The translations under genes were made by a program, and so were the position numbers. This document shows, piece by piece, positions 1 through 53,204 of a stretch of 53,204 nucleotides of DNA (position 1 is the stretch's first letter; each line of letters opens with the position of its first letter). This DNA is from a virus, in IMG/VR virus record IMGVR_UViG_3300020333_000061, positions 1-53,204 of that record, one strand, 5' to 3'. The notes beneath the pieces were generated by a model. The model had not been told where the DNA came from, searched no databases, and was given only the letters and a program-made list of their open reading frames with translations.

Positions 1-1602
1 CCAATTATAGGAAATTTTTTAGCTGATGCTATTAATTTTGATGATATAGGTAAAAGTTTAATAGATGGTTTTAGAAGTACTATGGCTCCTGGTGGACCCG
101 TTGGTGATTCACTTGCAAAAACAATAGGAATGAGCACTTTTCAGGGAGTAATTGAAGGAACTTCATCTGGTCTAGTAGAATCAAAGATTACAAAATCTGC
201 CATTCAACAGACACAAGGCCAGTGGGAACAGGTCGGGGCGAGTCGAGGGAAAGGCTTTTTCGCAGGATTTAAAAATGCAGCTAAGAGTGTATGGGCCTTT
301 TTTACTGGTAGGAAATTTGGAGGACCTCAAGAGGAATTAAACTTTAATACAACTAACGCTGCTATGGCTGACGCAAAAAAAGGGACCTGGCCAGGGCTCA
401 AAGAAATGCATGAGAATCTGGGAAAAGAAGGTGATATTCAAGGGAAGATAAACAAAAAACTAGCGGCAAGAAGGATACTTACGACTTTTTTAGGAACTGC
501 AGCGGCACTTTGGGTCGCTAAGGCAGCTGCATTCGCATTCCAAACTGGGTTGGGAGTAGGGAATATGCTCAAGATGGGTCCTGCAATATTAATTAACAAA
601 AAATATGTTGAAGCTATGGCGGAAGAATTTGGTACCATTAATGATGTTAATTGGAAAACTGCTAAAGCATTAAAAATACAGGAATTTAGATATGGTATTC
701 AATCAGACCAAGCAGTAAAAATATTAAGAATTCAAACTGCAATATCTGATAAAACTAATGATCAATTAATAGCTATTCAAAAATCAGTTGCTCAAGAAGC
801 TAGATTGGCGGGAGTACTTCCAGCTAAATTATTTGAAGATATAGCGCAGAATATGGAATATTTTGCAAAGACGGCAAAAGAAGGTGGTGAAAATGTTATG
901 ATGACTGCTTTAGCCGCTAAAAAACTTGGATTAAATTTGGGTGTTGTTGATCAGATAGCTACACATTTGTTAGATATAGAAGGGTCTATAGCTGCACAAT
1001 TTGAAGCTTCAGCAGTACTTGGTAAAGAGCTTAATCTTGATAGAGCTCGTCAATTATCTTTATTAGGGAAAGATGCGGAAATGATGGAAGAAGTTTTAAG
1101 ACTGGTTGGTGGAGAAGCATCCTTTAATAAAATGAATAGAATAGAAAGAGATTTATTAAGTAAAGCAATAGGAACGGATATTACTAATGTAGCAAAAATG
1201 GTTACTGAAGAAGAAAGGGCTACTAAAGCGGTAGCAAAACAAAAGAATCAATGGATTGCGATTGGGGGAATTGTACTAGGTATAATTGGAGCTCTTGTGG
1301 GTATTATACCAGGATTCGGTCAAATAGCATGGGGAAAAATGGCAGCAGGCGCAGTGATAGGTGCAGGTATCGGTATGGGTATAGGTTCTGCAGTTGGATC
1401 GAAACTACCATCATTTCAAGGATTACCACCTGGAGTTGGAGCAAAGATACAGACTGGTGGAGCTATGGCACATGGTGGAGAAACTATTGTTAGAACTGAA
1501 AGTATAAATATGGATGGATTACTAACAGAAATTAAAGGATTAAGACAAGACCTTAATAAAGGTCAAGGAAGAATCTATAGAGGACTTGAGGAATTAGGAT
1601 AA
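1..1602 (+). CDS. Tail tape-measure-like protein, C-terminal part (5' end outside window)
   Basis: The frame is open from base 1, so this is the last 533 residues of a longer gene; the first in-window ATG (82) is unlikely to be the true start. The visible part is Ala/Gly/Lys-rich and mostly helical. It has one hydrophobic stretch near window bases 475-570 and a long Gly/Ala/Ile-rich stretch near bases 1250-1400, followed by a short helical tail. The segment LGKELNLDRARQLSLLG and such glycine-rich hydrophobic blocks are typical of tape-measure-like proteins of marine myoviruses, which set tail length and line the tail lumen. It overlaps the next gene by one base (TAATG), and the downstream genes are baseplate-like. 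The tape-measure role is inferred from composition and context; a generic virion protein is the alternative. Confidence 0.6.
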   Translation, partial: PIIGNFLADAINFDDIGKSLIDGFRSTMAPGGPVGDSLAKTIGMSTFQGVIEGTSSGLVESKITKSAIQQTQGQWEQVGASRGKGFFAGFKNAAKSVWAFFTGRKFGGPQEELNFNTTNAAMADAKKGTWPGLKEMHENLGKEGDIQGKINKKLAARRILTTFLGTAAALWVAKAAAFAFQTGLGVGNMLKMGPAILINKKYVEAMAEEFGTINDVNWKTAKALKIQEFRYGIQSDQAVKILRIQTAISDKTNDQLIAIQKSVAQEARLAGVLPAKLFEDIAQNMEYFAKTAKEGGENVMMTALAAKKLGLNLGVVDQIATHLLDIEGSIAAQFEASAVLGKELNLDRARQLSLLGKDAEMMEEVLRLVGGEASFNKMNRIERDLLSKAIGTDITNVAKMVTEEERATKAVAKQKNQWIAIGGIVLGIIGALVGIIPGFGQIAWGKMAAGAVIGAGIGMGIGSAVGSKLPSFQGLPPGVGAKIQTGGAMAHGGETIVRTESINMDGLLTEIKGLRQDLNKGQGRIYRGLEELG

Positions 1603-4424
1603 TGGCATTATCAGATTTAGATAGACCGAAGCTTAAAGAATATGTGAAAACTTCTATTGAGAGAAAGCATAGTTCAGATCCTAATAAGGTTCATAAAACT
1701 GAATTATCATTAGTAGATTATATTAAAAATACTTTTGCTACTGGATTTAGTAAAAATTTACAATTAAGAGAAACTAAATTTGTAGGTATTTCTGAAAACA
1801 CATATACATATCCTGAACAATTTCAAACTGAATTTACACAACTGGGAATACAAGATAGATTTCATAATGAAGACGCTAAAGGATTTTCACTAAACTTTGT
1901 TCCTGGCAGTGAGACTAAATTTGTGGGTGTGAAAGATAATACGTATACATATCCAAATACATTAGGATTAAATTTTGCTCCAGATTGGGATGTAAAACCA
2001 AAATCCACTTTAAGAGTTAGTTATATACCATCACCCGCTGGATCTACAGATATTGATGCTACAGGATTTACAGTTTTTCAAGATGACTTAAATAAAACTA
2101 AATTCTTAGGTATTGATTTAACATCAGTTCCCAATACATATACTTATCCAGATAATTACGGATTTGGTTTTGGTAATTTAGGCGTTGTAGATTTTATGGA
2201 TGGTATTCCTCTAGGTAAAGGATTTATACCACCTGGAAATCATCCTGAAGGTTTTACAAAGAATATGACTACTAGTAAGTATATGTCAGAGGGTCATTTA
2301 GCAACAATAGATAATATCAATATATTTTCTGCAGATTATAAATTAGATAATAGCGATTGGATACCAAATACTTTATCTATTACTAAACACGATGACCGTA
2401 GATTTCATGCACCTCAACCTGGAACACATATACCAAATTTATACAGAAAGTATCCATCATTATTGAGTTATGGACCAATGGATCATATTGGATTATCAAT
2501 GACACTTAGTCAATCAAATTTGGTTCGTAGGTATGTTGAAGATTTAGGTGATGATTTTACTAGTTATGAAGATTTAAAACATAAAATGGATGGACCTTTT
2601 TATAGTGAGTTATTAATAAGTCCAGGTGGAAGAGCAATACAAGAAAAATTTCCTTTAATACGTACCATTGTTGATTTGGGAATAATGTTTGATGAAATTG
2701 GTAATATTTTAAAAGATCCTAAAAAATTATTTAATAGACAACAATTTAATCAAATATCAAGTCCAAATCCAAATACTAGATTATTAAATCCACTATATAA
2801 TGTTGGTGGAAGTACACCATTTCTTAAACAACCTAGAACTATAAATTTATCGCAGATTCAAACTGCATTTGTTGATACTTTGAATGAGTTAACTGGTAGG
2901 AATGCTTCTAAATATGGTGTTTATGAAAGATTTGAAGGATATGATTGGAATAGAAAAGATAAATTAAATGGAACTTTTTCTTGGGATTCTTGGGCTGGTA
3001 TTATGGGTCAAGAAGGTGCTGAAGAGGCATCAAGACGGGACACAGGTAATAAATTATATCAATGGACTCTTGCTAGATTTATAGATTCCGAGGGTGCAAC
3101 TGGAGTATCGGTTGAAAGACAGGAACAGAAAAAGAAAATGTCTACTGGTGAGTGGTTATTGGGGGTAGCTGGAGATGCTTGGGAAAGTCAAGTTATAGAG
3201 CCATTAGAAGATTTAAGAGATAGTACAATAATGGCTGTAACTGGTGAAAGAAAAGGAGTACCAACACCGCCAAAACAATATGTTAAATCCCAAAGAAAAT
3301 TAGATCCAGATGGTGAAAAGGTAAATCTTGGAGAACAACCAAAAACTAGTGATAGATATGCTAGTTTAGATTATGAAAATTTAGATCGTACAAAAGATTA
3401 TAGTGCAATAGATGATGTTTTTGGTTATAGATTTAAAGGTAAGTATGAAGATGATTTATTTTCTGGGGGCGAAAAACAAAATATTATAGATAAAGTTCCT
3501 GGAAAAACAGGTAATAGACCACCCAATGTAGTTAAAGCACAAGAAGATCACGGTATTATCGGTGGAGTGAAAATAATGACTGATTATAGGACAGAAGGTA
3601 AATCTATTGTAGATAATATTGGTCAACAGGGGATATCAGATGACGCTACAGTATTATCTGGAATTAATCAATCTGTAAATCATGGATTGGGATTAACTTC
3701 TTCACCTAAAAGTGCTAGAGTTGATAAAATAAATTTATATCCACCAACAATTGCAAAGGCTGAAGATTTACCAAGTGATTTTATAAAATTTAGATTTAAG
3801 GATGTAATAAATAATAAATTTTTAATATTTAGAGCAATTTTATCTGGTATAAATGATAATATAACACCAGAATGGCAAGGTGAAAAGTATATTGGTAGAG
3901 CAGATAAAGTTTATGTTTATACTGGGGCGGAAAGAAATATTGCTTTTAATTTTGCTATAGCTCCTAAATCAAAAATAGAATTTCCAAATTTGATACGGAA
4001 ATTAAATGCTTTAATGGGATTATGTTATCCAGAATATGACAAAGATGGATATGGTAATGCTAGAATGGTTGCTCCTTTTATTGAATTAACTATGGGTAAT
4101 ATTTTAGTGAATAGTCCAGGATTTTTAAATTCTTTTAGTTATACGGTTGAGGAATCTAGTACCTGGGAATTCGATGAAGGTTTACAGTTTCCAAAATTTA
4201 TTAATGTTAGTTGTGATTTTAGATATATTGGTAGTCAGATACCAGAAAAATATGGTAAACATTTGCATCATGGTTTTTACGGGGAAGGTGACAATAGATA
4301 TGATACACCAGATGTACAAGGGAATAAAACTTCTACTCTTGAAATTCCAGGATCAGACGTAATTGATGAGACTGTAGAACAAGTACAGAATATAGGAAAT
4401 ACAATACAGAGCTTTTTTGGATAG
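1602..4424 (+). CDS. Large tail/baseplate structural protein with N-terminal repeats (940 aa)
   Basis: I recognise this as a myovirus tail or baseplate component but cannot name a T4 counterpart. The N-terminal 190 residues hold three copies of an ETKFVGxxxNTYTYP unit (about 57-71, 104-118 and 165-183). The middle is low in recognisable motifs. The C-terminal 200 residues form a compact domain (from about FRFKDVINNKFLIFRAIL to the NVSCDFRYIG region) that looks like a tail-tube or baseplate interface fold. It starts at an ATG overlapping the preceding stop and is followed after 9 bases by the gp53-like gene. The position between the tape-measure-like and gp53-like genes supports a baseplate or tube-junction role. 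Codon use is as AT-rich as its neighbours. Confidence 0.55.
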   Translation: MALSDLDRPKLKEYVKTSIERKHSSDPNKVHKTELSLVDYIKNTFATGFSKNLQLRETKFVGISENTYTYPEQFQTEFTQLGIQDRFHNEDAKGFSLNFVPGSETKFVGVKDNTYTYPNTLGLNFAPDWDVKPKSTLRVSYIPSPAGSTDIDATGFTVFQDDLNKTKFLGIDLTSVPNTYTYPDNYGFGFGNLGVVDFMDGIPLGKGFIPPGNHPEGFTKNMTTSKYMSEGHLATIDNINIFSADYKLDNSDWIPNTLSITKHDDRRFHAPQPGTHIPNLYRKYPSLLSYGPMDHIGLSMTLSQSNLVRRYVEDLGDDFTSYEDLKHKMDGPFYSELLISPGGRAIQEKFPLIRTIVDLGIMFDEIGNILKDPKKLFNRQQFNQISSPNPNTRLLNPLYNVGGSTPFLKQPRTINLSQIQTAFVDTLNELTGRNASKYGVYERFEGYDWNRKDKLNGTFSWDSWAGIMGQEGAEEASRRDTGNKLYQWTLARFIDSEGATGVSVERQEQKKKMSTGEWLLGVAGDAWESQVIEPLEDLRDSTIMAVTGERKGVPTPPKQYVKSQRKLDPDGEKVNLGEQPKTSDRYASLDYENLDRTKDYSAIDDVFGYRFKGKYEDDLFSGGEKQNIIDKVPGKTGNRPPNVVKAQEDHGIIGGVKIMTDYRTEGKSIVDNIGQQGISDDATVLSGINQSVNHGLGLTSSPKSARVDKINLYPPTIAKAEDLPSDFIKFRFKDVINNKFLIFRAILSGINDNITPEWQGEKYIGRADKVYVYTGAERNIAFNFAIAPKSKIEFPNLIRKLNALMGLCYPEYDKDGYGNARMVAPFIELTMGNILVNSPGFLNSFSYTVEESSTWEFDEGLQFPKFINVSCDFRYIGSQIPEKYGKHLHHGFYGEGDNRYDTPDVQGNKTSTLEIPGSDVIDETVEQVQNIGNTIQSFFG
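1770..2150 (+). repeat. Three-copy coding repeat (TKF-V/L-G ... NTYTYP) in the 940-aa tail protein
   Basis: Copies lie at 1770-1814 (ETKFVGISENTYTYP), 1911-1955 (ETKFVGVKDNTYTYP) and 2094-2150 (KTKFLGIDLTSVPNTYTYP, with a four-residue insertion). Spacing is irregular, about 47 and 61 residues start to start. The repeat is conserved in protein more than in DNA, which suggests an old duplication kept by selection. Confidence 0.8.
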
Positions 4425-4433
4425 TAAAATATT

Positions 4434-4739
4434 ATGAATAGATATAATTATACAGATAAAAAAATTAATTCAAAGAAAAAACAGAAAGTTTTTAAGCCAA
4501 CAATTTATCCTAAAATACCTATAAGGGATAGTGATGTTTTTATTTATCCAAAAGATATGGAAAGGTGTGAACATATTGCGTGGAGATTTTACGGAGACCA
4601 ATCATTGTGGTGGATAATAGCTCAAGCTAATAATATATTTGATGGATCTATTTATTTGAATAGTGAAAAACAAATTAGAGTTCCTCAAAATATAGGAAGT
4701 ATATTGGTAGATTTAGAATCTGAAAATGCATTGTTTTAA
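4434..4739 (+). CDS. gp53-like baseplate wedge protein (101 aa)
   Basis: A small protein with the pattern seen in the N-terminal part of T4 gp53-like or LysM-like baseplate proteins. It has a basic N-terminus, then IYPKDMERCEHIAWRFYGD (about 41-60), then SLWWIIAQAN, then RVPQNIGSIL near the end. This 'YP-x-D-x-E-R-x-x-x-I-A-x-R-x-Y-G-D...WWxIAxAN...IRxP' arrangement is shared by phage wedge proteins that join baseplate wedges. It is shorter than T4 gp53 (196 aa) and probably keeps only the conserved module. It lies between two large structural genes with 9- and 5-base gaps, consistent with co-expression in a baseplate operon. Confidence 0.7.
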   Translation: MNRYNYTDKKINSKKKQKVFKPTIYPKIPIRDSDVFIYPKDMERCEHIAWRFYGDQSLWWIIAQANNIFDGSIYLNSEKQIRVPQNIGSILVDLESENALF

Positions 4740-4744
4740 ATATT

Positions 4745-7700
4745 ATGTCTAATTTTGCATTAAGACCTATAAATGAAAAAATAATTTATAAACTCCTACA
4801 GAAACAAAAGGCGTTTTCACGTCAAAGTACGACTTCTGCGGGAAGTCCTGTAGATGATGCTGGATTAGTTCAGTTTTTTAATAGATCAACTTGGGCACAT
4901 CTTATATCATTAAATGTTGTGTCATCTAAAAAAGATCCTACTGAAAGAATAGCTATCATAGGAGCAGGTGAATTTAATGAAGAACCAGGTGGGGCAAATA
5001 AACCATTATTTATGAGGTCATTTGAGGATATATATAGACCAACATTAGAGAAAGAGGGAGCAAATTTTTATAAGCCTATTTCTGGAATTAAATCTATATC
5101 AACTAGATTTGAAGGAACTTTAAGATCTCGTAGAGAAGCTTCAGTAGAATTTACAATATTTTCATTAGATGACCTTGATAGATTATCACCACACTTTTTT
5201 AGAGTAGGTGCTGAAGTTCTTGTAGAGTTTGGTTGGCATTCAAAACATTCTAAAGGTGCTAATAGCTCATATATGTTTCAAGGTTCACTTGGTAATATGA
5301 TTATAGATACGTATCACCAAGAAAACGTCAAATCAATAAAAAATAAACCAAGAGCAATTAAATTATTGAAAGAAAATACTTCAGATGTATATGAAGAAGA
5401 AGTTTTAACTTATGGTGGTGATTATGATTATGTATTAGGGCAAATATCAGATTTTGAATATTCATTACGAGATGATGGTGGATTTGATTGTACAATAAAA
5501 GTTGTGACAGTTGGAATGAGTTTACTTGATAGTAAAATAAATAGAGAACAATCACCAACACGTAGTAGTTTTAATACAGAATTACCACCTGATGTAGCCT
5601 CAACAGAGTTTTATCAAGTGATGGAACATTTACCTGAGGTTTTGACGTACTCGGTTATTGAAAATTATAACAAAAATGGAAATAAATTAGGAAATGCACT
5701 AGGTTCACTTACATCCAATACAAGTGCTGACGCCAAGAGAGCACAAGACGGTTTACCTACATATATTGATTTTGTTAAATTAATTACAAAATATGGGTTT
5801 AAATATGATGGGAACCCAGATGATTACGAGAATAAAGTTACTGCGGAAGAAAGTAGATTAGATTTGACTTACACAGAAGTAGAATTAGATCCAGTTCCCA
5901 GAGATTTTAAATATACTGAATATGGACCTTTGGGTATAGATGAAAGATGGGTATATCCAATTTATGCAGGTGAAATATTAAATACAGATGAAATGGTTTA
6001 TCCAAATACCGATTATTGGGAGTGGGGTCTTATAGGACACGGGTTTGTATTACCACAAGGTACATCCGTAGATTCGGAAGTTGTAAATTTATATAAGGCT
6101 AAAGGTTATTTATTAGATTCGTCAAGACAAAAAACTATAGATGCTGCTAGAAAAATAAATAAAATGTTAGATCAGTATATAGGTCAGTTGGGTGATATGA
6201 ATCCTTTACATACAAGTTGGTTTGGATCAGATTACAGTGAAGGATATAAAACTAGTACTGTAGAAGACCGTATTCAAGTTTTAAAAGAACCTAGTATTAA
6301 TTTTATGGTGGGTGAAATACTTTATGATGAATTTGCGACAACATATTGGAGAGAATGGCAGGATGTTACAGAAGAAGAAAAAGAAGAATATTATAAACCT
6401 ACAGTAGAGAAGACTCAAGAAGATGTAACTATATCAGCACCATCTGAATTTATAGAGAAGGATTCAGATCCAAATGGATATGCTGCATTTTTTAGTAAAG
6501 GTGAAGATGGTATATTATCAGGACAGAGGGGATCTGGTGTAGAAACGGAACATATTCAAAGAGGAAACACTTCAAGAACTGTGGGAACAGATATTGAAGG
6601 AGTATTAGGTGACGATGAGGAAGATATAACAATTTTTGTAACTTATGCTCAAGGCTCAACTGTACAAATATTTACTGGGTTAAATTGGGAAGGAACTTTT
6701 AAACAATTTAATGATGGTATTAAATCATTTCCAGCGGGAGCGTTTGTAGATTTTGAGGATAAGGATTTTGGAACACACAAAACAGATAATAAATTTTTAG
6801 AAAAGGTTGATGATAGAAACCCACCAAAGACATGGGTAAGATGGGGTTGGTTTGAAGATAATATCTTGACAAAGTATTTGGGAATTATGTCTAAAGATGA
6901 TATATTAGATAAAGATATACCTATTTCAGTATTTAAGTCAGTAGAGAGAAAAATGATTGGAGATGTAGCAGCAGTTGCTACCGACGTTACAGGCGAGACA
7001 GAGATAAAGGTATACGAATCAAATAAAATTACATTACCTTCTGGACTAAATTCTACTGATGTTAACCAAATATTAATACCTGATAGAGTACGTACTCTAA
7101 GTAAGGTTAAGGATGGAATTTCTGAATCAGGAGATTTTAATTTTTATGGAGCTTTAGGACAGTTTTTAGATAGTAATGTTGGAGATACTATAGCTAAAGT
7201 AGAAGTTACAAGTGATGATAAAGATACAGAAGATAATTTAAAAGTAGGATATCTTAGAAATGTATTTGTAGAAGTAAATGAGTTAAAAAACTGTTTTGGT
7301 AACGTTGGTAATTTAAAAGAAGGTATAACTAATCTTATTGGTTTGTTTAAAAATAATTTTGGTATGGTGCATAATTTAGAGGTGCAGGCTGGAAATTCTG
7401 ATCCTGGAGTTATTGGATTACAGGATAAAAATTTGATTCTCAATAAAGATATTTGGAACGTACCACGAAGAAATATAAGAGAATTGTTAGATGGGTTGGG
7501 TGATGAAAAAAGTTTAGAGAACATTTCTAAATTGATAAACGTATATGAATTTCCAACTTGGGAGAAAGAGTCAATTGTAAAGAAACAAGATTTAAAGGTA
7601 TCTATTCCAAATTCTATGGCTATTACGGCTTTATTTGCTGGTAAAGAAAATAATTTAGAGTTGGGAACTTATGATAAAAATAAAGGTTCTTTACAGGCTC

Positions 7701-9622
7701 AAAAATTATCTAAATTTTTAAAATTAGATGAAACAGGAAATCCATTCCCTAATAAATCTTTAGGTAAAGTATTTAATTTGTTACCTTATGCTCAAAGTAA
7801 CCAGTTAATGTTATCTGGTAATGGAGAATTTGAGTATGGTATGAATGTACCACAATCCACCGATATTTTTTATAATCTTATAAATGCAAGTTATAAGAGA
7901 GCATTTTCAGGTAAACCTATTGATGCTGTAGATTATGAAGCACCTAGAATAGAATTAGAAGTTATGGAACCAGAAGGACCTATGGATGTAGATAGATACA
8001 GAACTTCTCATTTAGGCACAGATGGAACTATGTATCATAATGATGGTACATTGAAAACATCTGGTAATGGTGTGATAGATTATTTAAAATTGCAAGAGTA
8101 TGAATTAGAGTATGATGTGAATAAGTCAGTACATGTAAATTTTTCAGCATTAAATGGACTTATGGATTTATCTTTAACTATTGATGGAACAGCAGGAATT
8201 TTTCCAGGAAATTCATTTATTTCTACATATTTACCAAAAGCTTGGCAAAAAAGAACAAGTGGTAAAGCCAAAGGACAATATCCTATTATATTTCAAGCAG
8301 TAGATGTAAGTCATGAAGTTTCACCAGAGGGATGGAGTACAGATATAAAAGGTATGCCTAGATTTAATCCTGAAGCGTTTCCATATGTAACTACTGAAGC
8401 TGAGAAAACTGTAGCAGAAAATGCAAATAGTTCTCAAGACTCTATTCCAGAAAATACTTATGGGATTGCTAATTATAGAAATTTCTTTAATTTAAATGCA
8501 ACTGCTACACATCATATATTGACAAGTGTGTTGAGAGGAATAAATACTTCATTATTGGATTCTGATGCAGGATTTGTTATAGGAGATCGTAAACTTGGAG
8601 CTTTAAAGGATATCTTTTTTCCTGGAGATAGAGATGAAATTGGAGCTAAATATCAAATAAGAGCTCATAATTTAGATCAATTTGGTGGTTATGGATATAA
8701 ATACGCAGATTTTACAGATATATGGGATGAATGGCAGGGTAAATTAACTTGGGATTATCAAAATCCATTAATTTCTATGGTTCCTTCATCATATGCGGAT
8801 GGGGATTATGGAAAGGTTGAACGAGCTATAGGTGGTGGTGCAAGAAATAAAATAATTAATATACCAGGTAGTGATGGAGTTATAAATACTCATATAGATG
8901 CAATGATATTTTTACAAATGTCTATTATTATAGCAGGACTGAGTTATTATGGATCAACTCCTACTGATTTGACTCATAGGGATAGACGTCTTAATGAGCC
9001 TTGGAAAAGAGGTGCACCTTATTGTTGGTATAATAAGATGTTAGCTGATAATAATTTTAAAGCTTCAAAAGAAAGACCATCTAGTTTAACGGTTAATGGA
9101 ATATCTAGAGTAACCCAAACTGACTCTGATATACAAGAAGCACCGTTTGGATCAAGATTAGAATATTTCAAACTTAATGATTTTAAGAAAGGTGTTAACT
9201 CAGAATGGAATCTTAATGCACAACATCCCCAGGATGTGGAGATACCAGTTAGAATTCGTTTTGGAGACTCTTATGGAGTACACACGCAGGCGGGTGGTCA
9301 CCAAACTGGTGGTTCACAAATGACCATTGGACCTATTAGGGCGGGAATCGTAAGCAACTTAACATGGTCGACTGGTAGAACAACAGATTTGGATTATAAA
9401 ATCACTATAGATTATTGGACTCAAGTTTTTCTTACAATTATAAGAAATGAATTTGGTGCAAAAACTTGGAAAGAGTTTGATAATATTATTGAGAATCAAT
9501 TTGAAGATGAAGATTTCGTTTCAATGATACCAGGTGATGCAGATATAGTCGGTGTGGTAAATACTGAAAATATTTTTGAATATGCACTTAAATGTCGATA
9601 TTTAATATCAAACCCTACATAA
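4745..9622 (+). CDS. Giant baseplate/tail structural protein (1625 aa)
   Basis: The largest gene in the window. I do not recognise a T4 counterpart. The N-terminal third has a segment around residues 118-165 (SISTRFEGTLRSRREASV, SVEFTIFSLDDLDRLSPHF, then RVGAEVLVEFGW) that I associate with large baseplate-region proteins of marine myoviruses. A second recognisable segment, ISDFEYSLRDDGGFDCTIKV, follows near residue 240. The C-terminal third contains a hydrophobic helix (about MIFLQMSIIIAGLSYYG) and ends in a beta-rich domain. The protein is acidic and rich in Asn, Asp and Tyr, with no catalytic motif that I can identify. Its place directly after the gp53-like gene and before thyX makes it the last gene of the structural block. 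Baseplate hub, wedge or tail-fibre network are all possible. Confidence 0.55.
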   Translation: MSNFALRPINEKIIYKLLQKQKAFSRQSTTSAGSPVDDAGLVQFFNRSTWAHLISLNVVSSKKDPTERIAIIGAGEFNEEPGGANKPLFMRSFEDIYRPTLEKEGANFYKPISGIKSISTRFEGTLRSRREASVEFTIFSLDDLDRLSPHFFRVGAEVLVEFGWHSKHSKGANSSYMFQGSLGNMIIDTYHQENVKSIKNKPRAIKLLKENTSDVYEEEVLTYGGDYDYVLGQISDFEYSLRDDGGFDCTIKVVTVGMSLLDSKINREQSPTRSSFNTELPPDVASTEFYQVMEHLPEVLTYSVIENYNKNGNKLGNALGSLTSNTSADAKRAQDGLPTYIDFVKLITKYGFKYDGNPDDYENKVTAEESRLDLTYTEVELDPVPRDFKYTEYGPLGIDERWVYPIYAGEILNTDEMVYPNTDYWEWGLIGHGFVLPQGTSVDSEVVNLYKAKGYLLDSSRQKTIDAARKINKMLDQYIGQLGDMNPLHTSWFGSDYSEGYKTSTVEDRIQVLKEPSINFMVGEILYDEFATTYWREWQDVTEEEKEEYYKPTVEKTQEDVTISAPSEFIEKDSDPNGYAAFFSKGEDGILSGQRGSGVETEHIQRGNTSRTVGTDIEGVLGDDEEDITIFVTYAQGSTVQIFTGLNWEGTFKQFNDGIKSFPAGAFVDFEDKDFGTHKTDNKFLEKVDDRNPPKTWVRWGWFEDNILTKYLGIMSKDDILDKDIPISVFKSVERKMIGDVAAVATDVTGETEIKVYESNKITLPSGLNSTDVNQILIPDRVRTLSKVKDGISESGDFNFYGALGQFLDSNVGDTIAKVEVTSDDKDTEDNLKVGYLRNVFVEVNELKNCFGNVGNLKEGITNLIGLFKNNFGMVHNLEVQAGNSDPGVIGLQDKNLILNKDIWNVPRRNIRELLDGLGDEKSLENISKLINVYEFPTWEKESIVKKQDLKVSIPNSMAITALFAGKENNLELGTYDKNKGSLQAQKLSKFLKLDETGNPFPNKSLGKVFNLLPYAQSNQLMLSGNGEFEYGMNVPQSTDIFYNLINASYKRAFSGKPIDAVDYEAPRIELEVMEPEGPMDVDRYRTSHLGTDGTMYHNDGTLKTSGNGVIDYLKLQEYELEYDVNKSVHVNFSALNGLMDLSLTIDGTAGIFPGNSFISTYLPKAWQKRTSGKAKGQYPIIFQAVDVSHEVSPEGWSTDIKGMPRFNPEAFPYVTTEAEKTVAENANSSQDSIPENTYGIANYRNFFNLNATATHHILTSVLRGINTSLLDSDAGFVIGDRKLGALKDIFFPGDRDEIGAKYQIRAHNLDQFGGYGYKYADFTDIWDEWQGKLTWDYQNPLISMVPSSYADGDYGKVERAIGGGARNKIINIPGSDGVINTHIDAMIFLQMSIIIAGLSYYGSTPTDLTHRDRRLNEPWKRGAPYCWYNKMLADNNFKASKERPSSLTVNGISRVTQTDSDIQEAPFGSRLEYFKLNDFKKGVNSEWNLNAQHPQDVEIPVRIRFGDSYGVHTQAGGHQTGGSQMTIGPIRAGIVSNLTWSTGRTTDLDYKITIDYWTQVFLTIIRNEFGAKTWKEFDNIIENQFEDEDFVSMIPGDADIVGVVNTENIFEYALKCRYLISNPT

Positions 9623-9650
9623 CATTGAAGTGAAATAAAAAGGTTATAAA

Positions 9651-10349
9651 ATGAAAAAACAGGTTCTCAATAAGGGATTTGTTGAAGTTATAGATTCACT
9701 AGGAACGGATTTAACAGTAGTTAATTCTGCCAGAGTTTCCTTCGGCAAACGACATACAAAATATACAGATGGTGATAAAAAATTGGTAAAGTATCTTGCC
9801 AAATATAAACACTTTTCACCATTTCGACATATGGTGGTACAATTCCATCTTAAAGCACCAGAGTTCGTTATGCGACAATGGTATAAACACGTAGTTGGAA
9901 TAGAAACCACATCATCATATCCCACCAAAGACCACGCTTGGAATGAGATTAGTGGTAGATACACACCCGTATCAGATTATTATATTCCAGAGGTGTGGAG
10001 AAAACAATCAGAAGATAATAAACAAGCATCTGAAGGTGAGTTAAATGATTTAGACCAGAAAAGAATGGACCATTTATATGAAAGATATTTGTTAGAAGTT
10101 GAGAGAGTATATGACACAATGGTAAAAAGTGGAATGGCTAAAGAGCAAGCCAGAGTGGTATTACCATTATCACAATATACAGAAGTTTATTGGACGGCAT
10201 CTTTTCAGGCAATTATGAATTTTATAGAATTAAGAGATGAAACAACTGCTCAATGGGAAATTCAGCAATATGCTAAATGTTTAAAAGAAATGATGTATGA
10301 CATTTATCCCGAAACTGTTAAAATATGGAGTGATGTATATTGGAAATAA
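9651..10349 (+). CDS. thyX: Flavin-dependent thymidylate synthase ThyX
   Basis: Makes dTMP from dUMP using FAD/NADPH and methylene-tetrahydrofolate, feeding phage DNA synthesis. The ThyX signature is split: RQWYKH at 75-80 and WNEISGRY at 97-104, with about 16 residues between them instead of the compact RHRxxSxNExSxRY. Other family features are HFSPFRH (54-60) and the C-terminal RVVLPLSQYTEVYWTASFQ (168-186) plus LRDETTAQWEIQQYA (194-208), which carries the Arg and Gln/Glu residues usually involved in dUMP binding and tetramer contacts. Length (232 aa) is normal. A weak AAGG ribosome-binding site lies 6 bases before the ATG. It overlaps the following polymerase-like gene by 10 bases. Confidence 0.92.
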   Translation: MKKQVLNKGFVEVIDSLGTDLTVVNSARVSFGKRHTKYTDGDKKLVKYLAKYKHFSPFRHMVVQFHLKAPEFVMRQWYKHVVGIETTSSYPTKDHAWNEISGRYTPVSDYYIPEVWRKQSEDNKQASEGELNDLDQKRMDHLYERYLLEVERVYDTMVKSGMAKEQARVVLPLSQYTEVYWTASFQAIMNFIELRDETTAQWEIQQYAKCLKEMMYDIYPETVKIWSDVYWK

Positions 10350-11617
10350 TTGAGTCAAAAAAAGAATTTGATTCCTTTTGGTCTAAATATAATAGCAGAA
10401 AGGCAGAACCTGTAATCTATTATGTATTTTCAGATATACATTTACACCCATCTCATAATAGGATATCTTTTTTATGTGTAAGAATAGATGATGATTATAT
10501 ATTACCGTTCAATCATAATGATGCTCTAAATTTACCTATTGAGAATTTAGGTCGGTTAGTAACAGAAAATAAAAAGTATGTGTGGAATAAAAAGAATCTT
10601 TTACATCAAATTGATTTTAAACATATGGTAGATATATCGACACTATTATATTTAGAAACTAATAAAGATTATAATGATATAGATGAAGCTGATAATTACA
10701 TATCTTTTTGGGATTATAAATTCCCAAATCAAAAAAATCTTAATGATTATATCCCATTATTAAAGCATTATGAATATATTAAAAAACACATGGATTATAA
10801 TATTTTTAATGATAAGTTTTTAAATTCACAATATGATTATATGGCAAGAATATTATATAATATAGAAAAAAATGGAATCTTAAAAAACGATAAATTGGTT
10901 TATACACAATATAATAATTTTACATCTACAGGTCGTCCGTCAAATAGATTTGGAGGATTGAATTTTGCAGCACTAAATAAAACAGATGGTAGTAGAAAAC
11001 CATATGTAAGTAGGTTTGGTGATAAAGGTAAATTGGTTGAGTTTGATTATGATGCATATCACTTGAGATTGATTGCAGATGTTTTAGATTTTGATTTACC
11101 AAAAACTTCAGTACATGAATATTTTGCCGAACTATATGGAATTACTTATGATGAGGCTAAAGTATTGAGTTTTAAATATTTATATGGTGGAGTGCCGTAT
11201 GATATTGGAAAAAATATAGAATTTTTTGGTAAAGTAAAAAAGTTTGTAAAGAAGCTTTGGAAGTTTTATATAAGGAATAAATATATAAAATCTTATATTT
11301 ATAGAAAGAAGATATATAGTAGTAATATGAGTGATATGAATAATAATAAATTGTTTAATTATTTTATTCAAAATTTAGAAACAGAGAGAAATATGGTAAT
11401 GTTAGATAATTTATTACCTAAAATAAAAAAGTATAAGAGTAAATTAGTTTTATATTCTTATGATAGTTTTTTATTTGATTTTTATGTAGAAGATGGTTTA
11501 GAGTGTTTAGAATTAATTAAATCTATATTGGAACATACTGGTAAGTATCCAGTAAAGGTAGGTTGGGGAGATAATTATCATGAGATGGAAGATATAACGG
11601 AGAAATTTATAGTATGA
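10340..11617 (+). CDS. Short family A DNA polymerase-like protein (425 aa)
   Basis: A TTG start at 10340 is preceded by GGAG at 10327-10330. The C-terminal half shows the PolA order of motifs. First is a TGRPSNRFGGLNF segment (197-209, like TGRLSS...LQNIP). Motif A is EFDYDAYHLRLIA with Asp236 (like DYSQIELRILA). Motif B is AKVLSFKYLYGG with Lys274, Phe278 and Tyr282. Motif C is YSYDSF with Asp375 (like VHDE). The Arg usually four residues before the motif-B Lys appears to be Tyr. The N-terminal 120 residues resemble a degenerate 3'-5' exonuclease fold (FSDIHLHPSHNRISF, DISTLLYLET) without the full acidic set. It lies far from the family B replicase and is about half the size of Pol I. It may be a repair or specialised polymerase, or an inactive derivative. 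Confidence 0.65.
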   Translation: MEIIESKKEFDSFWSKYNSRKAEPVIYYVFSDIHLHPSHNRISFLCVRIDDDYILPFNHNDALNLPIENLGRLVTENKKYVWNKKNLLHQIDFKHMVDISTLLYLETNKDYNDIDEADNYISFWDYKFPNQKNLNDYIPLLKHYEYIKKHMDYNIFNDKFLNSQYDYMARILYNIEKNGILKNDKLVYTQYNNFTSTGRPSNRFGGLNFAALNKTDGSRKPYVSRFGDKGKLVEFDYDAYHLRLIADVLDFDLPKTSVHEYFAELYGITYDEAKVLSFKYLYGGVPYDIGKNIEFFGKVKKFVKKLWKFYIRNKYIKSYIYRKKIYSSNMSDMNNNKLFNYFIQNLETERNMVMLDNLLPKIKKYKSKLVLYSYDSFLFDFYVEDGLECLELIKSILEHTGKYPVKVGWGDNYHEMEDITEKFIV

Positions 11618-13719
11618 GTTATTTTAAAAAAATTGCGGAAAAATGGTCATATAAAATAAAAAAAGCAGAACCAAGTCTAAAAAATAAGCATCATATTTTC
11701 CATTTAGAAAATGTATTGTTAGAAGAGGGGTGGACTTGGGATGCTATTAATGAATTTATGGCTTTAGTGGAAGCAAAACCTTCGGATTCTGAAGTAGAAA
11801 AGAAGAAGAAGGATAAAATTAAATACAAAAAGAAAACAAAAGATGGTACTAAAGAAATAGAGATACAGGCAGGTTCAGCGTCTGATGATCCTGGACACGA
11901 AGCACATGACCAAGCTCATCAATATGTGTATGGAGAAAAACCAAAAGATAAAGATGATACACAAACGGCAGCACCAATGGATTTTGATAGAAAACTCGGG
12001 AGTGATAAAAAAGGAGCACCTAAACCGAAAGCTTCAGAAATATATAAAGATATAAAACCTGGACAGCTAATGAAAGGCGGAGATTCAGATATCAAGCAGA
12101 CTGGATTAAAATATGGTTATAAAGAAAAGAAAGGTGTATTTAAACCAGCTCCTGGAAATGCAGGTTCTATGTTGAATGAAATAGTTTCAGGTGAGGTAGC
12201 TCAAATTTTAGAACAAAATCCAGAGTTATCCGATGATGAATTAATCGATTTATTACAGAAACAATTTGGTAATACTGAATTATTTAAACAAAATAAAGAT
12301 TCTAAGAAAACGGCAGCTGGAATATCAGTAAAACAAATACCAGAAGGTGAGAATAGAGGACTTTATAGTAAGTTAATGATAGCAGCTGCATCTGGTAGAA
12401 GGAAACATAATAAATCTAAGAGAGAAGCTACAGGGAATAATTTTAAAAAACCGAAAATACAAAATTATTATGGACATTCAGAATCTTTTGATTCAATGGT
12501 GAATGATATACAAGGTAAACAGGTTATAGGACCAGATGGGACTTCGATAGATTTAAAAGAAGCTGAAGAACTTATTAGGTCTGGAGGGGGTGGAGATAAT
12601 CCATCTGATACTGCTACTTTAGTATTTGATTCAAATTCGGATAGAGTTATTATGACTTTCCATTCAGATAAAGATAGTACAGAAGCAATAATTGCACAAT
12701 CTTCCGCTAAGGCTGAAGCTAATGCAAATCAAGATAATGTACAGAAATTAGTTGATAGTAAGTTACTGGAACCAGAACAAGCTGAAGCAATAATGGGTGA
12801 AAATCAGGAATATGTAGAACAACAAGCTGATATTGAGAGAGAATTAAAACAAGTTAGTTCTTCTCCTGCTAAATTTTTCCAAGATAATGTTACATTAGAA
12901 GATGCTTTGAAAAGTATATTTAACGATACTAATCAAGATGGTAGTGTAGATAAAGATAAAACTTCTACTAAATGGGGTCCTCCTAAATCAACTGCAGTTA
13001 AAGGGGCAAGCGGACCGAATAAGAATTTATTAAAATATTTAGATAATAGAGAAGATCCAAGTGATGAAGAATTATTGGAAGCTTTTTTATCATATATGGC
13101 AGATGAAGATAAAGATGATGATCCAACTAATGACCAAATAACACTTATGGATAGATTGAATAGAAGGTGGGCTAATAAAGGTGCTCCAGATGTAGACCCA
13201 ATGATTGAAGATATAAGAAATAGAACAATATCAAATGAAACTGATTTTATAAAAAGACAGGATGCAATTAAAATAAATTATGGTGGTAAAGAGATAGGGG
13301 TTGGAACATTTCTAGAAGCTAATACAATTTTTAAACAGTTTCATTTAGAGGCTATGAATCCAGAATCAGAAAAAGGAGTACATAAACATAAAGGTATGTT
13401 TGAAACAAATCATGGAGGTCTTTCAGTAGATGGAGAGGTATTAAGAAAGTGTGTTCCTGGCGTAAGTAATAAAGAAGATTTTGTAACAAAGTTTGAGGTA
13501 GGAGACGCCACAGAACAAAAGGGTGTTAGTGGAAGTCAAAAGGGCAGAACTACTGGAAGTAAAAGAATTGTTTATGCTATAAATGAAAAGAATGAGAGAG
13601 TAGAGGTTGGTACTAAGGTAGCTAGAACTAAATCAGGAAAACTTGGTAAGTTACAGACAGTTTATCAATGGTCAGATCAAATGAAAAAATGTTTTTCAAA
13701 AGATGGTAAGCGCGGTTAA
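11614..13719 (+). CDS. Large charged protein of unknown function (701 aa)
   Basis: I do not recognise a named family. The first 55 residues form a compact helical head ending in HLENVLLEEGWTWDAINEFM, a motif I associate with proteins of marine T4-like phages. A long Lys/Glu/Asp-rich, probably disordered stretch follows (about 55-180). The later part is helical and acidic, with repeated DP and DD pairs. The C-terminal 180 residues look folded (KINYGGKEIGVGTFLEAN; HKHKGMFETNHGG; KRIVYAINEKNERVEVG). It overlaps the polymerase-like gene by 4 bases (ATGA). A virion or head-associated role is possible but not shown by sequence. Confidence 0.55.
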   Translation: MSYFKKIAEKWSYKIKKAEPSLKNKHHIFHLENVLLEEGWTWDAINEFMALVEAKPSDSEVEKKKKDKIKYKKKTKDGTKEIEIQAGSASDDPGHEAHDQAHQYVYGEKPKDKDDTQTAAPMDFDRKLGSDKKGAPKPKASEIYKDIKPGQLMKGGDSDIKQTGLKYGYKEKKGVFKPAPGNAGSMLNEIVSGEVAQILEQNPELSDDELIDLLQKQFGNTELFKQNKDSKKTAAGISVKQIPEGENRGLYSKLMIAAASGRRKHNKSKREATGNNFKKPKIQNYYGHSESFDSMVNDIQGKQVIGPDGTSIDLKEAEELIRSGGGGDNPSDTATLVFDSNSDRVIMTFHSDKDSTEAIIAQSSAKAEANANQDNVQKLVDSKLLEPEQAEAIMGENQEYVEQQADIERELKQVSSSPAKFFQDNVTLEDALKSIFNDTNQDGSVDKDKTSTKWGPPKSTAVKGASGPNKNLLKYLDNREDPSDEELLEAFLSYMADEDKDDDPTNDQITLMDRLNRRWANKGAPDVDPMIEDIRNRTISNETDFIKRQDAIKINYGGKEIGVGTFLEANTIFKQFHLEAMNPESEKGVHKHKGMFETNHGGLSVDGEVLRKCVPGVSNKEDFVTKFEVGDATEQKGVSGSQKGRTTGSKRIVYAINEKNERVEVGTKVARTKSGKLGKLQTVYQWSDQMKKCFSKDGKRG

Positions 13720-13724
13720 TTAGT

Positions 13725-14138
13725 ATGAAAACACAACTACTTTGCACTTTTGCAAAAAAAGAAAATTTAAATGAAATAATTGATATTATTATTAGTTGTA
13801 ATAAAATTTTGTTTGATAAAGTATATGTTTTTAATAATGCACAAGAACCTAATAATTTAATTTGTACTTATAATGTAGAGTATGAGACAGATTTTATGGA
13901 AGGAATACCAAATACAATTTCTATACATAGAAAAAAACATACTAATACTTTATATACAATAAATGCATTAAATCAAATTATATTACAATTAAATAATGGA
14001 GTATTAGATAAAAGATTTCCAATTCCCTGGGAAAATTATCGTAATTGTATTTTGTTATATAATGACGATAAGTTGGTAGAAATAAAAACAAAAATTCATA
14101 AAGTAGTATTGGTTTCAGAATGGGGAGTATCAGTTTAA
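13725..14138 (+). CDS. Conserved hypothetical phage protein (137 aa)
   Basis: A small soluble protein beginning MKTQLLCTFAKKENLNEIID, with FNNAQEPNNLICTYNV near the middle and SIHRKKHTNTLYTINALNQI at about 61-80. This combination is familiar to me from uncharacterised proteins of T4-like marine phages, but no function is known to me and no catalytic motif is visible. It starts 5 bases after the previous stop and ends 16 bases before the GH6 gene. Confidence 0.6.
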   Translation: MKTQLLCTFAKKENLNEIIDIIISCNKILFDKVYVFNNAQEPNNLICTYNVEYETDFMEGIPNTISIHRKKHTNTLYTINALNQIILQLNNGVLDKRFPIPWENYRNCILLYNDDKLVEIKTKIHKVVLVSEWGVSV

Positions 14139-14154
14139 GTTAAATTAAGGTTAT

Positions 14155-15006
14155 ATGGAATATAGGTTTTATTATCCAGATTTTAGAATACACAAAAATC
14201 ATACATTAGAGTCTAAGGAATTAGATAAAGTATTTGGGCAACCAATAGCATTTTGGTATGGATCGTCACAGTACAAAAAAGCTAAGAAAATTGAGAAACG
14301 TATTAAAAGATTATTTGATAGGGCAGATCCTTGTTTACCCTATATAGTTATATATTCAATACCTGATAGAGATTTGGGACATTATGCTAAGGGTGGTGAA
14401 TCAAGTAAATCAGAGTATATGGATTTTATAAAAAATGTTACAGAAGGTATTGGAGATAAATCACCAATAATAATATATGAGCCTGATGCGTTACCACAAT
14501 CATTTCAGATGACTTATGAGAATAAACAAAAAAGAATCAGATTAATTCGAGAAGCATTAAAATTTTTATATAAAGAGAGTAATGCTAAAGTATATTTAGA
14601 CGTTGGACATCCATATTGGTTAAAGAAAGATGAGGTTATAAATATTTTGAGTGAATTTGATAAAAAGCATTATGAGGGATTCTGTTTAAATAGTTCTAAT
14701 TTTGTTTCTACTGATCAATGTATGTTTTATGGAGATAGAATATTTGATAAAATAGGTAAGCATTATGTTATAGATACTGCTAGAAATGGAATGGGATATA
14801 CAGGAGATTGGTGTAATCCAAAAACGGCAGTAATTGGAAAATTTCCAACTACTGAAACTGGTAATGAATTGTGTGATGCATTTTTGTGGATTAAACCTAT
14901 AGGCGAATCGGATGGAAAAAGAAACGGTGGACCTAAAGCAGGTAGATTTTATTCTGAGTATGCTATGAAAATTGTCGAAAATTCAAAAAAAATTGGTAGT
15001 TTGTAA
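14155..15006 (+). CDS. Glycoside hydrolase family 6 (cellulase/cellobiohydrolase-like)
   Basis: GH6 enzymes cut beta-1,4-glucan (cellulose) by an inverting mechanism. The whole family pattern can be followed here: YSIPDRDLGHYAKGGESS (67-84), YEPDALPQSF (108-117), KVYLDVGHPYWLKK (145-158), GFCLNSSNF (175-183), HYVIDTARNGMG (203-214), WCNP (219-222) and DAFLWIKPIGESDG (241-254). By homology with Trichoderma Cel6A, Asp73 and Asp111 match the Asp175/Asp221 pair and Asp253 the Asp401 position; the cysteine after Asp175 is Leu74 here. At 283 aa it is a bare catalytic domain with no signal peptide and no carbohydrate-binding module. It would act at lysis, on the virion, or on intracellular glucan. 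A weak AAGG site precedes the ATG. Confidence 0.85.
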   Translation: MEYRFYYPDFRIHKNHTLESKELDKVFGQPIAFWYGSSQYKKAKKIEKRIKRLFDRADPCLPYIVIYSIPDRDLGHYAKGGESSKSEYMDFIKNVTEGIGDKSPIIIYEPDALPQSFQMTYENKQKRIRLIREALKFLYKESNAKVYLDVGHPYWLKKDEVINILSEFDKKHYEGFCLNSSNFVSTDQCMFYGDRIFDKIGKHYVIDTARNGMGYTGDWCNPKTAVIGKFPTTETGNELCDAFLWIKPIGESDGKRNGGPKAGRFYSEYAMKIVENSKKIGSL

Positions 15007-15028
15007 AACTACTCGATACTTATATGTG

Positions 15029-15054
15029 AATGGTTTTTAAGGTTACTAACCATT
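15029..15054 (+). promoter_or_regulatory. Leader hairpin upstream of the gp32-like gene
   Basis: In the 95-base gap before the SSB gene there is a perfect 7-base inverted repeat, AATGGTT (15029-15035) and AACCATT (15048-15054), with a 12-base loop. It is followed by an AT-rich run and an AGGAGA Shine-Dalgarno at 15089-15094, 7 bases before the ATG. The gp45 gene has a leader of the same layout. It could be a terminator-like or translational-control element: T4 gp32 regulates its own mRNA, but nothing here proves that. The rest of the gap holds no gene that I can see. Confidence 0.35.
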
Positions 15055-15101
15055 TACAATTAATAATTAATAATTAAAATATACATATAGGAGATTAGAA
15101 A

Positions 15102-15878
15102 ATGGATTTAGATCTAGTAAAAAGACGTTTGAATCAGTTACAAGCAACAAATCAAAGAACATCCGTTCTTTGGAAACCACAACCAGGAACACAAATTATA
15201 AGAATTGTACCTTATAAATTTAATAAGGACAATCCTTTTATAGAATTATTTTTCCATTATAATTTAGGTGGAAAATCTTATCTATCACCAATTTCTTTCG
15301 GTCGTCCAGACCCAATAGAAGAATTTGCTCAGAAGTTGAAATCTTCTGGTAATCGTGATGATTATAGGTTAGGTAAGAAACTTGAAGCAAAAATGAGAAC
15401 TTTTGCTCCAGTTGTAGTTCGTGGTGAAGAAAAAGAAGGAGTTAAATTTTGGGGATTTGGTAAAACAGTTTACCAGGAACTTCTTTCAGTAATTTCGGAT
15501 CCAGATTATGGTGATATTACAGATCCATTAAATGGACGTGATGTTAATGTTGAATTTAAAACAGCAGAAGAAACAGGAGCTACTTTCCCATCTACTGCTA
15601 TTAGAGTTAAGCCAGTAACGGCTCCGATTTCAGAGGATAAAAATATTCTCGAATTGGTATCAGATACACAACGTGAACTTACGGAAATTTATCAGGAAAA
15701 GACTTATGATGAACTTACAGAGATTTTAAATGATTGGCTTGAAGGTAAGAGTGAAGAAAAAGAAGAATCTACTTCTACTAAAGGCAATTCTGTAACTTCA
15801 GAAAAAGTATCTGAAACTACAAAAACTGTAGAATCAGTTTCTTCGGCTTTTGATGAATTATTTAATCAAAACGCTTAA
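15102..15878 (+). CDS. 32: Single-stranded DNA-binding protein (T4 gp32-like)
   Basis: Coats ssDNA at the replication fork and organises helicase, polymerase and UvsX. The N-terminus (DLDLVKRRLNQLQ) matches the cooperative basic region of gp32. The core contains the OB-fold pattern WKPQPGTQIIRIVPY (24-38), FIELFFHYNL and FWGFGKTVYQELL. The C-terminus is an acidic, Ser/Thr-rich linker ending SSAFDELFNQNA, the tail that recruits partner proteins. At 258 aa it is shorter than T4 gp32 (301 aa). It contains no cysteine, so the zinc-binding subdomain of T4 gp32 is absent. The start has a strong AGGAGA site, and uvsX follows 16 bases downstream. Confidence 0.88.
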   Translation: MDLDLVKRRLNQLQATNQRTSVLWKPQPGTQIIRIVPYKFNKDNPFIELFFHYNLGGKSYLSPISFGRPDPIEEFAQKLKSSGNRDDYRLGKKLEAKMRTFAPVVVRGEEKEGVKFWGFGKTVYQELLSVISDPDYGDITDPLNGRDVNVEFKTAEETGATFPSTAIRVKPVTAPISEDKNILELVSDTQRELTEIYQEKTYDELTEILNDWLEGKSEEKEESTSTKGNSVTSEKVSETTKTVESVSSAFDELFNQNA

Positions 15879-15894
15879 AACGTAAGGATATTAT

Positions 15895-17010
15895 ATGTCT
15901 GTACGGGATGAGTTAGCTGATGTCCTTGCTGATACTTTAAATAAGAAGTTTAAGGACATGAAAGTAGCGTATTTTTTAGATGGTTCTGATAGTACGCCAA
16001 CCGATATAGAGGATTTTGTATCTACAGGATCAACTATGTTAGATTTAGCAATATCAAATAAACCAAATGGTGGTATTGCAGTTGGTAGAATTACAGAACT
16101 TAATGGATTGGAATCAACAGGTAAATCTTTACTTGGTGCTCATATACTTGCGGAAACTCAAAAGAAAGATGGTGTAGCAGTTTATATTGATACAGAAACA
16201 TCAGTAAGTCATGATTTTTTAGAAGTTATTGGTGTAGATGTTTCAAAAATGTTATACTTACATCTTGAAACAGTCGAAGATATATTTGAAGCTATTGAAG
16301 AAATAGTTTTACAAGTAAGAGGTTCAGATAAAGATAGATTGGTGACAATATTAGTAGATTCACTAGCAGCGGCAACAACTAAGGTTGAATTAGATGCTGA
16401 TTTTGATAAAGATGGTTGGGCTACTGCAAAAGCAATTATTGTTTCTAAAGCACTGAGAAAAATTACTCAGATGATTGGAAGACAGAAAGTTGCTTTAGTA
16501 TTTACAAATCAATTAAGACAAAAGTTAGGTGTTATGTTTGGAGACCCTTGGACTACAAGTGGTGGAAAAGCATTACCATTTCATTCATCAACTAGAATTA
16601 GATTGAAGAATAAAGGTCAAATAAAAGATTCTAAGAAGAATGTTATTGGGATGACGATTTTGGCGCAAGTTATAAAGAATAGATTAGGACCTCCGTTAAG
16701 AAAAGCGGAGTTTCCTCTTTATTTTGAGAGTGGTATTGATGATGAAGGTAGTTGGCTAACTATAATGAAAGAGTATGGTATAGCTAAAGTATCTGGCGCT
16801 TGGTACTCCTTACCAATAATTGATTTGGAAACTGGTAAAGAATTGGAAGTAAAGAAATTTCAATCAAAAGATTTTGCTGATATGTTAAAAGATAAAGATC
16901 TAAAAGAATATCTATATAGACTCATCTGTGATAAAGTTATCTTAAAGTATGATAAAAGTGCTTTAGGAATAGACGATGTAGAAATTACAGATGAGGTCGG
17001 TGATGGATAA
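15895..17010 (+). CDS. uvsX: UvsX/RecA-like recombinase
   Basis: ATP-dependent strand-exchange protein for recombination-dependent replication and repair. The RecA core is complete. Walker A is GLESTGKS (71-78), and the acidic motif YIDTETS (97-103) includes the catalytic-type Glu101. Walker B is TILVDSLAAA (151-160), with VFTNQLRQK (202-210) as the DNA-binding/allosteric region and TTSGGKALPFHSSTRI downstream. Length (371 aa) is close to T4 UvsX (391 aa). It is tightly placed after gp32, as expected for partners on ssDNA, and overlaps the nuclease gene by 8 bases if that gene starts at 17003. Confidence 0.92.
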   Translation: MSVRDELADVLADTLNKKFKDMKVAYFLDGSDSTPTDIEDFVSTGSTMLDLAISNKPNGGIAVGRITELNGLESTGKSLLGAHILAETQKKDGVAVYIDTETSVSHDFLEVIGVDVSKMLYLHLETVEDIFEAIEEIVLQVRGSDKDRLVTILVDSLAAATTKVELDADFDKDGWATAKAIIVSKALRKITQMIGRQKVALVFTNQLRQKLGVMFGDPWTTSGGKALPFHSSTRIRLKNKGQIKDSKKNVIGMTILAQVIKNRLGPPLRKAEFPLYFESGIDDEGSWLTIMKEYGIAKVSGAWYSLPIIDLETGKELEVKKFQSKDFADMLKDKDLKEYLYRLICDKVILKYDKSALGIDDVEITDEVGDG

Positions 17011-18070
17011 AAGATATGTCAGTATACTTGATGAGATAAAGAAAAAGGGCGGCAGTTTAGATGGTGGTCACTTCAATGATAAGGTACTTATTGTAGATGG
17101 CCTGAATACCTTTATAAGAGTATTCAGCGTTATGCCAACTCTCAATGATGATGGGATTCACATTGGGGGAATAGTTGGCTTTCTAAAAAGTATAGGTTAT
17201 GCAATCCATCTTTTCAATCCCACCCGAGCTATCATAGTATTTGATGGTAAGGGTGGGAGCACCCGCCGCCGTAAGATATTTCCTGAATATAAGGCTGGTA
17301 GGAAACCAAAGAGTAGATTAGTACGCGCATATGATTTTGCTAGTGAGGAAGATGAGCGAAAAAATATGTTAAAACAATTACAATCAGTAATTGGATATTT
17401 ACAAATGTTACCAGTTTCAATTATTGCCATGGATAATATTGAAGCGGATGATGTTATAGCTCATTTATCTAAACAAGTGTTTAATGAAAGTGAAGTGGTT
17501 ATATCATCTACTGATAAAGATTTTCTTCAACTAATAAATCATAGAATTAAAGTTTATAGTCCTACTAAAAAGAAAATATATGATAGGGATGCAATATATG
17601 AAGAATATGGAATTCCATCAAAAAACTTTTTAACTTATAGGATATTAGAAGGAGATAAATCGGATAATATTCCTGGGGTAAGGGGCGCTGGACTTAAAAG
17701 TATTATAAAAAGATTTCCTAAAATTACAGATAGAGATGAACCATATTATACATTAGAAGAATGTATAAAAATTTCAGACGATAAAAAAGATGAATTGAAG
17801 TTGTATGAAAGTGTAGGTATTTGTAAAGAGCAATTATTTCTTAATAGAAAATTAATGCAATTATTTAATGTAGATATAACACCTAGTAGTAAGATGAAAA
17901 TTATGGGATTGGTTGAAAGTCCTATAACTGAGTTGATAAAATTTAAATTTGAAACTAAGTTTTATCAAGATAAACTATTTACTGCGTTACCAAATTTACA
18001 AGGTTGGTTAACTCAAAATTTTACCCAATTAAATAGATACGCGAGAATGAGTCATGGGAAGAATTCGTAA
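17003..18070 (+). CDS. rnh: 5'-3' exonuclease / flap endonuclease (T4 RNase H-like)
   Basis: Removes RNA primers and 5' flaps on the lagging strand. The FEN/PIN pattern is present: VLIVDGLNTFIRVF (first metal-binding Asp), IIVFDGKGGSTRRRKIFPEYKAGRKPK (helical-arch region), DNIEADDVIAHL (acidic cluster), VISSTDKDFLQL (STDKD motif), EGDKSDNIPGVRGAG (H3TH DNA-binding motif). The C-terminal helical domain is about as in T4 RnH (305 aa). I chose ATG 17003 because GAGG lies 6 bases before it; an in-frame ATG at 16991 has no such site. It overlaps uvsX by 8 bases and the following small gene by 17. Confidence 0.9.
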   Translation: MDKRYVSILDEIKKKGGSLDGGHFNDKVLIVDGLNTFIRVFSVMPTLNDDGIHIGGIVGFLKSIGYAIHLFNPTRAIIVFDGKGGSTRRRKIFPEYKAGRKPKSRLVRAYDFASEEDERKNMLKQLQSVIGYLQMLPVSIIAMDNIEADDVIAHLSKQVFNESEVVISSTDKDFLQLINHRIKVYSPTKKKIYDRDAIYEEYGIPSKNFLTYRILEGDKSDNIPGVRGAGLKSIIKRFPKITDRDEPYYTLEECIKISDDKKDELKLYESVGICKEQLFLNRKLMQLFNVDITPSSKMKIMGLVESPITELIKFKFETKFYQDKLFTALPNLQGWLTQNFTQLNRYARMSHGKNS

Positions 18071-18236
18071 ATATTTTACAAAAAAAGAACAAAGGGAAGC
18101 TCAGCGTAAATGGCAGATGGAACATTATGAGCGTAATAAGGATAAGCTTCGTAAAGTTGCGCGGGATAGGTATAGAAAGAAAAGACAAGATGAAATAGCT
18201 GAAGAACGTAGAAAGCAGTTATATGGTGAATCATAA
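18054..18236 (+). CDS. Small basic protein, paralogue of the one at 22103 (60 aa)
   Basis: Almost entirely Arg/Lys/Glu/Gln and helical, beginning MGRIRKYFTKKEQREAQRK and continuing with YERNKDKLRKVARDRYRKKR. It has the same opening as the protein at 22103-22258 (MGRKRIYRTKKEQ), so the two are paralogues. The 'Y-x-x-N-x-x-x-L/I-x-x-x-x-x-x-x-Y' spacing also recalls the basic helical leader of phage HNH-type nucleases, but no HNH motif is present. Nucleic-acid binding is a reasonable inference. It overlaps genes on both sides. Confidence 0.6.
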   Translation: MGRIRKYFTKKEQREAQRKWQMEHYERNKDKLRKVARDRYRKKRQDEIAEERRKQLYGES

Positions 18237-19080
18237 ATCTTATACAGTAGAAGAAGTTAAAAATTCTGAACTTGTTGAGATTGATGAGGTAAGTGCATTA
18301 GATATAGTATTTACTAATCATTATTCAAAAATAATGCCAAGATTAACTAAACATTTTCTTGGAAGTTATATTAATAAGAAATTGGTAGGAGTTATTACTT
18401 TGGGTTGGGGAGTTCAACCACTTAATACTATTAAAAATTTATTTCCTACTTTAATATCAAAAGATTATTTAGAGATAGGTAAAATGTGTATGTTAGATGA
18501 ATTACCAAGAAATTCAGAATCTATAATTTTATCTAAAATGTTTAGGTGGGTTAAGGAAAATAGATCAGATATAAAATTAATTTATACTTGGGCGGATGGA
18601 ATATTAGGAAAACCAGGGTATGTTTATCAAGCAGCTAATTTTTTATATGGTGGGTTTATAACTACAGATTTATACTTATCTGAAACTGGTGAAAGAGTTC
18701 ATCCAAGAACAGCACAAGCTTATTTGAAAGATAAGAAAGGTGTTAATATAGGTAGGAGACCTAATAAAGAGTTTTTAATTGATAACAAATGGAGCCATTA
18801 TAGAGGTAGACAATTTAGATATGTCTACTTTTTGTGTAATAAGAGAGAAAAGAAAAGGTTATTGGCAGAAACTACTTTTGAATGGGGCAGAAAATATCCT
18901 AAAGATAAAGAATTGGTTTGGAAGAAAAAAGATTTTACAGATGGGTCGTGGAGTTTTGTAGATAAGATAGAATGGGAAAGTACATCGCCACTTAAATATA
19001 ATAAATCTGCTATAAAAAATAGTAGAGTAGTATCAACATATAATAAAGCTAAGGAGTTTTTTGATTTCGATGGAAAGTAA
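18223..19080 (+). CDS. Mom-like DNA modification protein (GNAT-related)
   Basis: Phage Mu Mom alters adenine in DNA to block restriction enzymes, and its relatives have an acetyltransferase-like fold. The family pattern is visible: TNHYSKIMPRLTKHFLGSYI near 31-50, KLVGVITLGWG (53-63), LEIGKMCMLDELPRNSES (83-100), then YTWADGILGKPGYVYQAAN (121-139) and LYGGF. The 'L-D-E-L-P-R-N-S-E-S' and 'G-x-x-Y-Q-A-A-N' blocks are the strongest evidence. The C-terminal 130 residues are basic and less conserved. It overlaps the small basic gene upstream by 14 bases and the methyltransferase downstream by 11, so the genes are likely co-translated. The modified base and target sequence cannot be read from sequence. 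Confidence 0.68.
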   Translation: MVNHKSYTVEEVKNSELVEIDEVSALDIVFTNHYSKIMPRLTKHFLGSYINKKLVGVITLGWGVQPLNTIKNLFPTLISKDYLEIGKMCMLDELPRNSESIILSKMFRWVKENRSDIKLIYTWADGILGKPGYVYQAANFLYGGFITTDLYLSETGERVHPRTAQAYLKDKKGVNIGRRPNKEFLIDNKWSHYRGRQFRYVYFLCNKREKKRLLAETTFEWGRKYPKDKELVWKKKDFTDGSWSFVDKIEWESTSPLKYNKSAIKNSRVVSTYNKAKEFFDFDGK

Positions 19081-20578
19081 ATTGATTAACGGAGATTGTT
19101 TAGAAGAATTAAAAGAATTGGATGATAATACTATAGATTTAATATGTTCAGATCCACCTTATGGTTTATCGTTTATGGGTAAAAAATGGGATAGTTTTAA
19201 TGAAGTGATTAGTTTTGAGGGCGAATCTCATGTATATGCTAAGAAAGGATTTAAAAAACTTCCAAGAAATAAACCTATTGCTATGGAAGAATTTTTTGTT
19301 CCAATATGGAAAGAATGTTTAAGGGTATTGAAGCCTGGCGGATTTGCTTTTATAATGGCTGCTCCAAAACAGGATGTATTACAGAAACAAATTGAAGCTA
19401 TGGATGTGGCAGGGTTTAAAACTAATTTTACTTCAATTTATTGGGCATACGCAACTGGCTTTCCAAAGGCTATGAATGTTGGTAAGAAAACCGAGAAAGA
19501 AAATCTTGAAGGAAGTTATGCAGGATATCAACCAAAACCAGCAGTAGAAATAGTGATAGTGGCAATGAAACCATTAGAGAAGAAAGGTTATTTAGACCAA
19601 GCACTTGATAATCAAAAGGGAGTAACGTGGTTGGATGATGCTAGAATACCATTTGCAGGTATGAATGATAAAGAACAATTTGATAAAGATAATGTTGCTG
19701 CTATGAAGAACTTTGATGGGAAATATGAAAAAGGTGAAGGTAAGATGTATGAAGGTGGATGGGAAAAACCAAATAGAGTAGGATTATCAAGAGGAACACA
19801 TGCATCAAGAAAATCTAAAAGTGATACCTACGAACGAGTTTCAGCATTTGGAGATTCAAACCAGTCAGAAACTAAAGATGGTAGAAATTTATGGGGAAAG
19901 AAAGCCACTAAAAAAGTTAAAATAACAAAACGACAACCACGCACAGATCACAATGTATTTAAACAGAGTGGATTTAAGAGTGAGAATAATGATACAGCAG
20001 AGGCATCACCACTCGGTAGATTTGCCGCCAATCTATTAGTAAGTGATAATGTATTAGATACTGGTAAAAAAACTAAGTCAACGGGTGGTCGAGCATACCA
20101 AAATACAAATGATATGTATAGTGGTGGATGGGAATATGATGAAGAAGGTACGGGAGAAAATCCAGGTAAAGGAGATGAGGGAGATTTTAGTAGATATTAT
20201 AGTTTAGACGAGTGGTGGAAACATAGAGTGAGTAGATTACCAGAAGAAGTTAGAAATACATTTCCATTTTTGATTGTACCCAAGGCAAGTAAGTCTGAAA
20301 AGAATTTTGGAGTTGGTGGAACTGATACAAAGAAACAAAATGTCCATCCAACAGTAAAACCTATGACATTAATGAGTTATTTAGTTACACTTGGAAGTCG
20401 TAAAAGTGATATAGTTTTAGATCCATTTATGGGAAGTGGTACAACTCCAATTTCATGCGTAATTTCAGAAAGAAAGTACATAGGTATAGAGAAAGAAGAA
20501 GAATATTTTAAGATTGCCGAAGCGAGAGTAGAGAAGGCATTGAATCCAGCAAATTTAGTTAAACACGAGTTCTTTTAA
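19070..20578 (+). CDS. DNA methyltransferase (beta class, N6-adenine or N4-cytosine)
   Basis: An S-adenosylmethionine-dependent DNA methylase. Catalytic motif IV, SDPPYGLSF, is near the N-terminus (27-35), and the SAM-binding motif I, LDPFMGSGTT, is near the C-terminus, preceded by HPTVKPMTLM: the beta-class order. DPPY fits adenine-N6 or cytosine-N4 methylation. A long charged insertion (about 170-330) is probably the target-recognition region. At about 502 aa it is larger than most phage solo methylases. I chose ATG 19070 (AAGGAG at 19051-19056) over a TTG at 19061, which is too close to that site. It directly follows the Mom-like gene and precedes the helicase by one base. Confidence 0.88.
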   Translation: MESKLINGDCLEELKELDDNTIDLICSDPPYGLSFMGKKWDSFNEVISFEGESHVYAKKGFKKLPRNKPIAMEEFFVPIWKECLRVLKPGGFAFIMAAPKQDVLQKQIEAMDVAGFKTNFTSIYWAYATGFPKAMNVGKKTEKENLEGSYAGYQPKPAVEIVIVAMKPLEKKGYLDQALDNQKGVTWLDDARIPFAGMNDKEQFDKDNVAAMKNFDGKYEKGEGKMYEGGWEKPNRVGLSRGTHASRKSKSDTYERVSAFGDSNQSETKDGRNLWGKKATKKVKITKRQPRTDHNVFKQSGFKSENNDTAEASPLGRFAANLLVSDNVLDTGKKTKSTGGRAYQNTNDMYSGGWEYDEEGTGENPGKGDEGDFSRYYSLDEWWKHRVSRLPEEVRNTFPFLIVPKASKSEKNFGVGGTDTKKQNVHPTVKPMTLMSYLVTLGSRKSDIVLDPFMGSGTTPISCVISERKYIGIEKEEEYFKIAEARVEKALNPANLVKHEFF

Positions 20579-20579
20579 T

Positions 20580-21986
20580 ATGTCAGATACATTAATACAA
20601 TTCGGACATTCATTTCAGAAAAAAATAATGGTTTTATTATTATTCAATAGACGTTTTTTACAAACTATTAGTGATATTATTTTACCAGAATATTTTGATT
20701 CTGATGCTGATAAGTGGTTAGTAAGGACTATTAAGAAGTATTATGAAAAATATAAAGTAGAACCTACATTAGAAGCAATAAAAATACAAACAGATGATAT
20801 TACATCAGAAATGTTAAAAAAATCTGTTGTAGATAATTTAAGAGAAGCATTTCAACATAGAGAAGCACCAGATTTAGAATTTGTAGAAGAAAAAGTTATA
20901 GAATTTTGTAAAAATCAAAACTTAAAAAGTGCAATTATGGACTCGGTGGATATGCTAGAAAGACATGATTATGATGGTATAAAAACAGTTATAGATACTG
21001 CTATGAAAGCTGGTACTACAAAGGATTTAGGTCATGATTATGTAGAAGGATTAGAAGAGCGATTAACAAAATCTGTTAGAGATATAACTCCTACTGGTTG
21101 GGAAATAATAGATGAGATAATGGATGGTGGATTAGGTAAAGGTGAAATGGGAGTTTTAGTAGCTCCAGCGGGTATTGGTAAAACTTGGATGTTACAGAGA
21201 ATATCACATCATGCACTATGCATGGGTAAAAATGTTTTACATTACACTTTAGAATTAAATCAATCTTACGTTGGATTACGGTACGATACTATTTTTTCAG
21301 GAATTCCAACAAGTGAAATAAAATATCAAAAGGAAGCAGTTAGAAAGGCGTTGGAAAAGGCTAAAGGAAATTTGTTAATTAAATATTTTCCAACTAGATC
21401 AGCATCAGTTCAAACTTTAAATGCACATATGAGACAAGTAGAGTTAAGTGGGTTAAAACCAGATATTGTTATAGTTGATTATGCAGATATTATGAAAGAT
21501 ATTAGTGGTGGTAAGGAGTTACGACACCAATTAGGAAACATTTATGAAGATTTAAGGGGTCTTGCAGGTGAAATGGAAGTTCCTATATGGACCGCATCAC
21601 AAGCAAATCGTTCATCACTTGAAGAGGAAGTTATTGGAGCAGAAAAGGTTGCAGAATCTTACAGTAAGGTTATGACTGCGGATTTTGTTGTAAGTCTTAG
21701 TAGAAAAATTGAAGATAAAGCTAGTAATACTGCTAGATGTCACGTTATAAAAAATAGATTTGGTGTAGATGGTATAACATATCCATGTACTATGAATACA
21801 CATACTGGGTTGATAAATGTTCATAGACCATCTTCTAAAATGGGAGTAGAGTCTTCTAAAAAAATGAGAAGTGCAGAGGATTTTGTACGACAAACTGCTA
21901 GAAATGCTTATAGAGTATTAGGTCCAGATGCTCAAAAAAGTAGTGAAGAAAAAACTTCTGAAAAAAACTTAGATGGTTTTGAATAA
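20580..21986 (+). CDS. 41: Replicative DNA helicase (T4 gp41/DnaB-like)
   Basis: Hexameric 5'-3' helicase driving the replication fork and partner of the primase. The N-terminal 160 residues form the helical DnaB-like collar. The RecA-like motor domain starts near 170 with TGWEIIDEIMDGGLGKGEMG. Walker A is APAGIGKTW (195-203), Walker B is IVIVDYADIM (296-305), and WTASQANRSS provides the sensor-type region. Length (468 aa) matches T4 gp41 (475 aa). The C-terminal tail is charged. It begins one base after the methyltransferase stop. No primase (gp61) is visible in this window. Confidence 0.9.
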   Translation: MSDTLIQFGHSFQKKIMVLLLFNRRFLQTISDIILPEYFDSDADKWLVRTIKKYYEKYKVEPTLEAIKIQTDDITSEMLKKSVVDNLREAFQHREAPDLEFVEEKVIEFCKNQNLKSAIMDSVDMLERHDYDGIKTVIDTAMKAGTTKDLGHDYVEGLEERLTKSVRDITPTGWEIIDEIMDGGLGKGEMGVLVAPAGIGKTWMLQRISHHALCMGKNVLHYTLELNQSYVGLRYDTIFSGIPTSEIKYQKEAVRKALEKAKGNLLIKYFPTRSASVQTLNAHMRQVELSGLKPDIVIVDYADIMKDISGGKELRHQLGNIYEDLRGLAGEMEVPIWTASQANRSSLEEEVIGAEKVAESYSKVMTADFVVSLSRKIEDKASNTARCHVIKNRFGVDGITYPCTMNTHTGLINVHRPSSKMGVESSKKMRSAEDFVRQTARNAYRVLGPDAQKSSEEKTSEKNLDGFE

Positions 21987-22062
21987 AGTTGTAAAATTCA
22001 TAGTTATATTTTAATATATATTGTATTTATTATTGGCGATGGTAAAAAAATTTATTAATATT

Positions 22063-22080
22063 GGGGAAGAAATTTTTCCC
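22063..22080 (+). promoter_or_regulatory. Small hairpin in the gap after the helicase gene
   Basis: In the 116-base gap between the helicase stop and the TTG at 22103, GGGGAA (22063-22068) can pair with TTTCCC (22075-22080) as RNA, counting one G-U pair, with a 6-base loop. No T-run follows, so an intrinsic terminator is doubtful. The remaining sequence is AT-rich and holds only an unconvincing 30-codon frame. Confidence 0.25.
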
Positions 22081-22102
22081 TACTTTTATATTGGGAATAA
22101 TT

Positions 22103-22258
22103 TTGGGAAGAAAGAGAATATACCGTACTAAAAAAGAGCAATTAGATGCTAGACGAACAAGGCAACGGAGATATTATTGGAAAAATAGAGAGTCTATTTT
22201 GGAAAAAAAGAAGAAGGCTTATTGGTTAAAAAAATATAAAGTTTATGAGGAGTTGTAG
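22103..22258 (+). CDS. Small basic protein, paralogue of the one at 18054 (51 aa)
   Basis: A highly basic helical protein, M(TTG)GRKRIYRTKKEQ followed by RYYWKNRESILEKKKKAYW. The start is set by comparison: the paralogue at 18054 begins MGRIRKYFTKKEQ, and here the matching codon is TTG at 22103; an upstream in-frame TTG at 22061 would add 14 unrelated residues. The stop shares a base with the GTG of the reductase gene, and its last codons include the GAGGAG ribosome-binding site of that gene, so it may act partly as a translational leader. Function is unknown; nucleic-acid binding is inferred from charge. Confidence 0.55.
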   Translation: MGRKRIYRTKKEQLDARRTRQRRYYWKNRESILEKKKKAYWLKKYKVYEEL

Positions 22259-24249
22259 TGGAAGAATTTAAGTTATCACAAAAGTTTATAAATAAATATA
22301 AAAGAAAAAAGCCCCCATTTGGTTTTAATGGTTTAGGTGAATTAGTTTATATGAGGACATATTCTCGTATTAAAAAAAATGGTAAAAATGAGAGATGGTG
22401 GGAAACTATTAAAAGGGTTGTAGAAGGCACTTATTCTATGCAAATGAATTGGATAAATCAACATCAATTAGGGTGGAATCCGTGGCAAGCTCAGAAGTCG
22501 GCTCAAGAAATGTATGATAGAATATTTACTATGAAATTTTTGCCACCTGGCCGAGGACTTTGGGCTATGGGAACACCAATCACCGAAGAAAAAGGCTTGT
22601 ACGCCGCCCTTAACAATTGTGCATTTGTATCTACAGGTACACTCAAAGAAGATTACGCAAAACCATTTTGTTTTCTTATGGATGCATCAATGTTAGGTGT
22701 AGGAGTTGGTTTTGATACAAAGGGTGCTGGTGAAATTATAGTCAAAGGTATAAATAAAAGTAGACAAGAAGAAACATTTGTCATTCCAGATACAAGAGAA
22801 GGTTGGGTAGAATCTTTAAGATTGTTATTAGAAAGTTATTTCCATGAAACTGCATCTATAGTTTTTGATTATACAAAAATTAGAGCAGAAGGTGAACCAA
22901 TTAAAGGTTTTGGTGGAGTATCAAGTGGACATGAACCACTAAAAGAAATACACAAAGATATTAGAGAAGTATTAGAAAGAAATTCAGGAGAACCTATTTC
23001 AGTTACTACGATCGTAGATATAATGAACCTAATTGGTAAATGTGTAGTGGCAGGGAACGTAAGACGAACAGCAGAGATTGTGTTTGGTGATGCAGAGTCA
23101 GAAGAATATTTAGATTTAAAAAATTATAAAGTAAATAAACATAGAGAAACTTATGGATGGACTTCAAACAATTCAGTATTTGCAGAACTTGGTATGGATT
23201 ATACTGATATTTGTAAAAGAATTACAGATAATGGAGAACCAGGGTTAGCGTGGTTAGATAATATGAGACATTATTCTCGTATGAAAAATGGTGGTGATGA
23301 TAAAGACCATAGAGTAGCTGGTGGTAATCCTTGTCTTGAACAATCACTTGAATCATATGAGTTATGTTGTTTAGTAGAAACATTTCCATCTAATCATGAG
23401 TCATTAGAAGATTATAAAAGAACACTTAAATATGCTTACTTGTATGCAAAAACAGTTACATTAGGTAAAACCCACTGGTCGGATACGAATAGGGTTATGT
23501 TACGTAACCGAAGAATCGGTTGTTCAGTTAGTGGCGTTGCGCAATTTATCACAAAACACGGAATGGAAGAGTTAAGGAAATGGTTAGAAGATGGGTATGA
23601 TACAATACAAGATTGGGATTGTATTTATTCTGATTGGTTTGCAATACCCAAATCAATTAAAACCACTTCAGTTAAACCAAGTGGCACAGTTTCCCTTTTG
23701 GCTGGAGCTACACCAGGTTTACATTATCCTGAAAGTCGTTTCTATATAAGAAGAATGAGATTGTCAAATCAGTCTGATTTAATAGAACCTTTGGAAAAGG
23801 CGAATTATCATATAGAACCAGCATTTGGTTCCGAGGATACTACTAAGGTTGTAGAAATTCCTGTTGATGTGGGTGAGGGGATCAGAACAGCTAACGAATT
23901 GTCAATTTGGGAACAATTTAGTTTAGCTGCATTTATGCAACGCCACTGGGCTGACAATCAAGTTAGTTGTACAGCAACATTTGACCCTGATACAGAGTCA
24001 ACTGAACTACCACACGTTTTAAATTATTTTCAGTATTATTTAAAAGGTATTTCATTATTACCTAGATTAAATGGTGGTGCATATAAACAAATGCCTTATG
24101 AAGCAATAGATGAAAAAACATATCATTTTGAAGTTGAGAGACTTGGGTATTTAAGTTTTGTTGGAGTTGAAGGAGAACAAGCTGAAGTGGATAAGTTTTG
24201 TAATAACGATGTATGTGATATCCCAGGAGAAGAGTTTTATGAAGCATAA
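22258..24249 (+). CDS. Class II (B12-dependent) ribonucleoside-triphosphate reductase
   Basis: Makes dNTPs from NTPs with adenosylcobalamin and works without oxygen-dependent cofactor assembly. It matches the monomeric Lactobacillus leichmannii-type RTPR. Cys121 (NNCAFVST) corresponds to Cys119; GGNPCLEQSLESYELCC holds the thiyl-radical Cys359, Glu361 and the redox partner Cys370, spaced as Cys408/Glu410/Cys419. The C-terminal pair in CNNDVCDIPG keeps the C-x4-C spacing that is re-reduced by thioredoxin-like donors. SVKPSGTVSLLAGATPGLHYP is the phosphate-binding region. At 663 aa it is slightly shorter than typical RTPR. The GTG start has GAGGAG at 22247-22252. It overlaps glutamine synthetase by 11 bases. 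Confidence 0.93.
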   Translation: MEEFKLSQKFINKYKRKKPPFGFNGLGELVYMRTYSRIKKNGKNERWWETIKRVVEGTYSMQMNWINQHQLGWNPWQAQKSAQEMYDRIFTMKFLPPGRGLWAMGTPITEEKGLYAALNNCAFVSTGTLKEDYAKPFCFLMDASMLGVGVGFDTKGAGEIIVKGINKSRQEETFVIPDTREGWVESLRLLLESYFHETASIVFDYTKIRAEGEPIKGFGGVSSGHEPLKEIHKDIREVLERNSGEPISVTTIVDIMNLIGKCVVAGNVRRTAEIVFGDAESEEYLDLKNYKVNKHRETYGWTSNNSVFAELGMDYTDICKRITDNGEPGLAWLDNMRHYSRMKNGGDDKDHRVAGGNPCLEQSLESYELCCLVETFPSNHESLEDYKRTLKYAYLYAKTVTLGKTHWSDTNRVMLRNRRIGCSVSGVAQFITKHGMEELRKWLEDGYDTIQDWDCIYSDWFAIPKSIKTTSVKPSGTVSLLAGATPGLHYPESRFYIRRMRLSNQSDLIEPLEKANYHIEPAFGSEDTTKVVEIPVDVGEGIRTANELSIWEQFSLAAFMQRHWADNQVSCTATFDPDTESTELPHVLNYFQYYLKGISLLPRLNGGAYKQMPYEAIDEKTYHFEVERLGYLSFVGVEGEQAEVDKFCNNDVCDIPGEEFYEA

Positions 24250-25351
24250 GTTAGAATATATATGGTTAGATGGTACAGAACCAACAACACAATTAAGAAG
24301 CAAAACCAAAATTGTATCAGATTTTATAAATGAATCTAGGTCAAATGTTTTAACAAAAACATCATATGGAGAAGCACCAATATGGGGATTTGATGGTAGT
24401 TCTACAAACCAAGCAGAAGGAAGTGATTCCGATTGTGTATTACAACCTGTTAGAGTTTATCGTAACCCATTAGAACCAGCTAGTTCTTTAGTACTTTGTG
24501 AGGTATGGAATGTAGATTATACACCGCATGAAACAAATACAAGAAACAAGTTAGTTGATATTTTAGAAAGTTTAAGTGAGGACCCAGAAGAATGGGTAGG
24601 GTTTGAGCAAGAATATACTTTATATAAAAATGGGATCCCTTTAGGTTGGCCAGAAACAGGAGAACCAGCAGAACAGGGAGATTACTATTGTGGTAGAAAT
24701 GCAGGAGAAGGAATTATAACAGAACATACAAACGCTTGTATTGAAGCAGATATAAGTATCTGTGGAACTAATGCAGAAGTGATGTTAGGTCAATGGGAAT
24801 ATCAGATAGGAGCAGGAAGTTCTTTAAAAATGAGTGATGATTTATGGGTAGCCCGTTGGTTAATGGAAAAGATATGTTATAAGCATGGTTTAACAGTTTC
24901 ATTAGACCCAAAACCAATAGAAGGTGATTGGAATGGAGCAGGTTGCCATACTAATTTTTCTACAAAATGGATGAGGCATGGAGTGTCAGGGTGGTATAGA
25001 GGAAAAAGATTAACTTCAAGAAATGTATCTGGAGATAAAAATTTGAGATCAGTTGATGGTGAAACTTGGGATGGTTTAGAAGAAATTGAGAAACACATTC
25101 CTGAATTGGAAAAAAATCATAAAGAACATATGGAAGTTTATGGAAAAGGAAACGAAAGACGATTAACAGGATTACACGAAACTCAAGCTATAGATAAATT
25201 TAGTAGCGGAGTTTCAGACAGAGGTGCATCTATTCGTATTCCTTGGCAAGTAGCTAAAGATAAATGTGGTTATTTAGAAGATAGACGACCATCAGCTAAT
25301 TGTGATCCATATGAAGTTTCACAAAAATTAATTGAGACTATTTGTAAATAG
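24239..25351 (+). CDS. Glutamine synthetase, eukaryotic-type (GSII)
   Basis: Forms glutamine from glutamate, ammonia and ATP. The N-terminal beta-grasp region has LEYIWLDGTEPTTQLRSKTK, and APIWGFDGSSTNQAEGSDSD is the signature of the GSII class. The active-site strand EEWVGFEQEYTLYKNGIPLGW holds the metal-binding Glu residues. QWEYQIGAGSSLKMSDDLW, GAGCHTNFSTKWMR and ASIRIPWQVAKDKCGYLEDRRPSANCDPY complete the catalytic domain. Length (370 aa) is that of a complete GSII. I chose ATG 24239 because AGGAGA lies at 24225-24230; an earlier in-frame start lies inside the reductase gene and adds unrelated residues. It probably raises glutamine for nucleotide or amide synthesis during infection, an inference from context. 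Confidence 0.92.
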   Translation: MKHKLEYIWLDGTEPTTQLRSKTKIVSDFINESRSNVLTKTSYGEAPIWGFDGSSTNQAEGSDSDCVLQPVRVYRNPLEPASSLVLCEVWNVDYTPHETNTRNKLVDILESLSEDPEEWVGFEQEYTLYKNGIPLGWPETGEPAEQGDYYCGRNAGEGIITEHTNACIEADISICGTNAEVMLGQWEYQIGAGSSLKMSDDLWVARWLMEKICYKHGLTVSLDPKPIEGDWNGAGCHTNFSTKWMRHGVSGWYRGKRLTSRNVSGDKNLRSVDGETWDGLEEIEKHIPELEKNHKEHMEVYGKGNERRLTGLHETQAIDKFSSGVSDRGASIRIPWQVAKDKCGYLEDRRPSANCDPYEVSQKLIETICK

Positions 25352-25354
25352 TAC

Positions 25355-25384
25355 TTGACTTGTATAGGGTTTTATTAGTATATT
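25355..25384 (+). promoter_or_regulatory. Candidate sigma70-type promoter for the DNA polymerase gene
   Basis: TTGACT (25355-25360) and TATATT (25379-25384) are separated by 18 bases, close to the bacterial housekeeping consensus. They lie in the 62-base gap between glutamine synthetase and the polymerase start. The start (TTG 25414) has TGGAGA nine bases upstream. In AT-rich DNA such matches arise by chance, but the location in one of the few intergenic gaps supports it. Confidence 0.45.
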
Positions 25385-25413
25385 CACATATGTTAAATTG
25401 GAGAAATACATAG

Positions 25414-27969
25414 TTGTACCAAAACGTATATTTTGATGGAAGAACAATTCATCTTTGGGATGATAAATTAGGTTATAAGAAATTTTCTAATAAAAGATAT
25501 GCTTATTTACCAAATAAAAATGGTAAATTTATAGCATTGGATGGTACTAGGGTCAATAAAGTTTTTAGATATGATAAAAAGGACTCTAACTTATATGAAA
25601 GTGATGTGCCCGCAGTTACTAGGGCATTAGTTGATAATTATACTCAAAGTGATGAGCCATCTATTGGACATAAAGTTATGGTGTTTGATATTGAGGTAGA
25701 AGTTACAGATGGATTTCCATCACCATCAAAGGCAGAAAATAAAATAACTTCTATTGCATTATGGGATAGTCTTACAGATGAATATTATTGTTATGTTTTA
25801 GATCCAGAGAATAAACTTGAGATTGAATCAGAAGACAGAGTATTAAAAAGTGGTAATAATACTATACTTGGTTATAAATCAGAAGTTGAGATGTTAAATG
25901 CATTTTTTGGAAAGTATTATGAGATAAGACCAACAATACTTACTGGATGGAATATAGATAACTTTGATATACCATATTTGTACAATAGGGCTACTCAATT
26001 ACTAGGTTCTGAAATATCTAATTTATTATCACCAATCGGAATTGTAAAATATTCAGAATATAGACAAAAATTTGAGGTAGCTGGAGTAGCTTCTTTAGAT
26101 TATTTAGGTATATATAAGAAATTTACACCTAATGAAGTTAGTAGTTATAGATTAGATAATGTGGGTGAAAATGAAGTAGGTCTTAAAAAAGTATCTTATG
26201 AAGGAACACTTAATGATTTATATGAAAATAATAGAAAGACATTTGTTAAGTATAACTTAAATGACGTTAAAATTGTTGTTGAATTAGATAAGAAGTTAGA
26301 TTATATTGAAATATCACGTGGTATATGTCATATAGGTCATGTATCATATGAAGATATTTACGCAAGTTCACGTTATTTAGAGGGGGCTATTTTAACTTAT
26401 TGTAAAAAGAGAAATATTGTAGTACCTAACAAGAATCCGTATGGTAGACAAATGATGGGTCAAGATGATAAGTTTGCAGGAGCGTATGTACAGGATCCAA
26501 TTAGAGGTAGACATGAATGGGTATATGATTTGGATGTAACTTCTATGTATCCAAGTGTTATTCGTAGTTTGAATATATCACCAGAAACCAAAGTTGGTAA
26601 AGTTTTGGGGTGGGATGCTGAAGAATTTATAAAGAAAGATAATGTAAAAACTTATACATTAATGAGTGGTAAAGAGGAAATTTGTAAATATAGTGAAACA
26701 GAATTAAAAAATTATTTGAATGAAACTAATGTTTCTATAGGATCTAATGGAGTGTTATATAGAATGGATAAAGAAGGATTGATTCCTGCTATTTTGTCAC
26801 AATGGTTTGATACACGGGTAGAATATAGAAAATTAGCAAAGCAATTTCATGAAGAAGGAAATGAACAACAGTTTCAATATTATGATAGACGACAATATTT
26901 ACAGAAGATTTTGTTAAATTCTTTATATGGAGTATTGGGATTACCTGTTTTTAGGTTTTATGATGTAGATAATGCTGAAGCTACTACTTTGACAGGACAA
27001 GAACTTATAAAATTTAGTAAAAAACTTGTTAATCTGTATTATAATAAAGAATTGGGAACAAAGGATGAAAATTATGTTATCTATATAGATACAGATTCTA
27101 TTTTTGCATCAGCTACACCATTGGTTAAATCACGACATAAAGGAATTGATACTAACGCTGAAGCGATTATGACACAACATATTCTTAACATAGCTGATGA
27201 AATTCAGGGATTTTTGAATCAGAGTTATGATTTATTTGCTAAGAAATTTTGTAATTTAGATAAACATTATTATGAAATTAAACAGGAAGTTATAGCTAGG
27301 TCTGCATTTTTTATAGTTAAAAAGAGATATGGAATGCGAATTATACATGATTCAGGACGTAAAGTAAATAAAATTCAGGTTAAAGGGTTGGATACTGTAC
27401 GTAGTAGTTTTGCGGTGGCTATGAAGAATTTATTGTCAGAAATTTTAGATGATATTTTAGGAGCAGTACCTAAAGAAAAGATTGATGAAAGGATTTTTAC
27501 ATTTAAAAAGGCAATGAAGGCTATGGATTATAATGAAATTTCATCACCAACTGGCGTAAAACGGATAGATAAATTTGAATGTAGTATTGATAGAGATAGT
27601 GGATTACCAGTAAATATTCCTGGTGGAAAATTGATTACTACATATTATGAAAAAGCTACACCAGTTCATGTTAAGGCTTCTATGGCATATAATGATATGT
27701 TAGAATATTATAATATAAAAAGATATCCTAAAATATCTAACGGAGAAAAGATTAAATGGGTGTATTTAAAACAAAATCCTTTAAATTTAAATACTATAGC
27801 ATATAAAGGGTATGATGATCCACCTGAGATTTTAAAATATATAAAAACTTATATAGATGTAGACAAAATGTATAAGCAAGCTTTAAGTAAAAAAATTGAT
27901 ATGTTTTATCAAGCTATGAGTTGGGATAATCCAGTTGATAAAAGATATACTTTAGAGAAGTTTTTTTAA
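25414..27969 (+). CDS. 43: Family B DNA polymerase (T4 gp43-like replicase)
   Basis: The phage replicative polymerase with proofreading. Exonuclease motifs are complete: Exo I VMVFDIEVE (Asp92, Glu94), Exo II TGWNIDNFDIPYLYNR (about 175-190), Exo III YNLND (Tyr280, Asp284). Polymerase motif A is DLDVTSMYPSVI (Asp374), motif B is KILLNSLYGVLG (about 496-507), and motif C is YIDTDS (Asp559, Asp561). The C-terminus ends YTLEKFF, fitting a clamp-binding tail. At 851 aa it is close to T4 gp43 (898 aa), with no intein. Translation starts at TTG, shown by the ribosome-binding site and the lack of a nearby ATG. The clamp gene follows after a 77-base leader. Confidence 0.95.
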   Translation: MYQNVYFDGRTIHLWDDKLGYKKFSNKRYAYLPNKNGKFIALDGTRVNKVFRYDKKDSNLYESDVPAVTRALVDNYTQSDEPSIGHKVMVFDIEVEVTDGFPSPSKAENKITSIALWDSLTDEYYCYVLDPENKLEIESEDRVLKSGNNTILGYKSEVEMLNAFFGKYYEIRPTILTGWNIDNFDIPYLYNRATQLLGSEISNLLSPIGIVKYSEYRQKFEVAGVASLDYLGIYKKFTPNEVSSYRLDNVGENEVGLKKVSYEGTLNDLYENNRKTFVKYNLNDVKIVVELDKKLDYIEISRGICHIGHVSYEDIYASSRYLEGAILTYCKKRNIVVPNKNPYGRQMMGQDDKFAGAYVQDPIRGRHEWVYDLDVTSMYPSVIRSLNISPETKVGKVLGWDAEEFIKKDNVKTYTLMSGKEEICKYSETELKNYLNETNVSIGSNGVLYRMDKEGLIPAILSQWFDTRVEYRKLAKQFHEEGNEQQFQYYDRRQYLQKILLNSLYGVLGLPVFRFYDVDNAEATTLTGQELIKFSKKLVNLYYNKELGTKDENYVIYIDTDSIFASATPLVKSRHKGIDTNAEAIMTQHILNIADEIQGFLNQSYDLFAKKFCNLDKHYYEIKQEVIARSAFFIVKKRYGMRIIHDSGRKVNKIQVKGLDTVRSSFAVAMKNLLSEILDDILGAVPKEKIDERIFTFKKAMKAMDYNEISSPTGVKRIDKFECSIDRDSGLPVNIPGGKLITTYYEKATPVHVKASMAYNDMLEYYNIKRYPKISNGEKIKWVYLKQNPLNLNTIAYKGYDDPPEILKYIKTYIDVDKMYKQALSKKIDMFYQAMSWDNPVDKRYTLEKFF

Positions 27970-27977
27970 ATTTTGAG

Positions 27978-28010
27978 AATGGTAAATGATATATATGTAT
28001 ATATACCATT
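27978..28010 (+). promoter_or_regulatory. Leader hairpin upstream of the gp45 clamp gene
   Basis: A perfect 7-base inverted repeat, AATGGTA (27978-27984) and TACCATT (28004-28010), encloses 19 AT-rich bases that can pair further. An AATTAAT run and an AGGAGA ribosome-binding site (28032-28037) follow, 9 bases before the ATG. The gp32 leader has the same layout (AATGGT...ACCATT, AATTAAT run, AGGAGA). Both genes encode proteins needed in many copies, so shared control is plausible. A weak promoter (TTGAGA 27973, TATATA 27998) overlaps it. Confidence 0.35.
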
Positions 28011-28046
28011 TTAAATTAATAAATAACAAATAGGAGATGTAAAATA

Positions 28047-28772
28047 ATGAATAAAGTACTTTTAGAAAGATTCATTAATAAGTATTCACTTGGAGATAGT
28101 GTACAATCAGTAATACTTACAATAAAAGATAATGTTTTAACTACAGAATTCATCACTCCCGAAAAATCACTTTTAGGAAAATTAGCATTAAATGATTTTC
28201 AATTTGAAGATATTGAATTGGGAATTTATAATACTGCACAATTTTCACGTATGTTAAATGTGTTGGGAGAAGATGTTAAGTTAAATGTATTGAGGTCTGA
28301 AGATACTGCGATATCTGTCAAGTTAGAGGATGTAAATGCTAGTATAAATTATATGTTGAGTGATAAAACGGTCATTCCTCAGGTACCAGAAATGAAAAAT
28401 GTACCAGAATTTCAACTTACACTAGAGATTGATAGTAATTTTGTATCTAGATTTATAGCAAGTAAAAATGCTTTAACAGATAAAGAAACATTTACAATAG
28501 TTACAGATAAAGATAGAGAATCGTGTGATTGTATACTAGGATATTCAAGTATAAATTCAGATAGAATTACAATACCAGTTAATGTAGATCAATTTAATGA
28601 TATGGATTTATTATCATTTAATGCAGATCTTTTTGGGAAAATTCTACAAGCTAATAAAGAATGTAGTAAAGGTAAATTAGAAATTTCTGCACAAGGACTT
28701 GCTAGAGTTACATTTAAGGTAGATAATTATCACGTAGTTTATAATTTAGTAGCGACACAAAGTGCGGACTAA
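28047..28772 (+). CDS. 45: Sliding clamp (T4 gp45-like)
   Basis: A trimeric ring that tethers the polymerase to DNA and, in T4, activates late transcription. At 241 aa it is close to T4 gp45 (228 aa). It has the expected alternating beta-strand/helix pattern with a two-domain architecture, for example LKLNVLRSEDTAISVKLEDV in the first half and LEISAQGLARVTFKVDNYH in the second, and VVYNLVATQSAD at the end. Sequence motifs are weak in this family, so the call rests on length, pattern and position between the polymerase and the clamp loader. It overlaps the following methyltransferase by 11 bases. Confidence 0.85.
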   Translation: MNKVLLERFINKYSLGDSVQSVILTIKDNVLTTEFITPEKSLLGKLALNDFQFEDIELGIYNTAQFSRMLNVLGEDVKLNVLRSEDTAISVKLEDVNASINYMLSDKTVIPQVPEMKNVPEFQLTLEIDSNFVSRFIASKNALTDKETFTIVTDKDRESCDCILGYSSINSDRITIPVNVDQFNDMDLLSFNADLFGKILQANKECSKGKLEISAQGLARVTFKVDNYHVVYNLVATQSAD

Positions 28773-29574
28773 TCATATATACAATGTAGATTGTATAGAG
28801 GGTCTTAAAAAACATATATTAGATAATTCTATAGATCTTTGTGTTACTTCACCACCATATAATGTTGGTATAGAGTATGATAATTGGAATGATTGTTTAA
28901 GATTAGATGATTATATGCAATTTTCTAAAGATTGGTTGACAGAAGTTTATAGAGTTCTGAAACCAGATGGGAGAATTGCAGTTAATATTCCATATGAAGT
29001 TAATATGAAAAAACTTGGGGGACATAATAGAGTTTACATATCATCTGAATATCATCAAATGATGAAGGATATTGGTTTTGGTTTTGGTGGAATTGCAGAT
29101 TTGGTTGAAAAAGCACCTCAAAAAGTAAAATATTCTGCATGGGGCAGTTGGTTATCAGCGTCTGCTCCTTATATGCACAATCCAAAAGAATGTGTATTGA
29201 TAGGTTATAAAGACCAATGGAAAAAGTTAGAAAAAGGTGAATCTTACTGGACTGATTCAGATGAAGATAAAAAAGGATTTATGGAAGTTGTATCTGGATT
29301 GTGGAATTACTTTGCAGAAACTCGTGGAATGACAGAAGCAAATTTTAGTCTTGATATACCAGTTAGGGCTATTAAATTTATGACATACAAAGATGATATA
29401 GTATTGGATCCATTTATGGGAAGTGGTACTACAGCAGTAGCATCAACAAATTTAGATAGAAAGTATATAGGATTTGAAATTTCAAAAGATTATTGTAAGA
29501 TAGCAAGGTCTAGAATTTTAAAAGAAAAAATAAAAATAGAAACTGCAGAGAAGGGATTTGAATTTTGGAAATAG
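28762..29574 (+). CDS. DNA methyltransferase, second (beta class, TSPPY type)
   Basis: A compact SAM-dependent DNA methylase (270 aa). Motif IV is VTSPPYNVGIEY near residues 28-39, and motif I is LDPFMGSGTT near 214-223, followed by RKYIGFEISKDYCKIARSRI: the beta-class order. TSPPY is common in N4-cytosine and some N6-adenine enzymes. It starts with GTG inside the clamp gene and overlaps the clamp loader by 10 bases, so it is embedded in the replisome operon. No restriction endonuclease is visible nearby; it is a solo enzyme, probably used with the Mom-like protein and the first methylase against host restriction. Confidence 0.9.
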   Translation: MRTNHIYNVDCIEGLKKHILDNSIDLCVTSPPYNVGIEYDNWNDCLRLDDYMQFSKDWLTEVYRVLKPDGRIAVNIPYEVNMKKLGGHNRVYISSEYHQMMKDIGFGFGGIADLVEKAPQKVKYSAWGSWLSASAPYMHNPKECVLIGYKDQWKKLEKGESYWTDSDEDKKGFMEVVSGLWNYFAETRGMTEANFSLDIPVRAIKFMTYKDDIVLDPFMGSGTTAVASTNLDRKYIGFEISKDYCKIARSRILKEKIKIETAEKGFEFWK

Positions 29575-30491
29575 AACATCACGGTATTTGGAATGAAAAG
29601 TATCGACCGACTTCTTTGGATACTTATATCGGGAATGAACATTTAAAGTCTAAAGTTAGGATTTTTATAGAAACAAATGACCCGCCTCATTTATTATTTT
29701 ATGGAAGGGCAGGCACAGGTAAGACTACACTTTCAAAGATTATTACAAAGTCTATAGATTGTGAATGTTTGTATATAAATGCATCTGATGAGAATAGTGT
29801 AGATACTGTTAGAGATAAAGTTAAAGGTTTTGCGTCTACATTAGGATTTCAGTCGTTAAAAGTTATAATATTAGATGAGTGTGATTATATCACACCAAAT
29901 GCTCAAGCAGCATTAAGAAACCTAATGGAAACATTTAGTAGACATTGTAGGTTTATTCTAACTTGTAATTATGTAGAGAGAATTATAGACCCAATACAAT
30001 CTAGGTGTCAATCATTTCAGATAGTACCACCATCCAAAAAAGAAGTGGCAGTACATTTATCTGAAATATTAACTAATGAGAATGTAAAATTTGAAGTGGA
30101 TGATATAGCTACAATTATTAATGGAGCATATCCAGATATAAGAAAGGTTATAAATACATCACAAAGACAGGTTGTAGATGGTATTTTACGGATGGATGCT
30201 AGAGAGGTTATTTTAAATGATTATAAGTTACAAATATTAGAAGTTTTAAAATCAAGTAAATCTAAAAAAGAAACATTTAGTGAAATACGACAAATATTAG
30301 CGGACGCAAAGGTTACAGACTTTGCAGATTTTTTTAGATTACTATATGATGAAGTTGATAATTATGGTAGTGGACATATTGCCGAAATTATTTTATTGAT
30401 AGCTAAATATGAACAATCAGATAGTCAGGTAGTTGATAAGGAAATCAATGCTATGGCTATGTTAATTGAAATATTACAGGAAATAAGATGA
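29565..30491 (+). CDS. 44: Clamp loader large subunit (T4 gp44-like AAA+ ATPase)
   Basis: Opens the gp45 ring and loads it on primed DNA, in complex with gp62. Walker A is GRAGTGKT (47-54) and Walker B is IILDECD (101-107). Sensor 1 is ILTCNYVERI (131-140) and the SRC motif is IDPIQSRCQSF (141-151), the RFC signature. Length (308 aa) matches T4 gp44 (319 aa). The start is TTG 29565, with AAGGGA eight bases upstream. In T4 the small subunit gp62 is adjacent; here its likely gene lies about 15 kb downstream at 45708. The next gene overlaps by 4 bases (ATGA). Confidence 0.93.
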   Translation: MEIEHHGIWNEKYRPTSLDTYIGNEHLKSKVRIFIETNDPPHLLFYGRAGTGKTTLSKIITKSIDCECLYINASDENSVDTVRDKVKGFASTLGFQSLKVIILDECDYITPNAQAALRNLMETFSRHCRFILTCNYVERIIDPIQSRCQSFQIVPPSKKEVAVHLSEILTNENVKFEVDDIATIINGAYPDIRKVINTSQRQVVDGILRMDAREVILNDYKLQILEVLKSSKSKKETFSEIRQILADAKVTDFADFFRLLYDEVDNYGSGHIAEIILLIAKYEQSDSQVVDKEINAMAMLIEILQEIR

Positions 30492-31099
30492 AAGATGAAA
30501 AGTATTGGGGTGAAGCTCCTATTAAAAAAATACCTAGTAAAAAACGAGGTGGTGAAGGCGATTATAAACATATAGCAGTAATTGAAAATAAAATTTATTT
30601 TTATGCAGGAGTAAATCGCGATAGTGCAGTAGAACTTAATAAGAAAATTGGAGAGTTACAATCTAAAAGTTTTACTTTAGCTAATAACTTAGATATTGAA
30701 CCGCCAGGTATGCATTTATATATAAATTCTGGAGGAGGGTCGATTACATCAGGTATTTCATCAATGGATACTATACTGAGATGTAAAGTTCCTGTTTATA
30801 CCTATGTTGATGGTTTTGCTGCAAGTGCTGCAACATTCCTTTCAGTAGTAGGTCATAAAAGATTTATGAGTAGACATTCTTATATGTTGATTCATCAGTT
30901 ATCTACAAATTTTTGGGGTAAATATTCTGAGTTCGAAGATGAGAAACAGAATCTTGATTTGATGATGGAAACTATTAAAAGGGTGTATAAGAAACATACA
31001 AAAGTTCCAATGAGAAAAATAGATGAAATTCTGAAACATGATTTGTTGTGGGATGCTAAAACTTGTTTAAAGTATGGATTAATTGATGAGATAATTTAA
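30488..31099 (+). CDS. ClpP-like serine protease
   Basis: ClpP-type peptidase subunit. The Ser-His-Asp triad can be placed: Ser113 in GFAASAATFL, His136 in YMLIHQLS, and Asp185 in LKHDLLWDAK, followed by KYGLIDEI as in bacterial ClpP. LYINSGGGSITSG (78-90) is the oxyanion-region loop. Length (203 aa) is normal, with a slightly extended basic N-terminus (KKIPSKKRGG). Possible roles are degrading host proteins with host ClpX/ClpA, or processing phage proteins; position among replication genes favours an early-to-middle role. It shares bases with the genes on both sides. Confidence 0.9.
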   Translation: MKDEKYWGEAPIKKIPSKKRGGEGDYKHIAVIENKIYFYAGVNRDSAVELNKKIGELQSKSFTLANNLDIEPPGMHLYINSGGGSITSGISSMDTILRCKVPVYTYVDGFAASAATFLSVVGHKRFMSRHSYMLIHQLSTNFWGKYSEFEDEKQNLDLMMETIKRVYKKHTKVPMRKIDEILKHDLLWDAKTCLKYGLIDEII

Positions 31100-31749
31100 T
31101 GTTTTATTGTTTCGGAGACAGTTGGGGTGAAGGTGCTGAGTTAAAGGAAGATGAAAAACCATTTGTTCATTGGTTAGCAAAAGATTTAGATAAATCATAT
31201 AAAAATTTTTCATATGGAGGCAATTCATATCCCAAGATAGTATCTCAGATATTTGATAACATTCATAAGATTAATAATAAAGATATTGTATTAATAGTTA
31301 TTCCACCCGATATACGATGGATGGAAATGGAAGGAAATAGTGGATTTAGATCTTGGACAGTCGATGATGATCCAGAACGATATATGTCTTGGTTAGGTAA
31401 TAAAACAAAAGTTTGGTTTAGATACCACTCTAGCCTATTTACATATACTATTCAATCAGCATTAGATAGTATTGGTTGTAAGTATTTATTTATGCATAAT
31501 TATGGTGGTGAATTTATTATAGACCGTAGATTTAAATCTTTAATTAATGTTGATAATTTTTTAAATATTAAAAAGTCTTTGACTACATTATTAGGTGGAA
31601 ATGATTATTATGAATCTTGGAATTTAAAATCAGATGGTCCAACCACGAAAATTAAGGGGAAAAGTATATATTTTGAAGGAAATGATGTACACCCAAATGA
31701 ATTAGGACATAAGAGAATTGCAAAATTAATTAAAGATAAGATAATATAA
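31099..31749 (+). CDS. SGNH-hydrolase-like protein 1 (216 aa)
   Basis: The GDSL/SGNH lipase-esterase superfamily removes acyl groups from lipids, sugars or peptides. Block I is YCFGDSWGEGAEL with the putative nucleophile Ser8; a Gly/Asn block is FSYGGNSYPKI, and the C-terminal dyad is NDVHPNELGHKRIAKL with Asp196 and His198. Length is typical of the fold. There is no signal peptide, so it probably acts in the cytoplasm. The ATG overlaps the ClpP stop, and the stop overlaps the next ATG (TAATG). This is the first gene of the accessory block. The substrate is unknown. Confidence 0.7.
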   Translation: MFYCFGDSWGEGAELKEDEKPFVHWLAKDLDKSYKNFSYGGNSYPKIVSQIFDNIHKINNKDIVLIVIPPDIRWMEMEGNSGFRSWTVDDDPERYMSWLGNKTKVWFRYHSSLFTYTIQSALDSIGCKYLFMHNYGGEFIIDRRFKSLINVDNFLNIKKSLTTLLGGNDYYESWNLKSDGPTTKIKGKSIYFEGNDVHPNELGHKRIAKLIKDKII

Positions 31750-32822
31750 TGAAACCTCTTTTATCACAATGTTTAATAGGTCATAGATTTGGAAAGATAA
31801 ATGTAAGTAAGGATTATTTTCTTTGTTGTGGGACTCCAGCAATAGGAAATTATGATGTAGATGGTGGGTTTAAGGAATTTTGGAATTCTAAAAAATATAA
31901 TGATTTAAGAAAAGAGTTAAAATATAATTTAGAAGGACAGAATGAAAAATGGAATGGTGATTGTTTTGAATGTCCACATTATGCACAATTAATGATGTTG
32001 AATGAGAGTGGAGAAGTTATAGATGATTTACCTAGAAAAGGACCAAGTGAATTTCAATTTGAAGTAGGAAATCCATGTAATCATAGATGTGATTTTTGTT
32101 GGGGGTGGTCACATACAATGTTGAGTGAAGAAGGTCAATGGAATGGTTGGAAAGAGTGGGCAAAACAAATACTTGACTTGAAAACTTATGTTTCAATTAT
32201 TAATGATTTGAAAGAACTTGGTGGTTGTGAATTGATATCAATAAGTGGTGGTGGCGAACCATTTATTATACCAGATATTATGAAAATGATTGAACACACT
32301 AAAAAATTAGGTTTTAACCTTAAAATATTTACTAATTTTTCAAGGGTTAATTTTAAAGATATAGATAATTTTATTGAATGGGGGGTGGATAGGTTTGAGG
32401 TTAATATATCAGCAGGAACAGAAGAAACTTATTGTAAGGTAAGAAAATTAAAATCTAAGGATTGGAATTTACTTATTGATAATCTTACTTATTTAAATGA
32501 AAAAAGAAAAGAATTAAATTTATCATCACCCATTAAATATGTAGTTATTGTAACTAAAGAGAATATAGAAGAAATAGATGAAATTTTTGAATTGGCAATT
32601 AAACTTGGTTGTTGTTTTATTGATTTTAGAGATTTAGTTTCACAAGGAGTTTATAAGGGGGAAGATTTATTACCATTAGAAAAACAGGTTGAAGTGTTTA
32701 ATGAAAAGTTTTTTAAGAATATAAATAAACACGATTTTAAGGAAGTTAAAGATGAGTATTATTTTTATTCAGAAAGATTAAATATGGGAGTTTTTAATGA
32801 ATGTATTAGTTATAGGGGATAG
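31749..32822 (+). CDS. Radical SAM enzyme with SPASM-like N-terminal cysteines
   Basis: Radical SAM enzymes split S-adenosylmethionine with a 4Fe-4S cluster to start radical chemistry. The cluster motif is CNHRCDFC (Cys110, Cys114, Cys117), and ISISGGGEPF is the glycine-rich SAM-binding motif. Before it, residues 8-75 carry more cysteines: Cys8, FLCCGTPAIGNY with Cys26/Cys27, KEFWNSKKYNDLR, and CFECPHY with Cys72/Cys75. This looks like a SPASM/twitch auxiliary-cluster pattern that usually follows the core. The substrate cannot be deduced. It overlaps the sugar-kinase gene by 26 bases. Confidence 0.85.
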   Translation: MKPLLSQCLIGHRFGKINVSKDYFLCCGTPAIGNYDVDGGFKEFWNSKKYNDLRKELKYNLEGQNEKWNGDCFECPHYAQLMMLNESGEVIDDLPRKGPSEFQFEVGNPCNHRCDFCWGWSHTMLSEEGQWNGWKEWAKQILDLKTYVSIINDLKELGGCELISISGGGEPFIIPDIMKMIEHTKKLGFNLKIFTNFSRVNFKDIDNFIEWGVDRFEVNISAGTEETYCKVRKLKSKDWNLLIDNLTYLNEKRKELNLSSPIKYVVIVTKENIEEIDEIFELAIKLGCCFIDFRDLVSQGVYKGEDLLPLEKQVEVFNEKFFKNINKHDFKEVKDEYYFYSERLNMGVFNECISYRG

Positions 32823-33591
32823 CTGTGAGGACATTTTTATTTATGGAGATATAGAAAGAATAAGTCCAGAAGCACCAGTACCAGTTTTTAAACCAACACA
32901 TGAAGAAAAAAATGGTGGTATGGCTAGAAATGTTGCGGAAAATGTTGAAGCATTAGATATGCATATTCATACTGTAACAAATAAAAATAGTATTACAAAG
33001 ATACGATATGTAGAGAATCGATCTGGTCAAATGGTATTAAGGGTAGATGTACATGACCATTGTGAGAGAGTTGATGAGAGTTTATTAAAAGGACTTACAA
33101 TAAATAAATTTAAACACCCACCATTTGGATTTGGTTCAAGTACTGAGGATTATTATGATGCAATCATTATTTCAGATTATTGTAAAGGGTTTTTAGAAGA
33201 ATCTGATATTCAACATATTTGTGAAAATAATAAGAATGTATTTATTGATACTAAAAAGAAACTTGGTGAATGGATTAAAGACGCAAATTTTATTAAAATA
33301 AATGAATTAGAATATAAAAAGAACCATGAATTATTATCTGATGACGGATTTAAAGAAAAACTTATTGTTACATTAGGTAGTAAAGGTTGTAGATATAAAG
33401 GAGTGGAATATCCAGTAAAAGAAGTTCCAGTAAAAGATGTTAGTGGAGCAGGAGATACATTCATTGCAGGATTAGTTCGTGGTTATTTAGATACAAATAA
33501 TATAGAAAGTGCAATAGAATTTGCACAAGAGTGTACCACCCATGTAGTACAAAAACACGGAGTAGCAACAGTTAATTTAGAGGAGTTATAA
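32797..33591 (+). CDS. PfkB-family sugar kinase, HldE/RfaE domain I-like
   Basis: HldE domain I phosphorylates heptose 7-phosphate at C1 in LPS-heptose synthesis. The N-terminus VLVIGDSCEDIFIYGDIERISPEAPVPVF carries the RISPEAPVPV signature of that family. GGMARNVAENVEAL is the sugar-binding block, and VSGAGDTFIAGLVRGYL is the PfkB ATP/catalytic motif with the base Asp in GAGD. At 264 aa it is shorter than the bacterial domain (about 318 aa), mainly through loss after AVTN-type lid residues near 60. The nucleotidyltransferase half of HldE is absent here. The real sugar may differ. GGGAG lies 6 bases before the ATG. Confidence 0.85.
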   Translation: MNVLVIGDSCEDIFIYGDIERISPEAPVPVFKPTHEEKNGGMARNVAENVEALDMHIHTVTNKNSITKIRYVENRSGQMVLRVDVHDHCERVDESLLKGLTINKFKHPPFGFGSSTEDYYDAIIISDYCKGFLEESDIQHICENNKNVFIDTKKKLGEWIKDANFIKINELEYKKNHELLSDDGFKEKLIVTLGSKGCRYKGVEYPVKEVPVKDVSGAGDTFIAGLVRGYLDTNNIESAIEFAQECTTHVVQKHGVATVNLEEL

Positions 33592-33592
33592 A

Positions 33593-33838
33593 ATGAGTAC
33601 AAAACCAATGAAACCATTAGCCAAACCACAAAAACAAGTAGATTTGTCAAAAGCAGATACTTTGAAGTGTGATGAATGTGGTAATTATCTTTTTATTAAT
33701 TCATATGTAATAAAGAAGGTTTCTGCAATAATATCACCGACTGGTCAGGAAGTAATAGCGCCAGTTCAAGTGTATAGTTGTGGAAATTGTGGAGTGGTTC
33801 CAAAATTATTTACTGAGGGTACTGGGTTAGATTTTTGA
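33593..33838 (+). CDS. Small zinc-ribbon protein (81 aa)
   Basis: Two CxxC pairs, LKCDECGNY (about 24-32) and YSCGNCGVV (about 63-71), enclose a beta-rich segment, the pattern of a zinc ribbon. The N-terminus is Pro/Lys-rich (KPMKPLAKPQKQ). Similar small zinc-binding proteins occur in T4-like phages; their role is not known to me. A strong GAGGAG site lies 7 bases before the ATG. The stop overlaps the start of the next gene. Confidence 0.7.
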   Translation: MSTKPMKPLAKPQKQVDLSKADTLKCDECGNYLFINSYVIKKVSAIISPTGQEVIAPVQVYSCGNCGVVPKLFTEGTGLDF

Positions 33839-34389
33839 AAATATTAGCTTGTTTATCTGGAGGAGTTGAAAGTACTTATGGTGTATATAATTTATTACAG
33901 AATACAGACCATGAAATAGATATATTTCATTTGTATTTTAGAAATCATCCACGATATGAAGGTGAAACTGAAGCGTGTGAACACATTGTAAATTGGTTAG
34001 AAAGTAATACAAGAAAATTTGATTGGAAATCTGCTGACCTAAGTCATAGTGGCGTTGATGAAATTACACAACCACCACATTCATCAGATATATGTTATAC
34101 GATAGTAACTTCTGCGAATATTTCTATTGATGAAAAAGACTATGATGAGGTTAGATTCTTTATAAATAAAAAAGAGTGGGATTCCGCGATAGAAGATAGT
34201 ATTCCTACATTTGATCATCCATTTATGGTAAATTTATTTAATCTAATATTAAGTAGATTTCCTACAATTGATACTAAATTAGGTTTTGATAGAAATGTTG
34301 GTACGTTAAATAAAAAAGAAATATACGAAAAAATACCTGAGGAATTACGAAAATTTATTCATAGTAATGATAAGGAATATAATGTATAA
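33835..34389 (+). CDS. ATP-pyrophosphatase (QueC-like PP-loop) protein 1
   Basis: N-type ATP pyrophosphatases activate a carbonyl group by adenylation, as in QueC, NAD synthetase or tRNA modification enzymes. The PP-loop is CLSGGVESTYGVYNLL, with SGGVES at 8-13 where the family consensus is SGGxDS; the usual Asp is Glu12. EIDIFHLYFRNHPRYEGETEACEHI resembles the region after the loop in QueC. Length (184 aa) is short, and I do not see the C-terminal QueC zinc cysteines, so it may be a half-protein or a relative with another substrate. It starts with TTG overlapping the previous stop (TTGA) and overlaps the next gene by 8 bases. Confidence 0.65.
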   Translation: MKILACLSGGVESTYGVYNLLQNTDHEIDIFHLYFRNHPRYEGETEACEHIVNWLESNTRKFDWKSADLSHSGVDEITQPPHSSDICYTIVTSANISIDEKDYDEVRFFINKKEWDSAIEDSIPTFDHPFMVNLFNLILSRFPTIDTKLGFDRNVGTLNKKEIYEKIPEELRKFIHSNDKEYNV

Positions 34390-35797
34390 ACGAGTAGGTA
34401 ATGGACTTTTTGTTTTAGGTGGGAAGTATATTGATTTGTATAATGAAATTCAAATTAAAACTAAAAAGTTTGTAGAGGAAATTTTTGATGGAGAAGAATT
34501 ATGGACACCTTCTATATTATCTCTAGATAATACAGAAAAAAGTAATTATTTAGATTCTTTTTCTAATCAGGCTCAAATGATTCATAGACATTTAGATGGT
34601 TCTGATATAGGAATGAATTCACCAACTGTATGTTATAATTTATACGCATTATATGCAGATGATGTAGTCGATGGAAATAAAACTTATGTGATGACTGGTA
34701 AATGTAATAGGTTTGAAGAAGGCGAATTACATGATTTGACGAGGTTAATACAATTTACTGGTCAAGAGATTGTACATATAGGTAGTTATGATTATGTAGA
34801 GGATTGTTTTGTAAAATCGGTGAATTATGTAAAAAAAATATTTGATTATTTAGAATTAGATTATAAATTCGAAGTCGCGAATGATCCTTTTTTTGGTGCA
34901 AAATCTGAAGTTAAAAAACGAGCTCAACGAGTCAATGGGTCTAAAATAGAATATAAGTTATATTTTCCAAATGAAGATAAATATCTCCCAGTAGGATCAT
35001 TTAATTTTGTAGGTAATGCTTTTCATGATAGATTTAATATAAAAAATACTCAAACAGAGGATGTTGCTTCTGGTTGTTGGGGGTGGGGATTAGAAAGATT
35101 TATTTATGCATTGATAAGTCAAAAAGGAGAAAATGTTATTTTTAATTATCCTATTACGTTAGATGAAGATAAAAAACATGGATATAAGAATGTTATAGAG
35201 AATGAAGAAGGTTGGTACAGACTAGGTAAAGAAAACTGGTGGTTCGCTAAAAATAATATGGAAAACTATAAAGATATAGATGTAGATTTTAAAGATATCA
35301 AATTTGAAGTTATTACTGATTTAGATTCTTTAGATAGACGTAAAGTTGAAATTATATTGGGATTGAAGGAATGTAATAAAGATATAGGTTGGAAGTATAA
35401 TTGGACATGGAAAGATGCGGAGAATAGAATAAAAGATGGACATATTTTAAAAGCAGCATTTCATAATGGAATGGCAATTCATTGGGATTGGTATTTTACT
35501 AATAGTTTTATAATAAAAGATCACGATTCTTGGAGTGCCGTAGTTAATAAGTTACCTAAAGATTATCATTATTCAGCACATTGGTATTGTCATCCAAAAT
35601 ATAGAAGTAATAGAAAATATCCTACATTTATAAAAGATTTTATTTCAGCTTCATATAATTGGAGTTATAATAATGGTTACACTACTGATGTAAATTATCA
35701 AGATGGTTGGAATTGGAAATCTTTAAAGATTGTGAAAAAGATGGGACACGTTGGTTCTAATTGGATAGAAGAATTTGGTGAAATAAATGAATTATGA
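34382..35797 (+). CDS. Amino acid:[carrier protein] ligase-like domain joined to GNAT-like domain
   Basis: The first ~290 residues resemble class II aminoacyl-tRNA-synthetase-derived ligases of the Bradyrhizobium amino acid:[carrier protein] type: LHDLTRLIQFTGQEIVHIG (motif-2-like), NDPFFGAKSEV, LPVGSFNFVGNAF, and GCWGWGLERFIYAL (motif-3-like with Arg). Such enzymes load an amino acid on a carrier protein rather than tRNA. The last ~170 residues read like a GNAT acyltransferase: WYCHPKYRSNRKYPTFIKD, DVNYQDGWNWKSLKIVKKMG. I chose ATG 34382, with TAAGGA five bases upstream; an in-frame ATG at 34367 lacks a site. The product is probably an aminoacyl intermediate passed on to a small molecule. 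No carrier protein gene is visible in the window. Confidence 0.65.
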   Translation: MYKRVGNGLFVLGGKYIDLYNEIQIKTKKFVEEIFDGEELWTPSILSLDNTEKSNYLDSFSNQAQMIHRHLDGSDIGMNSPTVCYNLYALYADDVVDGNKTYVMTGKCNRFEEGELHDLTRLIQFTGQEIVHIGSYDYVEDCFVKSVNYVKKIFDYLELDYKFEVANDPFFGAKSEVKKRAQRVNGSKIEYKLYFPNEDKYLPVGSFNFVGNAFHDRFNIKNTQTEDVASGCWGWGLERFIYALISQKGENVIFNYPITLDEDKKHGYKNVIENEEGWYRLGKENWWFAKNNMENYKDIDVDFKDIKFEVITDLDSLDRRKVEIILGLKECNKDIGWKYNWTWKDAENRIKDGHILKAAFHNGMAIHWDWYFTNSFIIKDHDSWSAVVNKLPKDYHYSAHWYCHPKYRSNRKYPTFIKDFISASYNWSYNNGYTTDVNYQDGWNWKSLKIVKKMGHVGSNWIEEFGEINEL

Positions 35798-36461
35798 AAA
35801 TATCGTTTTATCGAATCTTAATATTTATCTTGACAATTATGAAAATGTATTTGGACATTCACACAGACCACTTGATTTAAATACAGAAAGATATAAAAAA
35901 AATATAGCATTTTTTGGATGTTCTCTCACATATGGTGAAGGAGTAAAAAATGAAGATACTTATCCTTCACAAATCCAAAAACTATCTAATGATGAATTCA
36001 ATTGTTTGAATTTTGGAGTTCCAGGTGGGAGTATAGATTTAGCTTATGTCATTTACAATAAAGTTATAAAGAAACTTGATATAGATTGTGTAGTTATTCA
36101 ATGGCCAAATTTTGACAGAAGAATGTATTTTAATGAAGGTGAATATGTTGGATATTATCCAAATGATGGAAAGGATATAACAAAACCTTTTAGTAAAATT
36201 GCTGATTGGGATTATGTTATTAGTAGAAATTTATCTAATTTACAAGTGATAAATTCATTTAAAAAAGTTTATAATTTATCACCGAAGATTGGACACGAAC
36301 AAAGAGAGTTATTTGAATTATATAATATTGATAATATTTTAAAGTTTCCATTCTATTTAGATACTGAAAATAAATACAGACTTAAAGACGGCCATCCAAA
36401 TGAATTATGGTATGATAATTATTCGAAATATTTGTATAAGGAATTAATAAGAGATGAATGA
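35787..36461 (+). CDS. SGNH-hydrolase-like protein 2 (224 aa)
   Basis: The SGNH pattern is clear: IAFFGCSLTYGEGVKNEDTY, with Ser in G-x-S near residue 46, FGVPGGSIDLAYVIYN as the Gly block, VVIQWPNFDRR in the Asn-block position, and DGHPNELWYDNYSKYL as the Asp-x-His dyad near the C-terminus. The G-x-S-x-T-x-G form differs from the GDSW of protein 1. No signal peptide. It overlaps its neighbours by 11 and 8 bases. An acyl-transfer or de-acylation role in the same pathway as its neighbours is inferred. Confidence 0.7.
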   Translation: MNYENIVLSNLNIYLDNYENVFGHSHRPLDLNTERYKKNIAFFGCSLTYGEGVKNEDTYPSQIQKLSNDEFNCLNFGVPGGSIDLAYVIYNKVIKKLDIDCVVIQWPNFDRRMYFNEGEYVGYYPNDGKDITKPFSKIADWDYVISRNLSNLQVINSFKKVYNLSPKIGHEQRELFELYNIDNILKFPFYLDTENKYRLKDGHPNELWYDNYSKYLYKELIRDE

Positions 36462-37089
36462 CAATGTTATAGCGTTTGGTTGTTCATTTACTTTCGGTGA
36501 TGAATTAGATGATTTACCAAATTGGTATGAAGATATGGAAGATGAGAGAAATTTTATGCCACTTAAATTAAAATATCATAAACCATCTAAAAAAAGTTAT
36601 CCATATATTCTTGGGAATTTATTAAGTTGTAAAGTTGAAAATTATGGTTGGAGAGGTGGTAGTAACGATAGAATCTTCAGAACATTTTTTGATCATATTT
36701 TGAACAATAAAAAGAAAAGTATTTATGTAATTCAATGGACATTTTCACATAGAACCGAAATTTGGTCTAACAAAGGTGGATTCTATAGTGGAATAACACT
36801 TAATTTGATTGAAGAAGATAAAAATGCTAAAGAGTATTATGAAGAATATTATGATGAAAATGATGTTAAACGTAGATTAGTGAGATATATGTGGTCGGTA
36901 GATGCTATATGTAAAGAATTTAATCAAAAGTTGTATCAATTTCATCCAATTGCAGATGAACAAATAGAAAATGAATTACCAAAGTCAGTTTTAGATACAA
37001 AGAAAATTTTAGAATTAGTAGATGGAAAAATACATCCTACTGAGCAAGGACATAAAAATTTAGCAAAATATATAAGAAGTTTAATATGA
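36454..37089 (+). CDS. SGNH-hydrolase-like protein 3 (211 aa)
   Basis: The N-terminus VIAFGCSFTFGDELDDL carries the putative nucleophile (Ser11). VENYGWRGGSNDRIFRTFFD is the Gly/Asn block, VIQWTFSHRTEIW lies in the third block, and DGKIHPTEQGHKNLAKYI gives the His near the C-terminus. VIQW is shared with protein 2, pointing to a duplication between these two neighbours. It overlaps protein 2 by 8 bases and protein 4 by 4 bases. Substrate unknown. Confidence 0.68.
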   Translation: MNDNVIAFGCSFTFGDELDDLPNWYEDMEDERNFMPLKLKYHKPSKKSYPYILGNLLSCKVENYGWRGGSNDRIFRTFFDHILNNKKKSIYVIQWTFSHRTEIWSNKGGFYSGITLNLIEEDKNAKEYYEEYYDENDVKRRLVRYMWSVDAICKEFNQKLYQFHPIADEQIENELPKSVLDTKKILELVDGKIHPTEQGHKNLAKYIRSLI

Positions 37090-37808
37090 ATTATAGAATT
37101 TCAGATTATCCATCTAATACGATTTGTAAATGGACAACTGCCGATTCTTTGGAGTTATTTGAGAAAAATACTATTAAGTATGGTAATGATAATAAATCAA
37201 TAAGACATTATAAAGAAAATCCAATAAAATATAGTTTTAACAATTATGGATTCAGGACACCAGATGATTTTAATGAAGTAGATGAAGGTAATGTTTTTCT
37301 TGGGGATAGTAATACAATGGGTACTGGACATCATTTAGAAAATACCTGGTCATATAAAATAAATCAAGATGTAGGTGGAAAGTTTTGGAATCTTAGTCAA
37401 GGTGGACATGGCATACAGACTGATTATAGATTATTATATGGATGGAAAGATCATTTAAAGATAAAAAATATATTTCATTTTACTATTAATCACTCTAGAT
37501 TTGAGTTTTTTAACAAAAGTGAATTACTTCAAATGAATAATTGGAGTGAGTTCAAACATAAAGATTTTTATTTAGATTTTCTTTGTGATGAAGGATATTG
37601 TGAATTTATAGAGGAAACTTATATTAATGCTATTAAAGGATTGTCAAAGGAAATTGGATGTAATTATTATTATGTAAAATTAGCGGAATCATTTTATGAC
37701 TATGATAAATCTACAGATGATTCATTGGAGGCACGAGATTTATCACACATGACGGTTAAATATCAAAATTGTATTTATGAAAAGTTTAAGGAGTTAAATG
37801 TTAAATAA
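37086..37808 (+). CDS. SGNH-hydrolase-like protein 4 (240 aa)
   Basis: NVFLGDSNTMGTGHHLENTW near residues 69-88 is the GDS block. FWNLSQGGHGIQTDYRLLYG is the Gly block, and FHFTINHSRFEFFN the third block. EARDLSHMTVKYQNCIYEKF may supply the Asp/His pair (D-L-S-H), a variant of the usual D-x-x-H. About 65 residues precede the catalytic domain, including FNNYGFRTPDDF, typical of phage and surface-glycan SGNH proteins. It overlaps the next gene by 11 bases. Confidence 0.62.
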   Translation: MNYRISDYPSNTICKWTTADSLELFEKNTIKYGNDNKSIRHYKENPIKYSFNNYGFRTPDDFNEVDEGNVFLGDSNTMGTGHHLENTWSYKINQDVGGKFWNLSQGGHGIQTDYRLLYGWKDHLKIKNIFHFTINHSRFEFFNKSELLQMNNWSEFKHKDFYLDFLCDEGYCEFIEETYINAIKGLSKEIGCNYYYVKLAESFYDYDKSTDDSLEARDLSHMTVKYQNCIYEKFKELNVK

Positions 37809-38334
37809 TTTATTAATTGTTGCACATCCAGATGATGAGACAATTTTTGCAGGAAATTCATTATTGACTTATGGATTTATTCATAAAGTTATTTGTGTCA
37901 CTAATGGAGATAATACAGTTAGAAGGTCTGAGTTTGAAAGTGTAATGAAAAGAGTAAAGGTAGATTATGAAATATGGAATTTTCATGATGAATGGAAAGT
38001 GGATTTAGATACAGAAGGTATTAGAAAGAAGTTACATAAAACATTAAGAGAGGAAAATTGGAATATGGTTTTAACTCATAATGAAGTTGGTGATAATAAT
38101 TATGAACATCCACATCATAGACAAGTTTTTGAGTGTGTAGAGAAAGAAATTCCAGATTTGGATAACTTATATTGTTTTGATAATCACGGAAAAGGTTTAA
38201 GTTTGGATGAGGTTAAACAAAAATTAAAATTGTTAAATTATTATAAAAGTCAAATGAAAGAACTTGGGATAATATATTTACCTATGTTAGAAGGTTATTT
38301 CTATAATGAATCTTTTATAAAGTATCAAAAGTAA
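37798..38334 (+). CDS. PIG-L/LmbE-family zinc deacetylase
   Basis: These metal-dependent enzymes remove N-acetyl groups from sugars or related small molecules. The hallmark LLIVAHPDDETIFAGN is at 5-20 with His10, Asp12 and Asp13, and the third metal ligand is probably His107 in EHPHHRQVF. CVTNGDNTVRRSEFESVMKR fits the middle strand and helix. Length (178 aa) is at the short end of the family. Located at the end of the first overlapping run, next to SGNH, kinase and ligase genes, it suggests work on an amino sugar. A 44-base gap follows. Confidence 0.88.
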   Translation: MLNNLLIVAHPDDETIFAGNSLLTYGFIHKVICVTNGDNTVRRSEFESVMKRVKVDYEIWNFHDEWKVDLDTEGIRKKLHKTLREENWNMVLTHNEVGDNNYEHPHHRQVFECVEKEIPDLDNLYCFDNHGKGLSLDEVKQKLKLLNYYKSQMKELGIIYLPMLEGYFYNESFIKYQK

Positions 38335-38378
38335 TGATATTTATTAATATATAGCGACCATTACTTGGAGAATTAAAT

Positions 38379-39977
38379 ATGAAAAGTACAGTAGTTAGTT
38401 TTGATTGGATCGCGTCAAGTGGATCACTAAAATTAACAGAAATAAATACAGATGTAAGTTTGGGTGGATATAGCCGTCCAGAATATGGAGTAGATTTTGA
38501 CGCTCTGGCACAGTATTGCTCAGATCAAAGTTTAACAGAAGTTAAAGTACATCACTCCGATCAAGCATATTATACAATAGATTGGATTTCTAATAGTATA
38601 ACATCTATATCAAATGAAGTCTTTGCAAAACTTTCATCAAGTCTTGCTACGCACGATATTTCTGCTTCAATATACCTAGATGAAAATAATTATGAGGATG
38701 GGTTAGATGAAATAGATAGTGGTACTACATTGGATTTGAGAGTAACTAGTTGTATAAATAGTAAATTAGATTATCATGCAGTTGATAAAGAAAATTTCGT
38801 AGATTTTGCAAATGGTATTGGTAGTGGAAGTTTACTGTCAGAAGTAGGATCATCTCAAATTACATCTAATAATGCTACAGGAGTTCCAGATTTTGTTTGG
38901 AAAGTACCCACTATGGATAGTGGAACTGGTTTATCATTTTATGAGTCTAGTGATAATAATAGTACTATATCCTCGTCAAAAGAGGGCGTAGCATTTGTTG
39001 AAAAATATTATCCACCTGATAATGATAAATGGGGATATTTTGCAGGAGATATTAGTTATAAAGTAGTATTGACGGAAGATGGTACCGTGATTCCAATTAG
39101 TAGTCATAGAAGTGAAGGTGAGAGAGTAGTTTCATTTAGTAGAGTATCAGAAGAAGATTACTCTAATAAAGATTTGGTATTACGGCCTAAATTAATACTT
39201 GCTGGTGTTTGTGGTGAGAGTACAGATATAACATTGGTAGATGGTAGTACAAAAACACCATTACAAATACATTCATCAAGTATTTCTGATAATTCAGATA
39301 GTGTTAAAACTGTACAAATTGATGATTTAAATTTGGATTCGTTTGAATATAATACACCAAGTACTAGACAAGGATCTTATACATTATATACAGGTAGTTT
39401 TAATTTTACAACTGGAAGTAACCACTTTATGTTTATTCCAAAATATAGTGAAAATTGTGTAACTATTGATAGTACTGTTTTTGATGGAGAAACATTAATA
39501 CCAGTTGAGATGCTTTCAGATAGTGGAAGTACTTGGCAAATAAAGAAGGCATCTGATGTAGTTGTAGGTGATAAATATTTAAGTTCAAGTATGGATAAGG
39601 GAACTGTAGGTAGTGTGGGTGATGCATCAAATCAAGTATTAGTACATCCATCAAGTACAAATCCTAAAAGTGATAATAGTGATATGTATTTTCAACGTAG
39701 TATGTTTTGTGGTGATATATTGACTTTAGCAGAAAATAAATTTTATACCATAAGTGAACCACACATTGGAGATAAGTTTGCCACTACAAGTGCTTCAAAC
39801 GCTGAGAAAAATTCTTATGTTTCTACTTCAAATCAACAATGGGCATTATTGAATCATAATAGTGTAAGTGGAACTACATATAATTGGTCTAATTATAGTA
39901 CCAACGTAGCACAGTATACTGAGAATATATTAACTCAAATGGTAGCATCATTCAGTTCTTCTTTGTGGGAGTATTAA
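38379..39977 (+). CDS. Ser/Asp-rich protein of unknown function, possible virion surface protein (532 aa)
   Basis: I do not recognise this protein. It is rich in Ser, Thr, Asp and Gly with short beta-type segments (for example SYTLYTGSFNFTTGSNHFMF) and no evident enzyme motif, a composition often seen in fibre, decoration or adhesin proteins. There is no signal peptide or membrane segment. It has its own 44-base leader with TTGGAG eight bases before the ATG, unlike the overlapped genes around it, so it may be expressed separately. It splits the accessory block into two runs. Confidence 0.45.
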   Translation: MKSTVVSFDWIASSGSLKLTEINTDVSLGGYSRPEYGVDFDALAQYCSDQSLTEVKVHHSDQAYYTIDWISNSITSISNEVFAKLSSSLATHDISASIYLDENNYEDGLDEIDSGTTLDLRVTSCINSKLDYHAVDKENFVDFANGIGSGSLLSEVGSSQITSNNATGVPDFVWKVPTMDSGTGLSFYESSDNNSTISSSKEGVAFVEKYYPPDNDKWGYFAGDISYKVVLTEDGTVIPISSHRSEGERVVSFSRVSEEDYSNKDLVLRPKLILAGVCGESTDITLVDGSTKTPLQIHSSSISDNSDSVKTVQIDDLNLDSFEYNTPSTRQGSYTLYTGSFNFTTGSNHFMFIPKYSENCVTIDSTVFDGETLIPVEMLSDSGSTWQIKKASDVVVGDKYLSSSMDKGTVGSVGDASNQVLVHPSSTNPKSDNSDMYFQRSMFCGDILTLAENKFYTISEPHIGDKFATTSASNAEKNSYVSTSNQQWALLNHNSVSGTTYNWSNYSTNVAQYTENILTQMVASFSSSLWEY

Positions 39978-39994
39978 ATAAAAAAAGGTTGTAA

Positions 39995-40933
39995 GTGGAT
40001 TACATTAGAGATAATAAAGATAAACCATTCATATATAAAAAACCATTTGATTATACTGTAGAAATACATTTAACTCATATGTGCAATTTTTTTTGTAGTG
40101 GGTGTAGTCATTATTCCAATTATAAACTTAATGGTTATTTATCTACTGAAAGATTTAAACATTATCTTGAAACTTGGAGTGATAAATTTAATAAATTACC
40201 GTTGGAATTTCGTTTACTCGGTGGAGAGCCAACTCTACATAGAAATTTAGTTGAGCTTATTGAGTTATCAAGAAAGTATATGCCTGATAATAATATTCTA
40301 CTTTTTACAAACGGAACTTATTTACATAAACATAAAAATTTAAAAGATGTTTTAATTGATAATAAAATAGTTTTAAAATTAACAGATCATTCACAAGAAA
40401 AAAAGTATCGTGATAAAATAGATCCAATTAGAGAAATATTATTAAAGTGGTCAGATGAAGGATTAGATTATCGTTCATATGATTATTCAACCGATTTTGG
40501 TTTTTCATCTGAAGCTACGGATAAAGGTGGTGGTAGGGGAGATAATACAAGTATTTGGAGAAAGCAATATAAAGGAGATGGCGTAACCATGAGACCTTTT
40601 GAAGATAACGAACCAAAAAAGAGCTATGAAATTTGTTGTTGTAGTTGGGCAAAGGGTGGGATAGCAAATATTCAGTTGTATGAAAATAAATTATGGAAAT
40701 GTCAACATATTGCATATTTAAAAGATGTTTTAACAAAATTTGGATTACAGACACATCCAAAATGGACACCATACCTTAAATATAAACCTTTAAGTAGTAA
40801 TGTAACATTTGATGAGATGGTTAGTTGGATGAAAAGAGAAGAAGAAGATGTTTGTAATATGTGTCCTGCTTATGATGACAAACGAGAAACGGTTTTAGAT
40901 AAAGATGTATTTGGAGAACGAAGATATGCATAA
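39995..40933 (+). CDS. Radical SAM enzyme 2 (312 aa)
   Basis: The cluster-binding motif is CNFFCSGC (Cys30, Cys34, Cys37), preceded by VEIHLTHM as in many radical SAM enzymes. RLLGGEPTLHRNLVELI is the Gly-rich SAM-binding motif, and LLFTNGTYL follows. The C-terminal half has further cysteines: ICCCSWAKGG, LWKCQHIAYL and VCNMCPAY, likely an auxiliary Fe-S (SPASM/twitch) cluster. It starts with GTG, with AAGG six bases upstream. It overlaps the second ATP-pyrophosphatase by 8 bases, suggesting the two act in one pathway. Substrate unknown. Confidence 0.87.
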   Translation: MDYIRDNKDKPFIYKKPFDYTVEIHLTHMCNFFCSGCSHYSNYKLNGYLSTERFKHYLETWSDKFNKLPLEFRLLGGEPTLHRNLVELIELSRKYMPDNNILLFTNGTYLHKHKNLKDVLIDNKIVLKLTDHSQEKKYRDKIDPIREILLKWSDEGLDYRSYDYSTDFGFSSEATDKGGGRGDNTSIWRKQYKGDGVTMRPFEDNEPKKSYEICCCSWAKGGIANIQLYENKLWKCQHIAYLKDVLTKFGLQTHPKWTPYLKYKPLSSNVTFDEMVSWMKREEEDVCNMCPAYDDKRETVLDKDVFGERRYA

Positions 40934-41735
40934 TATTTTTTGGTGTGGTGGCATCGATTCCACTTATTTGGTTTGTAAGCATTTGATTATAAATAAAGAA
41001 CCAATTGAGACTTATTATTTAAATTTTGAATGTGATGGTTATTATAAACCTTTTCCACTAGGCAGAGATAGTAAAGAGGTAGAAGTTAAAGTTATGGAAA
41101 AGTTAAGGGAAATGATAATTAAACAATTTCCTTATACTGAAAAGTTATTTCCACCAACAATAATGATAGATGAATTTCCAATAAATAAAGAAATATATAA
41201 GAAACTTAAATTTTTACATGAAGAACATCAATATAGATATAGGATAATATCACAAGAGTTATATATGATACAATATTCATTGGATGAGAATAAAATATTT
41301 GAATATTCTCTTGAAGATGGAATGTCCCTTGGAGTGGACGTAGGATATTTACCGACTGCAAAATTATTAAAAGAAAATTTCACAGAAGATTTTACAATAT
41401 CAACAGAAAAAATTCCTGAGTTGGAAATTTTAAAAAATTTACATCTTCCACTGTTTGAAACTTGGAGAAAGGATATGGTTGAAGAATCAAGAAAATATGA
41501 TTTTACAAATATACTAGAGAATACTTGGTCTTGTAGGTGGCCAAAATCTAATGGAGATATTTGTGGAAAATTAGAGAAAAATGGGGATGGTTTTGATTGT
41601 ACACATTTTATGTATGTTGAATTTGATAAACAACCTCAGTCAGAGATTGAAGAAGGATTTGTACGTTATTATAAAGATAATGAGTACGAAATTATTAAAA
41701 GAAAAATAAATTATCACGATATATTAAATGATTAA
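40926..41735 (+). CDS. ATP-pyrophosphatase (QueC-like PP-loop) protein 2
   Basis: The PP-loop is FWCGGIDSTYLVCKHL, with CGGIDS at 7-12, where Cys replaces the usual Ser. Late in the protein, NTWSCRWPKSNGDICGKLEKNGDGFDC resembles the C-terminal zinc-cysteine region of QueC in order (TWSC...CG...C). Hence an adenylating enzyme acting on a carboxylate or amide is likely. At 269 aa it is longer than QueC (about 230 aa). I chose ATG 40926, with GGAGA eight bases before it; an upstream in-frame ATG at 40905 has no such site. It overlaps the radical SAM gene and the permease gene by 8 bases each. Confidence 0.65.
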   Translation: MHNIFWCGGIDSTYLVCKHLIINKEPIETYYLNFECDGYYKPFPLGRDSKEVEVKVMEKLREMIIKQFPYTEKLFPPTIMIDEFPINKEIYKKLKFLHEEHQYRYRIISQELYMIQYSLDENKIFEYSLEDGMSLGVDVGYLPTAKLLKENFTEDFTISTEKIPELEILKNLHLPLFETWRKDMVEESRKYDFTNILENTWSCRWPKSNGDICGKLEKNGDGFDCTHFMYVEFDKQPQSEIEEGFVRYYKDNEYEIIKRKINYHDILND

Positions 41736-42897
41736 AGATTATATAGTAAGTTTATTGATGGGATTTTCAGCAGGAGTTCCATTATTGATGACACTTTCTA
41801 TTCTACAGGCCTGGATGAAAGACTTTGGAATAGATTTGTCTATGATTGGTATATTTGGATTGGTGGGATTACCATATTCATTGAAGTTTACTTGGGCTCC
41901 ATTTTTGGATAGATTCTCATTACCATTTTTAGGTAGAAGAAGGGGTTGGTTATTATTAAGTCAAATTTTTATAATTTTAACTATGGTTGGAATATATTCG
42001 ATTGATATTTCCACTCAATTAATTCCTTTGGGAATGCTGTGTTTAATGTTATCATTCTTTTCTGCAACACAGGATATATTAGTAGATGCATATAGAAGAG
42101 AAAATGTGTCAGAACAACATTTACCTATGTCATCATCTTTATATGTTATTGGATATAGAGTTGGTATGGCAATAGTGGGTTCGTTGGGATTTATTTTATC
42201 TGATTATATGACATTTAATTTTGTATTTTTATGTTTATCGAGTTTAATGGGTGTTGGTATTATTACTACATTATTTTGTGATGAAGGTGATTATGTGGTT
42301 AAAGAAAGAGAATCAATAATAGAACCATTGTTAGATTATTTTCGTAAAAATAAAGCCATAGTTATATTATTATTTCTTTTTATGTATAAAATTGGTGATA
42401 TGTTAGCATTTTTTATGGGAACACCATATTATATGGATTTGGGATATACAAAATCTCAGATTGGATATATTAAATTTATTTCTACTTGGATGATTTTATT
42501 TGGAAGTTTTGTTGGTGGGGTTTTAATGGTCAAGTATAATAATATAATGAAAGGATTATTTTATTTTGGTTTGTTACAAATGATATCCACATTTGGATAT
42601 GTTATATTGGGTTGGGTAGAGCCGAGTCTTGTTTCACTTGGTATAATGTGGTCATTTGAAACCTTTTGTGCAGGATTAGGTATGTCAGTATTTATATCAT
42701 ATATTGCGTTACTTACTAATGTAAAGTTTACAGGAACACAATATGCCTTGTTGTCAAGTTTTGTTGCGATACCAAGAACTTTGTTTACTTCACAAACAGG
42801 ATTTTTAGTAGAGTCAATAGGTTGGGAATATTATTTTATATTTTGTACTTTACTTGCTATACCTGGATTAATATTACTGAAGTATTTAGATGAGTAA
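41728..42897 (+). CDS. AmpG-like major facilitator permease
   Basis: An inner-membrane transporter with about 11-12 hydrophobic helices. The N-terminus, LLMGFSAGVPLLMTLSILQAWM, and then IGIFGLVGLPYSLKFTWAPFLDR and LGRRRGWLLLSQ are the signature of AmpG, which imports anhydro-muropeptides from cell-wall turnover. FSATQDILVDAYRRE is also typical. At 389 aa it is shorter than E. coli AmpG (491 aa) but near the core length of the family. It overlaps the gene on each side by 8 bases, placing it inside the second biosynthetic run. It could import wall fragments or export or import the block's product. Transport direction and substrate are inferred only. Confidence 0.85.
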   Translation: MIKDYIVSLLMGFSAGVPLLMTLSILQAWMKDFGIDLSMIGIFGLVGLPYSLKFTWAPFLDRFSLPFLGRRRGWLLLSQIFIILTMVGIYSIDISTQLIPLGMLCLMLSFFSATQDILVDAYRRENVSEQHLPMSSSLYVIGYRVGMAIVGSLGFILSDYMTFNFVFLCLSSLMGVGIITTLFCDEGDYVVKERESIIEPLLDYFRKNKAIVILLFLFMYKIGDMLAFFMGTPYYMDLGYTKSQIGYIKFISTWMILFGSFVGGVLMVKYNNIMKGLFYFGLLQMISTFGYVILGWVEPSLVSLGIMWSFETFCAGLGMSVFISYIALLTNVKFTGTQYALLSSFVAIPRTLFTSQTGFLVESIGWEYYFIFCTLLAIPGLILLKYLDE

Positions 42898-43447
42898 CTA
42901 CATAGTAAAAACAATCTTTACCAAAAAAGAATGTGATAAAATTCTTGAAATGGATAGAAGTTTTGTTAACAGATTTTATCATACTAATACATCATTTAAA
43001 AAAACATGGTTAAATGGAACACTTAGACCAGCAGAAGATAATATTTTAGATGAGGTAGTAAACGCTGAAGATTGGGTGTATGATAGACTAATGGAAAATA
43101 AGGACATAGGAAATTTTGCAACTTGTGAAGGATTATGGCCGTTAATTTTTAAAGAGTATCAAGTAGGTGATGAGATTGGAATGCATTTTGATAATGCTTT
43201 TGGTATAAGGAGAGTGACAGTTTCTATATGTTTAAATGAGGATTATGAGGGTGGGTTTTTACAATTTCCAAGTTGGAAATTTGATATGGATACTGGAAAA
43301 GATAATTTTAAAATAGTAGATGTAAAATTAAAAGTAGGACAAATGGTACAATTTCCGTTAATGTTATTACATAGGATTGCACCAATTACAAAGGGTGTTA
43401 GAAAGCAATTGGTAACTTGGTATACGGGAGAAGTTTTAAATTGGTAG
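42890..43447 (+). CDS. 2OG-Fe(II) oxygenase 1 (prolyl-hydroxylase-like)
   Basis: Hydroxylates a substrate using 2-oxoglutarate, oxygen and Fe(II). The facial triad is His99 and Asp101 in GMHFDN plus His161 in LLHRIAP, and Arg171 in KGVRKQLVTW binds 2-oxoglutarate. VSICLNEDYEGGFLQFP is the typical strand before the second His. Length (185 aa) matches phage 2OG oxygenases. Such genes are common in marine T4-like phages. It sits between the permease and a second, related oxygenase, so the two may act in sequence. Confidence 0.88.
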   Translation: MSNYIVKTIFTKKECDKILEMDRSFVNRFYHTNTSFKKTWLNGTLRPAEDNILDEVVNAEDWVYDRLMENKDIGNFATCEGLWPLIFKEYQVGDEIGMHFDNAFGIRRVTVSICLNEDYEGGFLQFPSWKFDMDTGKDNFKIVDVKLKVGQMVQFPLMLLHRIAPITKGVRKQLVTWYTGEVLNW

Positions 43448-43453
43448 ATTTAA

Positions 43454-44029
43454 ATGATTGAAATAAGTGAATCAGTAATAGTTACAAAAGTTTTTAGTGA
43501 ATCAGAATGTCTTAAAGTGTTTGATTCTAAAGGCGAATTTGTTACAAGCCCACAAGATCAACAAGATGATGGAAAATATATAATTGTTCCAGATGAAAGT
43601 GATTATACTTTTGGTCATACTAATTTTCCATATTGGCATGTAGAATTTTCAGATGAAAACGAATGGTTTGTTAAAAAATTGAGAGAACACGTTACAGAGA
43701 TAAATGATAAATTTTTTAAATTTAAAAATAATGGTTTGTGGAATATGGGAATAAAGGAATATTCCGATCATCCAGACCATAATAATAGTTGTTCATGGCA
43801 TTTTGATGATATGAGTAGAGGTAAAAGGTTAGGATGTTCAACTACATTACATAATGCTATTGAAGGTGGGGAATTTGAAATTTTTAATGGTGAAAAAGTA
43901 TCTATAGATATAAAAGTGGGTGAAGTTGTAGTATTTCCTACTTGGCTTTTCCATAGAGTTAGCCCAGTACTTAAAGGAAAACGACTTTCACTGATCACTT
44001 GGATGAAGGGAGATCCCATTGATTTTTAG
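43454..44029 (+). CDS. 2OG-Fe(II) oxygenase 2 (prolyl-hydroxylase-like)
   Basis: The metal triad is His116 and Asp118 in SWHFDDMS and His167 in LFHRVSP; the 2-oxoglutarate Arg is Arg177 in KGKRLSLITW. The layout parallels the preceding gene (HFD...HR-x-x-P...K-G-x-R-x-x-x-x-T-W), so the pair probably arose by duplication, but they are clearly diverged. Unlike most of the block, it has short gaps (6 and 9 bases) instead of overlaps. Substrate unknown. Confidence 0.87.
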   Translation: MIEISESVIVTKVFSESECLKVFDSKGEFVTSPQDQQDDGKYIIVPDESDYTFGHTNFPYWHVEFSDENEWFVKKLREHVTEINDKFFKFKNNGLWNMGIKEYSDHPDHNNSCSWHFDDMSRGKRLGCSTTLHNAIEGGEFEIFNGEKVSIDIKVGEVVVFPTWLFHRVSPVLKGKRLSLITWMKGDPIDF

Positions 44030-44038
44030 GGTAGCGAT

Positions 44039-45016
44039 ATGATAAGTATAATATTTCATGATGTATTTAGTAGATTTCCAGAAGGAGTTGCTCATGAAGA
44101 TGAGGGAAAAGTTTTGTCCTACGAAGATTTTGGAAGAACAGCAAAATATTTGAAACAAAATAATATAGATTCATTTTCAGAAAATTTACCAGATGATTTA
44201 AAAGATAGAGGGGTGTATTGTTCTTCTAAATATGATAAAGTTATAGTAGTATCTCGTTCAATTGTGGTAGAGCAAATGTTATATAGTTTAGTTCAAAGTA
44301 ATGTTTATTATTATGGAGGACTTGCTATAACTAAAAATGTTGTTTTAGATTTTTTAAAAAGAAAGGGATTTAATGTACCAGATTTCGTTGTTAGTCCATC
44401 TACAAGAGAAGAGTTATTTGATAAGTTAGGTGATGATATTGTTGCAAAACCTATTGAGTATCTTACCCAGAAGGGTAAACTTGTACATAGAATATCTCAA
44501 AGTACAAAAAATATAGATTTAAATAGGTGGTTATTTCAAAAGTATGTAGGTAAAAAGATACAACCTTCATGGACACCTAGAGTTAACAGTTTATTTGGAA
44601 AAAATATTTCATATCATTCTAGTAAGTATTCTATAGCTGAGAATGAATCTTATGATAAAATTTCTAAACTTGAATATTATGCCAAAGCATGGTTAGAGGG
44701 TGCTAAATTTTTAACTACAAAGGTTGATGATGAAATATTAGATATATCGAAAAAAGTGTCAAAAGAACTTACTACACATTTTAGATGTGGAATTATTGGT
44801 ATAGATTTTGTAACTGATGATTTTAATATTCCCTGGATAGTAGAATGTAATTCTTCTAATGTTAGTTTACGGTCAGGAAAAAGTGTAGGATATCCAAAAC
44901 GACTCCAAGCAGTAGTTGATAAATTGGACTTAGACTATAAACCAGTTGATTCAATTTTAAATACACCTAAATTAATATCAGAAGCTTGTGTAAATTTTAT
45001 TGAGAATTTGATATGA
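44039..45016 (+). CDS. ATP-grasp ligase-like protein
   Basis: ATP-grasp enzymes join a carboxylate to an amine or thiol through an acyl-phosphate. The C-terminal half shows the fold's metal-binding strands: FRCGIIGIDFVTDDFNIPW and VECNSSNVSLRSGKS (Glu and Asn as Mg ligands). Upstream, KNVVLDFLKRKGFNVPDFVV and DDIVAKPIEY fit the lid and ATP-binding Lys. The N-terminal 100 residues look like a separate substrate domain. This RimK-type arrangement (325 aa) suggests peptide-bond or amide formation, which fits the amino-acid ligase and oxygenases in the block. It overlaps the next gene by 4 bases (ATGA). Confidence 0.75.
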   Translation: MISIIFHDVFSRFPEGVAHEDEGKVLSYEDFGRTAKYLKQNNIDSFSENLPDDLKDRGVYCSSKYDKVIVVSRSIVVEQMLYSLVQSNVYYYGGLAITKNVVLDFLKRKGFNVPDFVVSPSTREELFDKLGDDIVAKPIEYLTQKGKLVHRISQSTKNIDLNRWLFQKYVGKKIQPSWTPRVNSLFGKNISYHSSKYSIAENESYDKISKLEYYAKAWLEGAKFLTTKVDDEILDISKKVSKELTTHFRCGIIGIDFVTDDFNIPWIVECNSSNVSLRSGKSVGYPKRLQAVVDKLDLDYKPVDSILNTPKLISEACVNFIENLI

Positions 45017-45681
45017 AAAAATTAAATAAAATATATGATTTAGAAAAACTACAAATAGATAGAAAGTTTGTAGAAGAAAGATTTAAGTATGAGGATGGTG
45101 CTTTTGGACATTGTATATCATTACCGAGTATTTATGAGATAGCAGAATCACATAAAGAGCATCATAATAATGTACCATTGAGGGGAGTGTTAGATTATAC
45201 ACCATATTTCAAAGAAATTTTTGATAGTTTTGAAACAGAGATAACTGGATTTAGATTGTTGAGAAGAAAAGCACATTCATCTTATGGATTACATGAAGAT
45301 ACTGATATTGGTGAGGATGTAAAAAGAGTTCAAATACCCATTATTACAAATGATGATTGTTGGTTGGCGGCAACGGATTTAGATTATATACCAGAAGATA
45401 TTAGATTACTCTATGAAAAAGATGGAATAAAGAATGGTATCAACTGGACGGATGAAGTTCCTTATGATAAAGATGGTACTGCATTCAAGAACTTTAAAGA
45501 AAGATTTAAAGGACTCTATACATTGGTGCAATTCAAACCTGGAGTAATGTATCACGTTACATTTGCGAAGAAAATACATGGTTTATTTAATGAAGGTGAT
45601 ACAGATAGAATTACATTATTAATTGATGTAAAGGTAAATGATTGGTTGCTAGAATTTATTGAAGGGTTTGAATATTTTTAA
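45013..45681 (+). CDS. 2OG-Fe(II) oxygenase 3 (aspartyl/asparaginyl beta-hydroxylase-like)
   Basis: AspH-family enzymes hydroxylate Asp, Asn or related residues. The motif FRLLRRKAHSSYGLHEDTD provides His94 and Asp96. RVQIPIITND is the strand that follows in this family, and KIHGLFNEGDTDRITLLIDV gives His189 and the 2-oxoglutarate Arg199. AspH uses a His-x-Asp...His layout of this kind. Length 222 aa. It is the last gene of the accessory block, overlapping the ATP-grasp gene, with gp62 starting 26 bases later. The target may be a free amino acid, a peptide or an amide made in the block. Confidence 0.8.
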   Translation: MKKLNKIYDLEKLQIDRKFVEERFKYEDGAFGHCISLPSIYEIAESHKEHHNNVPLRGVLDYTPYFKEIFDSFETEITGFRLLRRKAHSSYGLHEDTDIGEDVKRVQIPIITNDDCWLAATDLDYIPEDIRLLYEKDGIKNGINWTDEVPYDKDGTAFKNFKERFKGLYTLVQFKPGVMYHVTFAKKIHGLFNEGDTDRITLLIDVKVNDWLLEFIEGFEYF

Positions 45682-45707
45682 ACTATTTATTTAAAAGGTT
45701 ACATTAC

Positions 45708-46133
45708 ATGAAAACAAAATCATTATTTGATCATATAAATCATATTACACAAAAACAAACAAAAGGTTATTGGGATTCACTAAACGAAACAGAGAAAAAG
45801 CAGTGGTCTAATTATATGATACATAGGTTTTTATCTATGAAGATGGAATGGGCAGATTTTGTAAATGAGATTCAAAAATTAAATCTTAAACCTAAACAAC
45901 TTTATTTAGTATATTCTAACGTATTACCAAAAGGTAAACAATATTTAAAATATATTAAGAAGAAGAAGGGTACTATTTATAATACACAAGTCATTCAGAA
46001 AATTTCGGAATACTTTCAAATCAGTCAAACAGAATCAGAAGATTATTTAAATTTGTTATCAAAAGATAAAATTAGAGAATTGATTTCTCTATATGGTTAC
46101 ACAAGTAAAGAATTAAAACAAATGGGATTATAA
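45708..46133 (+). CDS. 62: Clamp loader small subunit (T4 gp62-like)
   Basis: The gp62 subunit pairs with gp44 to load the gp45 clamp. The N-terminus SLFDHINHITQKQTKGYWDSL and NYMIHRFLSMKMEWADFVNEIQKLNL, then YLVYSNVLPKGKQYLKYIKKKK, match the small all-helical gp62 proteins of T4-like phages in order and spacing. Length (141 aa) is shorter than T4 gp62 (187 aa), as in several marine relatives. In T4 it adjoins gp44; here about 15 kb of accessory genes lie between. The ATG is preceded by AAGG at 45695-45698. Confidence 0.72.
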   Translation: MKTKSLFDHINHITQKQTKGYWDSLNETEKKQWSNYMIHRFLSMKMEWADFVNEIQKLNLKPKQLYLVYSNVLPKGKQYLKYIKKKKGTIYNTQVIQKISEYFQISQTESEDYLNLLSKDKIRELISLYGYTSKELKQMGL

Positions 46134-46134
46134 A

Positions 46135-46557
46135 ATGAAAAAAGCAAAAGTTATAAGAGAAGCTAGTACAAGAAAAGGCTTAGAAGTGCCAGCATCATAT
46201 GGTACTGGAATCACGGATAAAGGTATAGTTACTATGATGGAAGAAGAATGGCCTCAGATGACTGCGGAGTTTCGTAGATTACAGAGGGCACAATACGAAT
46301 TGTTCTTATTTAAGCAGCATGATTATGGACCAGGAAATATTTCGGTAGGTTCACAATTACAAACACCCGAAGAAGTAAAGTTATCATTAACAGGTTTATG
46401 GTTTAGAATGAATGATAAGATACAACGATTAAAAACTTTGTTGATGGGTGATAGAGAAGCCGCAGTAAATGGTGAACCTATGGAAGATGCATTTCTTGAT
46501 GTATCCAATTATGGTATTATGGCAACAATCGTAAAAAATGGAAAATGGGGTAAGTAA
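46135..46557 (+). CDS. Nmad1/DUF1599-like protein
   Basis: Nucleotide-modification-associated domain 1 (DUF1599) proteins occur in phages and are thought to act on modified or damaged nucleotides. The pattern FKQHDYGPGNISVGSQL (about 60-76), LTGLWFRMNDKIQRLKTLLM (about 85-104) and PMEDAFLDVSNYGIMATIV near the end matches the 'K-x-x-D-Y-G-x-G-N ... R-x-x-D-K-I-x-R-L ... E-x-x-x-D-x-x-x-D-x-x-N-Y' layout. Length 140 aa. It follows gp62 by one base and overlaps the nuclease gene. A link to the Mom-like and methylase genes is possible but unproven. Confidence 0.68.
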   Translation: MKKAKVIREASTRKGLEVPASYGTGITDKGIVTMMEEEWPQMTAEFRRLQRAQYELFLFKQHDYGPGNISVGSQLQTPEEVKLSLTGLWFRMNDKIQRLKTLLMGDREAAVNGEPMEDAFLDVSNYGIMATIVKNGKWGK

Positions 46558-47428
46558 TTTGCCAGATAAATTAAAAGTTAGTTATTCACAATATTCTATG
46601 TGGTCTCAATGTCCTCATAGATGGAAATTAAATTACATTGATAGAATGTCTACCTTTACTGATAATATTCATACTTTATTTGGTACATCTATGCATGAAG
46701 TTATGCAGTTTTGGGTTAAGACTATCTATGAGGTTTCTGCTAAAGCTGCAAATGAGTTAGATTTAAATAATATGTTGTTGGCTAAAATGAAAAAATTATA
46801 TTCTGACCTTATGAAGGTAGAAGGGTCAGAGCACTTTACTACACCTGATCAATTAACAGAGTTTTGGCAAGATGGGTGTGCAATTTTAGATTTTTTAAAG
46901 AAAAGGCGTGGAGATTATTTTTCTAAAAAGGGATGGGTTTTAAAAGGTATTGAAACTGAATTGGATTATCCACTTACAGATCAAGTAGGTTTTAGAGGAT
47001 TTATAGATTTGGTACTTGAAAATACGATAAATCAGAAAATTAAAATTATAGATATTAAGACTTCTACAATGGGTTGGAATAAGTGGGCTAAAACAGATAA
47101 GAACAAAACAGATCAATTGTTGTTGTATAAACAGTTTTATTCAAAACAGTTTGATATACCAATGGATAAAATTAATGTAGAATATTTTATAGTTAAAAGA
47201 AAGTTATATGAAAAAGTAGAATGGCCTCAGAAAAGGGTACAGTCTTTTATACCAGCAAATGGGACTCCATCTATTAATAAAGTTTTAAATAATTTAAGTA
47301 ATTTTTTGGAAGATGGATTTGAGGGGAATACTCATAAACATAAAGATTATTTAAAAAATGCAAGTAAAAAAACTTGTAGGTTTTGTGAATTTAATCAAAC
47401 TGAACATTGTGATATGGGAGTTAAATAA
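46538..47428 (+). CDS. PD-(D/E)XK nuclease, Cas4/RecB-like with likely Fe-S cluster
   Basis: The N-terminal KVSYSQYSMWSQCPHRWKL (about 13-31) is the RecB-type 'S-x-S-x-x-x-x-x-x-C-P' entry. FGTSMHEVMQFW carries the His. GFRGFIDLVL gives Asp157, IIDIKTST gives Asp172 and Lys174, and QLLLYKQF is the QxxxY motif. Cys25 with Cys280, Cys283 and Cys291 (TCRFCEF...HCDMG) forms the four-cysteine layout that holds a 4Fe-4S cluster in Cas4 and AddB. Length 296 aa. A role in DNA end processing or degradation is likely; no CRISPR array or Cas1 is present. The start is ATG 46538 or TTG 46559; neither has a strong site. Confidence 0.82.
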   Translation: MENGVSNLPDKLKVSYSQYSMWSQCPHRWKLNYIDRMSTFTDNIHTLFGTSMHEVMQFWVKTIYEVSAKAANELDLNNMLLAKMKKLYSDLMKVEGSEHFTTPDQLTEFWQDGCAILDFLKKRRGDYFSKKGWVLKGIETELDYPLTDQVGFRGFIDLVLENTINQKIKIIDIKTSTMGWNKWAKTDKNKTDQLLLYKQFYSKQFDIPMDKINVEYFIVKRKLYEKVEWPQKRVQSFIPANGTPSINKVLNNLSNFLEDGFEGNTHKHKDYLKNASKKTCRFCEFNQTEHCDMGVK

Positions 47429-47883
47429 TGGAACGTAGACACCAGAATAGAGTAACATTGCGGATGTATTTACCAGATTTTATACAAAATTTAGATAGTA
47501 ATGTTGACGAATTACAAAAACTTTATAATGAAAATCATATGGCTATAACTTTATATTTGTGGTATGATAAAAATGATACTATTGATTTGGATGTTTTAAA
47601 AGAATTTATCAAAACCTGGGAATCTAAAAAATATTTTAGAACTATTATTAAAAGTAATTTTACAAATTTTTATCGTGAGTTTATATGGTTTGATATAATA
47701 CCATTAAAATATAAAGATAAGAGTTCACAAGTTAGGTTTTCATTTAGTTATCACAATAGCTCTCAACTGAGTGAGGGTCTTAAACATTTTGGTGAAATTT
47801 TAAGTTTTACAAATTCTACAAGACCAAAAAAGGTACAAAAAAGGACAGATCATAGTTATAATGAAAATAGCGATAGTCGGTAG
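47428..47883 (+). CDS. Hypothetical protein (151 aa)
   Basis: I do not recognise this protein. It opens MERRHQNRVTLRMYLPDF and contains a predicted mixed alpha/beta core (HMAITLYLWYDKNDTIDLDVLKEF; VRFSFSYHNSSQLSEGLKHFGEIL), ending in a basic tail (TRPKKVQKRTDHSY). Its ATG overlaps the nuclease stop by one base, and its last 23 bases overlap the SLOG gene, so it is likely translated with them. No catalytic motif is visible. Confidence 0.55.
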   Translation: MERRHQNRVTLRMYLPDFIQNLDSNVDELQKLYNENHMAITLYLWYDKNDTIDLDVLKEFIKTWESKKYFRTIIKSNFTNFYREFIWFDIIPLKYKDKSSQVRFSFSYHNSSQLSEGLKHFGEILSFTNSTRPKKVQKRTDHSYNENSDSR

Positions 47884-48262
47884 TAGGAAATACGATAATA
47901 AAATAAAAATAAAAGAGTTTATTTTCCAATGTAAAGAACAATTTGGAGATAAATTAGAAATAGTTAGTGGTGGATGTAAATATGGGGCAGATAAACATGC
48001 TAAACAGGTATCAATGGAGTTGGATTTAAGATATGTAGAATTTCCACCAGCACATTTTCCACATAATCAATATTGTGTTAGAGAAGCTTTTAATTATGGG
48101 AAACCTTATGCGGTATGGCATTATTTTGAAAGGAACGAGGAGATAGCAGACTATAGTGATATGGTTGTAGGTTTTATACCAGAGGGAGTTAAATCTAATG
48201 GAACCAACAATACATTAAAACACGCTGAAAAATTTAACAAAAAGGTTATTATTATAAATTAA
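47861..48262 (+). CDS. SLOG-fold (DUF2493/YspA-like) nucleotide-binding protein
   Basis: The Rossmann-like SLOG pattern is visible: MKIAIVGSRKYDN (GSR, 7-9), EIVSGGCKYGADKHAKQVSM (SGG and GADxxA), and YSDMVVGFIPEGVKSNGTNN (the D-x-V/A...GT block), ending KKVIIIN. Members bind nucleotide-derived ligands; some act in stress or phage-related signalling, but the ligand here is unknown. Length (133 aa) is normal. It overlaps the previous gene by 23 bases; the 36-base gap after it is very AT-rich (several TATATA runs). Confidence 0.75.
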   Translation: MKIAIVGSRKYDNKIKIKEFIFQCKEQFGDKLEIVSGGCKYGADKHAKQVSMELDLRYVEFPPAHFPHNQYCVREAFNYGKPYAVWHYFERNEEIADYSDMVVGFIPEGVKSNGTNNTLKHAEKFNKKVIIIN

Positions 48263-48298
48263 GTATATATTTATATATATGTATATATGGGATAAGAA

Positions 48299-48499
48299 AT
48301 GATTATGGATGAATTAAAATTAACATCAGTAAAAATTTTAGCAAGCCTACATAAAAGATTTAAAAGGTTTTGCTTAGAGGATGAGTTTACACTTCAAAAA
48401 CTGGTTAATAGATCGTTAGATTTATATACCACAGATGGGGAGTTTAAAAAGAAAATAGATGGTTATCAAGAATTAGAAAATTCAGGAAGTATGATATGA
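48299..48499 (+). CDS. Small ribbon-helix-helix-like DNA-binding protein (66 aa)
   Basis: LKLTSVKILASLHKRFKRFC fits an RHH beta-strand and first helix, and FTLQKLVNRSLDLY the second helix, as in CopG/Arc-type repressors; it would dimerise on DNA. The C-terminal 20 residues are acidic and variable. It starts at ATG 48299 or 48305 after GGGATAAG. It is preceded by an AT-rich 36-base gap that could hold its own promoter. It overlaps the glycosyltransferase gene by 4 bases, so it may regulate the glycan genes or itself. Confidence 0.62.
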   Translation: MIMDELKLTSVKILASLHKRFKRFCLEDEFTLQKLVNRSLDLYTTDGEFKKKIDGYQELENSGSMI

Positions 48500-49884
48500 G
48501 TAGAAAAAAGATTTTACTTTTGTCGGATGATTTGAGAATGTCATCTGGGGTTGGTTGTGTTTCGAAAGAGTTTGTTTTAGGTACTGTTGGACATTATGAC
48601 TGGGTTCAGATAGGGGGAGCTATTAAACACCCAGATAAAGGTAAGGTATTTGATATGAAGGATGAGATTAAATCTCTACAACCAGAAATTGAAAATCCAT
48701 ACTTGATGATTTATCCAACAGATGGTTATGGTGATCAAGAATTAGTTAGGGCATTAATAAGGAGAGAAAAACCAGACGCAATTATGATTTATACAGACCC
48801 AAGATTTTGGGTTTGGTTATATCAAATGGAACATGAAATTCGGTCTAATATACCGATTTTTTATTATAATATATGGGATGATTTACCGTATCCAATGTGG
48901 AATGAACCTTATTATGAATCGTGTGATTTGATTATGAATATATCTAAACAAACTGTAAATATTGTTAATAATGTTTGGCATCAAGAACCACCTGAAGATT
49001 GGCAAGTAACTTATGTTCCGCATGGAATAAATCAAGATGTTTTTAAACCTTTACCGATAGATGATGAAGGGTATAAAAATTTTATGAAAGATAGTAAGCA
49101 TCCAGTTGAAGATTATGAATTTGTAGTATTTTATAACGCTAGAAATATTCGTAGAAAATTACCAGGTGATATTGTATTGGCATTTAGTAAATTTGTAGAT
49201 ATGCTTCCAGAAGAAAAGAGAGATAAATGTTTGTTGTTAATGCACACAAATCCAATTGATGAGAATGGAACTGACTTGATGGCGGTAGCTGATGCCGTAG
49301 CTAAAGGAAAAAATGTAAAATTCTCTGATGGCAAAATAACACCAGCACAATTAAATTATTTATATAATTTTGCAGATGTTACATTGCTTATTTCTTCAAA
49401 CGAAGGATTTGGATTAAGTACTGCGGAATCAGTAATGGCAGGTACTCCAATGATTGTGAATGTTACTGGTGGAATGCAAGACCAATGTGGATTTAGACTT
49501 GATGGTAAATTATTGACAGAAGAAGATTATGCAGAAATACATTCTTTACACGATGCGAAGAAGTGGAAAGATAATCCACGACTTACACATGGTAGTTGGA
49601 CAAAACCAATATGGCCTACTAATCGCTCACTACAAGGTTCACCACCTACACCATATATTTTTGACGATAGACCAAGTTTTGAAGATGTTGCTGAAAGATT
49701 ATATGAATGGTATCAGACACCAAAAGAAGATAGAGATAAGGCTGGATTAGAAGGTAGAGAGTGGATGTTGAGAGAAGATACTTGTCTTTCAGCTAAGAGA
49801 ATGAGTGAGAGATTTATAGAGGATATGGATAGGTGTTTTGAGAAATGGACACCAAGAAAACAATTTAAGTTATATGAGGCATAA
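48496..49884 (+). CDS. GT4-type glycosyltransferase 1
   Basis: A two-domain GT-B retaining glycosyltransferase (462 aa). The N-terminal domain begins KILLLSDDLRMSSGVGCVSKEF with a Gly-rich loop, and YVPHGINQDVFKPL is the typical 'P-x-G-x-D' hinge. The C-terminal domain has VVFYNARNIRRKLPGDIVLAF for the nucleotide-sugar strand and SSNEGFGLSTAESVMAGTP, the E-x7-E motif for donor binding. It may transfer a sugar to DNA, protein or a surface glycan; T4 uses glycosyltransferases on DNA, but this family fits surface or protein targets equally well. AGGAAG lies six bases before the ATG. Confidence 0.87.
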   Translation: MSRKKILLLSDDLRMSSGVGCVSKEFVLGTVGHYDWVQIGGAIKHPDKGKVFDMKDEIKSLQPEIENPYLMIYPTDGYGDQELVRALIRREKPDAIMIYTDPRFWVWLYQMEHEIRSNIPIFYYNIWDDLPYPMWNEPYYESCDLIMNISKQTVNIVNNVWHQEPPEDWQVTYVPHGINQDVFKPLPIDDEGYKNFMKDSKHPVEDYEFVVFYNARNIRRKLPGDIVLAFSKFVDMLPEEKRDKCLLLMHTNPIDENGTDLMAVADAVAKGKNVKFSDGKITPAQLNYLYNFADVTLLISSNEGFGLSTAESVMAGTPMIVNVTGGMQDQCGFRLDGKLLTEEDYAEIHSLHDAKKWKDNPRLTHGSWTKPIWPTNRSLQGSPPTPYIFDDRPSFEDVAERLYEWYQTPKEDRDKAGLEGREWMLREDTCLSAKRMSERFIEDMDRCFEKWTPRKQFKLYEA

Positions 49885-50262
49885 ATGAGTGATTATAATG
49901 GTTTTAGTTTTGATTTAGAAGGTAATGGTAAGAAAATAACTAAAGATAGAGTAGATAAAGTTCTTGAATTTACAGAAGATTCTAATGAATGGAATGTAAT
50001 AGGGGAAGTATTAGAGGTTGAAGATGGTAATATTATTCTTATGGGAGATAATGAGGACCCATGGAGATATAATTATGCCAATGAAGTTTTGTTTCTTATT
50101 AAAAAATTACAAGAAGAATTAGATTTTACTTTCAAGGGAGAGTTTGTGTGGATGTCAGACGACTATCAAAATAGTTATACAGATACATATACATTTGATG
50201 GTAGTGGAGATTATGAAGAAGAATTTGAAGAGGAAGAGCATGAGTGGTACGAAGATGAGTAA
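49885..50262 (+). CDS. Small acidic hypothetical protein (125 aa)
   Basis: I do not recognise this protein. It is acidic, with Asp/Glu/Tyr-rich ends: the last 18 residues are mostly Glu and Asp (YEEEFEEEEHEWYEDE). The middle may form a small beta domain (NVIGEVLEVEDGNIILMGD; FKGEFVWMSDDYQNSY). DNA mimicry or a chaperone-like role are possible for such proteins but unsupported here. It starts right after the first GT4 stop and overlaps the start of the second by 8 bases. Confidence 0.55.
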   Translation: MSDYNGFSFDLEGNGKKITKDRVDKVLEFTEDSNEWNVIGEVLEVEDGNIILMGDNEDPWRYNYANEVLFLIKKLQEELDFTFKGEFVWMSDDYQNSYTDTYTFDGSGDYEEEFEEEEHEWYEDE

Positions 50263-51592
50263 ACCAGTATGTTTAGTTACAGCACCTGTAGCTACGAGAA
50301 GTGGATATGGAGCACATTCGAGAGATATAATACATTCACTTATTGATTTAGATTTATATGATGTAAAGATAATGCCAGTTCGGTGGGGATCAACACCACA
50401 AAATGCATTGGATGAGAATAATCCAGAAGATAAAAAAATACTGGATAGATTTTTACCAGAACCTACTTTACCAGATCAACCAGAATTACATATTCATATT
50501 GTAGTTCCAAATGAATTTCAGACATGGGGAAAATATAATATAGGTATAACTGCAGGAGCGGAATTTACCGCAGTAAGACCTGAATGGATAGAAGGATTAA
50601 ATAGGATGGATTTAAATATAGTACCATCTGAATTTACTAAGGAAGGGATTGTTTCAACTAAATTTGATAAGTCTAATGAACAAACTAAAGAAAAAGTTGG
50701 TGAATTAACAAATGAAAAACCAATAGAAGTTTTGTTTGAGGGTTATAATGAAAATATTTATGGAAAAGTTACCTCTGATGATTTATTAAACGAGGAATTA
50801 TCAAAAATTAAGGAAAATTTTTGTTATTTTTTCACAGGACATTGGCTGCAAGGTAATTTGGGTAATGATAGAAAAGATGTTGGAGCTATGATTAAGATAT
50901 TTTATGAAGCTTTTGGTAGAAAGTTAAATAAACCAGCTTTAATTTTGAAAACTACTGGTGCTACTCCATCAGTACTTGATAGGTATGAGATTTTAGGTAA
51001 AATTGAACAAATTAAAAAACAATTTCCAGGACAGAAGTTACCACCAGTGTATTTATTACATGGAGATTTGACAGATGATCAGATGAATTCATTATATAAC
51101 CATCCGAAAGTAAAAGCTATGGTTATGCTTACACACGGGGAGGGATTTGGAAGACCTATTTTAGAATTTTCAACTACTGGTAAGCCTATGTTGGTTAGTA
51201 ATTGGAGTGGTCATTTGGATTTCCTTAAAAAAGATGCAGTTACTTTAATTAAAGGAAGATTAACAGAAGTTCCAAGAGATGCATTTCCAGATAATATACT
51301 TCAAGAAGGAGCTCGATGGTTTACTTGTGATTATGGTACGGTTAAACGAGAGTTGATTAATTGTCATAAACAGTTTAAAAAATATAGTAAAAAATCACAA
51401 AGACAGAAAATATATGCTAGAAATTTTACTAGACAGAAAATGACAGAAAAATTAGGAATGATTCTTGATAAATACGTTCCTGAATTTCCAAAGGCAGTTA
51501 CTATGAATTTACCTAAACTTAAAAAGGTGGATGGTACAACCATGGCTACAGAACCAACTCAAATAAAACTTCCAAAGCTAAAAAAGGTGTAA
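50255..51592 (+). CDS. GT4-type glycosyltransferase 2
   Basis: VCLVTAPVATRSGYGAHSRDII is the N-terminal Gly-rich loop of GT-B enzymes. FFTGHWLQGNLGNDRKDVG begins the C-terminal domain; LPPVYLLHGDLTDDQMNSLY and LTHGEGFGRPILEFSTTGKPMLVS hold the donor-binding E-x7-E region. The C-terminus carries a duplicated LPKLKKV element. I chose ATG 50255 because the protein then opens directly on the conserved strand; ATG 50240, nearer an AGGAAG site, is an alternative, and longer frames run inside the previous gene. Together with the first GT4 it suggests stepwise glycan building. Confidence 0.85.
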   Translation: MSKPVCLVTAPVATRSGYGAHSRDIIHSLIDLDLYDVKIMPVRWGSTPQNALDENNPEDKKILDRFLPEPTLPDQPELHIHIVVPNEFQTWGKYNIGITAGAEFTAVRPEWIEGLNRMDLNIVPSEFTKEGIVSTKFDKSNEQTKEKVGELTNEKPIEVLFEGYNENIYGKVTSDDLLNEELSKIKENFCYFFTGHWLQGNLGNDRKDVGAMIKIFYEAFGRKLNKPALILKTTGATPSVLDRYEILGKIEQIKKQFPGQKLPPVYLLHGDLTDDQMNSLYNHPKVKAMVMLTHGEGFGRPILEFSTTGKPMLVSNWSGHLDFLKKDAVTLIKGRLTEVPRDAFPDNILQEGARWFTCDYGTVKRELINCHKQFKKYSKKSQRQKIYARNFTRQKMTEKLGMILDKYVPEFPKAVTMNLPKLKKVDGTTMATEPTQIKLPKLKKV

Positions 51593-51593
51593 T

Positions 51594-52046
51594 ATGGAAA
51601 ATAAAATAACTTGTCCAATGTGTTCCGCTGAAAAAATGTGTATAGAAGAAACTCAAGCTGGAAATTCTTCATCATATATATGTTTTAGGTGTGGATATAT
51701 GTCAGATAGTAGAATGACTGAAGATTCAGAATTTATGGAAAATCATTTAAAAAATACTCCACAAATAGTTATAGAATTAAAACAATATGATATAGAAAGG
51801 TCAATTTATTGGTATCCTACCGTAATAAATGTACCAGATAAAGGAGTTATATTTCCAAAAGAAGAAGTTGATACTTATAGATGGACAGCAGCTAAATATA
51901 TTGAATCTAAAAAAGAAGGATATGAAGTTGAATTAGATATGGATAACGCAAAAGAATATAATGCTACTAATTTCTATAATGCTTTACAATATATAGGAGT
52001 AGTAGTAGAGGGAGATACTGTTGAAAGTAATCACGCAATGGCCTAG
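51594..52046 (+). CDS. Zinc-ribbon hypothetical protein (150 aa)
   Basis: Two CxxC pairs, ITCPMCSAE (about 5-13) and YICFRCGYM (about 28-36), form an N-terminal zinc ribbon. The rest is acidic, with QIVIELKQYDIERSIYWYPTVINVPDKG and YRWTAAKYIESKKEGYEVELD. Proteins like this are known to me as uncharacterised genes of T4-like marine phages. It starts one base after the GT4 stop and overlaps the next gene by 26 bases. Confidence 0.65.
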   Translation: MENKITCPMCSAEKMCIEETQAGNSSSYICFRCGYMSDSRMTEDSEFMENHLKNTPQIVIELKQYDIERSIYWYPTVINVPDKGVIFPKEEVDTYRWTAAKYIESKKEGYEVELDMDNAKEYNATNFYNALQYIGVVVEGDTVESNHAMA

Positions 52047-52497
52047 AGTAAAATCTGGAGATATAATTTCATTTAAATATAAGAATGAACGTAGTGGTAG
52101 AACTTTGACACATTCTATTTTAGTATTGGCTAAAGATATAAAAGTACCAACTAAATCAGGTGATAAAAGATTTTTGATTGGATTAAAAATAGAAGAAAGC
52201 AATAGACCAGTAGTTCCTAAAGATACTATTGAAAAGTTTTTGTTTGAGGTGGGAGAGATTAAATTAGTAGACCCAATAAATAAAATTTATGGGTTGGACA
52301 TGGAAACAAAAGGTAGTGTGGGAGAAGTACAACTGAAAAGGTTATGGAGAGATTTAAAACCTTTAAATAGATCTAATAATCTATATAGAACTTATGATTA
52401 TTTGAAAGCTAGAAAAGCGGCAGTTTATAAAGAACCAATAAAATTATCAAATACAGTAAAGGAAGCGTTAGAAGAAAAGTTTAAATATGAAAGTTAG
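52021..52497 (+). CDS. Conserved hypothetical phage protein (158 aa)
   Basis: The TTG start is supported by GAGGGAGA about seven bases upstream (52008-52015). The N-terminal half looks like a small beta-barrel (SGDIISFKYKNERSGRTLTHSILVL; RFLIGLKIEESNRPVVP). The C-terminal half is helical and basic (LKRLWRDLKPLNRSNNLYRT; YDYLKARKAAVY). I know similar proteins only as uncharacterised phage genes. It overlaps both neighbours, by 26 and 11 bases. Confidence 0.6.
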   Translation: MKVITQWPRVKSGDIISFKYKNERSGRTLTHSILVLAKDIKVPTKSGDKRFLIGLKIEESNRPVVPKDTIEKFLFEVGEIKLVDPINKIYGLDMETKGSVGEVQLKRLWRDLKPLNRSNNLYRTYDYLKARKAAVYKEPIKLSNTVKEALEEKFKYES

Positions 52498-53113
52498 TTA
52501 CGCAATTACAGTATGTAATGAAGAAGAAGAGTTACAAAAATTAGTTACATTTTTATTAAAACACAAAGAGTTACAAGACGAAATAGTAATTACATATGAT
52601 TCTAAAAATGGTTCTAAAGGAGTTGAGGAATATCTAAGAAGTCATTCAGTTAATGGAGAATTTAGTTGGCATCCATTTGAGTTTGAAGGAAACTTTTCAG
52701 ATTTAAAAAATCATACCAAGAAAATGAGTGGTGGAGATTATATACTACATTTAGATGCAGATGAAATTCCACACGAAATATTAATGGAACAAATACATAC
52801 TATATTGGAAATGAATGATGTTGATTTGGTTTGGATACCAAGAGTAAATACAGTAGAAGGTTTGACAGAGGAGTGGGTACAAAAGTGGGGTTGGAGAGTT
52901 ACAGAAAAAGGTTGGGTGAATTATCCAGATTATCAAGCAAGAATATTTAGAAATAGTGATGAAATACATTGGGTAGGTAAAGTACATGAAAGAATAAATG
53001 GTTGTAAGACTTATTCACATTTACCACCACACGAAGAATTATCTTTATATCACCCAAAGACAATTGACAAACAAGTGAAACAGAATGAGTTATATGAAGG
53101 GTTGATGAAATGA
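52487..53113 (+). CDS. GT2-type glycosyltransferase
   Basis: A GT-A fold inverting glycosyltransferase (208 aa). The N-terminus SYAITVCNEEEELQKLVTFL is the usual start of the family. DEIVITYDSKNGSKG is the nucleotide-binding strand, YILHLDADEIPHE holds the DxD-type metal site, and RIFRNSDEIHWVGKVHERI is the acceptor-side W/H region typical of GT2 enzymes that act on surface glycans. The small size suggests a single catalytic domain without membrane helices. It overlaps the NeuB-like gene by 4 bases (ATGA). Confidence 0.87.
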   Translation: MKVSYAITVCNEEEELQKLVTFLLKHKELQDEIVITYDSKNGSKGVEEYLRSHSVNGEFSWHPFEFEGNFSDLKNHTKKMSGGDYILHLDADEIPHEILMEQIHTILEMNDVDLVWIPRVNTVEGLTEEWVQKWGWRVTEKGWVNYPDYQARIFRNSDEIHWVGKVHERINGCKTYSHLPPHEELSLYHPKTIDKQVKQNELYEGLMK

Positions 53114-53204
53114 AAACATATGTTATAGCAGAGATTGGTATAAATCACAATGGAGATATGAATGCAGCTAAACTATTAATAGATATTGCATCAGTCGCAG
53201 GATG
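53110..53204 (+). CDS. NeuB-like sialic/pseudaminic acid synthase, N-terminal fragment
   Basis: Only the first 31 codons are in the window: MKTYVIAEIGINHNGDMNAAKLL and onward. 'AEIGxNHxGD' followed by 'A-K-x-L-I' is the N-terminal signature of N-acetylneuraminate synthase (NeuB/PseI), which condenses a hexosamine with phosphoenolpyruvate to form a nonulosonic acid. The 4-base overlap with the GT2 gene suggests a glycan-synthesis operon continuing beyond the window edge. The exact sugar (sialic, legionaminic or pseudaminic) cannot be told from this fragment. Confidence 0.8.
   Translation, partial: MKTYVIAEIGINHNGDMNAAKLLIDIASVAG

Follow-up and report, generated by a model that had tools for sequence, protein, structure and literature searches.

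A hypervariable cargo site next to gp62 in marine T4-like phages, with a co-inherited group of enzyme genes

A group of marine T4-like phages has a hypervariable cargo site in the interval between the ClpP and Zn-ribbon genes and gp62, which holds mosaic enzyme cassettes in some of its members; six or seven of the cargo genes form a co-inherited module, and the remainder is mosaic. We assign a probability of about 95% to this reading, that is, a cargo site plus co-inheritance of the module parts. The locus lies in a stretch of viral DNA of 53,204 nucleotides (IMG/VR record IMGVR_UViG_3300020333_000061; hereafter the window), and its interval was compared in a sample of 70 distinct related IMG/VR loci, labelled L003, L088 and so on. 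It is already known that T4-like phages carry large glycan-type cargo; our literature searches found no paper that describes this locus, its site or the aminoacylation module.

The site is delimited and marked by the following genes:

29565..30491, plus strand: gp44, large subunit of the sliding-clamp loader, left anchor (phrog_168, E 2e-79)
30488..31099, plus strand: ClpP-type protease, bordering the site on its left in the clade of the window (PF00574, 4e-30)
33593..33838, plus strand: Zn-ribbon protein of 81 aa, resident gene of the site (weak zinc-ribbon Pfam matches and synteny)
45708..46133, plus strand: gp62, small subunit of the clamp loader, right anchor (phrog_225, 'clamp loader of DNA polymerase', E 1e-17)

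ClpP and 18 ORFs spanning 31099-45681 separate gp44 from gp62. The preliminary description of the window had identified both clamp-loader genes, and these profile matches agree with it; a misassignment of gp62 is rejected by the phrog_225 match. In empty-site relatives, gp62 is close to gp44, ClpP and the Zn-ribbon gene, so that both the profile match and the linkage expected of a T4-type gp62 were found. The overlaps between genes had also been taken as evidence for one pathway. About two thirds of the gene junctions in 31099-45681 do overlap, but the core genes flanking the block overlap to the same degree, and the overlap is therefore not special to the block. Scans for promoters, terminators and TATAAATA gave signals at chance level.

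The interval is shorter than 1 kb in 40 of the 70 loci, where it usually holds the Zn-ribbon gene alone, and 1.3-15.6 kb long in the 30 filled loci. The Zn-ribbon gene, which the preliminary description had missed as the site's resident, occurs in every one of the 30 filled loci and in most of the empty ones, and ClpP adjoins Zn-ribbon/gp62 in the empty-site loci. As had been suggested, the block is inserted relative to close relatives: empty sites of 446-726 nt occur in relatives whose gp62 is 77-85% identical to that of the window. Because near-empty loci (40) stand beside filled ones (30), the Zn-ribbon/ClpP-gp62 interval is a hypervariable cargo site and not one 17-gene pathway. What looked like an odd 15-kb insertion is thereby a single site that can be defined and then compared, in its empty and its filled state, among many marine T4-like phages.

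The variable cargo of the window, together with its sugar kinase, is as follows:

31099..31749, plus strand: SGNH-like hydrolase 1 (SGNH1), variable (PF13472 1e-4, under the cutoff)
31749..32822, plus strand: radical SAM/SPASM-like protein 1 (rSAM1), variable (PF04055 2e-18)
32797..33591, plus strand: HldE/PfkB-type sugar kinase (PF00294 1e-19; phrog_8133 2e-84; TIGR02198 3e-37)
33835..34389, plus strand: PP-loop ATP pyrophosphatase 1 (PPloop1, QueC-like), optional partner of the aaRS-GNAT gene (phrog_1550 1e-4)
35787..36461, plus strand: SGNH-like hydrolase 2 (SGNH2), variable, in an exchanged tract and 100% identical in L003 (motif alignment)
36454..37089, plus strand: SGNH-like hydrolase 3 (SGNH3), variable, in the exchanged tract (motif alignment)
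37086..37808, plus strand: SGNH-like hydrolase 4, variable, also in L088/L161 and 64% identical in L088 (motif alignment)
43454..44029, plus strand: 2OG-Fe(II) oxygenase 2 (2OG2), variable (phrog_61 2e-15; under the Pfam cutoff)
44039..45016, plus strand: ATP-grasp-like ligase, YheC/D- or RimK-like, weak, variable (PF14398 2e-4, under the cutoff)
45013..45681, plus strand: aspartyl/asparaginyl hydroxylase-like protein (2OG3), variable (through its L174 relative only)

Cargo content differs widely among loci. SGNH1 (missing from most filled loci), rSAM1, PPloop1, SGNH2, SGNH3, the ATP-grasp gene at 44039, 2OG2 and 2OG3 are optional genes; PPloop1 has an internal deletion in L003 and is absent from L088, and the aaRS persists where PPloop1 is lost. 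The kinase occurs in 14 of 30 filled loci, more than any other cargo gene to the left of the Zn-ribbon gene. Enzymes found in addition in other versions of the cargo are a FabA-like dehydratase, a PLP decarboxylase, an AMP-ligase or an AdoMet decarboxylase; L003 contains GT25 enzymes, glycosyltransferases occur in some relatives, and in many relatives the cargo is of glycan type. With at least seven genes optional, a single 17-gene pathway is rejected; what survives of the earlier proposal of one pathway gained or lost as a unit is the co-inheritance of six or seven genes.

The domain calls of the preliminary description were largely upheld. Both radical SAM proteins, the HldE-type kinase, the PIG-L deacetylase, the AmpG-like permease and the aaRS-like domain were recovered by profile, and the calls support functions of the activation, coupling, hydroxylation, deacylation and transport type. 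The kinase scores 128.6 bits with TIGR02198 against an equivalog cutoff of 345 bits, which makes it a related kinase rather than a member of HldE. The four SGNH-like calls comprise one weak Pfam match, the others being made through a G-[DC]-S motif and a C-terminal His that are conserved in a 12-protein alignment. Among the three 2OG oxygenases, 2OG1 is called by Pfam, 2OG2 by phrog_61, and 2OG3 only through the 60%-identical L174 relative, which exceeds the PF05118 cutoff (7e-6). Both PP-loop proteins have weak QueC-like profile matches; PPloop2 is itself weak and is supported through its L124 relative, which exceeds the Pfam QueC cutoff.

One tract of the window is shared without change with L003:

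35579..38135, no strand: identical tract of 2,557 nt (flanks 78-88% identical)

Full identity over 2,557 nt within flanks of 78-88% identity marks the stretch from SGNH2 to PIG-L as the product of a recent exchange by recombination. This swap, the PPloop1 deletion and the wide variation of cargo would also be expected if there were no coherent pathway and the site were a recombination hot spot that gathers unrelated single-gene morons, partly as filler DNA. Sullivan et al. (PMC3037559) raised the question of whether the LPS genes of cyanophages have a function or are 'stuffer DNA', and left the status of such glycan-type cargo open. However, we consider this explanation unlikely, since the following six genes keep a common order:

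37798..38334, plus strand: PIG-L family Zn-dependent deacetylase, conserved unit (PF02585 4e-17)
38379..39977, plus strand: 532-aa protein with a predicted N-terminal permuted ATP-grasp (GspS-like) and a Hint (intein-like) domain, core module (profile and AF2/Foldseek)
39995..40933, plus strand: radical SAM protein 2, position kept in five loci (PF04055 2e-8)
40905..41735, plus strand: PP-loop protein 2 (PPloop2, QueC-like) (alignment with invariant G-x-D-S-T and Cys residues)
41728..42897, plus strand: AmpG-family MFS permease, conserved unit (TIGR00901 5e-116)
42890..43447, plus strand: 2OG-Fe(II) oxygenase 1 (2OG1), conserved unit (PF13640 9e-8)

The order is the same in the window, L003, L088/L161, L170 and L173, five loci with cores differing by up to about half of their residues; in two of the five phages, gp62 is only 49-57% identical to that of the window. 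Between L170 and the window, the MFS permease is 91% and PIG-L 81% identical, far more than gp62 (about 57%), and the unit has therefore moved between diverged phages. A further association involves this gene:

34367..35797, plus strand: class-II aaRS-like domain fused to GNAT, core module (PF00587 3e-9; PRK07080 5e-27)

All complete intervals with aaRS-GNAT (13 loci) also hold a 38379-type gene, and minimal loci contain only this pair plus 1-3 small genes between the Zn-ribbon gene and gp62. The dN/dS values of module genes are well below 1 (0.14-0.59, lowest for MFS at 0.14-0.17), and aaRS-GNAT and 38379 evolve faster than the core genes. Conserved gene order and purifying selection therefore argue for a function of the cargo.

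As for the earlier expectation on synteny, aaRS-GNAT and the MFS gene were found at the gp44-gp62 cargo site only, but distant PPloop2-like genes (40-47%) also occur just outside the site, beside a glycosyltransferase. The metal motifs of PIG-L, AHPDDE and HPHH, are intact and kept in four homologues. Radical SAM 2 keeps an ordinary CxxxCxxC, and a relative in cyanophage S-SCSM2R is located among glycosyltransferases and 2OG oxygenases. A deazaguanine (QueE/QueC) pathway finds no clear support in the profiles. The permease scores 387.8 bits against the 350-bit cutoff of TIGR00901, which places it in the subfamily, and is under the AmpG equivalog cutoffs. The only relatives found that bear on the host were Desulfobacterota-type MAGs at 44-50%, too weak to name a host. 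Six INPHARED records with MFS matches appear to be bacterial DNA within phage records.

In the 34367 protein, the aaRS-like domain covers residues ~1-300 and GNAT residues ~311-471. The ligase half of the fusion proposed earlier is confirmed by its Pfam match, and the GNAT half is supported through a 30%-identical L152 relative (PF00583 2e-6). By sequence, the aaRS-like part matches PDB 3mey (1e-14) and also 3w3s; the best PDB match of the AF2 model is 4h2w (E 2e-16), and by fold the part is closest to glycine:[carrier protein] ligase. Its 94.8 bits with PRK07080 (cutoff 357) make it a relative, not a member, of that curated family. The residues of the Zn site and motifs 2/3 (C89, E134, C237, R115, E117, R244) are invariant in six homologues and align with archaeal SerRS 3w3s; C89, E134 and C237 correspond to the Zn ligands of the amino acid:[carrier protein] ligase family. 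Homology is restricted to the catalytic domain, residues ~1-300, with no tRNA-binding domain, and the fold best matches amino acid:[carrier protein] ligases; a true tRNA synthetase is therefore rejected as the main reading. A degenerate-pattern scan found no cellular aaRS-GNAT relative, and 198 genomes from the phylum to which L179, a Desulfobulbus MAG, belongs gave only two weak matches, each covering part of the protein.

The nature of the 38379 protein had been missed. Its Hint domain is found by profile (BIL/Hint 6tmm, 5e-10), and PT-HINT is above the cutoff in the relatives from L009 and L012. The C-terminal His-Asn needed for self-processing is present in L009/L034/L080 and absent from the window's protein, and self-processing of the latter is therefore doubtful. 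Foldseek matches of the AF2 model (pTM 0.73) are 6y75 (3e-5), which supports the Hint domain by fold as well, E. coli GspS 2ioa (2e-4) and YgiC 7uka (1e-3). Pfam and PDB sequence searches gave no GspS-type match, and the GSP_synth family search returned no loci for alignment; the N-terminus is thus predicted to be a permuted ATP-grasp by fold rather than by significant sequence similarity.

These parts suggest a chemistry in which an amino acid is attached to an amino sugar, with a role in altering the envelope of the infected host; we propose this tentatively, its chance being a little short of even. In this scheme, adenylation of a small amino acid by the aaRS-like domain would be followed by its transfer to a thiol, either of CoA or of a host carrier protein. 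PIG-L would deacetylate an N-acetyl amino sugar, and amide bonds to the freed amine would be made by the GNAT of the fusion and by the ATP-grasp ligase. Radical SAM, PP-loop and 2OG enzymes might then tailor the conjugate, and transport of the sugar or of the conjugate through the inner membrane would fall to the AmpG-like permease. Most probably all this would serve to alter the envelope glycan of the infected cell, for example against superinfecting phages; an envelope change was also proposed for other marine T4-like phages that carry glycan cargo.

Alternatively, the product may be a small, soluble compound of thiol-cofactor-like, siderophore-like or antibiotic type, exported or used in the cell. 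A deacetylase, an aaRS-like ligase and a GNAT together follow a scheme similar to that of mycothiol synthesis, which PMC2922099 mentions; the permease has a weaker match to RhtX/FptX siderophore transporters, and the additional enzymes of other cargo versions would fit as well. However, the similarity of PIG-L to MshB is distant (E 0.007), no NRPS/PKS domain was found in the cargo proteins searched, no carrier protein (PF00550) was found in the window or ten related records (11 in all, every one a fragment), and glycan-type cargo is frequent in relatives, so that we regard a soluble product as distinctly improbable. We hold it very unlikely that the enzymes modify the phage's own parts, either phage DNA or a virion protein, for which the Hint-bearing 38379 family may be a candidate: acylation of phage DNA by Mom-type GNATs is known (PMC7824862), and the 38379-type relatives in L012 and L030 have Hint domains plus additional C-terminal sequence, but the 38379 N-terminus is predicted to fold as a ligase, not a fibre, and no base-hypermodification genes were seen among the profiled genes of the window, which is a fragment.

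Beyond envelope modification by an aminoacylated sugar, a stronger version, which we rate as rather doubtful, is that of a mobile phage-borne module whose tRNA-independent activator-GNAT, GspS-like/Hint ligase, PIG-L, PP-loop, radical SAM and permease would yield an amino-acyl conjugate unlike known phage products. If true, the phages would supply infected cells with a phage-encoded chemistry for coupling amino acids. With only two genes, the pair of aaRS-GNAT and ATP-grasp/Hint offers a target small enough to be expressed.

Among known systems, the LPS/glycan clusters, hyperplastic regions and host recognition cluster of T4-like cyanophages and pelagimyophages (P-SSM2, S-SSM7, S-SM2; PMC3037559, PMC7029224) likewise place large variable enzyme cargo at fixed positions in a T4-like core, and share with this site an HldE-type kinase, 2OG oxygenases, radical SAM proteins and GT25 (here in relatives). 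However, they lie near hli03/phoH or between VrlC and gp14, not between gp44/ClpP/Zn-ribbon and gp62, and the window's block, which includes an AmpG permease besides aaRS-GNAT and ATP-grasp/Hint, has no glycosyltransferase, the kinase being its only cyanophage LPS-type sugar enzyme. In LysRS-MprF and VlmL/VlmA (PMC2922099), an amino-acid activator is joined to a GNAT-fold aminoacyl transferase, as in 34367; the aaRS of 34367, however, is of the SerRS/amino acid:[carrier protein] ligase type without a tRNA-binding module, and an MprF/Fem-like status of its GNAT is only putative. The amino acid:[carrier protein] ligases, class-II SerRS paralogues such as B. japonicum Bll0957 (PDB 3mey/4h2w), have the fold, Zn ligands and motifs of 34367 and similarly lack a tRNA-binding domain, whereas 34367 has a C-terminal GNAT, is phage-borne and has no adjacent carrier protein. 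The glutathionylspermidine synthetase/YgiC family has the predicted fold and an N-terminal E-x-N motif in common with 38379, which differs in its fusion to Hint and in having no significant sequence match. Finally, the mycothiol pathway employs the PIG-L enzyme MshB, the class-I aaRS-like MshC and the GNAT MshD. Unlike this pathway, the module has a class-II aaRS-like enzyme, additional enzymes and no glycosyltransferase that was seen, but the proposed order of chemistry is the same: an amino sugar is deacetylated and an amino acid is then attached.

The window is a single 53,204-nt fragment from an IMG/VR virus record. PHROGs profiles bear out the two clamp-loader genes named in the preliminary description, gp44 (29565..30491) and gp62 (45708..46133). 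Upstream of them lie genes for a DNA polymerase, a UvsX-like recombinase and a DnaB-like helicase, which marks this stretch as the replication part of a T4-like phage genome. The interval from gp44 to gp62 contains ClpP and 18 ORFs. Most of the domains originally assigned here stand at the level of Pfam, PHROGs or NCBIfam; the PP-loop, third 2OG oxygenase and SGNH calls are weak in the window and gain support from relatives or conserved motifs, and the ATP-grasp call on 44039 is still weak. Large ORFs lie within 82-13719, one of 1,625 aa at 4745-9622; those of 506, 940, 425 and 701 aa have no PHROGs match at 1e-4.

Relatives, all metagenomic fragments, were collected by queries with gp62, ClpP and the cargo genes. 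The loci (L numbers, with coordinates in each locus) were scanned with short conserved peptides, considering matches in up to 80 loci each, so that the counts describe samples rather than frequencies. Loci were taken as distinct when both ends were present and duplicates had been removed by gp62 sequence and gap. The distance from gp44/ClpP to gp62 is below 1 kb in 40 of the 70 distinct loci sampled, mostly with the Zn-ribbon gene alone; the HldE-type kinase and Zn-ribbon genes make up the interval in 2, and it measures 3.6-15.6 kb in 28. Each of the 30 filled loci contains the Zn-ribbon gene, and the kinase gene, where present, lies to its left. Most relatives with gp62 ~77-85% identical are empty (446-726 nt), and equally close others hold 6-8 kb; in the two nearest (gp62 97-98%), the cargo amounts to 11-15.6 kb. 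Beyond IMG/VR, gp44, a single 246-nt gene and gp62 follow one another in Microcystis phage Mel-JY01, and ~4.5 kb separates gp44 from gp62 in a 484-kb uncultured phage. No description of this locus was found in open-licence papers.

The hot spot reaches slightly beyond the site, with PP-loop/GT2 pairs between gp44 and ClpP or just past gp62. In these pairs, a gene resembling PPloop2, the second PP-loop gene of the window (~42% identity), precedes a GT2-type glycosyltransferase gene in the gp44-ClpP gap or directly after gp62 (L208 7965-10375; also L036, L195, L197, L201 and L205). Members of a clade further removed have another ClpP-like gene, 27-32% identical, just past gp62 (L163 6081-6641; L166, L168, L171, L197). 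L124 2452-3953 encodes a GNAT-QueC-like PP-loop fusion followed by an S-adenosylmethionine decarboxylase; L038 and L042 have PPloop2-like genes of similar length in an arrangement that appears to resemble it. L002 4419-4811, adjoining DNA polymerase and clamp genes, looks by eye like an HldE C-terminal-type nucleotidyltransferase and might act together with the HldE-type kinase; the window has no clear copy of this gene.

Among the loci found, the aaRS-GNAT gene (34367..35797) is located only at this site, its copies being as little as 29-30% identical. Each complete interval sampled that holds it also holds a 38379-type (ATP-grasp/Hint) gene. The minimal cargo has the order Zn-ribbon, aaRS-GNAT, 38379-type, one to three small genes, gp62 (L163, L166, L168, L169, L171). 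The order PIG-L, 38379, radical SAM 2, PPloop2, MFS permease, 2OG1 oxygenase is kept in the window, L003, L088/L161, L170 and L173. The MFS proteins of L170 and L173 share 86-91% identity with that of the window despite a gp62 identity of 49-57% (gp44 67% in L173), so the PIG-L-to-2OG1 unit has moved between diverged phages into the same site. Window 35579-38135 is an exact 2,557-nt match to L003, in which PPloop1 is internally deleted; its flanks are 78-88% identical. dN/dS is 0.14-0.59 for module genes, versus 0.05 for gp44/gp62 in the closest pair. The block had been proposed to form one pathway, and a rival reading takes the cargo as unrelated morons; synteny among relatives retains the PIG-L-to-2OG1 order and the aaRS-GNAT/38379 linkage, and leaves the remaining genes optional.

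As judged by its sequence, the 34367 protein is a paralogue of class-II aaRS enzymes. Residues C89/E134/C237, the catalytic Zn ligands in this family, show no variation among six homologues, nor do R115/E117/R244 of the motifs, and all align with archaeal SerRS. The best structural match of its AlphaFold model, of modest quality because of a pLDDT of 66 and a pTM of 0.52, is a glycine:[carrier protein] ligase. The protein scores under the cutoff of the curated carrier-protein-ligase family, and no carrier protein was found nearby in the window or ten related records, all fragments; it is thus a relative rather than a member of that family. For the GNAT at its C-terminus, support comes from a Pfam match in the L152 homologue. 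The L152 cargo (13858-17823) has both aaRS-GNAT (30%) and PPloop1 (76%), together with a PLP-dependent decarboxylase of ornithine/DAP type and a homologue of the FabA-like dehydratase found in L088, a set that hints at a different product.

The 38379 protein has no family match with its own sequence. A 24-sequence profile of its family matches Hint/BIL domains (6tmm, 5e-10), and relatives pass the PT-HINT cutoff. Its AlphaFold model (pLDDT 71, pTM 0.73) matches Hint domains, E. coli glutathionylspermidine synthetase (2e-4) and YgiC. Near the N-terminus, all family members have an invariant E-x-N motif, which reads EINTD in the window and is consistent with a permuted ATP-grasp; the Hint C-terminal His-Asn is absent from the window copy. 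The relatives in L009 (5328-7199) and L012 (5658-8432) have an additional Hint domain above the PT-HINT cutoff, beyond which the latter has a long repeat-like C-terminus.

From the established enzymology of these families, the cargo parts would fit an amino-acid coupling pathway: the aaRS-like domain would activate an amino acid, the fused GNAT or the ATP-grasp ligase would transfer it, PIG-L would expose an amine, radical SAM, PP-loop and 2OG enzymes would perform tailoring, and the AmpG-type permease would provide membrane passage. For the glycan cargo of pelagimyophages, the proposed role is a change of the envelope during infection (PMC7029224). Alternatively, the cargo in the window might make a soluble metabolite, or modify the virion or DNA.
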